From an uncultured Roseburia sp. (lineage in GTDB: Bacteria > Bacillota > Clostridia > Lachnospirales > Lachnospiraceae): DNA of 58,746 nucleotides. This document shows, piece by piece, positions 1-58,746 of this stretch (position 1 is its first letter; each line of letters starts with the position of its first letter). A program made the position numbers and the translations under genes. The notes under the pieces were generated by a model. The model saw only the letters and a list, made by a program, of their open reading frames with translations. It searched no databases and was not told the DNA's origin. The stretch covers positions 1 to 58,746 of the forward strand of contig CAMUHN010000011.1 of assembly GCA_947088675.1 (NCBI GenBank), given 5' to 3'.

Positions 1-1997
<1,997 letters not shown>

Positions 1998-2052
1998 TTG
2001 ACAAATATTCCAGTTTCCTTTTCATAATTTTGTACAATTTAGCCAAAACATA

Positions 2053-2130
2053 AAATGCCGGACGCTGGTTTTCTCTTATAGGATAGTCTGTAAATGCCAG
2101 ATGCTGGTTTTCTCTTATAGGATAGTCTGT
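2053..2130. repeat. Two tandem copies of a 39-bp repeat
   Basis: Copies at 2053-2091 and 2092-2130 differ at two positions. Each ends with TCTTATAGGATAGTCTGT, which is one end of the 57-bp palindromic repeat that follows at 2113-2169. The array therefore looks like partial duplication of the palindromic element. No gene is seen here. Confidence 0.8.
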
Positions 2131-2169
2131 ACTTTCAAAAATTAATGCAGCATGGTTTTTCCTATAAGA
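2113..2169 (-). repeat. 57-bp palindromic repeat, family B, copy 1
   Basis: Ends are a perfect 9-bp inverted repeat, TCTTATAGG (2113-2121) and CCTATAAGA (2161-2169). The interior, read on the minus strand, aligns with the other family B copies (AGGAAA, CC, TGCATTAA, GAAAGTAC). It is nearly identical to copy 2 at 2270-2326; the two flank a GC-rich family C unit. Confidence 0.85.
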
Positions 2170-2174
2170 TATAT

Positions 2175-2262
2175 AAGAATGCGCTCCGCGCATTCTTCGC
2201 GCCCGAGCGGCGCCGTTCACGGCTAATTTCTCCTCCGCGAGGTGCGCTTCCTGCCCGGAGGG
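2175..2262 (-). repeat. ~87-bp GC-rich repeat, family C, copy 1
   Basis: Reverse complement of the units at 15854-15940 and 16010-16096, with only a few mismatches. Read on the minus strand it begins CCCTCCGGGCAGGA, carries the core CACCTCGCGGAGG, then TAGCCGTGAACG, and ends with a perfect hairpin of AAGAATGCGC / GCGCATTCTT. It lies between two family B copies, giving the composite B-C-B (2113-2326). Confidence 0.85.
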
Positions 2263-2269
2263 CTTTTTA

Positions 2270-2326
2270 TCTTATAGGATAGTCTGTACTTTCAAAAATT
2301 AATGCAGCATGGTTTTTCCTATAAGA
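2270..2326 (-). repeat. 57-bp palindromic repeat, family B, copy 2
   Basis: Same sequence as copy 1, ends TCTTATAGG (2270-2278) and CCTATAAGA (2318-2326). It sits directly beyond the rpoC terminator, so it is downstream of rpoC in the direction of transcription. Confidence 0.85.
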
Positions 2327-2327
2327 T

Positions 2328-2388
2328 AAAAAAGCACACGACATACAAAAGTAACAAAAATTGTTATTACTTGTATGTCGTATGCTTT
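2328..2388 (-). terminator. rpoC terminator
   Basis: On the minus strand an 18-bp stem (arms 2371-2388 and 2331-2348, one G-U pair) is followed by a run of six or more T (plus-strand A at 2328-2333). It begins eight bases after the rpoC stop codon and should end the rpoBC transcript. Confidence 0.85.
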
Positions 2389-2395
2389 CTCAAAT

Positions 2396-5300
2396 TTATT
2401 TCATGTCGTCTTCATCAGACACATCCGCATTGTCATCATTTAATACAGCCGCGCCGTCCGATCCGCCCTCTTCTGCCCCGGACTCATCATCCAGATCAAA
2501 TGCATCGTCTGCAAACGCATCCGCATTGCCCGCGTCAGACTCATCCGAATCAAACAATTCATCTGTGTCAAAAGAATCTTCCTCATCGAAATCGTCTTCC
2601 GCTCCAAAATCGTCTGCTTCAAAATCATCTTCCTCACCGAAATCAAGCAGATCGTCCGCGCCTGCACCGGATGCTGTCTCATTCTGATAATCAAAATCAT
2701 CAAACATAAGATCATCCGCCATATCCGAATCAAGCTTGATATTCCGATAGCGTTTCATACCGGTTCCCGCCGGGATCAGCTTACCGATAATCACGTTTTC
2801 TTTCATACCGATCAGCGGATCTACTTTTCCTTTGATTGCCGCCTCGGTCAGTACTTTTGTTGTCTCCTGGAACGACGCCGCAGACAGGAACGAATTTGTC
2901 GCAAGCGAAGCTTTTGTAATACCAAGCAACACCTGCTTGCCCTCGGCCGGCTCTAACCCGTCTGCCGCAAGGCGTTCATTCGTATCCTCAAAATCAAGAT
3001 TATCTACCAGTGTGCCGGGCAGCATCTCGGAGTCGCCGTTCGTTTCAATACGTACTTTCTGCAGCATCTGCCGTACAATGACCTCAATATGCTTGTCATT
3101 GATCTCCACACCCTGCAGACGATAGACACGCTGTACCTCACGCAGCATATAATCCTGCACCGCGCGCACACCGCGAATCTTTAAAATATCATGCGGATTG
3201 ACCGAACCTTCTGTCAGCTCATCGCCGGCTTCGAGCGTACTTCCGTCCATAATCTTGATATGGGAGCCGTAGGGAATCAGATATGCTTTCGTCTCCCCTG
3301 TCTCATGGTTTGTCACGATAATCTCCCGCTTTTTCTTGCTGTCCTTAATGGTTGCAACGCCGCCAAACTCGGTGATAATCGCAAGTCCTTTCGGCTTTCT
3401 TGCCTCAAAAATTTCCTCCACACGGGGAAGACCCTGTGTGATATCGTTTCCGGCAACGCCGCCCGTATGGAATGTACGCATCGTCAACTGCGTACCGGGC
3501 TCGCCGATCGACTGCGCCGCAATGATACCGATCGCTTCACCGACCTGAACCGCCTGGCCGGTCGCCATATTCGCTCCGTAGCATTTTGCGCAAACGCCCA
3601 TATGAGAACGGCAGGAAAGGACCGTTCTGATTTTTACTTTGGATAAGGGTTCGCCTTTTTCGTCCACTCCCTTTGACATAATCAGTGCTGCGCGCTTTGG
3701 CGTAATCATATGATTTGCTTTTACCAGTACATTTCCCCCGGCATCCTGAATCGTATTGCAGGAAAATCTGCCTGTAATACGCTCCTGCAGACTCTCGATC
3801 TCCTCTTTTCCGTCCATAAAGGCCGTCACCCACATACCGGGAATTTCTCTGCCTGTTCCCTCGCAGCAGTCAGATTCCCGCACGATCATATGCTGCGATA
3901 CATCGACAAGACGTCTTGTCAGATAACCGGAGTCTGCCGTACGCAGCGCCGTGTCGGAGAGACCTTTTCGGGCTCCGTGCGCAGACATGAAATATTCGAG
4001 TACGTCAAGTCCTTCCCGGAAATTTGATTTGATCGGCAGCTCGATGGTACGACCTGTTGTATCCGCCATCAGACCGCGCATGCCGGCAAGCTGTTTGATC
4101 TGCTTATCGGAACCGCGCGCTCCGGAGTCCGCCATCATAAAGATATTGTTATATTTATCAAGACCGGACAGCAGTGCGTGCGTCAGCTCGTCGTCTGTCT
4201 CTTTCCATGTCTCAATGACTTCCTTATAGCGCTCCTCCTCCGTAATTAAACCACGCTTGAACTGTTTTGTAATTTTGTCTACGGTATCCTGCGCCTGTTC
4301 AATCATTTCCGGCTTCTGCGGCGGTACCGTCATATCGGAAATGGAAACGGTCATGGCCGCCCTTGTCGAATATTTATAGCCCATCGCTTTAACGGCATCC
4401 AGAACCTCAGCAGTCGTCGTAGCGCCATGTATATTGATTACTTTCTCCAAAATCTGCTTATTCTGCTTCTTTGCGACAAGAAAATCAACTTCCAGCTTTA
4501 ACTCATTCCCCGGAATACTTCTGTCCACAAAGCCCAGATCCTGCGGTATAATTTCGTTAAATATGAAACGGCCAACTGTGGACTCGATGACGTCGGACAT
4601 CACGCTTCCATCCGGCATTTTCTTTGTCACACGCACTTTAATCCGCGAGTGAAGCGTCACAACACCGTTTTCATAGGCAAGTATCGCTTCGTTTACATTT
4701 TTAAAATATTTGCCTTCGCCTTTCGCACCCGGGCGCTCCTGCGTCAGATAATAAATTCCAAGTACCATATCCTGTGACGGAACCGCAACAAGACCGCCGT
4801 CGGAGGGTTTGAGCAGGTTGTTCGGCGAGAGCAGCATAAAACGGCACTCCGCCTGTGCCTCGACTGAAAGCGGCAGATGAACCGCCATCTGATCACCGTC
4901 AAAATCTGCATTGAACGCTGTACATACCAGCGGATGCAGCTTAATTGCTTTTCCCTCTACCAGAATCGGCTCAAATGCCTGAATTCCAAGACGATGCAGT
5001 GTAGGAGCACGGTTTAACATGACCGGATGCTCTTTGATGACATCCTCCAGTACATCCCAGACTTCGGTCTGCAGCCGCTCAACCATTTTCTTCGCACTCT
5101 TAATATTGTGCGCCGTACCGTTTGCAACAAGTTCTTTCATAACAAACGGTTTGAACAGCTCGATCGCCATCTCTTTGGGCAGGCCGCACTGGAAAATTTT
5201 TAATTTCGGCTCAACACAGATAACGGAACGGCCCGAATAGTCAACACGCTTTCCCAGAAGATTCTGGCGAAAACGGCCTGATTTTCCTTTCAGCATATCG

Positions 5301-6274
5301 GAAAGCGATTTCAGCGCGCGGTTCCCCGGTCCTGTAACAGGACGGCCGCGCCGGCCATTGTCTATCAGAGCATCCACCGCTTCCTGCAGCATACGCTTCT
5401 CATTGCGCACGATAATATCGGGCGCGCCCAGCTCAAGCAGCCTGCGGAGACGATTGTTTCGATTGATAATCCTTCTATATAAATCATTTAAATCGGATGT
5501 TGCAAAACGTCCTCCGTCAAGCTGTACCATCGGGCGCAGATCAGGCGGTATGACCGGAATCACAGTCATGATCATCCATTCCGGCCGATTGCCCGACTCA
5601 CGGAATGCCTCTACGACTTCCAAACGTTTTATAATGCGGGCCCGTTTCTGTCCGGTAGCCGATTCCAGTTCTGATTTGAGATCGGCGGAATCCTTTTCCA
5701 GGTCAATCGCCGCAAGCAGTTCCTGAATTGATTCCGCCCCCATACCAACCCGAAATCCATTGCCGTACTGTTCCCTGGCCTCCTGGTATTCCGCCTCGGA
5801 GAGAACCTGTTTGTACTGAAGCGACGTATTCCCGCCGTCCAGCACAATATAGGACGCAAAATACAAAACTTTCTCAAGGATCCTTGGCGAAAGGTCGAGA
5901 ATCAGTCCCATCCGTGACGGTATCCCTTTAAAGTACCAGATATGGGATACCGGCGCAGCAAGTTCTATATGCCCCATACGTTCTCTGCGGACGGCTGACT
6001 TTGTAATTTCAACGCCGCATCTGTCGCAGACAACCCCTTTATAACGTATTTTTTTATATTTCCCGCAGTGACATTCCCAGTCTTTGCTCGGGCCGAAAAT
6101 CTTTTCACAGAACAGGCCGTCTTTCTCTGGCTTTAACGTTCTGTAATTGATCGTCTCCGGTTTTTTCACTTCGCCTCTCGACCATTCCCGTATTTTTTCC
6201 GGGGAGGCCAGACCTATTTTTATGGCGTCAAACGCGATTGCCCCTGCCGATTCTTTATTCATCATTTCTGGCAT
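2396..6274 (-). CDS. rpoC: DNA-directed RNA polymerase subunit beta'
   Basis: Catalytic beta' subunit of RNA polymerase, 1292 aa. The N-terminal zinc ribbon cysteines are C68, C70, C83 and C86 ([16 protein letters not shown]). The active-site loop [12 protein letters not shown] starts at residue 455, with the Mg2+-binding aspartates at 457, 459 and 461. The second zinc site is [13 protein letters not shown], and trigger-loop and bridge-helix sequences are intact ([18 protein letters not shown]). The last ~90 residues form a low-complexity tail dominated by Asp and Glu ([18 protein letters not shown] onward), longer than in model beta' proteins. GGGAGG lies upstream of the ATG. The gene follows rpoB after 65 bp and ends at the hairpin terminator 2328-2388. 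Confidence 0.98.
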
Positions 6275-6339
6275 TTATGACATTTCCTCCCTGCAATATT
6301 TTTGCAATGCAATTACTTGCTGAATAAAAATGCATCGTT

Positions 6340-9300
6340 CTATTCCATATCATCTACATCCAGAACCTCTTCTGCGATATCGTCAAACAGATCGGTTCCT
6401 TCTTCCTCATCCTCTTCGTTTTCCTCTTCCACATCAACAAGCTCTTCGTTTTCCAGATCAAACTCCTTCCTGGAGAATCCCATTTTCGCGAATGATTCGC
6501 TGTCTTCAAATGCAAAATCTTTATCCCCGGAAATGATAGAATTCAAATCGGTATTGCCATATTCACTGGTTTCTACCAGTTCTACTTCATTTCTTTCTTC
6601 GTCTAACAGTTTTACGTCGAGTCCCAGTGACTGCAGCTCTTTTAACAGTACTTTAAACGACTCCGGAATGCCCGGCTCCGGTATGTTGTCGCCTTTGATA
6701 ATTGCCTCGTAAGTCTTCACACGCCCTACAACATCGTCCGATTTCACGGTCAGAATCTCCTGCAGCGTAAAGGAAGCCCCATATGCCTCCAGCGCCCAAA
6801 CCTCCATCTCGCCGAAACGCTGTCCGCCGAACTGCGCCTTACCGCCCAGCGGCTGCTGCGTTACAAGCGAATACGGGCCGGTAGAACGCGCATGAATCTT
6901 ATCGTCCACCAGATGGTGCAGCTTCAGGTAATGCATGTGCCCGATTGTTACCGGAGAATCAAACGGTTCGCCGGTACGGCCGTCGCGCAGCTGCACTTTT
7001 CCGTCGCGGGAAATCGGTACACCTCTCCATACCGAACGATGTGCACGGTTTTTGGAGAGATATTCCATTACATCTTTCCTGAGCGTATCTTTATATTTCT
7101 CTTCAAATATCAGCGCATCTTCCGGAAACTCTGCGCTGTCCGCCTCTTCCTGATCGAACGGACAGTTTACGTAGTCGTTCGCCAGCTCAAGCGTATCCTG
7201 AATATCAATTTCCTTTGCCCCGTCAAAAACCGGCGTCTCAATGTTAAATCCAAGCGCTTTCGCCGCAAGGCTTAAATGGATCTCCAGCACCTGCCCGATA
7301 TTCATACGCGAAGGCACGCCAAGCGGATTTAACACAATATCAAGCGGACGCCCGTTTGGCAAAAACGGCATATCCTCAACCGGAAGCACACGGGAGCACA
7401 CACCTTTATTTCCATGACGGCCTGCCATTTTATCACCGACCGAAATCTTTCTTTTCTGCGCAATATAAATACGTACAGCCTGATTGACGCCCGGGGAGAG
7501 TTCGTCGCCGTTTTCCCTTGTGAATACTTTTGCATCTACAACGATACCGTATTCACCGTGCGGCACTTTCAGCGACGTATCGCGAACCTCTCTCGCTTTT
7601 TCTCCAAAAATCGCCCGCAGCAGACGTTCCTCCGCCGTCAGTTCCGTCTCGCCTTTCGGCGTTACTTTTCCGACCAGGATATCGCCGGCGCGAACTTCTG
7701 CGCCGATACGGATAATTCCTCTCTCGTCCAGATCTTTTAAGGCATCGTCACCGACTCCCGGCACATCCCTGGTAATCTCTTCCGGACCTAACTTGGTATC
7801 TCTCGCTTCCGCCTCGTACTCTTCTATATGAATCGACGTATAGACGTCGTCCTCAACCAGCCGTTCACTTAAGAGCACGGCATCCTCGTAATTATAGCCC
7901 TCCCATGTCATAAATCCGATCAACGGGTTTTTACCGAGCGCCAGCTCGCCGTTTGAAGTGGACGGACCGTCCGCAATGACTTCTCCCGCCTCCACACGAT
8001 CCCCCTTGTAGACAATCGGGCGCTGGTTATAGCAGTTGGACTGGTTACTTCTTGAAAATTTGGTCAGCTTATAGACATCGCGCGCACCCTCATCCGATTT
8101 GATTACAATACGATTGGATTCGGCAATTTCTACAACGCCCCCTCTCTTTGCAATTACGCAGACTCCGGAGTCAACAGCTGCTTTTGTCTCCATTCCGGTA
8201 CCGACTACAGGCGATTCTGTCGTCAAAAGAGGCACTGCCTGACGCTGCATGTTAGATCCCATCAGCGCACGGTTCGCATCGTCATTCTGCAAAAACGGAA
8301 TCAGCGCCGTCGCAACAGAAAATACCATCTTCGGCGAGACATCCATATAGTCGAACATGCTCTTTTCATATTCCTGCGTCTCGTCCAGATAACGGCCGGA
8401 TACGGTATTACGCACAAAATGTCCCTCTTCATCCAACGCTTCATTCGCCTGCGCCACATGATAATTGTCCTCTTCATCCGCCGTCATATAGATCACTTCA
8501 TCCGTGACACGCGGATTTTTCGGATCCGTTTTGTCTATTTTACGGTACGGCGCTTCCACAAATCCGTACTCGTTGATTCTGGCATAGCTTGCCAGTGAAT
8601 TGATTAATCCGATATTCGGTCCCTCAGGCGTTTCAATCGGGCACATTCTTCCGTAATGCGAATAGTGTACGTCTCGCACCTCAAACCCGGCGCGGTCTCT
8701 CGAAAGTCCGCCCGGTCCCAGAGCTGAAAGACGTCTTTTGTGCGTCAGCTCGCCAAGCGGGTTATTCTGATCCATAAACTGAGAGAGCTGAGAAGAACCG
8801 AAAAACTCTTTGACTGCGGCAGTCACCGGTTTGATATTAATCAGACTCTGCGGTGAAATGCTCTCAAGATCAAGCGTTGTCATTCTTTCGCGCACCACTC
8901 TCTCCAGACGCGAAAGGCCTATCCTGTACTGGTTCTGCAAAAGCTCGCCGACAGCTCGAATACGCCTGTTTCCCAGATGATCGATATCATCATCGTTGCC
9001 GATGCCGTACTCCAGGCTCATATTATAATTGATAGATGCAAAAATATCGTCTTTTGTGATATGCTTTGGAATCAGATCATGTACATTTTTACGAATTGCA
9101 TCTTTTAAATCCTCCAGATCCGGATGCTCCTCCATCAGCTGCGCAAGAATCGGGTAATATACAAGCTCTGTTATCCCCAGTTCTCTCGGATTGCAGTCCA
9201 CAAAACTGCGCAGATCTACCATCATGGAAGAGAGCACTTTGACATTCCTTGTCTCTGCAGCGATCCAGACATACGGAACGGCTGCATTCTGGATATCGTC

Positions 9301-10257
9301 CGCAAGAGACCGCGTCACCTCTGTCCCCGCCTCCGCAATGATTTCCCCGGTTGTAACATCTACCACATCCTCGGCCAGTATATGTCCCCGGATACGATTT
9401 TTTAAAGCCAGTTTTTTATTGAATTTGTATCGGCCGACTTTTGCAAGGTCATATCTTCTGGGGTCAAAAAACATTGCAGTAATCAGGCTCTCCGCGCTTT
9501 CCACCGTAAGCGGTTCGCCTGGCCTGATTTTTTTATATAATTCAAGGAGTCCTTCCTCGTAATTCGTCGCCACATCTTTTCCGAAACTCGCCAGAATCTT
9601 CGGCTCTTCCCCAAATAATTCGACAATTTCCTGATTATTTCCAATGCCAAGAGCACGGATTAACACTGTGATCGGCACTTTTCTGGTTCTATCCACACGA
9701 ACATAAAAAACATCATTCGAATCCGTCTCATATTCGAGCCATGCCCCACGGTTGGGAATGACCGTACACGAATAGAGTTTTTTTCCGATTTTGTCATGGG
9801 CAATTCCATAGTAAATCCCAGGGGAACGTACAAGCTGGCTTACGATTACACGCTCTGCGCCGTTTATTACAAAGGTGCCGGTTTCCGTCATCAACGGCAG
9901 ATCGCCCATGAAAATCTCATGTTCATTAATCTCGTCTGTCTCTTTGTTGTGAAGTCTTACTTTCACTTTCAAAGGCGCTGCATAGGTCGCGTCCCTGTCT
10001 TTACACTCGGAAATTGAATATTTTACATCTTTTTCACACAACGTAAAATCTACAAATTCCAGGCTTAGGTGTCCGCTGTAATCAGCAATCGGAGAGATAT
10101 CATCCAGGGCTTCTTTTAAGCCCTCTTTTAGAAACCACTGGTAGGAGTCTTTCTGGACTTCTATCAGATTTGGCATTTCAAGTACTTCTTTCTGTCTCGA
10201 GTAACTCATACGCATGCCTTTTCCGGCTTTCACCGGACGTATTCTGTTTTTCTCCAT
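6340..10257 (-). CDS. rpoB: DNA-directed RNA polymerase subunit beta
   Basis: Beta subunit of RNA polymerase, 1305 aa. The rifampicin-binding cluster [20 protein letters not shown] lies at ~488-507 (M495, D496) and carries the sensitive-type residues (D in FMDQN, H in LTHKR, S in LSALGPGG). The clamp and switch region [20 protein letters not shown] is near the C-terminus. After the conserved end come ~70 residues with a very acidic stretch ([20 protein letters not shown]), echoing the acidic tail of its partner RpoC. A GAGGGGTG site precedes the ATG. It has its own strong promoter (10417-10446) and a ~150-nt leader, so it is set apart from rplJL. Confidence 0.98.
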
Positions 10258-10329
10258 TTTGACGTTTCACCCCTCGTTTTTTTATTCGCAAGCCTGCCTG
10301 CCGACAAAATATTTCAAAATTTTCCGCGC

Positions 10330-10350
10330 AGACCACAAGATGTTGTGTCT
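10330..10350 (-). other. Hairpin in the rpoB leader
   Basis: AGACCACAA (10330-10338) can pair with TTGTGTCT (10343-10350), with a short loop, inside the ~150-nt rpoB 5' untranslated region. No T-run follows it on the minus strand, so it is not a terminator. Its role is unknown. Confidence 0.4.
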
Positions 10351-10416
10351 GACTTCTCACAATCTACTAGAAAAATAAGCATAAAAAGCCCACTACACCA
10401 CAATAACGTAGTTTGT

Positions 10417-10446
10417 ATCATATCACAAGTCTGTCCTCTGTGTCAA
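10417..10446 (-). promoter_or_regulatory. rpoBC promoter
   Basis: Minus strand: perfect -35 TTGACA (TGTCAA at 10441-10446), 18-bp spacer, -10 TATGAT (10417-10422). It lies between the rplL terminator and rpoB, and can drive rpoBC independently of rplJL. Confidence 0.8.
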
Positions 10447-10509
10447 GGAATATTTTTGTAACAGTTCAGCTTTCGGCTTCACTGTTACATATTTTTCATT
10501 CTGATTATA

Positions 10510-10567
10510 TCTTACAGGAAAGCTGCTGACTTTAACACTTCGCGGTAACAGGGCCTTTCCTGTAAGA
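10510..10567 (-). repeat. 58-bp palindromic repeat, family B, copy 3
   Basis: Perfect 13-bp inverted ends, TCTTACAGGAAAG (10510-10522) and CTTTCCTGTAAGA (10555-10567). The minus-strand interior (CCCTGTTAC, TTAAAGT) aligns with the copy at 15947-16003. It directly follows the rplL terminator in the direction of transcription. Confidence 0.85.
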
Positions 10568-10613
10568 CAAAAAAACGGCACAGAAAAGCCGTCTGCTTTT
10601 CCATGCCGTTTTC
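10568..10613 (-). terminator. rplJL terminator
   Basis: Minus strand: a long GC-containing stem (AACGGCA, GAAAAGC / GCTTTTC, TGCCGTT) followed by seven T. It lies 38 bp after the rplL stop. With the separate rpoB promoter it argues that the ribosomal and polymerase genes are largely uncoupled. Confidence 0.85.
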
Positions 10614-10650
10614 CCCAACAAAATCTGTGCCGCCCTGATAAGCTTTGCAA

Positions 10651-11025
10651 TTATTTTAATGTTACCTTTGCGCCTTCTGCTTCCAGTTTTGCCTTGATAT
10701 CATCAGCAGTAGCTTTGTCAGCTGCCTCTTTCAATACCTTCGGTGCGCTGTCAACCAGATCTTTTGCCTCTTTTAAGCCTAAGCCGGTCGCTTCACGAAC
10801 AACTTTAATAACTTTAACTTTGTTCGGGCCTACTTCTGTAAGTTCAACATCAAACTCCGTCTTCTCTTCTGCCGCTGCAGCGTCGCCGCCTGCTGCTGCA
10901 ACAACTACGCCTGCTGCTGCAGATACGCCGAACTCTTCTTCACATGCTTTTACAAGATCATTTAACTCTAATACGCTTAACTCTTTGATCGCATCAATAA
11001 ATTCTGCTGTTGTTAATTTTGCCAT
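10651..11025 (-). CDS. rplL: 50S ribosomal protein L7/L12
   Basis: L7/L12 stalk protein, 124 aa. The N-terminal dimerization helix ([20 protein letters not shown]) is followed by the Ala/Gly-rich hinge ([20 protein letters not shown]) and the C-terminal factor-binding domain ([20 protein letters not shown]). It recruits elongation factors to the ribosome. An ATG five codons upstream exists, but the GGAGG at 11032-11037 overlaps it and is properly spaced from the ATG at 11025, which also gives the usual MAKLT start. Confidence 0.97.
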
Positions 11026-11068
11026 TTTATTTTCCTCCATTTTCTATGATCATTATGGTTTCACCAGA

Positions 11069-11617
11069 TTACTCTGCCGCTTCCTGCGCATCCGCCGGCT
11101 CCGCTTCTGCTGCATTCTCTGCCGCAGCCACACCGCCGCCTGCTTCCGCAATCTGATTTAAGACGCGTGCAAGATTTGTGATCGGTGACTGTAAGCTGCC
11201 AAGTAATTTGGAAAGAAGTTCTTCCCTTGACGGTATGGTAGAAATTGTCTTTATGCCCTGCTCGTCATAGAAATTTCCTTCTACTACGCCTGCACGCAGT
11301 TCAAGCGCCGGCGCGTTTTTCGCAAACTTCGCGAGAATCCTTGCCGGAGCAGTCGCATCCGTCTTCGAAATAGCAAACGCATTCGGACCTTCCAGTACGT
11401 CTTTTAACGGCTCAAACTCGGTTCCTTCTACTGCGCGCGACACCAAAGTATTCTTGTATACTTTATAAATAACGTCAGCTTCTCTCATTTCCCTGCGCAG
11501 CTGTGTATCCTGTGCCACCGTCAATCCGCGGTAGTCGACTACTACTACGCACTGTGCATCTTTCATGCTGTCAGAAATTTCCTGTACGACAGGCTGTTTT
11601 AATTCTACTTTTGCCAC
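11069..11617 (-). CDS. rplJ: 50S ribosomal protein L10
   Basis: L10 anchors the L7/L12 dimers to the large subunit. 182 aa, with the conserved N-terminal half (VVVVDYRGLTVAQDTQLRRE, YKVYKNTLVSRA) and an Ala/Glu-rich C-terminal helix (GGGVAAAENAAEAEPADA) that binds L12. It starts with GTG behind AAGGAGG. Its mRNA leader (11676-11803) is the usual target of L10 autoregulation, and rplL follows after 43 bp. Confidence 0.97.
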   Translation of the reverse strand: MAKVELKQPVVQEISDSMKDAQCVVVVDYRGLTVAQDTQLRREMREADVIYKVYKNTLVSRAVEGTEFEPLKDVLEGPNAFAISKTDATAPARILAKFAKNAPALELRAGVVEGNFYDEQGIKTISTIPSREELLSKLLGSLQSPITNLARVLNQIAEAGGGVAAAENAAEAEPADAQEAAE

Positions 11618-11675
11618 GAATTGTACACCTCCTTATATTAATATGGGAACAAAGCGGACAAGTCCGCATCAACTA

Positions 11676-11710
11676 AAATAAAAACCTCTCTGCCCAAAGA
11701 CAGAGAGGTA
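11676..11710 (-). terminator. Attenuator hairpin of the rplJL leader
   Basis: Minus strand: ACCTCTCTG, CCTCT pairing with CAGAGAGGT, then TTTTTATTTT. It lies about 60 bp before the rplJ GTG, inside the L10 leader, and is expected to be regulated. Confidence 0.85.
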
Positions 11711-11803
11711 TCAAATCAAATCCGGATGATATTTCATCGTATGATTCCTCGGCAGGCCACATGGTTACGCCTCTCGGCACCTGCTGTCTTCGGCAAATAC
11801 TTG
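11676..11803 (-). ncRNA. L10 leader with attenuator
   Basis: The minus-strand RNA upstream of rplJ has the hallmarks of the L10 leader family: a GCAGGUGCCGAG element, GUGGCCUGCC pairing partner and a kink-turn-like internal region. It ends in a terminator hairpin, ACCTCTCTGTC / CAGAGAGGT with a T-rich tail (11676-11710). Binding of the L10(L12)4 complex would favour termination before rplJ. The family match is made by eye. Confidence 0.85.
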
Positions 11804-11806
11804 TTT

Positions 11807-11835
11807 ATTCTATCATTCTATTTTGCGATTGTCAA
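11807..11835 (-). promoter_or_regulatory. rplJL promoter
   Basis: Minus strand: -35 TTGACA (11830-11835), 17-bp spacer, -10 TAGAAT (11807-11812). Transcription would start near 11800, at the start of the L10 leader. Confidence 0.85.
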
Positions 11836-11842
11836 CAAAGAA

Positions 11843-12538
11843 TTAATTTGTAATCTTCGTTACGTTTAATTTTACGCCCGGTCCCATCGTGGAAGTAAGG
11901 ACTGCACTGCGGATATACTGTCCTTTCAACGCGGACGGCTTCGCTTTGTTGACAGCGCCCATAAGGGTCTGGAAGTTGTCGCTTAACTGTTCTTTTGTGA
12001 AAGAAGCTTTTCCTACTGGCACATGGATAATATTTGTTTTATCCAATCTGTATTCGATCTTACCGGCTTTAATATCATTCACTGCTTTTGTGACATCCAT
12101 TGTAACTGTTCCTGCTTTCGGGTTTGGCATCAGACCTTTCGGACCGAGAACACGGCCAAGACGGCCGACAACACCCATCATATCCGGCGTCGCAACTACA
12201 ACGTCAAAATCCAGCCATCCTTCGTTCTGAATTTTCGGAATCAGCTCTTCGCCGCCCACATGATCAGCGCCTGCTGCCTGAGCCTCGTCCAGTTTCGTTC
12301 CTTTTGCAAATACAAGCACCTTTACGGTCCGGCCTGTTCCGTGCGGAAGTACTACAGCGCCGCGGATCTGCTGCTCTGCATGACGTCCGTCACAGCCTGT
12401 CTTAATATGAAGCTCAATTGTCTCGTCAAACTTTGCCGTAGCATTCTTTTTTACAATATCAATCGCCTCATCGACATCGTATAAGGCAGTCTTATCAAAA
12501 GATTTTACAGCGTCCTGATATTTCTTTCCTCGTTTCAT
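11843..12538 (-). CDS. rplA: 50S ribosomal protein L1
   Basis: L1 binds the mobile L1 stalk of 23S rRNA. 231 aa from the [14 protein letters not shown] start. Conserved blocks include GRGAVV-like [13 protein letters not shown], the [13 protein letters not shown] loop and the C-terminal [13 protein letters not shown] longer reading frame starts 14 codons upstream, but AGGAGG at the correct distance selects the ATG at 12538. It follows rplK after 162 bp, an unusually wide gap for this pair. Confidence 0.97.
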
Positions 12539-12700
12539 GAAATAAACCTCCTGTGGTTGTATCGGGAGAATCCCTCCCACTATATTTAAGATATTCTAAC
12601 TTTTTTGCGCTCTCGTAATCTTAATTACTATTTGATTTCGCGGAAGAATGCCGCTTTTGCATTCTTCTATCGTTTTTTTGCGCTCTCGCGGAAAAACGAT
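12539..12700 (-). other. Structured spacer between rplK and rplA
   Basis: The 162-bp gap holds a small hairpin in the rplA leader (minus strand GGGAGGGATTCTCCC), a second hairpin (GAAGAATGC / GCATTCTTC, near 12642-12668) and a 15-bp direct repeat TTTTTTGCGCTCTCG at 12601-12615 and 12674-12688. The first hairpin could be an L1 autoregulatory site, but I cannot confirm that. No coding region is seen. Confidence 0.4.
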
Positions 12701-13126
12701 TTATTCCTCCACAGTAACGCCCATGCTTCTCGCCGTTCCGGCAATCATGCTCATAGCCGCTTCCAGAGATGCCGCGTTCAAATCCGGCATTTTTAACTCT
12801 GCGATCTCCTGTAATTTGGCTTTCGAGAGAACTGCAACTTTTTCTTTGTTCGGCTGTGCGGAACCGGACTTAATGTTGCAGGCTTTCTTGATTAATATCG
12901 GAGCAGGCGGAGTCTTTGTAACAAAACTAAAACTTCTGTCCGCATAAACAGTGATTACAACCGGGATAATCAGATCACCCTGATCCGCCGTTCTCGCGTT
13001 AAACTGTTTTGTAAATTCTACGATATTTACACCGTGCTGTCCAAGCGCCGGACCAACTGGTGGAGCCGGTGTTGCCTTTCCGGCGGGAATCTGCAATTTA
13101 ATATATCCTTCTACTTTCTTAGCCAT
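12701..13126 (-). CDS. rplK: 50S ribosomal protein L11
   Basis: L11 forms the GTPase-associated centre with 23S rRNA. 141 aa with the typical [20 protein letters not shown] start, the [18 protein letters not shown] segment and the RNA-binding C-terminal domain ([15 protein letters not shown] end). AAAGGAGG precedes the ATG. It is cotranscribed with nusG, 21 bp upstream. Confidence 0.98.
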
Positions 13127-13147
13127 TGGAATTGCCTCCTTTATTCA

Positions 13148-13666
13148 TTACTTACTCAGCTTTACTTCTGCGAAACTTATCTCTACCGGCGTTTCGCGGC
13201 CGAATAGTTCTACGTTGATTGTCACACTCTGCTTGCCGTGATTCATCGCCTGTATGACGCCGATCGTATCTTTCCATACGCCGGCAGTTACTACGACGGT
13301 ATCACCCTCGTCAAAGTCCACCTCAACATTTTCCGCTTTGATTCCAAGCGGTTTCATTTCCAAATCGGTAAGCGGCACCGGCTTGCTTCCCGGGCCGACA
13401 AACCCGGTCACACCGCGCGTATTTCTGACAACATACCATGTGTCATCATTCATCACCATATTAATGAGCACGTATCCCGGAAACATCTTCTTCGATACGG
13501 TCTTTTTGGCGCCATTTTTCATCTCGACAACATCCTGCATCGGCACCCGCACTTCCAGGATCTGATCTTCCAGATGCCGGTTTTCGATGGTCTTGTCAAT
13601 GTTCGCTTTTACCTTATTCTCATAACCGGAGTAGGTATGAACTACGTACCAGTGTGCTTCTGCCAT
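13148..13666 (-). CDS. nusG: Transcription termination/antitermination protein NusG
   Basis: NusG binds RNA polymerase and links it with Rho or the ribosome. 172 aa: an NGN domain (MAEAHWYVVHTYSGYENKVK start; KMFPGYVLINMVMNDDTWYV) and a C-terminal KOW domain (DEGDTVVVTAGVWKDTIGVI). GGAGG precedes the ATG. It lies between secE and rplK, the standard order. Confidence 0.98.
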   Translation of the reverse strand: MAEAHWYVVHTYSGYENKVKANIDKTIENRHLEDQILEVRVPMQDVVEMKNGAKKTVSKKMFPGYVLINMVMNDDTWYVVRNTRGVTGFVGPGSKPVPLTDLEMKPLGIKAENVEVDFDEGDTVVVTAGVWKDTIGVIQAMNHGKQSVTINVELFGRETPVEISFAEVKLSK

Positions 13667-13681
13667 AAAAATACGCCTCCA

Positions 13682-13891
13682 TTAAAAACTTAAACCAACA
13701 AGGAAATCTATGCCGTACTGGATCACATAATCCATCAATGCGATCACAAGTCCAAGCACGACCGAAACCGCCATCACTGCAGCCGACTGTCTTACAAGCG
13801 ATTTTTTTTCCGGCCAGATAATTTTGTGAAATTCAGCCGAAAGTCCGCTAAACCAGCTTGTCTTCGGAGTATTGTTTTCAGTTCCACTCAT
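13682..13891 (-). CDS. secE: Preprotein translocase subunit SecE
   Basis: Small SecE of the SecYEG channel, 69 aa. An amphipathic segment (WFSGLSAEFHKIIWPEKKSL) with the conserved WP pair leads into one transmembrane helix (AAVMAVSVVLGLVIALMDYV). A TTG three codons further upstream is too close to the GGAAGG site, so the ATG at 13891 is preferred. nusG follows after 15 bp. Confidence 0.95.
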   Translation of the reverse strand: MSGTENNTPKTSWFSGLSAEFHKIIWPEKKSLVRQSAAVMAVSVVLGLVIALMDYVIQYGIDFLVGLSF

Positions 13892-13927
13892 ATTGAACAA
13901 CCTTCCTTTCTGACAGACTGCCTGCCT

Positions 13928-14077
13928 TTATTTTGTTTCCTTGTGCAACGTATGACGTTTACAGAATTTACAGTATTTCTTTGTTTCCATTCTGTCCGGA
14001 TGAGTTTTCTTATCCTTTGTCATGTTGTAATTACGATTTTTGCATTCCGTACATGCCAATGTGATTTTTGTGCGCAC
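13928..14077 (-). CDS. rpmG: 50S ribosomal protein L33
   Basis: 49-aa L33 starting with [19 protein letters not shown] and [14 protein letters not shown]. The four cysteines in two CxxC pairs show the zinc-binding (C+) form. A GGAGGTGGAAG site precedes the GTG. It is the first gene of the rpmG-secE-nusG-rplK-rplA series. Confidence 0.95.
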
Positions 14078-14182
14078 AACTTCCACCTCCATTAAATTTC
14101 TTCGTGTTTTTTATGCAGTTTTTTAACGGAAAGAGATATTAAAAAAAGGCATAAAAAAAAGACCTACTTCCATCGCGCATTA

Positions 14183-14212
14183 ACTATAACACAACTGCCC
14201 CCAAAGCGTCAA
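14183..14212 (-). promoter_or_regulatory. Promoter of the rpmG-secE-nusG operon
   Basis: Minus strand: -35 TTGACG (14207-14212), 18-bp spacer, -10 TATAGT (14183-14188), about 100 bp ahead of rpmG. No tRNA gene lies in this leader. Confidence 0.75.
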
Positions 14213-14381
14213 CAGTTTTTCTTCCGGCTGATAAAAAAATTGTAAAAACAGGCATTTTATTCAGAAAATACACTAAATTTTCACCAAATTTTGCCGACAT
14301 AATATATAAGGGAATGCTGTATTTTAATGAATCAGAAATCAGCAGCAAATACTTAAACGGATTTAAGTATCCCCACATGTA

Positions 14382-14481
14382 ATGAAACAAGATTTTGACT
14401 GTGACCGGTTGATTTCACGGCTAAAACAGTCATACCGCCGCCCGGGCTGCAGGCGGCGTATGATTTCCGTTTACTGTTTCA
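14382..14481 (+). other. Structured leader of the FliD-like gene
   Basis: The 5' region of the plus-strand gene can fold into nested stems: ATGAAACA (14382) with TGTTTCAT (14474-14481), then AACAGT with ACTGTT, then CATACCGCCGCC (14431-14442) with GGCGGCGTATG (14452-14462), one bulged base. No T-run follows. The rest of the 14101-14513 gap shows only A/T-rich sequence and the rpmG promoter. I see no clear promoter for 14514. Confidence 0.45.
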
Positions 14482-14513
14482 TATGATTTCAGGGAAGAAA
14501 GGATGGGATTAGT

Positions 14514-15806
14514 ATGGCAACCATTGATACTGCATACCAGTATTATCTGTCAACCTACGGTAATTCAACCACTTCGCGCTATGATGCGCACAAAAAAAGT
14601 CAGCTTCGTGATATCTACAACAAAATTGTAAAAACAAACAAGGAGTCCCCTCTATACAAAATCAAAAATACGAACGAAGCGCAGAAATTTGCAATTGATA
14701 TCAAAGAACGGGCGCATTCCATACAAAATGTTGTAGCCTCTCTTTCTGATGAGGAAGGCGGCATAGAAAATGCGTTTTCCCGCAGAATAGCAGAGTCTTC
14801 CGACGAGGAATCCGTCGGTGCAGAATATATCGGACTGGACAAATTCGCCGATCGCTCGTTTCAATTTGACATTGAGGTAAAGCAGCTGGCCTCAACACAG
14901 GTAAATATCGGCAATTATCTGAATCCGGACAGATCTGAGATCCACGCGGGTTCTTACAGTTTTAACCTTTCTACTACATTAAGTTCGTATGAATTTCAGT
15001 TTAATGTAGGCAGCAGGGATACAAACCAGACTGTACAGGAAAAAATCATGCGTCTGATCAATAATTCCAATGTCGGACTTCATGCCGACATTATAAAAGA
15101 CAAAAACGGTTACGGCGCGCTCAGAATCGAATCCAAAGAAGCCGGTCTTGCAGAAAACGAAGACTATCTGTTTGAGGTGCTTCCATCGCCGGAATCACAC
15201 TCCATGAGAGCAATGCAGACACTCGGCATTGATAAGGTATCACAACCCGCGCAAAATTCCATGTTCCTCTTAAACGGAGATGAACATACGGCGTTTTCCA
15301 ACACGGTGACAATTAACGACGCGTTTGAGCTTACATTTAAACAGCCGAGTAAAACAGCCGCAAAAATCGGCTTTAAGGCGGACGCTGACGCGATCGCCGA
15401 CAATGTGGAATCGCTTGTCAACGTTTATAATAATATCATTACACTCAGCAAAAACCGTACTGACCTTCAGCAGTCCAACCTGTTGTTAAACGATATGTCA
15501 GGTATTGCCAGAAGATACCATGAAGATCTGTCCTCCATGGGTATTCATATGGAAGAAGACGGTTCGTTAAATATTGACCAGAATGAGTTATCGGATTCTC
15601 TGCGTTCCTCCAAATCCGGCAATTACATGACTACGTTAAACCGGTTTCGCGATTCTCTCGGTCAGAAAGCAAGCAATGCCTCCATTGATCCGATGAATTA
15701 CATCAATAAGATTGTAGTGGCATATAAAAATCCGGGCGGACACAATTATCCGACACCTTATATTACATCCATCTACTCCGGCATGATGCTTGATCATATC
15801 TGCTGA
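14514..15806 (+). CDS. FliD-like flagellar hook-associated protein
   Basis: 430 aa on the opposite strand to its neighbours. The first ~105 residues are helical and resemble nothing I know. From ~110, RSFQFDIEVKQLASTQVNIG resembles the start of the FliD beta-domain; the middle has a FliD-like GSYSFNLSTTLSSYEFQFNV and a hook-domain style segment (FSNTVTINDAFELTFKQPS). Residues ~290-360 (DAIADNVESLVNVYNNII, SMGIHMEEDGSLNIDQNELS) match the FliD C-terminal pattern. It lacks the SGLDTESLV start of the true FliD at 38917 and the long terminal coiled coil. AAAGGA lies 10 bases before the ATG. It could be a cap paralogue or a filament-associated protein. Confidence 0.7.
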   Translation: MATIDTAYQYYLSTYGNSTTSRYDAHKKSQLRDIYNKIVKTNKESPLYKIKNTNEAQKFAIDIKERAHSIQNVVASLSDEEGGIENAFSRRIAESSDEESVGAEYIGLDKFADRSFQFDIEVKQLASTQVNIGNYLNPDRSEIHAGSYSFNLSTTLSSYEFQFNVGSRDTNQTVQEKIMRLINNSNVGLHADIIKDKNGYGALRIESKEAGLAENEDYLFEVLPSPESHSMRAMQTLGIDKVSQPAQNSMFLLNGDEHTAFSNTVTINDAFELTFKQPSKTAAKIGFKADADAIADNVESLVNVYNNIITLSKNRTDLQQSNLLLNDMSGIARRYHEDLSSMGIHMEEDGSLNIDQNELSDSLRSSKSGNYMTTLNRFRDSLGQKASNASIDPMNYINKIVVAYKNPGGHNYPTPYITSIYSGMMLDHIC

Positions 15807-15828
15807 TATGCAGGCAGCAGCATTTTTT
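15800..15828 (+). terminator. Terminator of the FliD-like gene
   Basis: CTGCTG (15800-15805) pairs with CAGCAG (15815-15820), followed by TTTTTT at 15823-15828. The stem overlaps the stop codon. Confidence 0.6.
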
Positions 15829-15853
15829 CTGAAATTTCGGTGCATTTTATAAG

Positions 15854-15940
15854 CCCTCTGGGCAGGATGCGCACCTCGCGGAGGTGAAATCAGCCGTGAA
15901 CGACATCGCTCGGGCACAAAGAATGCGCTCCGCGCATTCT
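15854..15940 (+). repeat. ~87-bp GC-rich repeat, family C, copy 2
   Basis: Starts CCCTCTGGGCAGGATGCGC, contains the perfect hairpin CACCTC-GCG-GAGGTG, the stretch CAGCCGTGAACGAC, and ends with AAGAATGCGC-TCC-GCGCATTCTT followed by a T-run. It is repeated 156 bp downstream and, inverted, at 2175-2262. With copy 3 and the central family B hairpin it forms C-B-C. Confidence 0.88.
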
Positions 15941-15946
15941 TTTTTA

Positions 15947-16003
15947 TCTTATAGGAAAGACCCTGTTGCATTAACGTTCGAAAGTACGGACTTTCCTGTA
16001 AGA
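15947..16003 (+). repeat. 57-bp palindromic repeat, family B, copy 4
   Basis: Ends TCTTATAGGAAAG and CTTTCCTGTAAGA are complementary with one G-U pair. The interior reads ACCCTGTTGCATTAACG, then GAAAGTAC. It lies exactly between the two family C units and is flanked by A/T runs on both sides, so it could stop transcription from both convergent genes. Confidence 0.88.
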
Positions 16004-16009
16004 TAAAAA

Positions 16010-16096
16010 CCCTCCGGGCAGGATGCGCACCTCGCGGAGATGAAATCAGCCGTGAACGACACCGCTCGGGCGCGAAGAATGCGCGGAGCGCATTCT
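16010..16096 (+). repeat. ~87-bp GC-rich repeat, family C, copy 3
   Basis: Direct repeat of 15854-15940 with a handful of changes, ending in AAGAATGCGC-GGA-GCGCATTCTT and a T-run. The whole 15807-16148 gap is occupied by these repeats, and no gene is supported there. Confidence 0.88.
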
Positions 16097-16148
16097 TTTT
16101 TATCAGCTGCCGCCAAACCAATATACATCGTAATGCACTGCGCTGATT

Positions 16149-17309
16149 TTATTCCATGATAAGGTCAAGCATTTGCTGCAGCCTGACTTTATAGCTGTGG
16201 GAACGCTTTACTTTTTGATATCCGTTTGCAGCAATACGCCTGCGCTCCTCCTCATGTTCCAGATAGTACTGCGCCTTTTCGCACATATCCTCAGTGCCGT
16301 CAAAACAGACAAGATCCTCCCCTTCCCGAAAAAAAGATCCCATCTCCGCCTGAAAATTAGTCAGCAGAAAACCACCCGAACCCAAAACATCCCAGACGCG
16401 CAGCGGTATCCCGCTTTTTATATCCGGTATGGTAATATTTAAGTTAACTTTAGAGGCATGAAATACTTTGGGCATCTGACTCCAATAATCTACAGAACCG
16501 CGATACTGCACGCGGATCAGATCGCTCACATTACTGTTGCTGTACACAACAACCTGGTGGCGTTTGGAAAGCTCAATCAGCGCACGCCTGCGCTGCCGCT
16601 CCGCTATCTTAAATCCAAGAACGGTGGTCTGAAAGATCAGTCCCAGATCCGAAAAGGAATCTTTTGATTTTTCCAGGTGAAAATACTGTTCCAGTTGTTC
16701 CATTATTTCTGTTGTCAACAGCGGTTCTACAATATTCGCCCCGCTGATATTCATCTGCGCTTCCATCACGGCGTCAAAATATCCCAGCAGATAATCCGAC
16801 AGCCTGGCTTTTAATTTGTCATAGGAATTGCGCTCATACAGGCTGCCGACAAATGAGATATCACCGCCATATTGCTCCAGGTCATCCGCTCCCGACAGAA
16901 TATCGTCAATGCGGTCGGTGTCGACCGCCAACGGCAGATACCAGATCTTTGACAGCCCCATCCCCTTAAACTCCAGATAATTTGTCTGATCAAAAGTAAA
17001 GATATAATTGCACGGGTTAAATACCGAATTATGATACATGCTGATCAAAGGGTTGTCACATGTCCATGCCGCATATTTCACACCGCATTTCATGCATACA
17101 CTGGAAACAAGTGAAAAATAGTTTACCGTAAAAACGAGATCGTATTTTTTCAGACGCAGCCTGCCTGTCAGCTCCTGCTCAAACACAGGATCCTCGTCAT
17201 AATTCTCCAGTTTATACTCAAAAATATCGACACCGTGGCCCATGGCTGCAAGAGTCTGTTCGATATCTCTGTAATTATAAGCTTTCCACCGGTATATTAA
17301 GATTTGCAT
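16149..17309 (-). CDS. CgeB/DUF3880-type glycosyltransferase
   Basis: 386 aa, cytoplasmic, GT-B type by pattern. The N-terminal part (MQILIYRWKAYNYRDIEQTL, KYDLVFTVNYFSLVSSVC) matches the DUF3880 style; the C-terminal part has the nucleotide-sugar binding signature SGIPLRVWDVLGSGGFLLTN, then a helix ending EEERRRIAANGYQKVKRSHS as in the CgeB-like Glyco_trans_1_2 group. Relatives in this window are 23914-25068, 34052-35233 and 35246-36421. Its ATG lies inside the end of the upstream gene (13-bp overlap), with GGAG seven bases before it, so the two are translationally coupled. It is the last gene of the 20563-16149 operon. Sugar donor and acceptor are unknown. Confidence 0.82.
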   Translation of the reverse strand: MQILIYRWKAYNYRDIEQTLAAMGHGVDIFEYKLENYDEDPVFEQELTGRLRLKKYDLVFTVNYFSLVSSVCMKCGVKYAAWTCDNPLISMYHNSVFNPCNYIFTFDQTNYLEFKGMGLSKIWYLPLAVDTDRIDDILSGADDLEQYGGDISFVGSLYERNSYDKLKARLSDYLLGYFDAVMEAQMNISGANIVEPLLTTEIMEQLEQYFHLEKSKDSFSDLGLIFQTTVLGFKIAERQRRRALIELSKRHQVVVYSNSNVSDLIRVQYRGSVDYWSQMPKVFHASKVNLNITIPDIKSGIPLRVWDVLGSGGFLLTNFQAEMGSFFREGEDLVCFDGTEDMCEKAQYYLEHEEERRRIAANGYQKVKRSHSYKVRLQQMLDLIME

Positions 17310-18493
17310 ATCAGTTCTCCATAAATATATTCCGCGCGCTGCATCCAGGTATGATTTTTCTGCGCATATTCATATCCGCGGTCAGCCATTGCCTGCGTTT
17401 CCTTTAAATTACCGAATAATTCAAAAAATCGCTCCGGCAAATCTGTGATCTGCTCCAGGGAAAACAATACCAGCTCGTCTCTGTCATGGCATACCCTGTT
17501 CAAATAATCCGACCCATCGGAGACAACGGCCGCCTTTGCGAGCATTCCGTTAAAAATTCGATCATGCGCCCCTGCCTTAAACCATGTATTTGTGTTTAAC
17601 ACAATTTTTGCATCATTCATCAGCGACAAAACCTGCGGCGCCGGCACCTTTCCGCCACAGGTCAGATACGGATTGAAACTCCACTCACACTGATCCCAGC
17701 CAATCCCGTATGCCGTGACTGATATTCCGTTTTCAACGAGAATACGAACAGCCTGCTCGCGAAAAAAAGAAGTTGCATAGGAGTCAAGAAAACGCATTTT
17801 TACAATGATCTGTGCAAGCCGCTCGTCTGAGATATCCTGACACTGATCCCTCAGATAATCTTCCACAACTTCCTCCGTCGTTTTCCATGGATGATGCACC
17901 AGTTCATCCAAAACAGCTTTTGCCATTTCGTTTCCGTCTGTTTCCGGAATGGAAGCAAGGTCGGGTATCATACGCCCAACGGTATAAACCGGCAGAGCGC
18001 CGGCATAGAGCACATCAATTTTACGCTCTGCAAGCGGCTTGTGACGATGGCCAAGTTCTACCCCCGCATGGGGCAGAAATCCCGTCTTCTTTATATTCTT
18101 ATAAAACCTGCGGATATAACGGACATGATTCTGATCGGTACAGAGAACAACGGATGTTGTCGGAGCGCCGGCAAGCGGGCGTTTATAGTGAAACGGATGA
18201 TCCATCAATATATTGATATAACAGACATTGTAATATTCCCAGATATTTACCGGGCGTTCCCCACTGCCCGGAATAATTTCCAGATTATAGCCTAAATTGT
18301 TAAATGTAACACAGACAGCGCTGTCCGCGCTTGTTTCCAGCAGTTCCTGTAATGCCTCTTTCCCCTCGTCTCCTGCACCGGCACAGTATGTGAAAGTATG
18401 ACAGCCCAGCTGATAAAACGACTGTTTCAGCTGTTCCGTAAATAAATCCAGCGTATCATAGATCCCAGTAATAAATATAACCGTTCTTTTCAT
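17297..18493 (-). CDS. CgeB-like glycosyltransferase
   Basis: 398 aa. The start (MKRTVIFITGIYDTLDLFTE) and a middle segment (INILMDHPFHYKRPLAGAPT) are those of spore-coat CgeB-like glycosyltransferases. The C-terminal half (ILVENGISVTAYGIGWDQCE, NTNTWFKAGAHDRIFNGMLA, AVVSDGSDYL) aligns with the C-terminal domain of the 817-aa protein at 31524-33977, rather than with the DUF3880 set. GGAG precedes the ATG. It lies 19 bp after the preceding GT2 gene and overlaps the next one. Substrate unknown. Confidence 0.78.
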   Translation of the reverse strand: MKRTVIFITGIYDTLDLFTEQLKQSFYQLGCHTFTYCAGAGDEGKEALQELLETSADSAVCVTFNNLGYNLEIIPGSGERPVNIWEYYNVCYINILMDHPFHYKRPLAGAPTTSVVLCTDQNHVRYIRRFYKNIKKTGFLPHAGVELGHRHKPLAERKIDVLYAGALPVYTVGRMIPDLASIPETDGNEMAKAVLDELVHHPWKTTEEVVEDYLRDQCQDISDERLAQIIVKMRFLDSYATSFFREQAVRILVENGISVTAYGIGWDQCEWSFNPYLTCGGKVPAPQVLSLMNDAKIVLNTNTWFKAGAHDRIFNGMLAKAAVVSDGSDYLNRVCHDRDELVLFSLEQITDLPERFFELFGNLKETQAMADRGYEYAQKNHTWMQRAEYIYGELICKS

Positions 18494-18512
18494 GTGTCAC
18501 TCCATATCCTGT

Positions 18513-19589
18513 TCACAGACCTGCAAGCTGTCTGACTGCAGGCTTGTAATCTCCGCATTTTTTATAAAATGCAGCTGCTTTTTCTTTTTTCCCCAGGCAT
18601 TCAAAAATCACCCCGATATTATAGAACGCCGAATAGGAATTTACACCTTTTGTCCGGCAGGATGCAAATTCGGTTGCTTTTAAAAATTCACTGACAGCCT
18701 GATCGAAACATTCGTTATTCATATAGATTAAACCCATCAGGAACTTAAAATCAGCCGTTTTGCCAAACTCGTCATAAATATTTTCAAAAAACAGCGCCTC
18801 TTCTGCCCGGCCGCCGTTCAGCAGCGCATAACCATATGTCTCAACCATATCAATCACATATTCCAGTTTCGGATTCAGATCAAAGGAAAGTCCTTCGGAA
18901 AAATATGCAGCCGCCGCGCCGTAATCTTTTGCCATATAACAGCTTTTTCCAAGCTGATAAATAATATAGGGAAGCTGCCGATCCCGCTCTTTTTCATCCG
19001 ACAGGCCGCAAAGCCGCTCATACTCCTGCTGCAAAAGCAGGCGATTTCTCTCTGCTTTCCTCTGCCTCTCATCCGGCGTCAGATCATATCCGGTATGGCA
19101 GATTACAACAGGCGTCTGATAGGTTTCATAATCTCCGCCCGCAGCCGCTTCCACCTGTTCATGTATCCTGCCCCGATAACAGTAGAGATCTCTGGAAAAG
19201 ATGCGGTTCAGCCACTCCGTATACTCCTGCTCCAGTTCGTTTTGCGTAAAGAGATTCACCCTCTGAATACGTCCAACCTGCTTCGGATGATGCGCAATCA
19301 GATCTTTCAGACGGCCCATGTCGCATGATCGGATCGATTCGTCACAGTCAAGCACCAGAACAAACGGATTGGAAGCTTTCTGCAGTGCAAAGTTTTTCGC
19401 AGCTGCAAAATCATCACACCATTCAAACTCAAATACATGCGGCGTATACTGCCGCGCAATTGTTTTTGTTGCATCCGCAGAGCCGGTATCCACAACTATA
19501 ATTTCCGAATTAAGCGGCGTCAGACTTTTCAGACAGCGCTCTATATTTTTTTCCTCATTTTTTGCGATGATACAGACCGATAATTCCAT
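18513..19589 (-). CDS. Family 2 glycosyltransferase with TPR domain
   Basis: 358 aa from MELSVCIIAKN. The N-terminal GT2 domain has CIIAKNEEKNIERCLKSL, IIVVDTGSADATKTIA and the metal-binding VLDCDES; IHEQVE closes it. From ~190 on, tetratricopeptide-like helices follow (ALLNGGRAEEALFFENIYDE, FYNIGVIFECLGKKEKAAAF). This layout matches GT2-TPR enzymes such as the SunS group, which can glycosylate proteins. A longer frame begins 16 codons upstream but overlaps the preceding gene; the ATG at 19589 has a GGGGATAAGAAG leader and leaves a normal 14-bp gap. Confidence 0.82.
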   Translation of the reverse strand: MELSVCIIAKNEEKNIERCLKSLTPLNSEIIVVDTGSADATKTIARQYTPHVFEFEWCDDFAAAKNFALQKASNPFVLVLDCDESIRSCDMGRLKDLIAHHPKQVGRIQRVNLFTQNELEQEYTEWLNRIFSRDLYCYRGRIHEQVEAAAGGDYETYQTPVVICHTGYDLTPDERQRKAERNRLLLQQEYERLCGLSDEKERDRQLPYIIYQLGKSCYMAKDYGAAAAYFSEGLSFDLNPKLEYVIDMVETYGYALLNGGRAEEALFFENIYDEFGKTADFKFLMGLIYMNNECFDQAVSEFLKATEFASCRTKGVNSYSAFYNIGVIFECLGKKEKAAAFYKKCGDYKPAVRQLAGL

Positions 19590-19603
19590 ATTCTTCTTAT
19601 CCC

Positions 19604-20563
19604 CTATGTATTCAGCATTCCATAAAGCTTCTGGCACAGAGCCACAGCTTCGTCCAAATTCTGTTTCAGCCCGCTGTTCTCCTTTAACAGTGTCATCATA
19701 GACTGGTAAGACTCGTCATTTAAGCCCTGTAAAAAGACTGGCTCCATCAAATCAAAATAAAACGGCGTCATTTTGGCGTAATCCCACCAGAGCCTCTCCG
19801 TACTGTAGTGCACTCCGTTATAATTCCACGGTTTTCTTCCTGCATAATGTATAATTGTGCATTCTTCTCTGATCCGGGCATAATCCATTCCGTCCATCTC
19901 GGCAAGCTGCGAAAAAACATTGTAACGTCTGTTATCAAAATAACAGACCTCGTCCGCATGCAGATAGTTTAAAAGATCCTGATCGGGATTGGTCAGCTGA
20001 AAGGAAAATTTTGCCGCAGCTCTCATATAGTCCGCAAATTTATACTGTTTTCTCAATTTCTCAAGATCAAACAAAATCACTCCGGAGTTAAAGTACCGCA
20101 CTGTTTGCGGAAATTCCGAAAAGATCCGCTGCTGCGCCAGACTGAAATTCCCCTGAATCATCGGATCATCCGCCACGCCCAGCAGCTTTCCGCCCAAATC
20201 AGTCTGATAAAACGCAAACAACGGCCCGTTTACGATCACATCCACATCCAGATACAGGATCCGGGATACCTCCTGCGGCAAAAGCTCCCCGTACAAAAGA
20301 CGATAATACATTTCTTTCGACCAGTTCTCCGTTGTCGGCAGTTTTTTAATCTCATCGGAGAGATCAACCTGCAAAAAAACAATCGTCTGCCGATACCTGT
20401 CTGCCAGCTGCCCAAACGAAGACCTGTCTTCGTCTGTCAGATCGGACGAGAGCAGATAAACAGTAAGACAGTCCGGCGCATCCTTATGATGATAAAAAAG
20501 AGAGGTCAGTAAAACGTATGCGTATTTTGTGTAGTTGTGGTTAAGCGCTATGCTGATGTTCAT
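19604..20563 (-). CDS. Family 8 glycosyltransferase
   Basis: 319 aa from MNISIALNHNYTKYAYVLLT. GT8 signatures are the DxD metal site in YLDVDVIVNG (D106, D108), FNSGVILFDLEKLR, NPDQDLLNYLHADEV and the terminal HYAGRKPW. GT8 enzymes are retaining galactosyl- or glucosyltransferases using UDP-sugars. An ATG 20 codons upstream lies only nine bases from the predicted transcription start, so the ATG at 20563, after GGGGT, is preferred. Two paralogues lie at 25081-27065. First gene of its operon. Confidence 0.88.
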   Translation of the reverse strand: MNISIALNHNYTKYAYVLLTSLFYHHKDAPDCLTVYLLSSDLTDEDRSSFGQLADRYRQTIVFLQVDLSDEIKKLPTTENWSKEMYYRLLYGELLPQEVSRILYLDVDVIVNGPLFAFYQTDLGGKLLGVADDPMIQGNFSLAQQRIFSEFPQTVRYFNSGVILFDLEKLRKQYKFADYMRAAAKFSFQLTNPDQDLLNYLHADEVCYFDNRRYNVFSQLAEMDGMDYARIREECTIIHYAGRKPWNYNGVHYSTERLWWDYAKMTPFYFDLMEPVFLQGLNDESYQSMMTLLKENSGLKQNLDEAVALCQKLYGMLNT

Positions 20564-20638
20564 ATTACCCCGATTCTGTGACATTGTATGGATAACACTG
20601 CAAACAATATTCCTGTCAATCATAAAGTTTCTATCTTT

Positions 20639-20667
20639 ACTATAACATATCGCAATCTCCAGGACAA
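20639..20667 (-). promoter_or_regulatory. Promoter of the 20563-16149 glycosyltransferase operon
   Basis: Minus strand: -35 TTGTCC (20662-20667), 17-bp spacer, -10 TATAGT (20639-20644). Confidence 0.65.
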
Positions 20668-20718
20668 TCGCAAAATTTTACTCGTTCTCTTTTCGTCCCT
20701 GTCATACATAGACAATCA

Positions 20719-20770
20719 TAAAAAGAAATAAGCATCCCGCTGCCTGAAGTTGAGGATGCTTACTTCTTTT
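20719..20770 (-). terminator. cysD-cysNC terminator
   Basis: A 16-bp stem, arms 20722-20737 and 20754-20769 (AAGCATCC / GGATGCTT core, one G-U pair), with T-rich flanks. It lies 88 bp after the cysNC stop. Confidence 0.8.
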
Positions 20771-20856
20771 CCGCTTTTTTCACTGAGGGCAAATCGAAAC
20801 ATCGCGTATCCGCATGTTTTTCCTGCCGTACAGGCGCAACTGCTATTTCTGCCGAT

Positions 20857-22677
20857 TTACTCTTCTCCCAGCGCTTTTAAGATCGTTTCCACTGCTTCCT
20901 CCATGTCGCAGATGCTGGTGTCTATTGTCAGTTCCGGATTCTCCGGCGTTTCGTAGACACTTGTAATCCCGGTAAAATTAGGAATTTCTCCGTTTCGCGC
21001 TTTTTTATATAAACCTTTTACATCACGCCTCTCACATTCTTCCAGCGGCGTGCTGACATAAATTTCAAAAAAATCTTCTCCGATAATGTCCCGCGCCTTT
21101 TTTCTGTCCTTTCCGTAAGGGGAAATAAATGCGGTTAAAACGATCAGGCCTGCATCGTTCATTAATTTCGCCACTTCCGCAATCCTGCGGATATTTTCCA
21201 CTCTGTCCGACTCTTTAAAGCCAAGATTGCGGTTTAATCCCATACGAATGTTGTCGCCGTCAAGCAGCATCGTATGCCTTCCCAATGCAACAAGCTTCTT
21301 TTCCAGCTCATTTGCAAGCGATGATTTTCCGGAACCGGACAGTCCGGTAAACCAGATTGTACGCGGCTTCTGATTTTTCTGCTCTGCGCGTATTGCTTTC
21401 GTAATATCGGTTTCCTGCCATACAAGATTATTGGAACGGCGAAGCGTATGCAATACCACGCCGCATCCGCAGGTCATATGTGATATCCGGTCGATCAGAA
21501 TAAAACCGCCCAGCGCCCTGCTCTTTTCAAATTCACACACTGCGCATTTTTCGGAGAGAATCAGGTCGCATACCACCAGTTCATTTTTGGCCGCAGTCTC
21601 CGCCGGAATATGTTCCCCTGTGTTCACATCTATTTTATATTTTATTTTCAGAACCGATGCGGGCAGCATCTTTGTTCCGATTTTAATCCAGTAATTTCTG
21701 CCGGAAATCAGCGTTTTGTCATCCATCCAGAGCACCTCGGCCGTAAACAGGTTTGTCACCTCAACCGGGGCATCCCTGCAGATAACACAGCCCCTCGAAA
21801 TATCAACTTCACGGTCAAGCGAAACCGTAATCGGGGCGCCAGCACATGCGCAGGAGACCTGCCTGTTTGTTTCGTAAATTTCTGTTACGCCTGCCGTCTC
21901 GCGGCTTGGCAGAATCTGTACGACATCGCCCACGTGAAGCTCACCGGATTCAATCTGCCCCTGGAAACCGCGAAATGCGTAATTCGGCCGGCTGACACGC
22001 TGAACCGGCATCAGAAAATCCTGTCCGTCCGAATAATCGGCTATCTCTGTCTCTTCCAGATATTTTAACAGCGTCTCGCCGCCATACCAGTCCATAAAAT
22101 CGGATTTTTTTGTAATATTGTCGCCCTCTGTCGCCGATACCGGTATCACTTTTAAACTCCCGACATGAAATTCCGACAGAAAATGCCTGATATCTTTCTC
22201 AATGGCATCAAAGACATTTTTCTCATATTTCACCAGATCCATTTTGTTTACTGCAAATACAAAATGACGTATTCCCATCAGGGAACAGATTCTGACATGA
22301 CGCTTTGTCTGAACAAGCATCCCCTGCGTCGCATCGACGAGTATCACCGCAAGATCAGCGAATGACGCGCCTACCGCCATATTTCTGGTATACTCCTCAT
22401 GTCCCGGCGTATCAGCCACAATAAAACTTCTCTGTTCGGTTGTAAAATAGCGATATGCAACGTCAATTGTGATTCCCTGTTCACGTTCCGCCATAAGGCC
22501 GTCAAGCAAAAGCGAATAATCAATCTCGCCGCCCCTGCTTCCGATTTTGCTGTCAAGTTCAAGCGCCTTCTGCTGATCGGCAAAAATCAACTTTGCATCA
22601 TAGAGCATATGGCCGATCAGAGTTGATTTTCCGTCATCTACACTGCCGCAGGTAATAAATTTCAACAAACTTTTCAT
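20857..22677 (-). CDS. cysNC: Bifunctional ATP sulfurylase GTPase subunit / APS kinase (CysNC, NodQ-like)
   Basis: 606 aa fusion. Residues 1-~430 are the CysN GTPase: P-loop GSVDDGKST (11-19), EREQGITIDVAYRYF switch, DTPGHEEYTRNM, NKMD. Residues ~440-606 are APS kinase (CysC): P-loop GLSGSGKSS (445-453), DGDNIR, FISPYGKDRKKARD. With CysD it turns sulfate and ATP into APS and then phosphorylates APS to PAPS, the universal sulfate donor. The leader GAGGGG lies within the cysD end, so translation is coupled. No PAPS reductase or sulfite reductase is nearby, and the pair is embedded among glycosyltransferases, so use for sulfation of a glycan is more likely than cysteine synthesis (inference). 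Confidence 0.95.
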   Translation of the reverse strand: MKSLLKFITCGSVDDGKSTLIGHMLYDAKLIFADQQKALELDSKIGSRGGEIDYSLLLDGLMAEREQGITIDVAYRYFTTEQRSFIVADTPGHEEYTRNMAVGASFADLAVILVDATQGMLVQTKRHVRICSLMGIRHFVFAVNKMDLVKYEKNVFDAIEKDIRHFLSEFHVGSLKVIPVSATEGDNITKKSDFMDWYGGETLLKYLEETEIADYSDGQDFLMPVQRVSRPNYAFRGFQGQIESGELHVGDVVQILPSRETAGVTEIYETNRQVSCACAGAPITVSLDREVDISRGCVICRDAPVEVTNLFTAEVLWMDDKTLISGRNYWIKIGTKMLPASVLKIKYKIDVNTGEHIPAETAAKNELVVCDLILSEKCAVCEFEKSRALGGFILIDRISHMTCGCGVVLHTLRRSNNLVWQETDITKAIRAEQKNQKPRTIWFTGLSGSGKSSLANELEKKLVALGRHTMLLDGDNIRMGLNRNLGFKESDRVENIRRIAEVAKLMNDAGLIVLTAFISPYGKDRKKARDIIGEDFFEIYVSTPLEECERRDVKGLYKKARNGEIPNFTGITSVYETPENPELTIDTSICDMEEAVETILKALGEE

Positions 22678-22679
22678 TC

Positions 22680-23579
22680 TTAAAAATACCCCTCTCTTTT
22701 ACGTCTTTCCATACTTCCTGCCGCTTCATGATCGATCACGCGGCTTGTCCGCTCTGAGGTAACAGCCGACAGCGTCTCGTCAATAATGGCCTCCAGCGTA
22801 TCTGCGTCCGATTCGCACGCCCCTGTCAATGGATAACATCCGAGTGTACGAAACCGGACTTTCTTCGTAACGATTTCCTCCCCGGGTTTTAATTTCATTC
22901 TGTCGTCATCCACCATAATAAGATTGCCGTCGCGATGTACAACAGGCCGCTCCTTTGCAAAATAGAGAGGGACTATTTCTATTTTTTCCTGTAAAATATA
23001 TTGCCAGATATCTTTTTCTGTCCAGTTGGATAACGGGAAAATACGAATCGATTCCCCTTTGTTTATTTTTGTATTATATAACTTCCACATCTCCGGTCTC
23101 TGATTTTTCGGGTCCCATGCGTGCTGTGCATTGCGGAACGAAAAAATCCGCTCCTTTGCCCTTGACTTTTCCTCGTCCCGTCTGCCTCCCCCGAACGCCG
23201 CGTCAAATCCGTACTTGTCAAGCGCCTGCTTTAAGGCCTGTGTCTTCATAATATCGGTATAAGAGGAACCGTGGTCAAACGGATTGATTCCCTGCTCCAC
23301 ACCGTCCCAATTTGTGTAAGTCAGCATCTCAATACCAAGTTTTTCCGCCGTCCTGTCGCGAAATGCAATCATCTCTTTAAATTTCCAGGTCGTATCGATA
23401 TGCAAAAAAGGGAAAGGCGGTTTTTCCGGATAGAATGCTTTCAGCGCCAGATGCAGCATAACGGAACTGTCTTTTCCGATGGAATAAAGCATTACCGGCT
23501 TCTCGCACTCTGCCGCCACTTCACGCATAATGTAAATCGCCTCTGCTTCCAACTGCTCTAAATGTGTCAACTCTCTCAT
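22680..23579 (-). CDS. cysD: Sulfate adenylyltransferase subunit 2
   Basis: 299 aa from [22 protein letters not shown]-loop ATPase motif SIGKDS at 33-38, [36 protein letters not shown] and the C-terminal [10 protein letters not shown] are all CysD. It catalyses sulfate adenylation together with CysN. A frame 11 codons longer exists, but GGAGG five bases before the ATG at 23579 sets the start. The 334 bp upstream, to the divergent gene at 23914, are A/T-rich with no other gene; I find no convincing minus-strand promoter there. Confidence 0.96.
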
Positions 23580-23819
23580 ATATGCCTCCAATAATATAAA
23601 TCCAGATTCCAAAACTGCCGATCGTCCAATATATTTCTATTTATTCTATCCCGTAAACAGAGAATAACACGGCAGTGAAGATTGGATAAATCTGACAGTT
23701 AAATATATATTTTTTTATTATAATGCCGACAGATTAAAACAAAATGAGAATAAAACATGCAGCAGTCCATCTGCTAATTTATACTTTTTTCATAAATTAT
23801 TTTTTTCCATCCATTTTAC

Positions 23820-23848
23820 TTGAAACAGCCTGCGGCATTTTGTATAAT
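23820..23848 (+). promoter_or_regulatory. Promoter of the plus-strand glycosyltransferase
   Basis: TTGAAA (23820-23825), 17-bp spacer, perfect TATAAT (23843-23848), 65 bp before the ATG at 23914. Confidence 0.8.
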
Positions 23849-23913
23849 AACAGAAACGGAAAATACTGCATCGGCAGTCCGCCATAAAATGAATCAGACA
23901 AACAGAGGCATAT

Positions 23914-25068
23914 ATGCATATTTTATATTACAATTGGTCCGAAAATTCCTCCGACGATATGAAAGATTGTTTTGCACAGATGGGATTTTTCTGTACGTCT
24001 CTCTCCTGCCCGTTCCACGACTACGATTCAGACGCCGGTTTTGAACAAATTCTGCAAAAAACAATAGAAGAGCATAACTTTGACCTGATCTTTACATTCA
24101 ATTACTTTCCCATTCTGTCAAAAATAGCAGATCATTACTGTCTTCCCTATGTGTGCTGGGTCTATGACTGTCCGCATTTCACACTCTATTCCAGACGGGT
24201 GTCGAGCCCCAGTACGTTCTTTTTCCTGTTTGACCGGGAAATGTGCCAAACGCTTTCCTCCCTTGGCGCGCTGCATGTCACGCATATGCCGCTCGCAGTC
24301 AATACGGCCCGTTTGTCGAAATATGCCGCTTCCACATGCAATAAGATGTATCCCGTATCCTTTGTCGGAAGCCTTTACGAAACAAACATGTATCGCAGGG
24401 TCTCCTATCTGCCGGATGACCTGAGAGGATATCTGGACGGCATCATCAATGCGCAGCAGCAAATAAAAACCGGAACTGTTCTTGGAGAACTGCTGACAGA
24501 AAGCCTGGTCGAAAAACTGCTGCAATGGATTCAACTGGACGAACAGAGTCTGTATCTTTATTCTGCCCACGATATTTATCTCTCAATGCTGGAAGCCGAA
24601 GTAACCTGCCGGGAGCGCATAAAACTGCTCACATTAGCCGCGGGATTCTGTGAAACGCATTTATTTACCGCTTCCGACTCATCGTTTGCTTCGGGCTGTA
24701 TCCCGCATGGATTTATTTCTTACAAAGAGGAGATGCCGATCGTCTTTCATAACTCGGCCATTAACCTTAATATTTCTCTGCGCTCCATACACTCAGGTGT
24801 TCCGCTCCGATGCATGGATATTATGGGAGCAGGAGGATTTCTGCTGTCCAATTGCCAACCGGAACTGACGGAGTATTTTCAACCCGGAGAAGACTTCGTA
24901 ACCTTTTTTTCGGAAGAAGATTTTCTGGAAAAAATTGCATACTATTCCGAACATGAAAAAGAACGGGCCGAGATTGCACAGAATGGATACCAGAAAGTGA
25001 AAGATAACTTTAATTACCCTGCTCTGTTTCAAAAAATCCTTGCTGCCATTACGTCCAATGTTTCATAA
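23914..25068 (+). CDS. CgeB/DUF3880-type glycosyltransferase (inverted)
   Basis: 384 aa, the only plus-strand gene in the island. N-terminal MHILYYNWSENSSDDMKDCF and FDLIFTFNYFPILSKIADHY, then YPVSFVGSLYETNMY and SGVPLRCMDIMGAGGFLLSN, the same signatures as 16149-17309, 34052-35233 and 35246-36421. GAGG five bases before the ATG and a near-consensus promoter give it its own expression. It converges on the GT8 gene at 25081 with a 12-bp gap, and a short GTTTC/GAAAC stem overlaps its stop. Substrate unknown. Confidence 0.82.
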   Translation: MHILYYNWSENSSDDMKDCFAQMGFFCTSLSCPFHDYDSDAGFEQILQKTIEEHNFDLIFTFNYFPILSKIADHYCLPYVCWVYDCPHFTLYSRRVSSPSTFFFLFDREMCQTLSSLGALHVTHMPLAVNTARLSKYAASTCNKMYPVSFVGSLYETNMYRRVSYLPDDLRGYLDGIINAQQQIKTGTVLGELLTESLVEKLLQWIQLDEQSLYLYSAHDIYLSMLEAEVTCRERIKLLTLAAGFCETHLFTASDSSFASGCIPHGFISYKEEMPIVFHNSAINLNISLRSIHSGVPLRCMDIMGAGGFLLSNCQPELTEYFQPGEDFVTFFSEEDFLEKIAYYSEHEKERAEIAQNGYQKVKDNFNYPALFQKILAAITSNVS

Positions 25069-25080
25069 AAGAAACGAAAA

Positions 25081-26073
25081 TCACCGCCCGTTTAACATGC
25101 CAAGCAGCCGCTCATTCAATGCAAGGCTGTCGTTTAAATTAGCGCGCAGCGTATTCATCTGCCCGTAAATTTCCTTTACATAATCTTCCATAAATGTCTC
25201 ATTGATCATTCGAAAGGTAAACTCGCGGCATAATTTTGCATAATAAGGCGTTTTTTTCGCATAATCCCACCAGAGCTGTTCAATATCGTAATGAACGCTG
25301 TCGGCGCCCCACGGCTTCGTCCCGGCAAAATGCACAATAGCAGCATTCCCCTTTACCCATGCATAGTCTTTGCCCTCATTATGCGCGATACGCGCAAACT
25401 GATTGTAGACGGATGGATCTGCATACTGTACTTCATTCCAGTGACAATAATTTAAGATATCCTGATCCGGCGATACAAAGGTGTAATTTAACTGCTGCGC
25501 AGTCTTCATATAATAGTCAAAGTTATATTTCTTTCTGATCTCCTTTAAATTCCATAACATAACACCCGAATTAAAATAGACAAAGCCTTTCTGAAAAAGT
25601 GCAGAAAACATCTGCTTTCGCAATTCAAATGTATGTTCCAAATCATTCGCCGGTCCGTCCTCACAGACGCAAAACAGTTTATCCTGCCACTGCATATCGT
25701 AAAGCCCCCGGATATTTCCATTGACAATCACATCAACGTCCAGATACAAAACACGCTCCGCTTCCTCTGGCACAAGATCCGGCATAGCCAGACGAAAATA
25801 TGCCTCCATACTCCATTCTGCTGTTGTCGGAAGCCGGTCGGAAAACAGATTTCTGTCTACAAAAACGGAGCAGACCTGTCCGTTGTATTGTTCCGCCAGC
25901 CTCTGATACTCTGTGAGCTGTTCCTCTGTCAGCTCGCTGTGCAGCACATAAACCGTAATCGAAGAATCCTTGTTGTTTTCGAACAGAGAGGTCAGCATCA
26001 CATATGCATAGTAAAAATAATTCTGATTTAACGAAACTGCCACATTCATCCGGCTTTTTTGTGTATTCTGCAT
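25081..26073 (-). CDS. Family 8 glycosyltransferase
   Basis: 330 aa. N-terminal MNVAVSLNQNYFYYAYVMLT, DxD site in LYLDVDVIVNG (D112, D114), YFNSGVMLWNLKEIRKKY, SPDQDILNYCHW and HFAGTKPWGADSVHYD. It is very similar along its length to the next gene upstream (26085-27065), so the two are a tandem duplication. A GTG at 26085 overlaps the previous stop, but GGAGG AAAGA places the start at the ATG 26073. Last gene of the 36421-25081 series. Confidence 0.88.
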   Translation of the reverse strand: MQNTQKSRMNVAVSLNQNYFYYAYVMLTSLFENNKDSSITVYVLHSELTEEQLTEYQRLAEQYNGQVCSVFVDRNLFSDRLPTTAEWSMEAYFRLAMPDLVPEEAERVLYLDVDVIVNGNIRGLYDMQWQDKLFCVCEDGPANDLEHTFELRKQMFSALFQKGFVYFNSGVMLWNLKEIRKKYNFDYYMKTAQQLNYTFVSPDQDILNYCHWNEVQYADPSVYNQFARIAHNEGKDYAWVKGNAAIVHFAGTKPWGADSVHYDIEQLWWDYAKKTPYYAKLCREFTFRMINETFMEDYVKEIYGQMNTLRANLNDSLALNERLLGMLNGR

Positions 26074-26084
26074 TCTTTCCTCCA

Positions 26085-27065
26085 CTATTTCGCATGAATC
26101 ATTCCGATCAAACGCTCGCTTAACGCAATACTGTCTTCCAGATCTTTCTGCAGCACTGCAATATTGTCATAAATTTGCTGTATATACTGTTCCATAAACG
26201 GATCGTTAATTGTCTTTTCCGTAAACTCTTCACAGAGGAATTCATAGTATGGCGTTTTCTGCGCATAGTCCCACCAGAGCTGTTCGATATCAAAATGAAG
26301 ATTATTTGCATTCCAGGGTTTGGCGCTTGCAAAATGAACAATGCGCGTCTGTTCCCTGATCTTCTGATAAGTTTTTCCCTCATAATGCGCATCGCGGGAA
26401 AATTGGTTATAAACAGCGGATTCCACATATTTCCCCTTATTCCAGTAACAATAATTGAGAATATCCTGATCCGGCGTGACCAGCACATCCGCGTATTCCT
26501 CCGCAACTTTCATATAATCCGCAAAGGTGTAATGACCTCTGATCGCTTTTAAATTCCAGAGCATTACTCCTGCATTAAAATAGTAAAAACCCTGCTTTAA
26601 CAATTTTTCAAACATTCTGCTGTTTAACTGCGGCTGATTCTCCATATTTTTTTCGGTTTCCATGCAAACGCCAAGCAGTTTGTCCTCAAAATCCAGATCA
26701 TAAAAATCCCGAATATTTCCATTTACAATAATATCGCCATCCAGATAAAGAATACGCTCCACTTCCTGCGGCAGGGCATCTGCCATCAGCAGACGATAAT
26801 ATGTCTCAATACTCCATTCCGCCGTAATCATCAGCCCCTCCGAAAAGAGGCTGCGATCAACAAATACCGACTGCACCTGGCCGCCATGCTGCCGTGCCAG
26901 TTGCTCAAACGCGTCAATCTGTCCGTCGGTCAGCTCGCTGTGCAGTATATATACTGTAATGGCAGAATCGCTGTTATTTTCGTAGAGAGAGGTCAGCATC
27001 ACATAGGTACAGTAGAAAAAATTACGGTTTAAGGATACGGCAATATTCATTTGTTTTTTTTCCAT
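26085..27065 (-). CDS. Family 8 glycosyltransferase
   Basis: 326 aa. MNIAVSLNRNFFYCTYVMLT start, metal site YLDGDIIVNG (D109, D111), FYYFNAGVMLWNLKAI, TPDQDILNYCYW and HFASAKPWNANNLHFD. The metal site reads DGD rather than DVD, which may reflect a different donor sugar from its paralogue at 25081. AAAGGGG precedes the ATG; the gap from the fucosyltransferase gene is 15 bp. Confidence 0.88.
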   Translation of the reverse strand: MEKKQMNIAVSLNRNFFYCTYVMLTSLYENNSDSAITVYILHSELTDGQIDAFEQLARQHGGQVQSVFVDRSLFSEGLMITAEWSIETYYRLLMADALPQEVERILYLDGDIIVNGNIRDFYDLDFEDKLLGVCMETEKNMENQPQLNSRMFEKLLKQGFYYFNAGVMLWNLKAIRGHYTFADYMKVAEEYADVLVTPDQDILNYCYWNKGKYVESAVYNQFSRDAHYEGKTYQKIREQTRIVHFASAKPWNANNLHFDIEQLWWDYAQKTPYYEFLCEEFTEKTINDPFMEQYIQQIYDNIAVLQKDLEDSIALSERLIGMIHAK

Positions 27066-27080
27066 AGTCGTTCCCCTTTC

Positions 27081-27977
27081 TCAGCCCAGTTCCCTGGAGG
27101 TTGGATTGACTCCTACCGGTTTTTCTGTATTTAACAGAGCCGCAAGATAACAGAACGCGCTGTTCGACAAAACCATCCCCTTACAACGGCTCATCAGCTG
27201 CATATCAATATAGTTTTTCCCATGCACATTCCCCCGTACAAACACGGTATCCTGATACTCCGAAAACCCCAGTTCCTCCCGGTGCGCCTCACACCAGTCA
27301 ATCTCATCGGAAAATACAAACACAGTCCAGTCCCCGCCAAAGTTCTGTGCAAACTGCCGTATATTCTTTGCAATACTCTCCATGCTTCCCGCAAGATTAA
27401 GCGTAATATAATCCCCTCTGCGGATATGAACGCAGACAGACTTTTCCTGCACAATACGGCAAAGCAGCTGTTGATTGCGTTCATCCGGTATCGGCGGAAA
27501 AGTAAATTCTTTCTGAAAGATATCGCGATATTTTGCAAAATAGCTGTAATTGATCCAATAACCGTGATAGTAGACATGTTCCGTCTCGTTAAAATCCAAA
27601 ATTTCCGGATAATACTGATTGACCGGTATTTTCCAGACCTTTCCATGAAACGGATTAAAATCGCTGTAAATCGACGCTGCTTCCGTAATCATGCAGACAT
27701 CCATCCCGTTTTCCAGCAGTGTCTGCGGAATGCTTTTCCCCGCACGCTTCTGCGCCAGCATATAGTCCCAGACATCCTGATCAAAACACTCGCTTAACAT
27801 ATGCGGTTTAATCCCAAATACTTTCTCCAGTTCATAACCATTGTGCACTGTGTTCAATGCAAAGTACGAATCATCCAGATACATAATGTCGCCACCGTGC
27901 GACAACTCGTAATACTTTGCAAATATATACTGAAACGCCTGATTTGCAAGACCGCCGTTCAAAAACTGAATTTTCAT
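27081..27977 (-). CDS. GT11 alpha-1,2-fucosyltransferase family protein
   Basis: 298 aa. Two GT11 signatures: the N-terminal NGGLANQAFQYIFAKYYEL (usual form GGLGNQ) and HIRRGDY at 184-190, the donor-binding motif of alpha-1,2-fucosyltransferases; a third block is MVLSNSAFCYLAALL. The enzyme would transfer fucose, or a similar 6-deoxyhexose, from a GDP-sugar. GGAGG precedes the ATG. It lies three bases after the preceding GT4 gene, so it is in the same operon. Confidence 0.88.
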   Translation of the reverse strand: MKIQFLNGGLANQAFQYIFAKYYELSHGGDIMYLDDSYFALNTVHNGYELEKVFGIKPHMLSECFDQDVWDYMLAQKRAGKSIPQTLLENGMDVCMITEAASIYSDFNPFHGKVWKIPVNQYYPEILDFNETEHVYYHGYWINYSYFAKYRDIFQKEFTFPPIPDERNQQLLCRIVQEKSVCVHIRRGDYITLNLAGSMESIAKNIRQFAQNFGGDWTVFVFSDEIDWCEAHREELGFSEYQDTVFVRGNVHGKNYIDMQLMSRCKGMVLSNSAFCYLAALLNTEKPVGVNPTSRELG

Positions 27978-27980
27978 TTT

Positions 27981-29396
27981 TTAACCTCCAATCAGGCTCT
28001 CCAGGATACTTTTCAGCTGATTCCGGTAATGCTCTGCGGAATGATATTCTGACGCATAACGGAACACAGCCGCCTGACGCTCTGACAACTGCGCCTCCTC
28101 TGTCTGCGAGAGCGCACGTATCTTTGCTGTAAGCCCGTCTACACTGATGTCGTTCAGCCAGACTCCGCCGCAGGCATCCAGATCAAGCCCTGTCTCCGGC
28201 GTACAGACCGGAACCATTCCGGCAAGCATTGCCGTAATGACTGAAGTCGACTGTCCTTCGCTGCAGCTGGGTGAAATGCAATAACCACATTGGCTGCAGA
28301 CCGCAAAAAACTCTTCCGCTTCTTTTGCCAGAAAACCATAATACAGAATATTTTCCGCATTCTCAATATCCTCGCGGTAAAATTGGTAAAATTCCGTCGT
28401 CACTTCCCCGACAATATGCAGCTTTAGCCCGGGCAGCTGACGAAACGCCTCAATGCACAGATCCAGACCTTTGTGTACGGGACCGGCGCCTCCATACCAC
28501 AGAAAATGTTTTCCACTGCCTTTTCTCTTTGCGCACACTTCCGGCAGAAAACGTCCGCAAAAACCGGTTGCGTTAAGCGGAAAAATCCGGTCAAACATCC
28601 CCTCATAGGTAGACACTGTTCTTTGATTCCCGATACAAATTGCAGCGTCTGCTTTGGAGAGAGCCGTTAAATCCAGAAAATTTGACGACTGACGCTCAAA
28701 CGGAAGCCGCGCATGATTGCGCCGTTCAAAATCTCTGAAACGCTTTAATTCCGCCAGGTTCGCAAAATACGGACTTGATTCTGTCAGATAACAGATACAA
28801 AGCGTGTCCGCCGCTTCCATACAGATCTGTTCAAAACATCTTCCCGCCCCCAGTACCAGCCGGTATTTTTTACTGTCGATCGCTCCCGCGTACCGTGTAT
28901 TTGCGATATCTACATTATAACCGAGATCCCGCAGCTGTTCTGCAATCATCTTTACCTCGACCTGATTTGTATGACCTGCCGGCGCGTCCGGGAAAAGAAA
29001 CGGATAGACGAGATACAAAAGCAGCGCCGAGCGCTCAAATTCTGTCCGGTAATAATTCGTCAGAAGCACATTCTGATAGCTGCCCTCATCGTGCATACAG
29101 GCAAGATACATCTTTTTTACCGTCTCTGACAAATGCTCCAGTATATGCCCGATATTCTGCAGTATCGTCGGATCGGTCTGCCCGGAAATAACCGGGACAA
29201 GGCTCTCTTTGACGTTTCCCAGATCAACGCCCGCCTCCCTGGCCGCACTGTGCAGTGAAAAAAGGATTTGCAGACACTTTTCCCTGCCCTGCTGCCATCC
29301 GCTTTGCCGCCATGCCTGGTAACTTTCCGACATTTGCTGCATTTTTCCGTACAAATTGTCCATAGCGTTTAATTTCTGATCCAGTTCTATCCCCAT
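27981..29396 (-). CDS. Family 4 glycosyltransferase with N-terminal helical domain
   Basis: 471 aa. Residues 1-~105 are a helical region without known match (MGIELDQKLNAMDNLYGKMQ). From ~110 it is a GT-B enzyme; the GT4 donor half is KHFLWYGGAGPVHKGLDLCI, LKLHIVGEV, ILYYGFL and the E-x7-E-like SPSCSEGQSTSVITAMLAGM. It ends in a helical cap (YRNQLKSILESLIGG). GAGG precedes the ATG; 8 bp separate it from the gene upstream. Sugar unknown. Confidence 0.82.
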   Translation of the reverse strand: MGIELDQKLNAMDNLYGKMQQMSESYQAWRQSGWQQGREKCLQILFSLHSAAREAGVDLGNVKESLVPVISGQTDPTILQNIGHILEHLSETVKKMYLACMHDEGSYQNVLLTNYYRTEFERSALLLYLVYPFLFPDAPAGHTNQVEVKMIAEQLRDLGYNVDIANTRYAGAIDSKKYRLVLGAGRCFEQICMEAADTLCICYLTESSPYFANLAELKRFRDFERRNHARLPFERQSSNFLDLTALSKADAAICIGNQRTVSTYEGMFDRIFPLNATGFCGRFLPEVCAKRKGSGKHFLWYGGAGPVHKGLDLCIEAFRQLPGLKLHIVGEVTTEFYQFYREDIENAENILYYGFLAKEAEEFFAVCSQCGYCISPSCSEGQSTSVITAMLAGMVPVCTPETGLDLDACGGVWLNDISVDGLTAKIRALSQTEEAQLSERQAAVFRYASEYHSAEHYRNQLKSILESLIGG

Positions 29397-29404
29397 TTCA
29401 TCCT

Positions 29405-31507
29405 CTATTCCGCATTAAAATCGAATCCGATTTCCTCGGCTGCTTTCAGCAGCTTTCTCGGATTGTCGTCATTCATCTGCATAATGCTGCGGTCTGACAA
29501 TTCGATGACACTTGTGACTATCTTATCCGTATAGGGAAGACGAACCGTCTTTTTCTTTAACTGCCTGAACTTTTCCAGAATCTCTATAATCGGATACCCC
29601 TCTTCTTTCAGATAACTTTCTACACAGGAATTAACTGCCGAGGAATACCATTGTATATTTTCATAATCCAGCGCTTTACGTATCTGTTTGAAATTTTTCA
29701 GCGTATGCGTTCTTTCATAAATCGCTTCCATCGCGGTATACAGACTTGTCCAGTATGCTTTTCTGTCCATATTTTTAGACAGGGAATCCTCCGTATTTTT
29801 ATAGCGGTAAATAATTTCTTTCAGATTCCCGATGGAATCCGCCGTAGCAAATAAAACGTCCAGAAAATCAGCATCTTCCAGCATCGGTACATGCTCCCGA
29901 AACCGCAGGTGCTGCTCTTCGATCAGGGAACGGCGCACAATTTTGCTCCAGAGATAACCGCCTATACGGATCAGACGACTTCTCTTTGCATTATTTAATT
30001 CTCCGGTTTCCGTATCCGTTGTATACAAAGTAAGCGATTCTTTCTTGTCAAATACAAATCCGCCGTCTACCATATCGTAGTCGCCCTCTTTTGCTTTCGC
30101 ATACAGTTTTTCATACATCTGCACATCCGGCAGATCGTCTGCATCGACAAATCCGATATATTCCCCTGTGGCCAGATCAAGTCCGAGATTTCTGGCGCCT
30201 CCGGCTCTTCTGTTCTCCGGAGAAGCAATGACGCGGACTTTCTGCGGATACTGTCTCTGGCATTCCAGCAGAATACTAAGGCTGTTGTCTGTGGAACAAT
30301 CGTCCACAAAAATAATCTCGATATCCTCCAAAGTCTGATGCACCAGATTCCCGATGCATCCGGAAAACTGCTCCGACGCATTATAGACCGGCACAATCAC
30401 AGATACCTTTTTCGGCGGCATTCCTTCGTTTAAATAGTCGTAGTAAGACAATGTACCTGCCAGCTGCTTCTCAACAATCGAAAGCGCAACATCGGACACC
30501 GGAAATTCCAAAAAATAATCTTTTCCCGCCTCTCTTGCATTTTTTCCGTGTTCCCTCACCAGTTTACAGATATTTTTATAGTGTTCCGTCAGAACCGGCA
30601 TCTGGTTGGTAAAGTCAAGCAGTCCCGAAACGCCGGCCTTTCTCTCCTCGTGCATGATAAACAGAAGCTGTTCGAGCACAGGAATTTCACCACGGATATC
30701 TGAGATCTGTTCCCTGATATCCGGACGCAGTTTCAGATATCCGTAAAACAATTCTTTCGCCTGGTCAATATCGCCGCTTTGCATCAACGCTGTAATTGCC
30801 TGTTTAAATTCAACCGTTTCGGCTTTCTCCGCCGTGATGCCGATCCTGCATGCATACGCGTTTAATTTCCTTGCCCTGACCCAGACATAGAGCAGTACTT
30901 CCGATAAAAATCCAAACAACCGCTTATGGTACATATCATAGGAAGAGACATCTATCTTATCTCCGATTTCTAAAAAAACAGGAAAAAGCCATGCGCAATA
31001 CTCGTCAAACAGTTCTTTTTTACAGACCATCAGATTCCCATAGCAGCATTTGTCATCTTCCATCACCTCTTCAAAAGCTGCATAATCATCCGGATAAAGC
31101 ATCTGAATTGCATCCGCCACTGCATTTAACTCGGCGATGCTGTGCGCTCTCGCATAATTTTCCCTGTTTGTACCGCCGGAAGACGGCAAATCCGAAATCA
31201 TCAGGTCATACTCCTCTAAAATGCGCTGATAGTCGGATGCAGACATGATCATTCCGTCTTCATTTAAAAAGTAACGCCTGTAATGGCAGATTCCGATTAT
31301 ATCCGCCTCTGTTTCATTCTTCCAGATCCAATAAATACCGGTCAGTTCCCCATAAAATTCGTTTAAATCCGAAATATTATCCCCGGTATCATCTCCCAAA
31401 AATCCAAGATCTTCTGAAACGGCCCTGCCAACCTGCATCGGAACATACACCGAGTCCTGCGGCGGTGTAAAAGCTCTGTGCGTCATCGTGTATATTTTGA
31501 TATCCAT
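29405..31507 (-). CDS. DUF4422 - GT2 two-domain glycosyltransferase
   Basis: 700 aa. The N-terminal ~240 residues are a DUF4422 domain (MDIKIYTMTHRAFTPPQDSV, YWIWKNETEADIIGICHYRRYF), which occurs in capsule and exopolysaccharide transferases. Residues ~365-600 are a GT2 domain: KKVSVIVPVYNASEQFSGCI, IIFVDDCSTDNSL, RRAGGARNLGLDLATGEYIG and the metal site FVDADD. Having two catalytic-type domains suggests it adds two sugars or a repeat. GGAG precedes the ATG. Linkage unknown. Confidence 0.85.
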   Translation of the reverse strand: MDIKIYTMTHRAFTPPQDSVYVPMQVGRAVSEDLGFLGDDTGDNISDLNEFYGELTGIYWIWKNETEADIIGICHYRRYFLNEDGMIMSASDYQRILEEYDLMISDLPSSGGTNRENYARAHSIAELNAVADAIQMLYPDDYAAFEEVMEDDKCCYGNLMVCKKELFDEYCAWLFPVFLEIGDKIDVSSYDMYHKRLFGFLSEVLLYVWVRARKLNAYACRIGITAEKAETVEFKQAITALMQSGDIDQAKELFYGYLKLRPDIREQISDIRGEIPVLEQLLFIMHEERKAGVSGLLDFTNQMPVLTEHYKNICKLVREHGKNAREAGKDYFLEFPVSDVALSIVEKQLAGTLSYYDYLNEGMPPKKVSVIVPVYNASEQFSGCIGNLVHQTLEDIEIIFVDDCSTDNSLSILLECQRQYPQKVRVIASPENRRAGGARNLGLDLATGEYIGFVDADDLPDVQMYEKLYAKAKEGDYDMVDGGFVFDKKESLTLYTTDTETGELNNAKRSRLIRIGGYLWSKIVRRSLIEEQHLRFREHVPMLEDADFLDVLFATADSIGNLKEIIYRYKNTEDSLSKNMDRKAYWTSLYTAMEAIYERTHTLKNFKQIRKALDYENIQWYSSAVNSCVESYLKEEGYPIIEILEKFRQLKKKTVRLPYTDKIVTSVIELSDRSIMQMNDDNPRKLLKAAEEIGFDFNAE

Positions 31508-31523
31508 CGGTTTTTCTCCATTC

Positions 31524-33977
31524 TCACCTTTGCTCTATAATTTCCAGCAGCTGTGCTGTGCGCACGTCCCACGTATGTTCCTTAAGCGCTCTCTTTTGCC
31601 CACAGGCTGCAATCTTTGCCATTTTCTCCGGATGCCCCAACAGATACCTGATCTGCTCCGCTAACTGCTTTGGTCTTTGCAAATCGAACAGAATCAGTTC
31701 TTTCTGATCTTTCAGGTTCTCGTTTAGATACCAGCTCCGGTCCGATGCGGCAACGGCCCCGCAAAGCATAATATTTGCAATGCGTTCCGTAAAACCGCCC
31801 TTGTGCCAGGACATAATATTGAGTGATATTTTGGAATTTTTCCAGACCTTCAGACTTTCCTCCACACTCACTGCATCATGTAAGATCAAATTGGGATTGG
31901 CAGCCAGAGGGCACTTTCTCCAGCTCTCTCCATAGACATGAACCGGTATCCCCTCTCTCAACAAAATACGTATGACTTTTTCCCTGTAATATGTCATAAT
32001 TGCAAAGCAAACCTGTTTCATATCAAACAAAACACTCTTAAATGCCTCCCTGTCCAACGAAATCCGGTAATAGGCAAGAGCCTGCTCAAATGCCTCCTCC
32101 GCGCGCAGATTCGGCTGTTTTTTCATAATCAAAAGAAATCGGTTTGCCAGATACCGCTCGTCTGTCTTTGTATTTCTGATAAACAGGAGCCTTTCTCTGT
32201 AATCATGCCAGGTTCCGATAAAAGTCACATCAAGGCTTCGCGCGGCCATATCCGGGACTTTTTCAATGGTATCTCCACTCACAATACCTGCCGGCGGCAG
32301 AACATAACACTTTTTTACCTCTCTCTCAAAGTATGTCTGAATAAATTCCTGATAATCTCTGCCATGCGTCAATACATAGTAATCCTGCGGGCCATTTTCC
32401 AGATGCTCTTTCATCCATAACGGATGGTCAAAGATAAAATGATATTTCGGCCCATAGATGGAATCATGCAGATTTTTTCCGTTCTGAAATTTGACGCCAA
32501 ACAGATAGGTCTGAAAACCGATGACTGCCTTAAAGGTACGTCCGCAAAGACTTAAGAGCCCCTGCACGCCGCGGCTCGCCTCATCATAAACCTCCACCTG
32601 TTCTCCCGCCGCACGCAGCGAAGCGATCAGCCGCCCTGCAAAATCGTTTAATACATTATAACAGATCGTATCGCCTTTATATACAAGGATCGGACTTATT
32701 TTCTCCAGATGCCTGTGATATTCCTCTCCGCGTGAGAGCATCTGTTCCAGACAGGCTGTCCCGTCGTCAAACCGCCCCAGCTGCCTGGCTTCTTCTAACA
32801 GCGTTTCTGTCTTTGTCAGAAAACTCCCGTCTTTCTGCAGCCGCTCACTTTCATAGGCAAGCAAAAAACATTTTTTTTGAAATGCTGCCCATGACTGCCG
32901 CGCCTCCTGCTCTTTTTGCTTCCGTCTTTTTTCAAAAATCGGATTCCACTGCTGTATGCGGCCTTTCTGAAGCAGGGCGGAATACTGCTCCATACAGCGC
33001 ACTCGTTCCTCCCCGGTAAGCGTCTCTCCAAACATATCTGTTAAAAGCCCGACATCCGCTTTCCACAGATATGGATTATCAAAAGAATTACCTGCATATA
33101 CTGCAAGATCCTCTTTCATCTGCAGATAAACCGATTCGGGGATCATCTTCCACTCCAGGAACATGCCAAGCAGATTCATTACCGCATGGCTTTTTAAAAA
33201 CTTTGCCAAAAGCTCCGCCGGCATCTGTTCCGTCAGTCCGCGCGCCTGATATTCTTCCATCAGAATGGTCTGCATTTTCATACTCTGCATAAAATTCTGC
33301 TCATCCGGATGTTTTGTACTGGATTCGGCACGCTCCACATAGTGATAGAAACTTTCTTTACAGATATAATAACTTTTGATCTCTGTATTCATCAGAGACT
33401 GCCAGAAATTATCCTCATACAGCGTGCCTTCCGGAAAAAAGATGCCGCGTTCTCTCACAAAATCAGTGCGGTAGATTCTCGCCGCAAATGTCACGGCAGT
33501 CCCTGACAAAATCAGCTGCTTTCTTTTTTCCGGGGTATCTACCTCCTCATAAGTCCGCTGCGGCAGACAGTCGCTGACACTTCTTACACTGCCATCTGCA
33601 GAATCAACAAAATAGCCGCCTCCAACCATCGTACAGCCGAATTTTCTGGCTGCATCATACAGTTTTTTATACATATCGGGTTCCACAAAGTCGTCCGCAT
33701 CAAGAAATCCAAGATATTCTCCTGTCGCATAAGACATACCGGCATTGCGCGCCGCACCCTGCCCGCTGTTTTTATCGAGGTTAACAATAAGCACACTGTC
33801 CGGACATATCGCCTCCACCGCAAGCAGCGCTTCATAGGTGCGGTCGGTGGAACCGTCGTTTACAAAAATAAATTCCAGTTCTTCCCTGCCGATCGTCTGG
33901 GCTATCAGCGATTTGGCACAACGCGCAATGGTATCCTGTGCATTGTAACATGGGATTACAATACTGACTTTTTTCAT
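31524..33977 (-). CDS. GT2 - CgeB-like two-domain glycosyltransferase
   Basis: 817 aa, the largest gene of the island. Residues 1-~220 are GT2 (MKKVSIVIPCYNAQDTIARC, FIFVNDGSTDRTYE, GQGAARNAGMSYATGEYLGF, metal site LDADD). A helical middle carries a coiled-coil-like KRRKQKEQEARQSW. From ~590 a second domain (DVTFIGTWHDYRERLLFIRN, ILLREGIPVHVYGESWRKCP, ISLNIMSWHKGGFTERIANI) aligns with the C-terminal half of 17297-18493. A sigma-28-like promoter (34027-34054) sits 50-77 bp upstream, and GGGGGT precedes the ATG. Confidence 0.83.
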   Translation of the reverse strand: MKKVSIVIPCYNAQDTIARCAKSLIAQTIGREELEFIFVNDGSTDRTYEALLAVEAICPDSVLIVNLDKNSGQGAARNAGMSYATGEYLGFLDADDFVEPDMYKKLYDAARKFGCTMVGGGYFVDSADGSVRSVSDCLPQRTYEEVDTPEKRKQLILSGTAVTFAARIYRTDFVRERGIFFPEGTLYEDNFWQSLMNTEIKSYYICKESFYHYVERAESSTKHPDEQNFMQSMKMQTILMEEYQARGLTEQMPAELLAKFLKSHAVMNLLGMFLEWKMIPESVYLQMKEDLAVYAGNSFDNPYLWKADVGLLTDMFGETLTGEERVRCMEQYSALLQKGRIQQWNPIFEKRRKQKEQEARQSWAAFQKKCFLLAYESERLQKDGSFLTKTETLLEEARQLGRFDDGTACLEQMLSRGEEYHRHLEKISPILVYKGDTICYNVLNDFAGRLIASLRAAGEQVEVYDEASRGVQGLLSLCGRTFKAVIGFQTYLFGVKFQNGKNLHDSIYGPKYHFIFDHPLWMKEHLENGPQDYYVLTHGRDYQEFIQTYFEREVKKCYVLPPAGIVSGDTIEKVPDMAARSLDVTFIGTWHDYRERLLFIRNTKTDERYLANRFLLIMKKQPNLRAEEAFEQALAYYRISLDREAFKSVLFDMKQVCFAIMTYYREKVIRILLREGIPVHVYGESWRKCPLAANPNLILHDAVSVEESLKVWKNSKISLNIMSWHKGGFTERIANIMLCGAVAASDRSWYLNENLKDQKELILFDLQRPKQLAEQIRYLLGHPEKMAKIAACGQKRALKEHTWDVRTAQLLEIIEQR

Positions 33978-34026
33978 AGCTGACCCCCGTTCTTTCCTGA
34001 TGTTTCTTATTATAGCTATTTATATT

Positions 34027-34054
34027 ATATCGGCATAAACAGCCGTTTTCTTTA
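34027..34054 (-). promoter_or_regulatory. Sigma-28-like promoter inside the glycosyltransferase island
   Basis: Minus strand: -35 TAAA (34051-34054, overlapping the stop codon of the upstream gene), 16-bp spacer, -10 GCCGATAT (34027-34034). The -10 box is closer to consensus than those of flagellin, flaG and flgM in this window. The spacer is one base longer than the usual 15. It would bring 33977-25081 under flagellar control. Confidence 0.55.
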
Positions 34055-35233
34055 TTTTTTGGCAAAATTATCAAATACAATCTCTATGATCTGCGGAACG
34101 ATCACTTCATAGCTGTAATCCGTCCGGACAGCTCTCTGTCCGTTTTCCGCTATTTCAATCCTCTCCTTCTCATGAGAGAGGTAATACTCTGTCTTCGCGA
34201 GCAGATCCTCTCTGCTCTCAAAATAGACATAATGCTCATTCGCATTGAAATGACGAAAGAAATCCGCCTGATAATTGGTAAGCAGAAAACCTCCGCAGTT
34301 TAAAATATCCATACACCGCAGCGGAATCCCGGAAGATATACTGCGCAGTGTAATATTCAGATTAATCTTGCTGTTTGCAAACACGTAAGGCATTTCGGTA
34401 TAATAATCAGCCGTACCCATATTTGCAGCCTTTGCGACAGGCGCATTGCGGTCAATGGTATATAATTTTAATGAAAATCGTTCTGCCACCGCATTTAATA
34501 ATTCGATTCTCTCCAACTGCGTAATTTTTCTGTCTATAAAATAGTTCGCAAACACATATTCCAGCGTCTGGACCCCATAGCGGTCCAGCTGATATCCCGA
34601 CGCTTTCTGCATATCAGAAATAACAGCCGGCGTCAGCACATCCTCAATAAAATGATAACCATATACTTTGCGCTGTGCATCCATAATTCCTTCCAGATAT
34701 CCGCGCGTATAATCGCTGACCCCGTCCAGTCTTCCATAAAAATCATGGTCCTCATGATAAAGCGTACCGACAAATGACACGTCAGCCTTGTAACGCAGCA
34801 AATCCTTCGGCCGTTTCTGCAGAACATTTCGTATCCGATTGGGATTTACCGGCAGCGGCAGATAATAAACCGTAGTAATTCCCTCTTTCTGCAATCTTGC
34901 CGCAAGCTCGCTGTCAAAAATAAAAACAAAATTGCAGGGATTAATAATCGTATATGAAAAAACCGCTACCTGCGGACTGTCATATATAATGGAGAGATAC
35001 GGAATATTATGACGTTTACACCCCTCCGACATCAGCGGATAGTAATTAAACGAAAAGGCAAAATCCGCATCCTTAACTGCCAGATCAAAAGCTTCGTCAA
35101 ACGACGCATCCTTTCTCTCTGTATAATGATCATGAAAAAAAGAGAGCACTTCCATTCCCAGCATGGAAAATGTCTCTAATATATCCGCTTTTCCAAAGCA
35201 GGGCCAATCCAGATATAAAACTTTTTTTGCCAT
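34052..35233 (-). CDS. CgeB/DUF3880-type glycosyltransferase
   Basis: 393 aa. N-terminal MAKKVLYLDWPCFGKADILE and DFAFSFNYYPLMSEGCKRHN; middle DVSFVGTLYHEDHDFYGRLD; C-terminal SGIPLRCMDILNCGGFLLTN followed by EKERIEIAENGQRAVRTDYS. It resembles most closely its neighbour 35246-36421 (shared LEGIMDAQRKVYGYHFID pattern), which suggests tandem duplication. AAAGGGA precedes the ATG; the gap from the upstream gene is 12 bp. Substrate unknown. Confidence 0.83.
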   Translation of the reverse strand: MAKKVLYLDWPCFGKADILETFSMLGMEVLSFFHDHYTERKDASFDEAFDLAVKDADFAFSFNYYPLMSEGCKRHNIPYLSIIYDSPQVAVFSYTIINPCNFVFIFDSELAARLQKEGITTVYYLPLPVNPNRIRNVLQKRPKDLLRYKADVSFVGTLYHEDHDFYGRLDGVSDYTRGYLEGIMDAQRKVYGYHFIEDVLTPAVISDMQKASGYQLDRYGVQTLEYVFANYFIDRKITQLERIELLNAVAERFSLKLYTIDRNAPVAKAANMGTADYYTEMPYVFANSKINLNITLRSISSGIPLRCMDILNCGGFLLTNYQADFFRHFNANEHYVYFESREDLLAKTEYYLSHEKERIEIAENGQRAVRTDYSYEVIVPQIIEIVFDNFAKK

Positions 35234-35245
35234 AATGTCCCTTTC

Positions 35246-36421
35246 TCATAGTCCAAATGCCTGTTCCATCATCCGACTCACACGAATCGGATACGTATGG
35301 CATTTCCTTACTTTTTCATAACCCTGATCTGCAATTTCTTTTCGTCGTTTCTCATGTTCCAGATAATAGGCGCATTTTTCGATAAGTTCTTCCTGGCTGG
35401 AATATGTTTCAATTTCCTCGCCAACCGTAAAATACTCCGGAATTTCGGACTGAAAATTTGTCAGACAAAACCCTCCGCAGCCAAGGATATCCCAGATTCG
35501 AAGCGGAAGTGCACTGCGAATGGATTTAGCCGTCATATTTAAATTGATGCGGCTGTGATGAAATATAAGCGGCATCTCTGTCAGTGTCTTTGCAAAACCT
35601 CTCGGGTGAATATCCGGAAGCATTGAAGTATCGCTACCGGTATACAACTGCACATGAAAAATTTTTGAAACTGCAGAAAGCATACGCTGCCGCTCAAGCG
35701 CTGTAATCCCTGATGCAAGATAATATTGCGATACCAGCATACGGTCTGTCTGTGCATCCGCATATGGCAGCGAGAGGAAATCTTTTGTATTTTGCTTAAA
35801 TTCCGAAATGATCTTTTCCGTCAGTACAGTATCTATAAAATAATAACCATATACCTTTAATTGCGCCTCCATTAACCCCTGCAAATATCCCGCAAGATAT
35901 CCGCTGTGCGTAAATTGATCAAACGGACATTTCTCGGTATAGAGCGATCCAACAAATGTGATATCCGATTGAAAACGTATTTTTTCTTTTTCTGACACAG
36001 CTGCAATGACAGCCTGTTTCTGTTCCGTATTGACAGCCAGCGGAAGATAAAAAATATTTTGAGGGTTCATCGGAGCAATCTCATCATATAAGACACGGTC
36101 AAATAAAAAAACACGGTTCCAGGGAAGACGTATGGAAGCGGCATATAATTCCGTCACCGGAGAATCCACAATCCAACAGAGATAACGAATTTTTAAGATA
36201 TTACAGACTTCAGCCAGAAATGGATAAAAGTTTATGCTGAACACAAAATCATGCGGCTGATCCATCAGGATACGGCTTACCAGATTCACACCCTGTTCCG
36301 GTGTAAAATTTTTGTTTTTTATTTCTTCCGTGATTTCCGTCACCTGAAATCCAAATTCCATAAACGTGGAAAGCATATCCGGCTCACAGATGCTTCCATA
36401 TCGGTAAAACAGTACATTCAT
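35246..36421 (-). CDS. CgeB/DUF3880-type glycosyltransferase
   Basis: 391 aa, first gene of the 36421-25081 series. N-terminal MNVLFYRYGSICEPDMLSTF, HDFVFSINFYPFLAEVCNIL; middle DITFVGSLYTEKCPF; C-terminal SALPLRIWDILGCGGFCLTN and EKRRKEIADQGYEKVRKCHT. No strong ribosome binding site is seen close to the ATG (AAAGG is 14 bases away). It is adjacent to the flagellin terminator and divided from it only by a palindromic repeat and a promoter. Confidence 0.83.
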   Translation of the reverse strand: MNVLFYRYGSICEPDMLSTFMEFGFQVTEITEEIKNKNFTPEQGVNLVSRILMDQPHDFVFSINFYPFLAEVCNILKIRYLCWIVDSPVTELYAASIRLPWNRVFLFDRVLYDEIAPMNPQNIFYLPLAVNTEQKQAVIAAVSEKEKIRFQSDITFVGSLYTEKCPFDQFTHSGYLAGYLQGLMEAQLKVYGYYFIDTVLTEKIISEFKQNTKDFLSLPYADAQTDRMLVSQYYLASGITALERQRMLSAVSKIFHVQLYTGSDTSMLPDIHPRGFAKTLTEMPLIFHHSRINLNMTAKSIRSALPLRIWDILGCGGFCLTNFQSEIPEYFTVGEEIETYSSQEELIEKCAYYLEHEKRRKEIADQGYEKVRKCHTYPIRVSRMMEQAFGL

Positions 36422-36478
36422 AATCTTTGTTATGCCTTTCCCTGTCGTCTTAAAGGTTATTTTTTCTCTTATTTTTCT

Positions 36479-36507
36479 ATTATATCATGTTTCCCATTTT
36501 GAGTAAA
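36479..36507 (-). promoter_or_regulatory. Promoter of the 36421-25081 glycosyltransferase series
   Basis: Minus strand: -35 TTTACT (36502-36507), 17-bp spacer, perfect -10 TATAAT (36479-36484), about 50 bp before the first start codon. Confidence 0.65.
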
Positions 36508-36601
36508 CCATTTTCCCGTTCCGCTTTTTCAATCGAGCAGGAAATCCGTTACTGTTTACTCAGTTTCAGTGGCAGATAAAAATCCATGCAAAATTTTTTT
36601 A

Positions 36602-36655
36602 TCTTGCAGGAAAGACACTTTCACGCTTTAGCATAACGAGGTCTTTCCTGTCAAA
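36602..36655 (-). repeat. Palindromic repeat, family B, copy 5 (diverged)
   Basis: TCTTGCAGGAAAGAC pairs with GTCTTTCCTGTCAAA; the core is 10 bp. The minus-strand interior (AGGAAAGACC, GTTATGC, GAAAGT) still aligns with the copy at 15947-16003. It immediately follows the flagellin terminator. Confidence 0.75.
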
Positions 36656-36656
36656 T

Positions 36657-36688
36657 AAAAAAAGAACCGGCGAACCGGTTCTTTTTTT
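36657..36688 (-). terminator. Flagellin terminator
   Basis: GAACCGG-CGAA-CCGGTTC (36664-36681) with A/T runs of about seven on each side, 25 bp after the flagellin stop codon. The symmetric runs would let it work in both directions. Confidence 0.9.
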
Positions 36689-36713
36689 ATTATGTTTGTG
36701 TCTGTCAGACAAA

Positions 36714-37673
36714 TTAACCAAGGATGGATAATACGCCCTGTGTAGACTGATTTGCCTGTGCAAGCATTGACTGACCAGCCTGTGCGAGGATGTTGTTCTT
36801 CGTGTACTCAACCATCTCGTCTGCCATGTCTGTATCACGAATCTGGGATTCAGCTGCCTGTGTATTCTCAGCGGTTGTATCCAAGTTAGCGATTGTGTGC
36901 TCCAGACGGTTCTGAACAGCACCAAGAGTAGATCTCATAGCAGATACTTTCTCGATCGCTGCCTGTACGAATGTCATAGCGTTACCAGCGTTAGAGAATG
37001 TGGAAACGTTAATCTCATTGTAAAGAGCAGTTGTTGTTGTAACAGATGCAGATACTTTCGAGAATGAAGTATTGCCTGCTGAGTTAACTTTACCTGATGA
37101 TGTAGAGTTAACCTTTGTAGAGCCGACTTTCATTGTTGTGATGGAGTTAGCATTTGTTGTACCTGTTGCAAATAATTTACCGCAGGACATAGCTGTGATA
37201 GATACGGAAATCTTCTGCTGAGCCAAAGCACCAACCTGTAAGTTCTTTCCTGTGAAAGAGCCGTCTAACAGGTTCTGTGTGTTGAACTGTGTTGTAGAAG
37301 AAATACGGTTGATCTCAGATGCTAACTGGTTCATCTCAGCCTGGATTGCGTTACGATCAGATGTCGTATTTGTGTCGTTTGCTGCCTGTGTAGCGAGCTC
37401 ATTCATACGCTGTAAGATAGAATGTGTCTCGTTTAATGCACCCTCAGCTGTCTGAATTAAGGAAACGCCGTCCTGTGCATTAGAAGAAGCTTTGTTCAGA
37501 CCACGGATCTGATTTCTCATCTTCTCGGAAATTGTTAAGCCTGCTGCATCATCTGCTGCACGGTTTACTTTGTAACCAGAAGATAATTTCTCTGTGGATT
37601 TCGCCTGCTGACCAGTTGTGATACCTAACTGTCTGTTAGAGTTCATTGCCTGCAAATTGTGCTGTACTACCAT
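36714..37673 (-). CDS. Flagellin
   Basis: Major filament protein, 319 aa (fliC/hag type). D0/D1 N-terminal residues 1-~140 (MVVQHNLQAMNSNRQLGITT, SSGYKVNRAADDAAGLTISE, LQRMNELATQAANDTNT) and C-terminal ~235-319 (STLGAVQNRLEHTIANLDTT, ending QANQSTQGVLSILG). The conserved TLR5-contact segment is at 87-97. The short central part (~165-225) is very rich in Ser and Thr and holds an unusual Cys164; it offers many O-glycosylation sites. Export is by the flagellar type III system, so there is no signal peptide. It has a sigma-28 promoter, a long leader with CsrA sites and its own terminator. Confidence 0.97.
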   Translation of the reverse strand: MVVQHNLQAMNSNRQLGITTGQQAKSTEKLSSGYKVNRAADDAAGLTISEKMRNQIRGLNKASSNAQDGVSLIQTAEGALNETHSILQRMNELATQAANDTNTTSDRNAIQAEMNQLASEINRISSTTQFNTQNLLDGSFTGKNLQVGALAQQKISVSITAMSCGKLFATGTTNANSITTMKVGSTKVNSTSSGKVNSAGNTSFSKVSASVTTTTALYNEINVSTFSNAGNAMTFVQAAIEKVSAMRSTLGAVQNRLEHTIANLDTTAENTQAAESQIRDTDMADEMVEYTKNNILAQAGQSMLAQANQSTQGVLSILG

Positions 37674-37681
37674 AATATATT

Positions 37682-37713
37682 CCTCCTTGAATATGTCGCA
37701 GCTTCCATGCTGC
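37682..37713 (-). promoter_or_regulatory. CsrA-binding sites in the flagellin leader
   Basis: Minus-strand RNA: GCAGC-AUGGAA-GCUGC (37698-37713) is a 5-bp stem with a hexaloop carrying AnGGA, the high-affinity CsrA motif. A second GGA is the Shine-Dalgarno AAGGAGGA (37681-37688), nine bases away. This is the arrangement known for Bacillus hag, and csrA and fliW lie 4.3 kb upstream in the same window. Confidence 0.75.
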
Positions 37714-37823
37714 CTTATTTATTGATGGGTAACAAAGATGCCACTCATCAAATATGCTATCATCACAGCCGTACGCTCTGTAAATCTTTCACTTTGAAGT
37801 AACTCTTTGTTTACTTACTTTAT

Positions 37824-37850
37824 ATATCGGATGAACGCTCCGATACTTTA
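37824..37850 (-). promoter_or_regulatory. Sigma-28 promoter of flagellin
   Basis: Minus strand: -35 TAAA (37847-37850), 15-bp spacer, -10 TCCGATAT (37824-37831). The predicted leader is ~140 nt. The -10 lies in a 7-bp inverted repeat, TATCGGA-N7-TCCGATA. Confidence 0.85.
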
Positions 37851-37880
37851 GTAAAAATTTTAATTTTTTTCAAAAAATAA

Positions 37881-38357
37881 TTAATGCTTGTCATCCACAT
37901 ATTTTGATGTTCCTCCGCCGGCACGCACCATATTATTGTAATACTGCTGTACTACTTTCTGGCTGTTGCGGACGGACTTTACCTGCTTTCGGACAGAGGC
38001 AAATTTCTGTTCTACAAGCGGCTTGTTCCTCGCCTCCTGCGCCTGAACGGAAACGCCGAGCGCGGAAAGCTCCCGGATCAGATCCTGCATTTTACGAATC
38101 TGCGCGGCATACTGCTCCCTGTTTGTATTCAGGACCTCTTTTACTCTCTCATAAAGCTGCTCAAACCCATCGTCCAGTAAACCGATCTCCTCTATCAGCG
38201 TACCCTTTCGTTTCATATTCTGCTCAAAATCATCGACTTCCAGATTCGGATCCTGCAGCAGCATCTTCTGTTCAATATTCAGTTCTGAGATCTGGTTTAA
38301 CAGTTTCTTTTTCTTTTCCAGACTCTGTATCATCATTTCGATATAATTGATCTCCAC
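37881..38357 (-). CDS. FliT/FlgN-like flagellar chaperone
   Basis: 158 aa, almost all helical and predicted coiled coil (MMIQSLEKKKKLLNQISELN, DDGFEQLYERVKEVLNTNRE, SVRKQVKSVRNSQKVVQQYY). Size, composition and place directly after fliS fit a FliT-type export chaperone for FliD, or a second FlgN-like protein. It starts with GTG behind AGAGGGGG. The C-terminal GGGTSKYVDDKH is a flexible tail also seen in clostridial FliT-like proteins. Family assignment rests mainly on context. Confidence 0.65.
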   Translation of the reverse strand: MEINYIEMMIQSLEKKKKLLNQISELNIEQKMLLQDPNLEVDDFEQNMKRKGTLIEEIGLLDDGFEQLYERVKEVLNTNREQYAAQIRKMQDLIRELSALGVSVQAQEARNKPLVEQKFASVRKQVKSVRNSQKVVQQYYNNMVRAGGGTSKYVDDKH

Positions 38358-38369
38358 GCCGTCCCCCTC

Positions 38370-38774
38370 TTAAGATATCTGTACATGTGCGCCTTCCGGC
38401 GTATGCGCGGATAAACGCATCACTTCTTTCCATGTGTCGCGAAGTGTGCGCAGATGTTTTAAAATTTCGTCAAGTATTTCCGTATCTTTTTTCAGATTTG
38501 CCTCCAAAAGACGCTGCTGGATATATACATAGACGTTGTTAAAATCCTTTGCGACGGGATACTTGTGGTTTAGCGTTGCCTGAAATTCCGTGATGACACG
38601 CTCTACTTTCTGAATATTTACATTTGCCTGTTCATAATCTTTTTTCTCAATTGCAACAATTGCAAGGTTACAGAATTTGATCGCACCTTCATATAACATC
38701 AATGTGAGTTCCGCAGGGGATGCCGTCATTACTTTATTTTTTGCATAAGCCGCATATCCGTTATTGTTTAACAT
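38370..38774 (-). CDS. fliS: Flagellar export chaperone FliS
   Basis: 134 aa, binds the C-terminus of unpolymerised flagellin. Typical N-terminus (GYAAYAKNKVMTASPAELTL), MLYEGAIKFCNLAI, and helix four (LRDTWKEVM). GGAG before the ATG at 38774 selects MLNNNG over a frame nine codons longer. It follows fliD after 142 bp; that gap has one hairpin (TGCCCG / CGGGCA, 38833-38850) and no clear promoter. Confidence 0.95.
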   Translation of the reverse strand: MLNNNGYAAYAKNKVMTASPAELTLMLYEGAIKFCNLAIVAIEKKDYEQANVNIQKVERVITEFQATLNHKYPVAKDFNNVYVYIQQRLLEANLKKDTEILDEILKHLRTLRDTWKEVMRLSAHTPEGAHVQIS

Positions 38775-38916
38775 TTTGTCTCCATTCTGCGCATATCGCA
38801 CCAGATTTGTTTATCGACAGGGACTCGTAATGCCCGAAGTCACTGTACGGGCAGATTACACCCGCACAATGCTCCAGGCACTGTAAAAATCTCTGTGTTC
38901 AATTCCAATCATTCTG

Positions 38917-41298
38917 TTACATGCCAAGCAGACCGGACAGCTGTGACTGCTGTGACTGTAATTTTGCAAGTGCAGTTTCCATTGCGGAAAACTTCTTATA
39001 ATAGTAATCTTCCTGTGCTTTCAGTTTCTCTTCCCATTTGGAAATCGTATCCGTATAGTCGCTGTACTCTTTTGCCATCTCTTTGTCATTGTAGACAGAG
39101 AACTTGCTGCTCATCTGATTGCTGCCCATCTTCTTGTCGATCGCTTTGTACAGGCCGTCGGTCATCTGTTTCATAAATTCAATCACAGAATCCGGATCCG
39201 ATTTTAATGCAGCCATCAGTTTATCGTCTTTGGATGCTGTCGAAGCATCATCCTCGTCGCCGTAAATATGGTATGCATTCTGCTGGTTTTCCGCAGAATC
39301 AAAGATTCCCAGTGTTGCAATTCCAAATGTTGCGAAGCTGACTTTCTTTCCGTTTACCTCGTATGCCTTTGCCATGGAATTGGTCATCAGGTTCATAATA
39401 CTGCCCAGCTGATCGTCACGGCGAAGCAGGGAGGATTTGATCTTCTCTTCCCACTTCTCGATCTCCGTGTCTGACATGGCATCACGCTCTTCGTCAGTCA
39501 GCGGCTCGTATCCTTTTGACGAACCTGCATTATACAGAGACGTCATCTCGTTGATCAGCGAATTGTAGCTGGACAGGAAATCTTTGATTTTGTCGTATAA
39601 TCCCTGTACGTCGTTATCTGTCGTAATGGAGATTTCTCCGTCTGTTTTCGCCAGCGTATTAATCGACAAACCGTTGATTTCAAAATTGTTGGTAGCGGAA
39701 GTAAACTCCGCGCCGTTTAACAGAATACGTGCATCCGTACCGTCTATACGCACTGCGCCGTCAGAATACGTCGGGTGATCCAACGCGTTGACTGCAGCGT
39801 TTACTTTATCCTGCAGCATGGCGTCTGTCATGGTATCGGTGGCAAGAACAATGTTTTCCTCAATAAATGCCTTATTATCGTTTACGGTATTCTGCCACCC
39901 CTGGGTCAGCGTTTTTAATGTTCCGCCCGCATATGCATTTTTTACATCATCGACAATATCAGCCGCGTCCGTGCCCGGTGTTGCTGCAGTCTCATAATCG
40001 CTGACTGTCTGCAGATTATTTTTTAAATTTGAAATCGCAGCCCCGTCCATGTTGTATTCGTTGTTAGCGGCATCATAAGTACCAAGGCCGGCTTTTACTT
40101 CCAGTTCTGCAGCACGAATCGCGCCGTTTGTCACTGTAACAGGAGGGTTTGCGCCAATCGTTAATTCATAGCGTTCCCCGCTGCCTAACTTATTTACGGT
40201 AACACCGGTCACTTCATTGCCGCTGTCGTCTTTTACGGTATAATTGCCGCTTCCGTCATCTGTAATGGTGTACGCAGTACCGTCTTCTGCCACAAAAATA
40301 TTCTCTGCATCGTCACGTTTGATTAACTTGTTTAACAGATCCCATTCCTGCGTTGTTCCGCCGTTCTGTGTAAATTTATCCTTTGTATCCTCCACCCCTT
40401 TGTATGCATTTGCATAGGAAAGAGCTGAATTTAATTTTGTATTTTCATCTGCTTTATCCTGCAATTGTGTACGAATTGCATTAATATTTGCCTCTGTTTT
40501 AGTGGCATCATAGCTGGAAGCGCCTGACTGCACATCTGCGTTTACCAGATAATTGCCGCTTGCATCTTTCAGCAGATTCCCTGCGGCATCTTTCTGATAG
40601 TATGAATTGCCGTTGCTGTCTAACGCATACTTTGCAAAACTCTCATAGCTCTCGATATTTGCCTGAGATTTCGCATTTAATCCCAGTTTTTGCAGAGCGT
40701 TTGCACCATCCGCATTCGCCGCCGTAAGCGAGAAATCATTTTCTTTTCCGGAATCGCTTGCGGAAAGGAAAAACCGATGATTTGCGGAATCAAAACTCGC
40801 CTTGATTCCTGCGTCTTTAAATGCGTTTGTAAGGTCATCAACAGTCATGTTGTCGCTCAGCTTCATGTCTGTCGTCCTGCCTTTGACAGTCACACTGATG
40901 GTAGATCCGTCCGCAATACCAAGTTCTGACAGCTTTGTGCTGCCTCTTACACTGCTGCCAAGATTTGCGCCTGTTAAGTATCCGGCTTTCGCCGTTTCTT
41001 TTACTTCCAGCGACTGTGTACCGTTTACGGCGCCTTCGCTTGCGGTCACATTTACCTTGGTTGCATCCGATACATTTACTTTCTTTGTCTTATAGGCAGA
41101 AGTAAAACGTAGTGCGTCAAGGCTTTTATAGAATGAGTTGACTTTTTTATTTAAGTCGCTCCATGCTGTCTGTTTCCAGCTGAGCTTTGTCTGCGCTTTT
41201 GTATATTTTTCTGTTTTTGTCCGGTATGCGGACACCAGTGCCGATACAAGTGATTCCGTATCGAGACCGGAATTTAATCCTGTCAGTCTGATTGGCAT
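38917..41298 (-). CDS. fliD: Flagellar filament cap protein FliD
   Basis: 793 aa, forms the cap that folds flagellin at the filament tip. Canonical start MPIRLTGLNSGLDTESLVSA, then KLSWKQTAWSDLNKKVNSFY and the FliD_N domain (NGTQSLEVKETAKAGYLTGA). The C-terminal FliD_C domain includes LYDKIKDFLSSYNSLINEMT, DRDAMSDTEIEKWEEKIKSS-like segments and a final coiled coil (MLETALAKLQSQQSQLSGLL-type end). It is much longer than Bacillus FliD because of a large, Asp/Asn-rich insert (~190-500) that would be surface exposed. fliS lies downstream. Confidence 0.95.
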   Translation of the reverse strand: MPIRLTGLNSGLDTESLVSALVSAYRTKTEKYTKAQTKLSWKQTAWSDLNKKVNSFYKSLDALRFTSAYKTKKVNVSDATKVNVTASEGAVNGTQSLEVKETAKAGYLTGANLGSSVRGSTKLSELGIADGSTISVTVKGRTTDMKLSDNMTVDDLTNAFKDAGIKASFDSANHRFFLSASDSGKENDFSLTAANADGANALQKLGLNAKSQANIESYESFAKYALDSNGNSYYQKDAAGNLLKDASGNYLVNADVQSGASSYDATKTEANINAIRTQLQDKADENTKLNSALSYANAYKGVEDTKDKFTQNGGTTQEWDLLNKLIKRDDAENIFVAEDGTAYTITDDGSGNYTVKDDSGNEVTGVTVNKLGSGERYELTIGANPPVTVTNGAIRAAELEVKAGLGTYDAANNEYNMDGAAISNLKNNLQTVSDYETAATPGTDAADIVDDVKNAYAGGTLKTLTQGWQNTVNDNKAFIEENIVLATDTMTDAMLQDKVNAAVNALDHPTYSDGAVRIDGTDARILLNGAEFTSATNNFEINGLSINTLAKTDGEISITTDNDVQGLYDKIKDFLSSYNSLINEMTSLYNAGSSKGYEPLTDEERDAMSDTEIEKWEEKIKSSLLRRDDQLGSIMNLMTNSMAKAYEVNGKKVSFATFGIATLGIFDSAENQQNAYHIYGDEDDASTASKDDKLMAALKSDPDSVIEFMKQMTDGLYKAIDKKMGSNQMSSKFSVYNDKEMAKEYSDYTDTISKWEEKLKAQEDYYYKKFSAMETALAKLQSQQSQLSGLLGM

Positions 41299-41313
41299 AG
41301 GGATGTTCCTCCT

Positions 41314-41721
41314 TTATCTTTTCTCATCTAACATCAGTCCGGCTGCTTCCCAGACTTTTGCAATCATATCAAGAGTCTCCTCCGCCGGATACTCTTTCAT
41401 TACTTTCTTTGATTCTTTGTCGACAATCTTGATCGTCACACGGTTCGTCTTTTCATGAATGCCGAACACCGCTTCCGAATTGCCCATTTTCTTGTTCAGG
41501 TCGCTCACGGCATTTTTAAGATGCTCATTGTCCCCGTAAGCGTTTCCGCTTTGTGTTTTACCTGTCTTTTCTTCTTTTACGCTATTGTTTATTTTGTCGG
41601 ATATGCCGCTCTCCCGTGCAACGGCCTGCGGCTGTACCTCCACCGCTTTTTCCGCTGCCTGCGCGCCTGTACTTCCCTGATACATTGACGCATCTTTTCT
41701 CGAAACTGCCTCAATTCCCAC
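41314..41721 (-). CDS. flaG: FlaG family flagellar protein
   Basis: 135 aa. The first ~80 residues are unstructured and charged; the C-terminal ~55 (KKMGNSEAVFGIHEKTNRVT, IKIVDKESKKVMKEYPAEET, LDMIAKVWEAAGLMLDEKR) are the FlaG domain, which affects filament length. An ATG five codons upstream lies in the ribosome binding site itself; GGAGGTGG then TTAAC points to the GTG at 41721, giving GIEAVSRK. It is the first gene after a sigma-28 promoter, with fliD 15 bp downstream. Confidence 0.88.
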   Translation of the reverse strand: MGIEAVSRKDASMYQGSTGAQAAEKAVEVQPQAVARESGISDKINNSVKEEKTGKTQSGNAYGDNEHLKNAVSDLNKKMGNSEAVFGIHEKTNRVTIKIVDKESKKVMKEYPAEETLDMIAKVWEAAGLMLDEKR

Positions 41722-41780
41722 GTTAACCACCTCCATGTGATATCTGTAAATCTTCCGTTAAAAATAGTTTTCTATTCTAT

Positions 41781-41806
41781 ATATCGGAAAATTGTATGCG
41801 AACTTA
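41781..41806 (-). promoter_or_regulatory. Sigma-28 promoter of flaG-fliD-fliS-fliT
   Basis: Minus strand: -35 TAAG (41803-41806), 14-bp spacer, -10 TCCGATAT (41781-41788), same -10 as flagellin. It lies between csrA and flaG. Confidence 0.7.
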
Positions 41807-41812
41807 ACCTTT

Positions 41813-42028
41813 TCACATGAAATTCTTCAGGGATTCAAAGGCGTCCGCGGAAATGGCATTTTCATTTTCTTCCTGAATCTGAACATAGATTTCTTTCCGG
41901 TACACAGGCACGTCCCTTGGCGCGGTGATTCCCAGTTTTATCTGATCGCCGCGTATCTCCAACACCGTAATTTCAACATTGTTGTTTATGACAAGTGATT
42001 CTCCTTTTTTTCTCGTCAACGCCAGCAT
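41813..42028 (-). CDS. csrA: Translational regulator CsrA
   Basis: 71-aa RNA-binding dimer. [40 protein letters not shown] and [14 protein letters not shown] are the whole CsrA fold, including the RNA-contact arginine in APRDV and the N-terminal LTRK. It should repress flagellin translation through the sites at 37682-37713. The start at 42028 lies one base after the fliW stop, with AAAGGCGGGTGA ahead; a longer frame inside fliW is not needed. Confidence 0.96.
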
Positions 42029-42029
42029 C

Positions 42030-42488
42030 TCAATCACCCGCCTTTTCTTTTTTCTCTTTGAGCAGCTGATAAATCCGGAATTTAACTGCATAGTCATCTT
42101 CCACAATCAGCTGACATCCCTTTCGGGTTGCCGTATTGATTACAACCGGCGCCTTTAAGTTCACCGCCATATCTTCTATCTGTTTCGGCACGGTAATTGT
42201 ATTTAATACATAGCAGCTTCCTTCCGTAAATTCTCCAAGCGCCGTGAGCACCGCATCCTCCACAGTCGGATTGTAATCCGGCAGAATACGGCTCGGATCA
42301 ATGACCGGAAACGCAATATCCGGATCGTCCATGCACTGCATCCAGCGTATAAAACTGTCTTCTTTCTCTTCGTCATAAATCAGTGTAAATTTTTTTAAAT
42401 CCGGGAAACCGATCATACCGTTTTCCATGGTAATAATCTTTTCTTCTTCGATATCAATTTCTCCAAACAGTCTGGTAGTCGCTTTCAT
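42030..42488 (-). CDS. fliW: Flagellar assembly factor FliW
   Basis: 152 aa. FliW features: [80 protein letters not shown]. FliW binds either flagellin or CsrA; when flagellin has been exported, FliW is freed to inhibit CsrA and release flagellin translation. AAGGAGAAGGAG precedes the ATG at 42488. csrA follows at once and flgL lies upstream. Confidence 0.96.
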
Positions 42489-42529
42489 CTCCTTCTCCTT
42501 CTGCACAGAATCCAAACAGCAACAAACTT

Positions 42530-44068
42530 CTATATATAATTTAACAATGTACTTTGATTGGCTTTGGCTGCAGCCTGAAGCGAAGCCGAATACGCGTTGT
42601 AGGCTGCCGTATAGTCGATGATGATATCCGACAATTCGCGATCCTCATTGGACGACTTCAGTTCCTCAATTGTCGTCTGCTGCTGTGACATACGCTTCTT
42701 TACAAGTTCCAGCGTCTTGCCTTTGCTTCCTACTACAGTCTGTGCCAAATCTATTTTCTCAAGATACTGATCACATTTTCCGATACAGGAATTGTAGAGC
42801 TTTTGCATATTATCATCGGCATAATCGCATTCCTTGCCCACAGCAGTAATCCACTTATCCAGCCGCTCCTGGGCTTCCGGATCCGCATATTCATCCATTT
42901 TTTTCATTGCTTTCAAATCGGTTAATTTCTGATGTGCGTCAATGGATCGCTGCACGGCCGTAATCATTTCATCCATATCTCTGCCGAGCGCAGCGTCAAA
43001 CACATCGGATGCGTTCGTATTGACAGTCAGCGTCTGATTGCTTGCAACCGTAAACTTCATATCCTGATAAATCTCATTGCCCTCTTCATCAAACTTGGTG
43101 TACTCAATCGGATGGTTGGTGTCCGTCACATCGGTACAGTTATAATAATATTCCGGACGCAGCTCACCCTCGTTGAAGCCTGTTTTCTGATAGCTGATCG
43201 AAACATCTGCCTTTCCGCCTTTTAAGTCGGATGCAAGTTCATCGGATAAAATCAGCTCGCCTGAATCTTTGATAAACACTGCGCCACCCGCCGGAATATC
43301 GTAGCCGTTTGCACTTGCAGCCTCCCACTCTTTGTAATTGTCATAGACGGTTGGCGCAATCTGCGTCGGTGTCGTCATATTCTGCGTCGTATAAGTAATT
43401 ACCGGATTTGTAGTATCACCCGGATCCTGCGCGTTGCCGGATACTTTTCCGTAGCTTAAGCGAATACGCTGATAAACGCTCTCTTTCGGCTCGCTGATCG
43501 GATCGTTGACTGCCTGCTGCGCATTGTTCGGTATTGTCACATCCCCGCTGTAGTAGCGATGCTCCTCAATATCTTTGTACGTAAATCCCTGTGTGATATT
43601 GTAGGTCGTATCTTTCTCATTTGTCATAAACGTCAGTTTTTTATTCGTATGGAAACCGGTAAATACCGTTCTTCCCGCATAGTCGGTATTGCCCTCGGCA
43701 TAGACCTGCTCTCTTAATTTCTGCATCTGCTCTAAGATGGCCTGCCTGTCGCTTTCTTTTAAATCGTCGCCTGCACCGTAAACTGCCTCGCTTCGAATAT
43801 CCCTGACCAGTGTCTCCATATTGTATATGGCGGTATCGGTTACGCTAAGCCATGACTCCGCATCCGGGATATTTCTCTGGTAATACTGATTTACCTGGCT
43901 TAAGGCGCTGCGCAGACGAAGCGCACGCACCGCAATAACCGGGTCTTCCGACGGCCTCTGAATCTTTTTCTGGGACGACATCTGATTGTTTAATTTATCT
44001 ACGTTTACTTTATTGCCATTGATATTATTCGACGTGTTATGCATAATCATATTATTTGTAATACGCAT
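42530..44068 (-). CDS. flgL: Flagellar hook-associated protein 3 (FlgL)
   Basis: 512 aa, hook-filament junction protein. Flagellin-like N-terminus (MRITNNMIMHNTSNNINGNK, KIQRPSEDPVIAVRALRLRS) and C-terminus (IIDYTAAYNAYSASLQAAAK, ending STLLNYI). The middle (~150-400) is a large insert with no Bacillus counterpart. GGAGGGAATGTC precedes the ATG. Confidence 0.95.
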   Translation of the reverse strand: MRITNNMIMHNTSNNINGNKVNVDKLNNQMSSQKKIQRPSEDPVIAVRALRLRSALSQVNQYYQRNIPDAESWLSVTDTAIYNMETLVRDIRSEAVYGAGDDLKESDRQAILEQMQKLREQVYAEGNTDYAGRTVFTGFHTNKKLTFMTNEKDTTYNITQGFTYKDIEEHRYYSGDVTIPNNAQQAVNDPISEPKESVYQRIRLSYGKVSGNAQDPGDTTNPVITYTTQNMTTPTQIAPTVYDNYKEWEAASANGYDIPAGGAVFIKDSGELILSDELASDLKGGKADVSISYQKTGFNEGELRPEYYYNCTDVTDTNHPIEYTKFDEEGNEIYQDMKFTVASNQTLTVNTNASDVFDAALGRDMDEMITAVQRSIDAHQKLTDLKAMKKMDEYADPEAQERLDKWITAVGKECDYADDNMQKLYNSCIGKCDQYLEKIDLAQTVVGSKGKTLELVKKRMSQQQTTIEELKSSNEDRELSDIIIDYTAAYNAYSASLQAAAKANQSTLLNYI

Positions 44069-44092
44069 GACATTCCCTCCTGCTCTGTCTCA

Positions 44093-45937
44093 TTATACTC
44101 CGGTCTGCTGGATCAGTTTATCGTAAATTTCTGCCATTACAGAAATCATCTTGGATGCAAGGTTATACGAATACTGAAATTTCAGCATATCAAGCCCTTC
44201 CTCGTCCTCATCAACGCCGGAAATTGACATTCTCTGAGATTCGATCGTACTGCCCACATTATAATATTTCTCGTAAAAGATCTCAGATTCCTGTTTGTCT
44301 ACCGAGATGTCGGCAATCATACATTTCAGGAAATCCGCTGCATTCCCCCCGCGGTAAAGTGTGGTATCTTCATGCAATTTTAACAGTTCCGCACAAAGAT
44401 CATAGGAATCGACACCGCCGCTCTCAATTTCATGCTTGTTGCCGTCAATGCTCTCCGGATGCGCCGTAAGGCCTATTTTATCGGGATGCGTAGCGCATAT
44501 GGAGGAAATTTTCAGATTGGCGGCCGTCATCTGATAGTAACAGTCATCCGTACTTCCTGTCGGTTCATCACCGAATGCATACTCATTTCCTTCTTTGTCC
44601 GCGGCGGTAAAAAATGCAAAATAATTTGTCGGATCTCCGTTTAAGTCCTCGCCCTTTTTCATAATATCATTAAATTTCTGTGTAAACGAGCGCAAAAACT
44701 GATTCATCTGCGCCATATAATAGGGAATACCCATAACATCGACTGCAGATCCGATGGATGCCGTCTTTCCGTCCGCTTTTTCAATATCCTGACTGGAAAG
44801 AGGCGCATCCAGATTAAATGTATAGGATGTAACTTCTCCTTTATCATTTGTCTCAAATGTAAATCCGTCGTATTTGTAATCGCGTCCGTTGATCGTCAAA
44901 ACACCCTGCTGCGGCATTGTCATTGTCTCAACAGAAGTTACGGACGGCGATACCACGGTGATCTGCCTTGCATTGTCAATTTTGGCAATTCCGGTAAAAT
45001 TATCGGCATTATTGCCGTCGCGTATATCAAACAGGGCTCTCAGCGTGCCGGACATACTGGTTCCGCCCGCAAAAAATGTATTGCCCGTATCTTTCCATTT
45101 TATACTGTAAAGTCCGTCCACATCCGACTGATTGATCTTTCTGTCGCGTGAAACGCACTCCAGCTGATTGTAATCGTAATCGTTGACCAGAAGCTGTCCG
45201 TTGATTCTCACGGTATAATGCGTACCGCCGGTATACATATCCGGATATTTTGAATTTTCCACCGGGGCCTCTGTCGCTTCCACCGGTACAATCTTTGACA
45301 ATTCGTCTACCAGCAGCGCTCTCTGGTCGCGAAGTTCGTTTGCATATCCCCCCTGCACTTCGATCACGTTGATCTGTTTGTTGAGCAGCGATATTTTCTG
45401 TGCAATTGCATTGATATTATCAACGGTGCTCTTGATTTCCTCATTTACATTGCCCTGGATATCGCTAAGCCCCTGTGCAACGCTGTTAAAATACACCGCA
45501 AAATCATGGGCGCTTGAAGTGAACTGCTGCCTCGTATTGACATCGCCGGCATTTGTTTTCAGGGAATCCAGATTTGCGAACATTTTATCCATAATGGTAG
45601 AAAATCCTTCTTCCCCGGTATCTATAAAATAATTCTCAATCTGATGAAAATAATTCAGTCTGGACTCATATAAGCCAAGGGAAGTCTGATTTTCCCAGTA
45701 TCTGTGATCATAATAAAGATTTCTAAGCTGTGTAACGGATTCCGTTTTAACGCCTGTTCCAACTGCGCCATACGAAGTATAGGTACGCAGTGCAGAAGAT
45801 GCCACTCTGTTCGCCTGCTGTTTGCAATAGCCTTCCGTCCTGACATTTGAAATATTGTTTGCTGTTGTATTTAATGCGACATGAAAGGAATTCAATCCCG
45901 ACTGTGCAATTGTCAATCCAAAAAACGTCGATAACAT
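44093..45937 (-). CDS. flgK: Flagellar hook-associated protein 1 (FlgK), second copy
   Basis: 614 aa. N-terminal MLSTFFGLTIAQSGLNSFHV and ALNTTANNISNVRTEGYCKQ, and C-terminal FQYSYNLASKMISVMAEIYD complete the D0/D1 rods of FlgK. It is the second of two full-length FlgK-type genes in tandem. A start six codons upstream overlaps the preceding gene; AGGAGAGAG next to the ATG at 45937 is preferred. flgL follows after 24 bp. Confidence 0.9.
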   Translation of the reverse strand: MLSTFFGLTIAQSGLNSFHVALNTTANNISNVRTEGYCKQQANRVASSALRTYTSYGAVGTGVKTESVTQLRNLYYDHRYWENQTSLGLYESRLNYFHQIENYFIDTGEEGFSTIMDKMFANLDSLKTNAGDVNTRQQFTSSAHDFAVYFNSVAQGLSDIQGNVNEEIKSTVDNINAIAQKISLLNKQINVIEVQGGYANELRDQRALLVDELSKIVPVEATEAPVENSKYPDMYTGGTHYTVRINGQLLVNDYDYNQLECVSRDRKINQSDVDGLYSIKWKDTGNTFFAGGTSMSGTLRALFDIRDGNNADNFTGIAKIDNARQITVVSPSVTSVETMTMPQQGVLTINGRDYKYDGFTFETNDKGEVTSYTFNLDAPLSSQDIEKADGKTASIGSAVDVMGIPYYMAQMNQFLRSFTQKFNDIMKKGEDLNGDPTNYFAFFTAADKEGNEYAFGDEPTGSTDDCYYQMTAANLKISSICATHPDKIGLTAHPESIDGNKHEIESGGVDSYDLCAELLKLHEDTTLYRGGNAADFLKCMIADISVDKQESEIFYEKYYNVGSTIESQRMSISGVDEDEEGLDMLKFQYSYNLASKMISVMAEIYDKLIQQTGV

Positions 45938-45947
45938 AATCTCTCTC

Positions 45948-47705
45948 CTATCCAAGCTGTGTGATCAGATGCTCAATCATCTCATTGATGACATTGATAA
46001 ACCGGCTCGCCGCGTTGTATGCATTCTGATATTTGATCATTGTGACAAGCTCTTCGTCCGCCGACACTCCAATCACCTGCTGCCTTGCGTTGTCTGTGGA
46101 CAAGCTTCCATCCGAGAGGCTGTCTGCCGTAGCTTCATAGACATTTCCAAATGTCGCCAAATCATTTGACATACTGATATAATAAGATTTGAAATCAATC
46201 GGCCGAAGATCATTCGGATTCAGATAAAAATCTTTCTGTTCCCAGATGTCGGATAATTTCTGGATCGCATCGACTGCCACCATATCGCCGTTCTGATTCT
46301 GCATTAAATGAGGCATCAATGTTTCATCGACCAGCAATTCCTGATTGACCGAGAGACTTCGTATGGTATACATATCCTTGCTGTCTGTCAGATCTTCTTC
46401 ATTATATATATAATATACATTGCCGTTATCATCTGTCGCTTCCGTATAGCGTTCACACCCGATTCGCGTAAACAGTTCCCTTGGCGGCAGCTTTTTGTCT
46501 GAACCGACCGGACAGTTGTCTGCGTCCAGTATCAGCGTATTTTTATTAATCACAATGTCTTTTCCGTCCGAACCCTTAAGCGTTGCATTTCCATTTGCAT
46601 CCCAATTCTGGATATAATTGGAAGCCTCTGTATTCGGCGCAAAAATGTCGTTGACGCTGGTCACAATCTTATGTATCAGCTGGTCGATCATCGCTTCCGC
46701 CTTGAGCATCACGGACATTCCTGCATTATCATTGTATTCTTTCTGCGTCAGACCCTCAATATCGCGATAGTCTGCAACATGATCTCCTCTGGCCAGAATC
46801 AGCGCTTTCAGCGACCCCTTGTCATTTTGATTTTCCGGCGATATGTCACGCCGAAAATCCATCACATCGATATACTGATTTTTCTTTGGATCGGAGAGAA
46901 ATTCCCAGTAGGGATCTACAAATCCGGTCGAGGGATCCTTTCGCATTCCGATACGATTGCAGCCGTTTTCATTTACAAATTCAACACTGTCTATCGAAAT
47001 TTTTAAAATGCCGTCCGCCGTCTCATAGTAATCAAGTTCAACAAGGCCTGCCAGCTCATCCAGCGCTTTATCGCGCTCATCCCGCAGCGTCATTGCCGTC
47101 TCAATGCCTGCCGTCTCGATTTTCCTGATCGCCATGTTACACTCTTCTATAAACTTGCCAAGTTCATTCATTCGGTCAATATTATCTTCAATCTGCGTAT
47201 TGATATTGTACTGGTATGTCTGCAGACCGGAATAAACGGCAGACGCTCTGCTTATGAAAAGCTGCGATTTCTGGATTACAAGCTCCTGATATACACTGTC
47301 CTCCGGATATTTGGAAAGTTCCTCGAATGAAATCCAAAGATCCTCAAGCCCTTCCTGAAACGCCTTTCCCTCCAGTTCCTGAAAATAAGTCTCGACTTCG
47401 CGTGAAGCCTCAGCTGTCTTATCATAGAACTGGTACCTTCCATAAGTAGAGCGGTATGATTTGTCTAAAAACACGTCTCTTGTATGACGCACGTCACCGA
47501 TTTTTACGCCCAGACCAGACTGCTGTTTGCTGACGGCAGCCGTCTGATTAAAAGTAAGATAATCTCTGTCCGAGTAAAAGACTCTCTGGCGTACATATCC
47601 TTTTGTATCTATGTTGGATAAATTGTTTGCCGTCGTATTCAGACCGTTCTGGCTGCTCTGCAACCCGGATACGCCGATAAATAAACTGCCAAAACCATTT
47701 GCCAT
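45948..47705 (-). CDS. flgK: Flagellar hook-associated protein 1 (FlgK), first copy
   Basis: 585 aa. MANGFGSLFIGVSGLQSSQN, GLNTTANNLSNIDTKGYVRQ, the FlgK segment EDNIDRMNELGKFIEECNMA, and C-terminal MIKYQNAYNAASRFINVINE. It is closer to ordinary FlgK than the next gene. AGGGAGGGAACCGCC precedes the ATG. The two FlgK proteins share the terminal rods but differ strongly in the middle, so this is an old duplication. Confidence 0.92.
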   Translation of the reverse strand: MANGFGSLFIGVSGLQSSQNGLNTTANNLSNIDTKGYVRQRVFYSDRDYLTFNQTAAVSKQQSGLGVKIGDVRHTRDVFLDKSYRSTYGRYQFYDKTAEASREVETYFQELEGKAFQEGLEDLWISFEELSKYPEDSVYQELVIQKSQLFISRASAVYSGLQTYQYNINTQIEDNIDRMNELGKFIEECNMAIRKIETAGIETAMTLRDERDKALDELAGLVELDYYETADGILKISIDSVEFVNENGCNRIGMRKDPSTGFVDPYWEFLSDPKKNQYIDVMDFRRDISPENQNDKGSLKALILARGDHVADYRDIEGLTQKEYNDNAGMSVMLKAEAMIDQLIHKIVTSVNDIFAPNTEASNYIQNWDANGNATLKGSDGKDIVINKNTLILDADNCPVGSDKKLPPRELFTRIGCERYTEATDDNGNVYYIYNEEDLTDSKDMYTIRSLSVNQELLVDETLMPHLMQNQNGDMVAVDAIQKLSDIWEQKDFYLNPNDLRPIDFKSYYISMSNDLATFGNVYEATADSLSDGSLSTDNARQQVIGVSADEELVTMIKYQNAYNAASRFINVINEMIEHLITQLG

Positions 47706-47737
47706 GGCGGTTCCCTCCCTGCCTTTTTTTAATTCTG

Positions 47738-48250
47738 TTATTGCTTTGCATCAAATCCGCTTGTTCCCAGCAGGTCGCCTGTATTATTCGCACTCCTGTC
47801 ATAATTTGCTGTTTCAGGCACCTGCTTCATGCTCCGCAGCAAGGTAAGGTCAAACTCTACCATTTCCAATGCCCTCTGTAAAAGCTCCTCGTTCTGCTGG
47901 TTTAATGACTGCATCTTCCCGCCAGTCTTTAAAAGTCTGTCGCGCTGTTCCTTAAGCCGCTCCTGCTCCACGGGCTGTTTGTCCAGATATCCGATCAGCT
48001 TTGTGAGCGTCAGCTCCCCGGGATCTTTCCCGAGCACTGTTGCGATATCTTTTAAAACGGACGTCCGTCTGTGCGAGATATTCAAAAGCTCGCTTGAAAC
48101 ATCCTGCTCCTTTACCGTCACTGCGTCAAGAGCCCTGATATCGGCTTTTACAATCGCCTGTTTTTTTTCTTCTCCAAGCTCCGCCAGTGTCCGGTATCTT
48201 GCTTCCTCTTCGCCAAGGACTTCCAAAAGTTCTTCCATTAAACTAGCCAC
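47738..48250 (-). CDS. flgN: FlgN-type flagellar chaperone
   Basis: 170 aa, helical. MEELLEVLGEEEARYRTLAE, EKKQAIVKADIRALDAVTVK and EQDVSSELLNISHRRTSVLK are the FlgN family core; the C-terminal ~40 residues are a flexible, Asn/Asp-rich tail. FlgN chaperones FlgK and FlgL before export, in agreement with the genes that follow. It starts with GTG behind GAGGG and lies 17 bp after flgM. Confidence 0.9.
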   Translation of the reverse strand: MASLMEELLEVLGEEEARYRTLAELGEEKKQAIVKADIRALDAVTVKEQDVSSELLNISHRRTSVLKDIATVLGKDPGELTLTKLIGYLDKQPVEQERLKEQRDRLLKTGGKMQSLNQQNEELLQRALEMVEFDLTLLRSMKQVPETANYDRSANNTGDLLGTSGFDAKQ

Positions 48251-48267
48251 GATATACCCTCACTTTG

Positions 48268-48552
48268 TTAATTGTATAGTGCATTGTATTTTTCTAATAA
48301 TTTATTTGCGAAATCGTTCGTATTCACATGATAATTACCAGAGTCGACTCTTCCCTTTAACTTTGCAACTTTATCTTCCCTGATATCTGAAGCATCTGCC
48401 ACTGCCTGTTTTGCAATCTGGTAATCGTATCCCAATGAAGAAATGGAAACTTCATCGCGGGCTGTGCTGCCTGTTTCCGCCATTTTTGTAATTTTTGACG
48501 TTTTTCCCGTTTTGTATACCGGATCTATCTTGTTGTAAGCTTCTATACGCAT
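48268..48552 (-). CDS. flgM: Anti-sigma-28 factor FlgM
   Basis: 94 aa. RDEVSISSLGYDYQIAKQAV, REDKVAKLKGRVDSGNYHVN and DFANKLLEKYNALYN are the FlgM sigma-28-binding helices. It holds sigma-28 inactive until exported through the hook, which times expression of the late genes in this window. AAGGGAG precedes the ATG. It is the first gene of the flgM-csrA operon. Confidence 0.94.
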   Translation of the reverse strand: MRIEAYNKIDPVYKTGKTSKITKMAETGSTARDEVSISSLGYDYQIAKQAVADASDIREDKVAKLKGRVDSGNYHVNTNDFANKLLEKYNALYN

Positions 48553-48594
48553 AATGGCAACTCCCTTCTTCCATGAATTTATGTTCTGTTGATT

Positions 48595-48621
48595 ATATCG
48601 GATGAATTATTTTTTTCCTTA
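48595..48621 (-). promoter_or_regulatory. Sigma-28 promoter of the flgM operon
   Basis: Minus strand: -35 TAAG (48618-48621), 15-bp spacer, -10 TCCGATAT (48595-48602), about 45 bp upstream of the flgM start. The leader includes an AUGGAA flanked by UUC and GAA (48566-48577). Confidence 0.75.
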
Positions 48622-48629
48622 GAGAAAAA

Positions 48630-48658
48630 CAAAAAAAAGTCCGCTGTGCGAACTTTCT
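48630..48658 (-). terminator. Terminator of the Ter / Ca-ATPase operon
   Basis: Minus strand: AAAGTTCGC-ACA-GCGGACTTT with one G-U pair, followed by eight T. It lies 32 bp after the ATPase stop and separates the operon from flgM. Confidence 0.88.
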
Positions 48659-48689
48659 TTTGTTTGGAAAATCGTCAGTTTTCCTGTAT

Positions 48690-51347
48690 TTAATTGCTCT
48701 TTGTTATAACTTTGCGCACCAGATCTACCGGTATCATCGTAAGTGCGAGCAGCAGCACGATCAGCCAGCCTGCAGGGCCAAACGGCACGCAGCTGAACAT
48801 TTTTCCGATAAAGTGAAACGCCTCAAACGGCACAAGCGCCGCATTGACAATGATCGCCTGTATAATAATAACCGTAAAAAATACTTTCAAAAATCCGGTG
48901 TTCTCATTCAGACCTTTAAAAATGCCAAACCCGTCGTCGCGGACATTAAAACCGTTAAATAACGCGCTCACAATAAAGAGAACAAAATAACCGGTCAGAT
49001 GCTGTTCCTCATTTGCAAACAGGTTCCGGAAAAACGGCAGTTTTAAATACAGGAAGCTGACCAGCGTCAGCCATGCTCCCATAACGCCGATCTGTATCGC
49101 CATATTTTTGCTGATAATTCCTTCATCCCTGCGGCGCGGCTTCTCGTCCATATATTTGGCAAGCGCCGGCTCGTTTCCAAGCATAATTGCGCCAAGTCCG
49201 TCCATAACAAGGTTAACAAACAAAAGGTGCGTTACTTTTAAAGGCTCTTCCACGCCGAAAAACGGAGCGATTGCGCTGACAACCACGGCTGTTACATTGA
49301 TGACAAGCTGGAATTTACAAAACTTTAAAATATTATGATAAATTGTTCTGCCGTACCAGATCGCGTCTTTGATCGATTTGAAATTGTCATCCAAAATTAC
49401 GATTTTTCCGGCTTCTTTGGCCGCCTCCGTGCCGCTTCCCATTGCAAAGCCCACATCCGCTCTCTTTAATGCCGGAGAATCGTTGACTCCGTCGCCTGTC
49501 ATACCGACGACGAGATTCATCTCCTGGCAGAGACGTACCATACGAGATTTATCGGTCGGGAGCGCTCTTGCAATCACACGGATATTCGGAATAATCCTCT
49601 TTACCTCGTCATCCGACATTGCGTTTAATTCTGCAGATGAGATAGCCCGGTCGGAATTTGTCTTTAAAAGGCCCGCATCCTTTGCTATCGCAACTGCCGT
49701 TTCGAGACGGTCGCCTGTAATCATAACGACCTGGATACCGGCTTTCTGCACTTCTGCTATTGCGTCTTTGGCCTCTGCCCGGACATCGTCGCGGATGCCT
49801 ACAAGACCGATAATAACAACGTCATCGTTGATCTTGTTTTCCGTCATCGCCTGCTCCGAATAGCCAAAAGCAAGCACACGCATTGCTTTTTCGGCAAGCG
49901 CGTCAATCTTTTTGTCAAGCGCCGCTTTGTCGATCGTCTTAATATTCCCGTCTCCATCGAGATATTTTGTGGATGCGCCAAGCAGACGCTCCGGCGCGCC
50001 TTTATAAAATGTCTTGCCCTCGCTGTCTATTCTTGCCTGGCTGAATTTGTTGGTGGAATTAAATCCCTGGCTCTTTGTGATCACGCAGTTTTTATCTTCC
50101 GCAAGCGCATGGAACGTGTTCTCGCCAAGAAATTTCATCATTGCCTGATCGGTAGCGTTTCCGCCGATGACACGATGGTCCGCGTCATACATGGACTGCG
50201 TATTTTTACCGATTGCAAGATTGACAAGACGTTTGACTTTCGTGTGCTTCTCCAGGTCTGCAAGCGGGATGGAATTGCCGTCAGCCGTAAAGAAATCGAC
50301 AACCTCAAGCATGCCTTTTGTAATCGTTCCGGTTTTATCGCTGAACAGAATATTTAACGAGCCCGCCGTCTCAATTCCTTCTGCTTTACGCACAAGTACG
50401 TTATGATCTAACATCTTGCTTGTATTCTGCATCAGAACGAGGGAGATCATGAGCGGAAGCCCCTCCGGCACAGCGCAGACAATAATAACAACGGCAAGCG
50501 ATACGGCCTCGACAATTTTTTGTATCACATCTTTCATACCCAGTGCAAAGAAATCGCCAACGCCGCCGGCAACAATCACAAAATGCACCAGATACAGAAC
50601 GGCAATTACGATCGCGCCGATATAGCCGAACGTAGAAATCTGTTTCGCCAGAATACTCAGCTTAACTTTCAGCGGAGAATCCGGCTCTTCTTCCTGCATT
50701 TCCTCGGCCATCTTGCCCATCATTGTCTTTAAACCGACCTTGCGCACGTCCAGTACGCCCTCGCCGTCAAAAACGACAGCGCCGCGAAACAGCGAATAAC
50801 TGTCCACAAACGTATCTCCGGTAATATCGTCGGCAAGCTGTGTATCGGACGAAGCAGCCGTTTTTTTGCATTCTTCCGCCTCACCGTTTAACGCGGAATT
50901 GTCTACTCTTAAATCCCCATACACTAAAATGCCATCCGCCGGTATCTTATCGCCCGACTGCAGCAGCACCTTATCTCCGACAACAACATCATCAACGTCA
51001 ATCACGGTAATTTCACCGTTGCGGTATACCTTACACTGGTCTTTTTTTGTACTGTCTTTGAGCTCCCGGTACTTGGTATCGCTTGCAACTCCCGTTTTTG
51101 CCGAAACAAAAGCCACAATCAGAACAGCGACGATCGTGCCGAGCGGCTCATAGATATCCGCATAGCCGAAAAAGAACATTACAATCATAAGCGCCGCGAT
51201 GACAAGGAGTATCCTGATCATCGGATCGCCAAACGTTTCTTTAAATTCCTGCCAGAATGTGGTAGGTTCCGAATCCGGTATTGTATTGGCTCCGTGTTTT
51301 TGTCTGGACGAAGCGACTTCCTGGTCGCTTAAGCCTTTAAACTCCAT
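48690..51347 (-). CDS. P-type Ca2+-transporting ATPase
   Basis: 885 aa from MEFKGLSDQEVASSRQKHGA. P2-type calcium pump pattern: phosphorylated D337 in SDKTGTITKG, the ion-binding CAVPEGLP in helix M4, MITGDRLETAVAIA, GMTGDGVNDSPALKRADVG, and about ten membrane helices. The overall likeness is to plasma-membrane-type calcium pumps. A frame 38 codons longer lies within the terD gene; GGGAGG five bases before the ATG at 51347 sets the start. It follows terD after 13 bp and is the last gene of the operon that starts near 58255, so it is probably coexpressed with the Ca2+-binding TerD proteins. Confidence 0.93.
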   Translation of the reverse strand: MEFKGLSDQEVASSRQKHGANTIPDSEPTTFWQEFKETFGDPMIRILLVIAALMIVMFFFGYADIYEPLGTIVAVLIVAFVSAKTGVASDTKYRELKDSTKKDQCKVYRNGEITVIDVDDVVVGDKVLLQSGDKIPADGILVYGDLRVDNSALNGEAEECKKTAASSDTQLADDITGDTFVDSYSLFRGAVVFDGEGVLDVRKVGLKTMMGKMAEEMQEEEPDSPLKVKLSILAKQISTFGYIGAIVIAVLYLVHFVIVAGGVGDFFALGMKDVIQKIVEAVSLAVVIIVCAVPEGLPLMISLVLMQNTSKMLDHNVLVRKAEGIETAGSLNILFSDKTGTITKGMLEVVDFFTADGNSIPLADLEKHTKVKRLVNLAIGKNTQSMYDADHRVIGGNATDQAMMKFLGENTFHALAEDKNCVITKSQGFNSTNKFSQARIDSEGKTFYKGAPERLLGASTKYLDGDGNIKTIDKAALDKKIDALAEKAMRVLAFGYSEQAMTENKINDDVVIIGLVGIRDDVRAEAKDAIAEVQKAGIQVVMITGDRLETAVAIAKDAGLLKTNSDRAISSAELNAMSDDEVKRIIPNIRVIARALPTDKSRMVRLCQEMNLVVGMTGDGVNDSPALKRADVGFAMGSGTEAAKEAGKIVILDDNFKSIKDAIWYGRTIYHNILKFCKFQLVINVTAVVVSAIAPFFGVEEPLKVTHLLFVNLVMDGLGAIMLGNEPALAKYMDEKPRRRDEGIISKNMAIQIGVMGAWLTLVSFLYLKLPFFRNLFANEEQHLTGYFVLFIVSALFNGFNVRDDGFGIFKGLNENTGFLKVFFTVIIIQAIIVNAALVPFEAFHFIGKMFSCVPFGPAGWLIVLLLALTMIPVDLVRKVITKSN

Positions 51348-51360
51348 TTTGTCCTCCCAT

Positions 51361-51951
51361 CTAGCCGATATAACGGTTCGCAAGCTGCCCAAGGCCCGGA
51401 TCATTTGTTCCCTGCCCGATCGCATTAAATTTCCATTCGCCGTTATGCCTGTAAACTTCACCGAAAATCACTGCTGTCATTCCGGCATAATCTTCACTCA
51501 GATTATACTTTAACAGTTCCGTATTGTTCCTGCCGTCGACAATCCGGATGAAAGCATTTTCGATCAATCCGAAATGCTGTTTTCTCTTGACGCAGTCGTA
51601 GATGTTGACAACAATTACAATCCTGTCATACTCCTGCGGCACACGGGAGAGTTCAACAATAATCTGCTCGTCATCGCCTTCCCCTGCGCCGGTCAGATTG
51701 TCGCCCATATGCTGGACTGTTCCGGACATATGCGACAGATTTCCGAAATAGACAATATCCTCTTTCTGCATCAGTTTTCCGCCCTGCAGCAGCAATGCCG
51801 AGGCATCACAGTCAATGGGCGCCGGCTTTGGAGCAAAAAACCCTTTTTTCTGCTTTACCTCGTCCCAGCCGAGGCCGATGATAACTTTCGAAAGTCCTGC
51901 ATTGTCTTTCGTCAAGCTGACTTTCTGTCCTTTTTGTAAACTTACTGACAT
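51361..51951 (-). CDS. TerD family stress protein
   Basis: 196 aa. TerD fold: MSVSLQKGQKVSLTKDNAGL, KVIIGLGWDE, the Ca2+-binding [30 protein letters not shown] and [16 protein letters not shown]. It differs from its neighbour by a loop (VKQKKGFFAPKPAP) just ahead of the metal site. GGAGG precedes the ATG at 51951; a longer frame by five codons is unlikely. TerD proteins bind calcium and belong to tellurite, phage and envelope stress systems whose biochemistry is not settled. Confidence 0.92.
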   Translation of the reverse strand: MSVSLQKGQKVSLTKDNAGLSKVIIGLGWDEVKQKKGFFAPKPAPIDCDASALLLQGGKLMQKEDIVYFGNLSHMSGTVQHMGDNLTGAGEGDDEQIIVELSRVPQEYDRIVIVVNIYDCVKRKQHFGLIENAFIRIVDGRNNTELLKYNLSEDYAGMTAVIFGEVYRHNGEWKFNAIGQGTNDPGLGQLANRYIG

Positions 51952-51993
51952 CTTTAAGTCCTCCAAATATTAGTATGTGAAATATTCACATTT

Positions 51994-52575
51994 TTATGCG
52001 ACTTCAATCCCATAGTGGCCGCAAAGCGCCGCAAGGCCGCCCTGGAAACCGCTGCCGATCGCATTAAATTTCCACTCGCCGTTATGCCTGTAAAGCTCGC
52101 CGACAACTACGGCAGTCTCTATGGAAAAATCTTCGCCAAGATCATAGCGGATCAGCTCCCTGCCGCTCGTCTCGTCAATAATATGGATGTAGGCATTCGA
52201 TACCTGCCCGAAATTCTGACGCCTTGTGTCCGCCTCATAAATCGTTACAGTAAACGCAATCTTCTGGATGCTGTCCGGAATTTTGGAAAGGTCTATTTTG
52301 ATCTGCTCATCGTCGCCTTCTCCTTCCCCTGTCAAGTTGTCGCCCATATGCTTTACGCCGCCGCTCGGATGCTCCAAATTGCTGTAGAACACGAACTCTT
52401 TCTCTGTCGGGCATAACCCGTTCTGTCCCAGCATAAACGCTGCAGCGTCAAGGTCGAAGTCCGCTCCCGAATCGAACTGGTTTACATCCCACCCAAGACC
52501 GACTAAAATACTTTTCAGTCCCGGATTCCCTTTTGTCAGGTCTACTTTCTGTCCTTTTGATAAATTAATTGGCAT
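51994..52575 (-). CDS. TerD family stress protein
   Basis: 193 aa. [31 protein letters not shown], the canonical calcium site [31 protein letters not shown] and [20 protein letters not shown]. It is the more typical of the two TerD proteins. GGGAGG precedes the ATG. It is 53 bp downstream of telA, the order found in Bacillus yce-type Ter operons. Confidence 0.94.
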
Positions 52576-52628
52576 TTTTTGTTCCTCCCTTTTCTTTTAT
52601 ATCAATTGAAGTTCCGCACACTGCGGGT

Positions 52629-53783
52629 TCAACTGTTAACTTTGTCCGGCATATGATACATTTTGTTGAATTCAGCCTTGATATTTTCAAGTCTTGCCTG
52701 ATCCTCGATACGCTGTTTCTTTGCATTTTCCTGAATGCGTTTTGTCTCGTCAATTCCATTGACGATCGTCCGCCAGGTTGTTTCCAATGTCTCAATCCGG
52801 ATCGAACTGCCGGATGCCATCCTTGCAGTCATTTTGGACTGTTCAACTGTATTCTGCGCATTTTTGATCAGAAGCTCGTTTGTCTTTTCGTCAAGCGCGC
52901 TCATTGCTTCCGCCTGGATGCGCTGTCGCTTTAACATGATTGCCTGAGCAAGCGCCTGTTTAAATACAGGAAGCGTGATAATAAATGCGGAATTGATCTT
53001 CCTGACCAGATTCATATTGGAAAATTCCATTGTCTTGATCATCGGAATCGACTGCATCGCGACGCTCTCCGCCGTTCTTAAATCCTGGGTCCGCTGCTCT
53101 AACATCATCAGCGCCTGCTGCAGGGAGTTGATTTCAAACTGAATTGAGTTATCGCCCGTTGTCTGCAGATCAGACTGCCGCTGCGCAATATAGTCCTCCA
53201 GTTCTTTGCAGCCTTGTTCACCCGCCAGAATGTATTTTACAAGCTCATGATAATAGCCCACATTGGCGTCAAACATCTGATCCAGCTTTCTGTTTGACTG
53301 TTTGATTTCTGTCTCATACTGCTTTAACTGGACATAAATTTTGTCCACTTCCTCACCCATGGTATGATATTTGCTTAAAATTTTGTCCAGCTGCTTGCGA
53401 AGATTTCCAAACAGCTTTCCAAAAAGAGACGGGTTCTCTTTCAGTTCGTCAATATCAAACTTCTCCATCACTTTTGCAAGTGTGTTTAACATTTCACTGG
53501 ACTCGTCAATCTGCGACATACTCATGCCGTTTAACACGACGTCCGATGCTTTGGAAATTTCCTCGGCCGCTTTCGCGCCGAATGTAACGATACTCTCTAA
53601 ATTGTCAATTTCTATGGTGCTTACTAACGCATCCACCTCCTCGGAACCGACAAGCTGTGTATTCATCTGTTCGCGGTCGGATACGATATCGTACTTTTCA
53701 ACCACCATTACCTCATTCTGTGCCGATGCCGCCGGGCTCTCCGCCACTGTCGGCGAGGCCGTCCTGCTGAAATCCAATCCCAT
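52629..53783 (-). CDS. telA: TelA family toxic-anion resistance protein
   Basis: 384 aa, helical. KFDIDELKENPSLFGKLFGN, LRKQLDKILSKYHTMGEEVD, INSAFIITLPVFKQALAQAI and LKRQRIQAEAMSALDEKTNE are TelA/KlaA-type segments. TelA is a cytoplasmic protein of Ter systems with unknown activity (YceH in Bacillus). The first ~50 residues are variable. It starts 5 bp after the YceG gene ends. Confidence 0.93.
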   Translation of the reverse strand: MGLDFSRTASPTVAESPAASAQNEVMVVEKYDIVSDREQMNTQLVGSEEVDALVSTIEIDNLESIVTFGAKAAEEISKASDVVLNGMSMSQIDESSEMLNTLAKVMEKFDIDELKENPSLFGKLFGNLRKQLDKILSKYHTMGEEVDKIYVQLKQYETEIKQSNRKLDQMFDANVGYYHELVKYILAGEQGCKELEDYIAQRQSDLQTTGDNSIQFEINSLQQALMMLEQRTQDLRTAESVAMQSIPMIKTMEFSNMNLVRKINSAFIITLPVFKQALAQAIMLKRQRIQAEAMSALDEKTNELLIKNAQNTVEQSKMTARMASGSSIRIETLETTWRTIVNGIDETKRIQENAKKQRIEDQARLENIKAEFNKMYHMPDKVNS

Positions 53784-53788
53784 TTGTT

Positions 53789-56083
53789 TTATCCTCCATT
53801 TCGTTTAAATATTTTATCCCACAGCGAGGCATGCTCCTGCCCGCCTCTTTGCCTGCTTCCGGAAACCAGCCTGAAATCGGGGACATGCAGGTCATAGACA
53901 TAGTCGCCGATCTGATGTTCCTCCATAATCTCCCGGTCGTAATATTTTTCAACAGTCTGATAACCGGTCGGAACAAAAAAGACGACGTCGAACCCAATCA
54001 GATTTAAAAATGCTGCTATAATACTGTCTTCCAGGGAAATCACCTGTTCTGTCGTATTGATATAGATTAATTTCGGATTTTTTCTGGTAAAATCAAACTG
54101 TTGAATCAGGCGCACAATCTCTTTGGGCAGATTTAAGACCGTCGCCACAATGGTATATTCCATACCGTTTTGAAACGTACCGCGAATGCTTTTCTGGTCT
54201 ATCAACAGCTGCAGTTTGTTTAATATGTGATCCTGTACTTCATCACGCAGCACGCCGTAGGGATACTGTGGATGACCTTTGATCCTGGCGCGCTGTATTT
54301 TCCCGTTTTTAAAAAATTCGGCTGCATGGGAGCGCATCGGGTTTGGCGCTTCGGAACTGATATACGGAACATTTTTTATCATATATGTGTCCGGCGTCAG
54401 AAGCGCTTTGATCTGCGACCAGTACTGCGGCATATTTCTGTCTTTTACGCCCGATATTTTGGAAAAAATAACCGGGATATTCACAATATCCTCCACCGTG
54501 CTGAAGTTCGGACGGTATTTTGGCTCCTGATCCCAGAGGATTGCAATTTCCTCATACATCGTCCGTAATGTTACGGAAATCGCTTTTTCATACTGCCTGT
54601 TGCGGTAGATCCCGGAATCCTGGTACATCATATTGTCAAGTTCCCGCTCCGCGTGATATGCGGTGGTGCCCATATGAAGCCTGGTGTTTTCGCTCGGAAA
54701 ATGCGTAACCGACATGGAATCCTGGTAATGTATCTCATAGAGTCTGCTGTCTTTTAAGACGCACTTATCATTTAAATTCGGTACAAATATCATAACGTCT
54801 ACCGGAAGCCGTGAAAGCCATTTTAAAAACAGCGCTTCCTTATTGCCCCCGCATGCCCCGAAATACAGAAAACACGCGACGGCAGGCATCTGCCAGCCCG
54901 CAAACAGCCCGGACTGGTAGCGCTTCATCCAGCAGAGCAGATAGACGGCCCGGTTGGTCAGCTTATTCAGATTCATATCCGGAAGTTTTGCCTCCTCCAG
55001 CATCACATCCAAAAATGTCTGATGCATCAGGCGCTGCAGCTCATTGTTGGAAGCGAATCTTATATTCTGAGAGATATCCGCAAGCATCTGATCGCGTGTC
55101 TGGTAGCTTCGGCGCTTTATGGCGCCGATCTCTTCCGTAGTCGGTTCGGCCATTCTTGCCTCTACAATAAGTATTTTTCTTTTTTGATTCTTTAATTCCA
55201 GCTGCAGCTGATAAAGTTCATTCAGATAAGTCAGTTTATCCTCTGCCCCATAAATACAGATAAAACAATTATAATAAAATCTGGTGTCTTTTCCTCTCTC
55301 AGGAACACTCTTTTTACAGTCTTCCAGTCCTTTTCCATCAATCCAGACATTTGTACAGGGCGCGATCGCAGCGCGCGGCCCATAGAGACGCTCGTTGTCC
55401 TTTTCTTCCCGAATCTCCTGCATAATCTTTTCCAGTGAAAAATCGGGCGGAAACGCTTCTAAATGATCAAGGTTCAGATTATCCGAATAGTAATCTTTAT
55501 CGTCCAGTTTTTTATAATTCTCATCCCCGTGATACTGCAGCAGCACAATATCACAGCCGCACCCGGCCAGCACGGAAAACATCAGAAGCTCATAATTCCC
55601 GATCTCGCCCTCATAAAGTATTTTGGGAACTTCCTCCATTCCCAGGCGATTTACAATCGGTTCAAATTTGTAGTAAAGCCAGCACATAAATTTGATGTAG
55701 GCATTTTTTAGCATATTGTCGTTTTTGCCCATCTGTTTTAAAACCGTAAGACAATCATAGATCGAGTCGGCCATTTTCACTCTCTGGCTTCTGCTCATAC
55801 GCGGCAGCCACTTTGCAAGCTTTTCCTGAAAAAAAGCGGATTGAGACACAAAATCCTGTCCCATCATCTCATTGTAATAGGAAAGCTGTTTCTCATTTGG
55901 ATTGGGCAGTTTTCCTGTTATGGCAACGCCGCTTGTGCGCGCTTTCTCGAAATAGGCGCGTACAAATGCATGAATCTGCTCATTATACCCATTGATCCGG
56001 TAAAAATAGATCCCTTTGTCATGCCTGGCGCTGTAGTTTAGAAAAAAGTCGTTTAATTGCTGAATTTTTTTGTGTTCGTACAT
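53789..56083 (-). CDS. YceG-like Ter-operon protein
   Basis: 764 aa, larger than Bacillus YceG (about 540 aa). It carries the YceG pattern: FFLNYSARHDKGIYFYRING, FYYNCFICIYGAEDKLTYLN, SNNELQRLMHQTFLDVMLEE, RAVYLLCWMKRYQSGLFAGW, FLYFGACGGNKEALFLKWLS, LPVDVMIFVPNLNDKCVLKD. Two segments look like copies of one another, NYELLMFSVLAGCGCDIVLL (~162-186) and IIAAFLNLIGFDVVFFVPTG (~688-707), and a third relative is in the protease at 56651. Function unknown; always found with TelA and TerD. It overlaps nothing and starts one base after the rhomboid stop. Confidence 0.85.
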   Translation of the reverse strand: MYEHKKIQQLNDFFLNYSARHDKGIYFYRINGYNEQIHAFVRAYFEKARTSGVAITGKLPNPNEKQLSYYNEMMGQDFVSQSAFFQEKLAKWLPRMSRSQRVKMADSIYDCLTVLKQMGKNDNMLKNAYIKFMCWLYYKFEPIVNRLGMEEVPKILYEGEIGNYELLMFSVLAGCGCDIVLLQYHGDENYKKLDDKDYYSDNLNLDHLEAFPPDFSLEKIMQEIREEKDNERLYGPRAAIAPCTNVWIDGKGLEDCKKSVPERGKDTRFYYNCFICIYGAEDKLTYLNELYQLQLELKNQKRKILIVEARMAEPTTEEIGAIKRRSYQTRDQMLADISQNIRFASNNELQRLMHQTFLDVMLEEAKLPDMNLNKLTNRAVYLLCWMKRYQSGLFAGWQMPAVACFLYFGACGGNKEALFLKWLSRLPVDVMIFVPNLNDKCVLKDSRLYEIHYQDSMSVTHFPSENTRLHMGTTAYHAERELDNMMYQDSGIYRNRQYEKAISVTLRTMYEEIAILWDQEPKYRPNFSTVEDIVNIPVIFSKISGVKDRNMPQYWSQIKALLTPDTYMIKNVPYISSEAPNPMRSHAAEFFKNGKIQRARIKGHPQYPYGVLRDEVQDHILNKLQLLIDQKSIRGTFQNGMEYTIVATVLNLPKEIVRLIQQFDFTRKNPKLIYINTTEQVISLEDSIIAAFLNLIGFDVVFFVPTGYQTVEKYYDREIMEEHQIGDYVYDLHVPDFRLVSGSRQRGGQEHASLWDKIFKRNGG

Positions 56084-56084
56084 T

Positions 56085-56666
56085 CTAATACCTGTTCATT
56101 TTATTTTTATTCATAACATACCCCAGGCCTGATCCTACAAACCCGCCCAGAATATGCGTCAGATTTGAGATATTGTCTGTTACAAACAGCCCGTTGTAGA
56201 TCTGTCCGCCAATATAGATCACCGTAATCAGAATAAATGTAAGCGGTATGGATCCCTCTCTGATACTGGTAAATGAGGAGAGCAAAATCAGCGCAAACAC
56301 AATGCCGCTGGCGCCAAGCAGCTGTACATGCGGAAACAGCAGAATATGCGCAAGCCCTGTGACAATAGCCGTGGCCAGTATCACAAACAGCATATTGGAA
56401 GAGCCGTACTTTTCTTCCAGAAGCGGGCCAATCACAAGAATCATCATGATATTGCCCAGAAAATGATCCCAGTTGGCATGGCCAAATACATGGCCGATCA
56501 GGCGCACATAGAAAAACGGATTTACCGGATTGGAACGATATACGCTGAAAACCAGATTATTTGTCATTCCTTTTGTTATAGCGTTTAACAGATAAGCTGC
56601 AAAACAGATTACGGTAAAGCCGAGAATAATCGGCGAGTTAAATGATATTTTTAATTTTTTCTGCAT
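56085..56666 (-). CDS. Rhomboid family intramembrane serine protease
   Basis: 193 aa, six predicted membrane helices. Catalytic serine S120 in LLGASGIVFA and histidine H171 in NLTHILGGFVGSGLG; the HANWDHFLGN block ahead of them is the rhomboid helix-2 signature. It would cut membrane-anchored substrates in the bilayer. A start 11 codons upstream lies inside the protease gene; GGAGG nine bases before the ATG at 56666 is preferred, leaving a 16-bp overlap with that gene and so translational coupling. Confidence 0.93.
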   Translation of the reverse strand: MQKKLKISFNSPIILGFTVICFAAYLLNAITKGMTNNLVFSVYRSNPVNPFFYVRLIGHVFGHANWDHFLGNIMMILVIGPLLEEKYGSSNMLFVILATAIVTGLAHILLFPHVQLLGASGIVFALILLSSFTSIREGSIPLTFILITVIYIGGQIYNGLFVTDNISNLTHILGGFVGSGLGYVMNKNKMNRY

Positions 56667-58255
56667 CCTGTAAATCCTCCGACAAACATATTGATACATT
56701 CGTATCCCATCGCCAGATTGATATTCTGCGCGCTTTCAATCCCTGCAGTACTGATTCCTATGACTTCGCCGTACATATTCAGCAGCGCTCCTCCCGAACT
56801 GCCCGGCGATGTGGGCGCGGTAAACTGTATCATATCCACCGTGTCGATTGTGCGGAAGCCGGATATAATTCCATCGGAAACCGAATTAAAAAATCCGAGC
56901 GGACTGCCGATGGCGACTACTTTCTGCCCGCGCACCAACGGTTCTTTTCCGCGGTAGATGGGAAGCGGATGAAGCCGCCGCGGAATGCGGATCACCGCAA
57001 GATCCAAAACGGAATTATATTTAATCAGTTCATCCGTATCGTAAATATTCTCGTCGTCCTCAATCCGGACGGAATAGGAGTACCCCCCGCCGGTAACATG
57101 GTTGTTTGTCAGTATGTAACCCTCTTCTCCGACCATGATCCCGGAACCGGTGCCCATAACCTCGCCTTTTTTATCGCGTATTGCAATCATAACGACAGAG
57201 GAGGCAAGCTGCGCGAGTTCCTCAAATGAAAGTTCTCTTCTTCCTGACAGCGATCCGGCCGGTGCTCCCGACACACCGGAAGATCTCATACTTCCGGAAG
57301 AAGACGGCCTGCGGCTGCCCGCCCCCGATACCCCGGAAGAAGACGGCCTGCGGTTGCCCGCCCCCGATACCCCGGAAGAAGACGGCCACTGGCTCCCCGA
57401 AGTCATGACGGAACTGCGGCCCGACGACGCCTGGCTGCGCCCGGAAGAGGAACGCGTCTCTGAGGAATGCAATCCCGCTTCCTGTACTGCCTTTTGTCTT
57501 GCTTTCTGTTCCCGTTTCGGATGTCGGACGTCTACGCGTATCGGCCTGCGCTCAGAGTTTTCGATCTGCCATCCCGCCGGCAGCACACACGCTCCAAATT
57601 CTCCCAGCACAAACTCTTTTGACAGTCCAAGCCTCTTTAAATCAGCATCCAGATCAGCCTGCGTCTGTAGCAGCAGCACATCGAATCCGAGCAGCGTCAG
57701 AAAATAAAAGAACAGATATTCCTGCTTTCCTGTAATGTTTTCGGCCGCAATCTTTACGGAAAGGCGTTCATTCCACTGCGCGAGCAACCCGTCTGTAATC
57801 CAGTCAAACCAGAAAAGTATTTTAATGATAAAATTTTTTTCTGCCGTTTCATTTGCCGCGGCGCCGCTCATCCACTGCACCAGCACATCGGCGCACGCTT
57901 TCCCCAAAACAGCGCAAAAATCCGGCTGTCCCTCTGTTCTTTTCGTAACGGCGCTGGTTTTGCCGCTCTTGTGCCATTCGCTGTAACTGTTCTGATAATA
58001 TTCCGTGTCCCCGGCCGATTTCATTTCCGGCAGCGCTGAAATACGTCTGTAGCAGCATCTGCCGGTCTGCATAGATGTTCCGAGCGCCTGATCCATCTGT
58101 GCAACCTGATTTTCAATGGTATCGTTTCTGCCCAGCGCACGCACAAAATATACATCCTTGCAGTCTTTGTTAATCCCGCCCCTGATATTCTCAAATGCGG
58201 AAATTGAAAATATTCCCATTACATTATGACGAAATTTTAATATCCGAGTTTGCAT
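56651..58255 (-). CDS. HtrA-like serine protease with YceG-like N-terminal domain
   Basis: 534 aa. Residues 1-~240 are a domain of unknown function; EYLFFYFLTLLGFDVLLLQT (~180-200) closely follows two segments of the neighbouring YceG-like protein. A Ser/Gly/Arg-rich linker (~255-335) contains 13-residue repeats (PSSSGVSGAGNRR). The C-terminal ~190 residues are a trypsin-like domain with triad H386 (LTNNHV), D418 (LDLAV) and S487 (SPGSSGG). No signal peptide and no PDZ domain are seen, so it may act inside the cell, unlike classical HtrA. AAAGGGA lies before the ATG. First gene of the operon to 48690. Confidence 0.88.
   Translation of the reverse strand: MQTRILKFRHNVMGIFSISAFENIRGGINKDCKDVYFVRALGRNDTIENQVAQMDQALGTSMQTGRCCYRRISALPEMKSAGDTEYYQNSYSEWHKSGKTSAVTKRTEGQPDFCAVLGKACADVLVQWMSGAAANETAEKNFIIKILFWFDWITDGLLAQWNERLSVKIAAENITGKQEYLFFYFLTLLGFDVLLLQTQADLDADLKRLGLSKEFVLGEFGACVLPAGWQIENSERRPIRVDVRHPKREQKARQKAVQEAGLHSSETRSSSGRSQASSGRSSVMTSGSQWPSSSGVSGAGNRRPSSSGVSGAGSRRPSSSGSMRSSGVSGAPAGSLSGRRELSFEELAQLASSVVMIAIRDKKGEVMGTGSGIMVGEEGYILTNNHVTGGGYSYSVRIEDDENIYDTDELIKYNSVLDLAVIRIPRRLHPLPIYRGKEPLVRGQKVVAIGSPLGFFNSVSDGIISGFRTIDTVDMIQFTAPTSPGSSGGALLNMYGEVIGISTAGIESAQNINLAMGYECINMFVGGFTGCRKN
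57296..57385. repeat. 39-bp tandem repeat in the protease linker
   Basis: Copies at 57296-57334 and 57335-57373, with a partial third from 57374; period 39 bp and almost no mismatches. In frame it encodes a 13-residue Ser/Gly/Arg unit. Confidence 0.85.
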
Positions 58256-58288
58256 TTTCTCATGTATTCCCTTTCAAAATCTTTTTTT

Positions 58289-58318
58289 ATTATAACATAA
58301 GCGTTTGGGGTTGTGGAA
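58289..58318 (-). promoter_or_regulatory. Possible promoter of the protease / Ter operon
   Basis: Minus strand: perfect -10 TATAAT (58289-58294), 18-bp spacer, weak -35 TTCCAC (58313-58318). The rest of 58319-58495 is A/T-rich with no gene or clear hairpin. Confidence 0.45.
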
Positions 58319-58495
58319 TATAAAAAACCGATTTTTGTTAATATTTTCGTAACTGAAAACAACGGATTTCCGGCAAAAAACATTGTTTCTGTATATTTTA
58401 TGTAAATTTGCAAATAATTTTTATTATTATGTACTGCAATTTTATTAAAATAATCATCTCAAAATCTATTGTTCAAGTTAGCATGAGTTGCCTTT

Positions 58496-58687
58496 TTATA
58501 ATTCCTCAACTTCCAATTTGCTAATATCATTGCCCTTGCGCTCTAACAGATCCATATAGTTCCATGCATCTTCTTCTGTCAAAAAAACCGCTTCCTGCAC
58601 GGTATGTGTAAACATTCCATGCTCTCCTGTTTCTAAATCCCATCCTACCATAAAATCATTGTTAATTCCATGCTTTAATCTATACAT
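58496..58687 (-). CDS. Small protein of unknown function
   Basis: 63 aa, acidic (MYRLKHGINNDFMVGWDLET, EEDAWNYMDLLERKGNDISK). No signal peptide or membrane segment is visible and I do not recognise the family; the pattern of a short beta-rich first half and one helix suggests a small globular protein. AAGGAG lies seven bases from the ATG at 58687 and only one from an ATG two codons upstream, so the shorter start is taken. Its promoter would be near the window edge. Confidence 0.6.
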   Translation of the reverse strand: MYRLKHGINNDFMVGWDLETGEHGMFTHTVQEAVFLTEEDAWNYMDLLERKGNDISKLEVEEL

Positions 58688-58746
58688 TTTCATTCTCCTT
58701 GTATAATGTATTTAGGTTGTTCGAGGGATACCTATAAACCCTTAGA

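Follow-up and report, generated by a model that had tools for sequence, protein, structure and literature searches.

Roseburia-type flagellins are major human gut antigens, and in the window analysed here (the whole stretch of 58,746 nucleotides) the flagellin gene of a Roseburia-related gut bacterium is adjoined by 13 glycosyltransferase genes. The question raised by this locus is whether these enzymes act on flagellin and are produced together with the flagellum. The interval 16149–36421 is likely to be a flagellar glycosylation island of a Maf-less, GT2-TPR kind, with CgeB/GT8/GT11 enzymes for chain elongation and with sulfation as a possibility; judging from the sequence, the flagella of this bacterium are probably sugar-coated.

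Gene content of the island and the adjoining flagellin

The Pfam matches bear out the 13 glycosyltransferase genes abutting flagellin that a preliminary description of the locus had reported. All lie on the minus strand except one. On the flagellin side stand two CgeB-type transferases (35246–36421 and 34052–35233, both DUF3880 + Glyco_trans_1_2), homologues of which are found near flagellin in the genus. They are followed by a compact unit of six genes (33977–25081) separated by gaps of 16, 8, 3, 15 and -1 bp. This unit is opened by an 817-aa GT2 + CgeB-like fusion (31524–33977), whose GT2 part was identified in a separate search, continues with a DUF4422 + GT2 protein (29405–31507), a GT4-like enzyme (Glyco_trans_1_4, 27981–29396), a GT11 (27081–27977) and a GT8 (26085–27065), and is closed by another GT8 (25081–26085). 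At least seven transferases had been counted in this stretch; the number stands for Pfam GT domains (seven, plus one DUF4422) but not for genes, of which there are six. Next to the unit, a CgeB-type transferase (23914–25068) is encoded on the plus strand. The third block, again on the minus strand, is opened by cysD (22680–23612), the small subunit of sulfate adenylyltransferase (Pfam, and above the NCBIfam cut-off). It also comprises a cysN-cysC fusion of the large subunit with APS kinase (20857–22677; PRK05506, 842 bits against a cut-off of 715), a GT8 (19604–20623), a GT2 + TPR protein (18513–19637), a CgeB-like Glyco_trans_1_2 transferase (17297–18493) and a CgeB-type transferase (16149–17309). 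Thus cysD and cysN-cysC are the two non-glycosyltransferase genes within the island. The far border, the same as in relatives, is a FliD-like protein (14514–15806, plus strand) placed between the island and nusG. DUF3880/CgeB-type domains occur in five of the island genes, and some segments carry no Pfam match (for example residues 214–673 of the 817-aa protein and 1–295 of the GT4-like one).

The flagellin itself (36714–37673, minus strand; Flagellin_N and Flagellin_C) presents an enlarged variable region, on which the preliminary description was silent. This region (residues 141–235) spans 95 aa with 31 Ser/Thr, compared with 45–54 aa and 8–16 Ser/Thr in 23 flagellins of relatives; among the 25 flagellins compared, the insert is seen only in the focal species and its sister.

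Sigma-28-type sites at the flagellin and within the island

A search for the full sigma-28 pattern (spacer 15–17) gave two matches in the 58.7-kb window, where 0.05 would be expected and none of 100 shuffles yielded two. One precedes flagellin (TAAA-N16-CCGATATA, 37823–37850, minus strand) and the other the 817-aa gene (TAAA-N17-CCGATATA, 34026–34054, minus strand), with both elements, TAAA and the CCGATAT-type one, present. The spacing is therefore 17 at the island site and 16 at flagellin; for Butyrivibrio, 16–17 is given in the part of PMC3720852 consulted. An exact site was found in 23 of 31 flagellin upstream regions, always with the spacing of the flagellin site described here. Across 32 loci of relatives (593,291 bases) the full pattern appeared 23 times, against 0.1 expected under a simple random-sequence model: 18 at flagellin, one at flaG, three between island genes (loci L002, L046 and L072) and one inside cgeB. 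Upstream regions of island homologues carried an exact site in four of 120 cases, belonging to three species. The site ahead of the GT2-CgeB gene is kept, with diverged spacers, in the sister species (L001/L088) and in L002, where the GT2-CgeB protein is 57% identical. No exact site was found before the cysD block. A looser pattern (TAAA-N14–18-CCGATA) gave a third match in the window, inside cysN-cysC, and was set aside as genome-wide evidence, being weak with 79 matches in the genome against 39 for the reversed control; among 28 of these that were examined (from 30 loci fetched, two unparsed), 24 fell within ORFs and four outside, including the flagellin and glycosyltransferase sites.

The sigma-28-like site proposed earlier at 34027–34054 is confirmed, as 34026–34054, in the form of a rare full pattern kept in two related species, and this rarity and conservation support the suggested tie between island and flagellar regulon. 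Its position was misjudged: the site lies towards the flagellin-proximal end rather than in the middle of the island. A strong terminator-like hairpin (36654–36691, reported on the plus strand) with a near-symmetric stem and T/A runs separates flagellin from the island, so that the two CgeB genes ahead of the site need another promoter. Having a sigma-28-type promoter of their own, the six transferase genes of the 33977–25081 unit are probably produced together with the late flagellar genes.

A candidate initiating enzyme and the probable target of the island

A closer look at the third block singles out the protein encoded at 18513–19637, the nature of which the preliminary description did not mention. 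It combines a GT2 domain (PF00535, 72.3 bits against a cut-off of 23.3) with TPR repeats behind it (PF07719, 38.8 bits against 27, and further TPR models), and its best match among solved structures in the PDB is GmaR (E 3.8e-29), limited to the GT2 part (residues 18–206). Listeria GmaR likewise has an N-terminal GT2 domain followed by TPR, and its GT domain places GlcNAc on flagellin, according to the sections of PMC9638930 consulted. The present protein is shorter than GmaR (374 aa compared with 637) and leaves no room for an antirepressor domain. We propose it as a flagellin-initiating transferase. Its gene lies 17 kb from flagellin, and orthologues are also present in Maf-bearing genomes (G041, G046 and G026, for example), for which reason the idea that Maf and GT2-TPR enzymes exclude each other was rejected.

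With this recognised initiating type present, and with Maf-less islands of such a kind described in Clostridium in the part of PMC13317340 consulted, the wholly different CgeB/GT8/GT11 route put forward earlier is not supported. In those passages, Clostridium flagellar glycosylation islands are variable gene sets beside flagellin, their GT2-TPR proteins are proposed as flagellin transferases and further transferases accompany them. The island described here shares these traits and differs in adding PAPS-synthesis genes, several CgeB-type enzymes and an internal sigma-28-type promoter, and in being bordered by FliD-like/nusG instead of flgB-fliD. In the proposed mechanism, flagellin would be expressed from its own sigma-28 promoter, the GmaR-like enzyme would attach the first sugar to Ser/Thr of the enlarged variable region in the cytoplasm, and the soluble CgeB, GT8, GT11, GT4 and GT2 enzymes would lengthen the chain ahead of export.

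In the sister species the island adjoins flagellin in identical gene order, and a CgeB homologue lies within 10 kb of flagellin in 16 of 20 fetched loci, which were picked from the best flagellin matches. In L002 the promoter is kept, but housekeeping genes flank the island at the end where flagellin would be expected, with no flagellin in the 7.4 kb seen. Proximity to flagellin in relatives is supported by these loci; L002 partly presents the situation, an island away from flagellar genes, that the preliminary description had named as counting against its reading. A Maf gene follows flagellin in 13 of 20 flagellin loci fetched from the genus. The Maf/nonulosonate systems of the genus share the flagellin type and often a neighbouring CgeB pair, and two of them (L046 and L072) also hold internal sigma-28-type sites; the present island differs in that no Maf or nonulosonate synthesis gene has a Pfam match in it, and no Maf gene follows its flagellin.

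The absence of such genes, as claimed earlier, stands for the island but not for the genome, where two NeuB genes score above the cut-off (contigs C3 and C52). On C52 an MptE-like ORF, the one such match in the genome, lies about 4 kb from NeuB, and a nonulosonate route encoded there could decorate flagellin while the island modifies something else. We regard this as quite improbable: the MptE-like match is below its cut-off (27 bits against 34.6), a Maf N-terminal domain is not reported for it, and the C52 locus, which begins with a phage integrase and then has a TnpB-like ORF, shows no flagellar genes over the 20 kb seen. Somewhat less improbable, and still unlikely, is that the island builds a surface polysaccharide (capsule or wall glycan) and owes its position to a variable chromosomal site. 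The fliC-nusG interval reaches about 100 kb in one relative (G023), in another (G043) it also holds Wzy_C (O-antigen ligase family) and capsule-type genes, and the L002 island does not adjoin flagellin in the part seen. Against this, membrane segments are predicted for none of the 15 proteins of the island (a P-type ATPase control gave seven), its Pfam matches include neither a Wzy nor a flippase nor an initiating phosphosugar transferase, and the GmaR-like enzyme and sigma-28-type promoter lie within it. The name CgeB points to a role on the spore coat in Bacillus, and the five genes with DUF3880/CgeB-type domains might be read in that sense; with the sigma-28-type promoter and a CgeB homologue near flagellin in most loci, action on the spore coat is very improbable.

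PAPS genes and possible sulfation of the glycan

The PAPS-making pair cysD and cysN-cysC, also passed over in the preliminary description, would most simply serve sulfation of the flagellin glycan as a candidate step, the enzyme for which was not found. Neither the sulfotransferase families PF13469, PF03567 and PF00685 nor PF10364, whose link to sulfation is only suspected, gave a match in the focal genome (87.6% complete). A cryptic sulfotransferase within the island was sought as well and not seen, the other 13 genes all having GT-type Pfam matches, and none was found among 15 different ORFs scanned (36 listed) in two other polysaccharide loci of the same genome (L133 and L134). Candidates are present in the same fliC-nusG interval of relatives. 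All six genomes carrying sulfotransferase-related families are among the 18 of 60 that have the cysN-cysC fusion (Fisher p 3.7e-4; five of five without PF10364, p 1.6e-3; values not corrected for relatedness of the genomes), G027, with a broken cysC-like fragment, being left out of the 18.

The two genes could instead be passengers that serve cysteine synthesis from sulfate, which we rate at somewhat under even chances. In twelve of the 18 genomes with the fusion, none of the three sulfotransferase-related families searched across the genus is present, and in 11 of 17 fetched fusion loci a nearby gene belongs to one cluster, of which a tested member is an NMT1-type ABC binding protein, suggesting uptake of a sulfur compound. 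In the window, however, no transporter adjoins cysD-cysN-cysC. An APS-reductase-looking flavoprotein occurs in 15 of the 60 genomes, exactly the 15 with cysN lacking the cysC part, and is absent from the focal genome and its sister; the sole other PAPS-reductase-family match here is weak and split, in a 460-aa ORF; G004, in which the search gave no cysD-like match, has an ORF of this type too.

The glycan might be sulfated with PAPS from cysD and cysN-cysC, since the pair makes this compound. A comparable case is C. difficile type B, in which, as far as the consulted parts of PMC5207246 and PMC5207245 go, a glycosyltransferase locus lies beside fliC, GlcNAc is the first sugar, the final glycan bears a sulfur-containing group and the glycosulfotransferase gene is likewise unrecognised. 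The group there is a sulfonated peptidylamido sugar, whereas a sulfate ester is what the PAPS genes would suggest here. The complete scheme, a sulfated flagellin O-glycan with a GmaR-like start, CgeB/GT8/GT11 extension, island-made PAPS and an unrecognised sulfotransferase, in which several Roseburia-group lineages would assemble such islands at the fliC-nusG site and some replace Maf, is offered tentatively and is on the whole rather doubtful.

No paper describing a sulfated bacterial flagellin was found among open-licence PMC papers, and the literature searched yielded nothing on glycosylation of Roseburia-type flagellins; the Eubacterium/Roseburia flagellin paper contains no word starting with 'glycos', and PMC11913394, retrieved as a CgeB-flagellin paper, was a false lead ('CGEBM' being the name of an institute). 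If the reading of the locus as a flagellar glycosylation island is right, a single place in the chromosome would let a whole genus vary the coat of its flagellin by means of Maf, GT2-TPR and perhaps sulfation modules. Sulfate on the flagella of a commensal would matter for how it interacts with mucus, how the immune system recognises it and how phages bind.

Gene order and transcription units

The contig opens with rpoC/rpoB and ribosomal protein genes, followed by nusG, and a block of 13 glycosyltransferase and two sulfate-activation genes (16149–36421) fills most of the interval up to flagellin (36714–37673). Past this island the order is flagellin, FlgN/FliT-like, FliS, FliD, FlaG, FliW, FlgL, two FlgK-type genes and FlgN, in an assembly of 122 contigs (3.17 Mb, completeness 87.6%). 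The short FliD-like gene between nusG and the island (14514–15806, plus strand) forms the far border of the latter, and FliD-like homologues are also placed at the island border in loci L002, L004, L005, L086, L091, L093 and L095. The FlgK-type hook-associated genes are a tandem pair of differing members (44093–47705), and a tellurite-resistance-type cluster with two TerD, TelA and a YceG-domain gene (51361–56083) adjoins the flagellar block.

A strong hairpin at 36654–36691 marks the boundary between flagellin and the island, and the two CgeB genes at 36421–34052 are therefore probably served by a separate promoter. The candidate upstream of them, TTTACT-17-TATAAT preceded by TG (36507–36479), belongs to a type of site no commoner than by chance (40 observed vs 38.0 in shuffles). 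The second unit (33977–25081) comprises six tightly packed genes and starts behind a sigma-28-type site. The third (23612–16149) begins with cysD, and the exact sigma-28 site is absent from the 250 bp upstream of this gene.

Sigma-28-type promoters

Over the 58,746 bases of the window, TAAA-N15-17-CCGATATA has two matches, one upstream of flagellin and one upstream of the 817-aa GT2-CgeB gene (31524–33977), vs 0.05 expected. In the sister species both elements of the latter site are identical and the spacer is changed at four positions, and in L002, a relative's locus, both are present again upstream of a 57%-identical gene, with an N17 spacing in all three species. For Butyrivibrio sigma-28, PMC3720852 gives N16-17. 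At flagellin, TAAA-N16-CCGATA is present in 23/31 upstream regions, two of the misses having <50 bp of sequence available. Across 32 loci of relatives (593,291 bases) the strict pattern was found 23 times, vs 0.1 from a first-order random model: 18 matches upstream of flagellin, one upstream of flaG, one inside cgeB and three between island genes. Among these last three, that of L002 lies upstream of the GT2-CgeB gene, and the other two belong to Maf/nonulosonate-type islands, upstream of a 120-aa ORF followed by a nucleotide-sugar dehydratase gene (L046, genome G041) and of a 119-aa ORF followed by an MptE-like gene (L072, genome G054).

The flagellin promoter (37823–37850) holds an inverted repeat, TATCGGA...TCCGATA, which arises because the -10 element recurs there in reversed orientation, and this repeat could be a regulator site; of the 23 exact sites at flagellin promoters of the window and relatives, 12 include TATCGG.

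Flagellin as the probable target, and its putative transferases

The variable region of the flagellin is 95 aa long and contains 31 Ser/Thr (the sister species has 32), compared with 45–54 aa and 8–16 Ser/Thr in 23 flagellins of relatives, a set restricted to proteins of ≥250 aa scoring >300 bits and leaving out the larger flagellins of ~500 aa. The gene at 18513–19637, with matches to GT2 and TPR domains, is a candidate for glycan initiation. Among solved structures the closest match to its product is GmaR (E 3.8e-29), with SunS-type peptide S-glycosyltransferases behind (E from 1.5e-12). PMC9638930 assigns GlcNAc transfer to flagellin to the GmaR N-terminal domain, and PMC13317340 regards TPR-bearing GT2 proteins as flagellin transferases in Maf-less or mixed Clostridium islands. 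Fuller matches to this gene were seen in about 20 of the 60 genus genomes by our count, at 47–87% identity or as split pieces at 53–70%. Membrane segments were predicted in none of the 15 island proteins (seven in a control P-type ATPase), which would suit cytoplasmic modification.

The Maf family (PF01973) scores above cut-off in 27/60 genomes. In a set of 20 flagellin loci, chosen among the top flagellin matches and including some at contig ends, 13 have a Maf-sized match directly following flagellin, as judged from coordinates; the Maf N-terminal domain was confirmed for one (L074). CgeB homologues lie within 10 kb of flagellin in 16 of the 20; two of the other four stop early at contig ends, and L080 and L084 lack them. 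The CgeB pair is therefore common to Maf and Maf-less islands and alone is no alternative to Maf. In the window genome the sole MptE-like match is below cut-off and away from the island, and NeuB is found on contigs C3 and C52. The C52 locus, with NeuB and a weak MptE-like gene, begins with ORFs for a phage integrase and for a TnpB-like protein (Cas12f1-like TNB), and may therefore be mobile.

Sulfate activation and the nature of the island

The identities of cysD and cysN-cysC in the island are clear. Across the genus cysN comes in two forms, fused to cysC or without it. The fusion is present in 18/60 genomes (G027, a broken fragment, excluded), and six of them have it in the flagellin island itself, on the flagellin contig and downstream of that gene: the window genome, its sister, G043, G036, G023 (interval ~100 kb) and G041 (contig stopping short of nusG). 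Other genomes have it elsewhere; in G051 it shares the contig with flagellin but at a distance of ~750 kb. In islands L043, L046 and L047, which carry cysD-cysN-cysC, there is also a ~450-aa family weakly resembling CDP-glycerol glycerophosphotransferase (two members tested).

Sulfotransferase-related families occur in six genomes, all among the 18 with the fusion: PF03567 in G043, PF00685 in G059, G023, G041 and G001, and PF10364, whose connection with sulfation is a suspicion, in G023, G043 and G036. Within the fliC-nusG interval these genes lie 3–6 kb from cysN-cysC in G043 and 9–31 kb from it in G023 and G036; in G059 one adjoins cysD, with no flagellin in the ~60 kb seen of the locus. None of the three families was found in the window genome (87.6% complete) or the sister, and PF13469, searched in the window genome only, is absent from it.

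The activated sulfate might instead enter reduction for cysteine, and a probable ABC uptake system (one binding protein tested) adjoins the fusion in 11 of 17 fetched loci of relatives, which argues against sulfation. Against the cysteine route, sulfate reduction has no strong partner in the window genome among the two searched: an APS-reductase-like flavoprotein, so named from context, was not found, and the PAPS-reductase family gives a weak match only. This flavoprotein is present in 15/60 genomes, exactly the 15 having cysN without cysC.

We consider the interval probably a flagellar glycosylation island. It is of a known kind, the GT2-TPR islands, from which it differs by its CgeB set, its sigma-28-linked sub-operon and its PAPS genes. 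Sulfation of the flagellin glycan is a tentative and rather unlikely extension of this reading. Sulfated archaellin glycans occur in haloarchaea; a sulfated flagellin glycan in bacteria, on which no publication was found in the literature searched, is a testable proposal.
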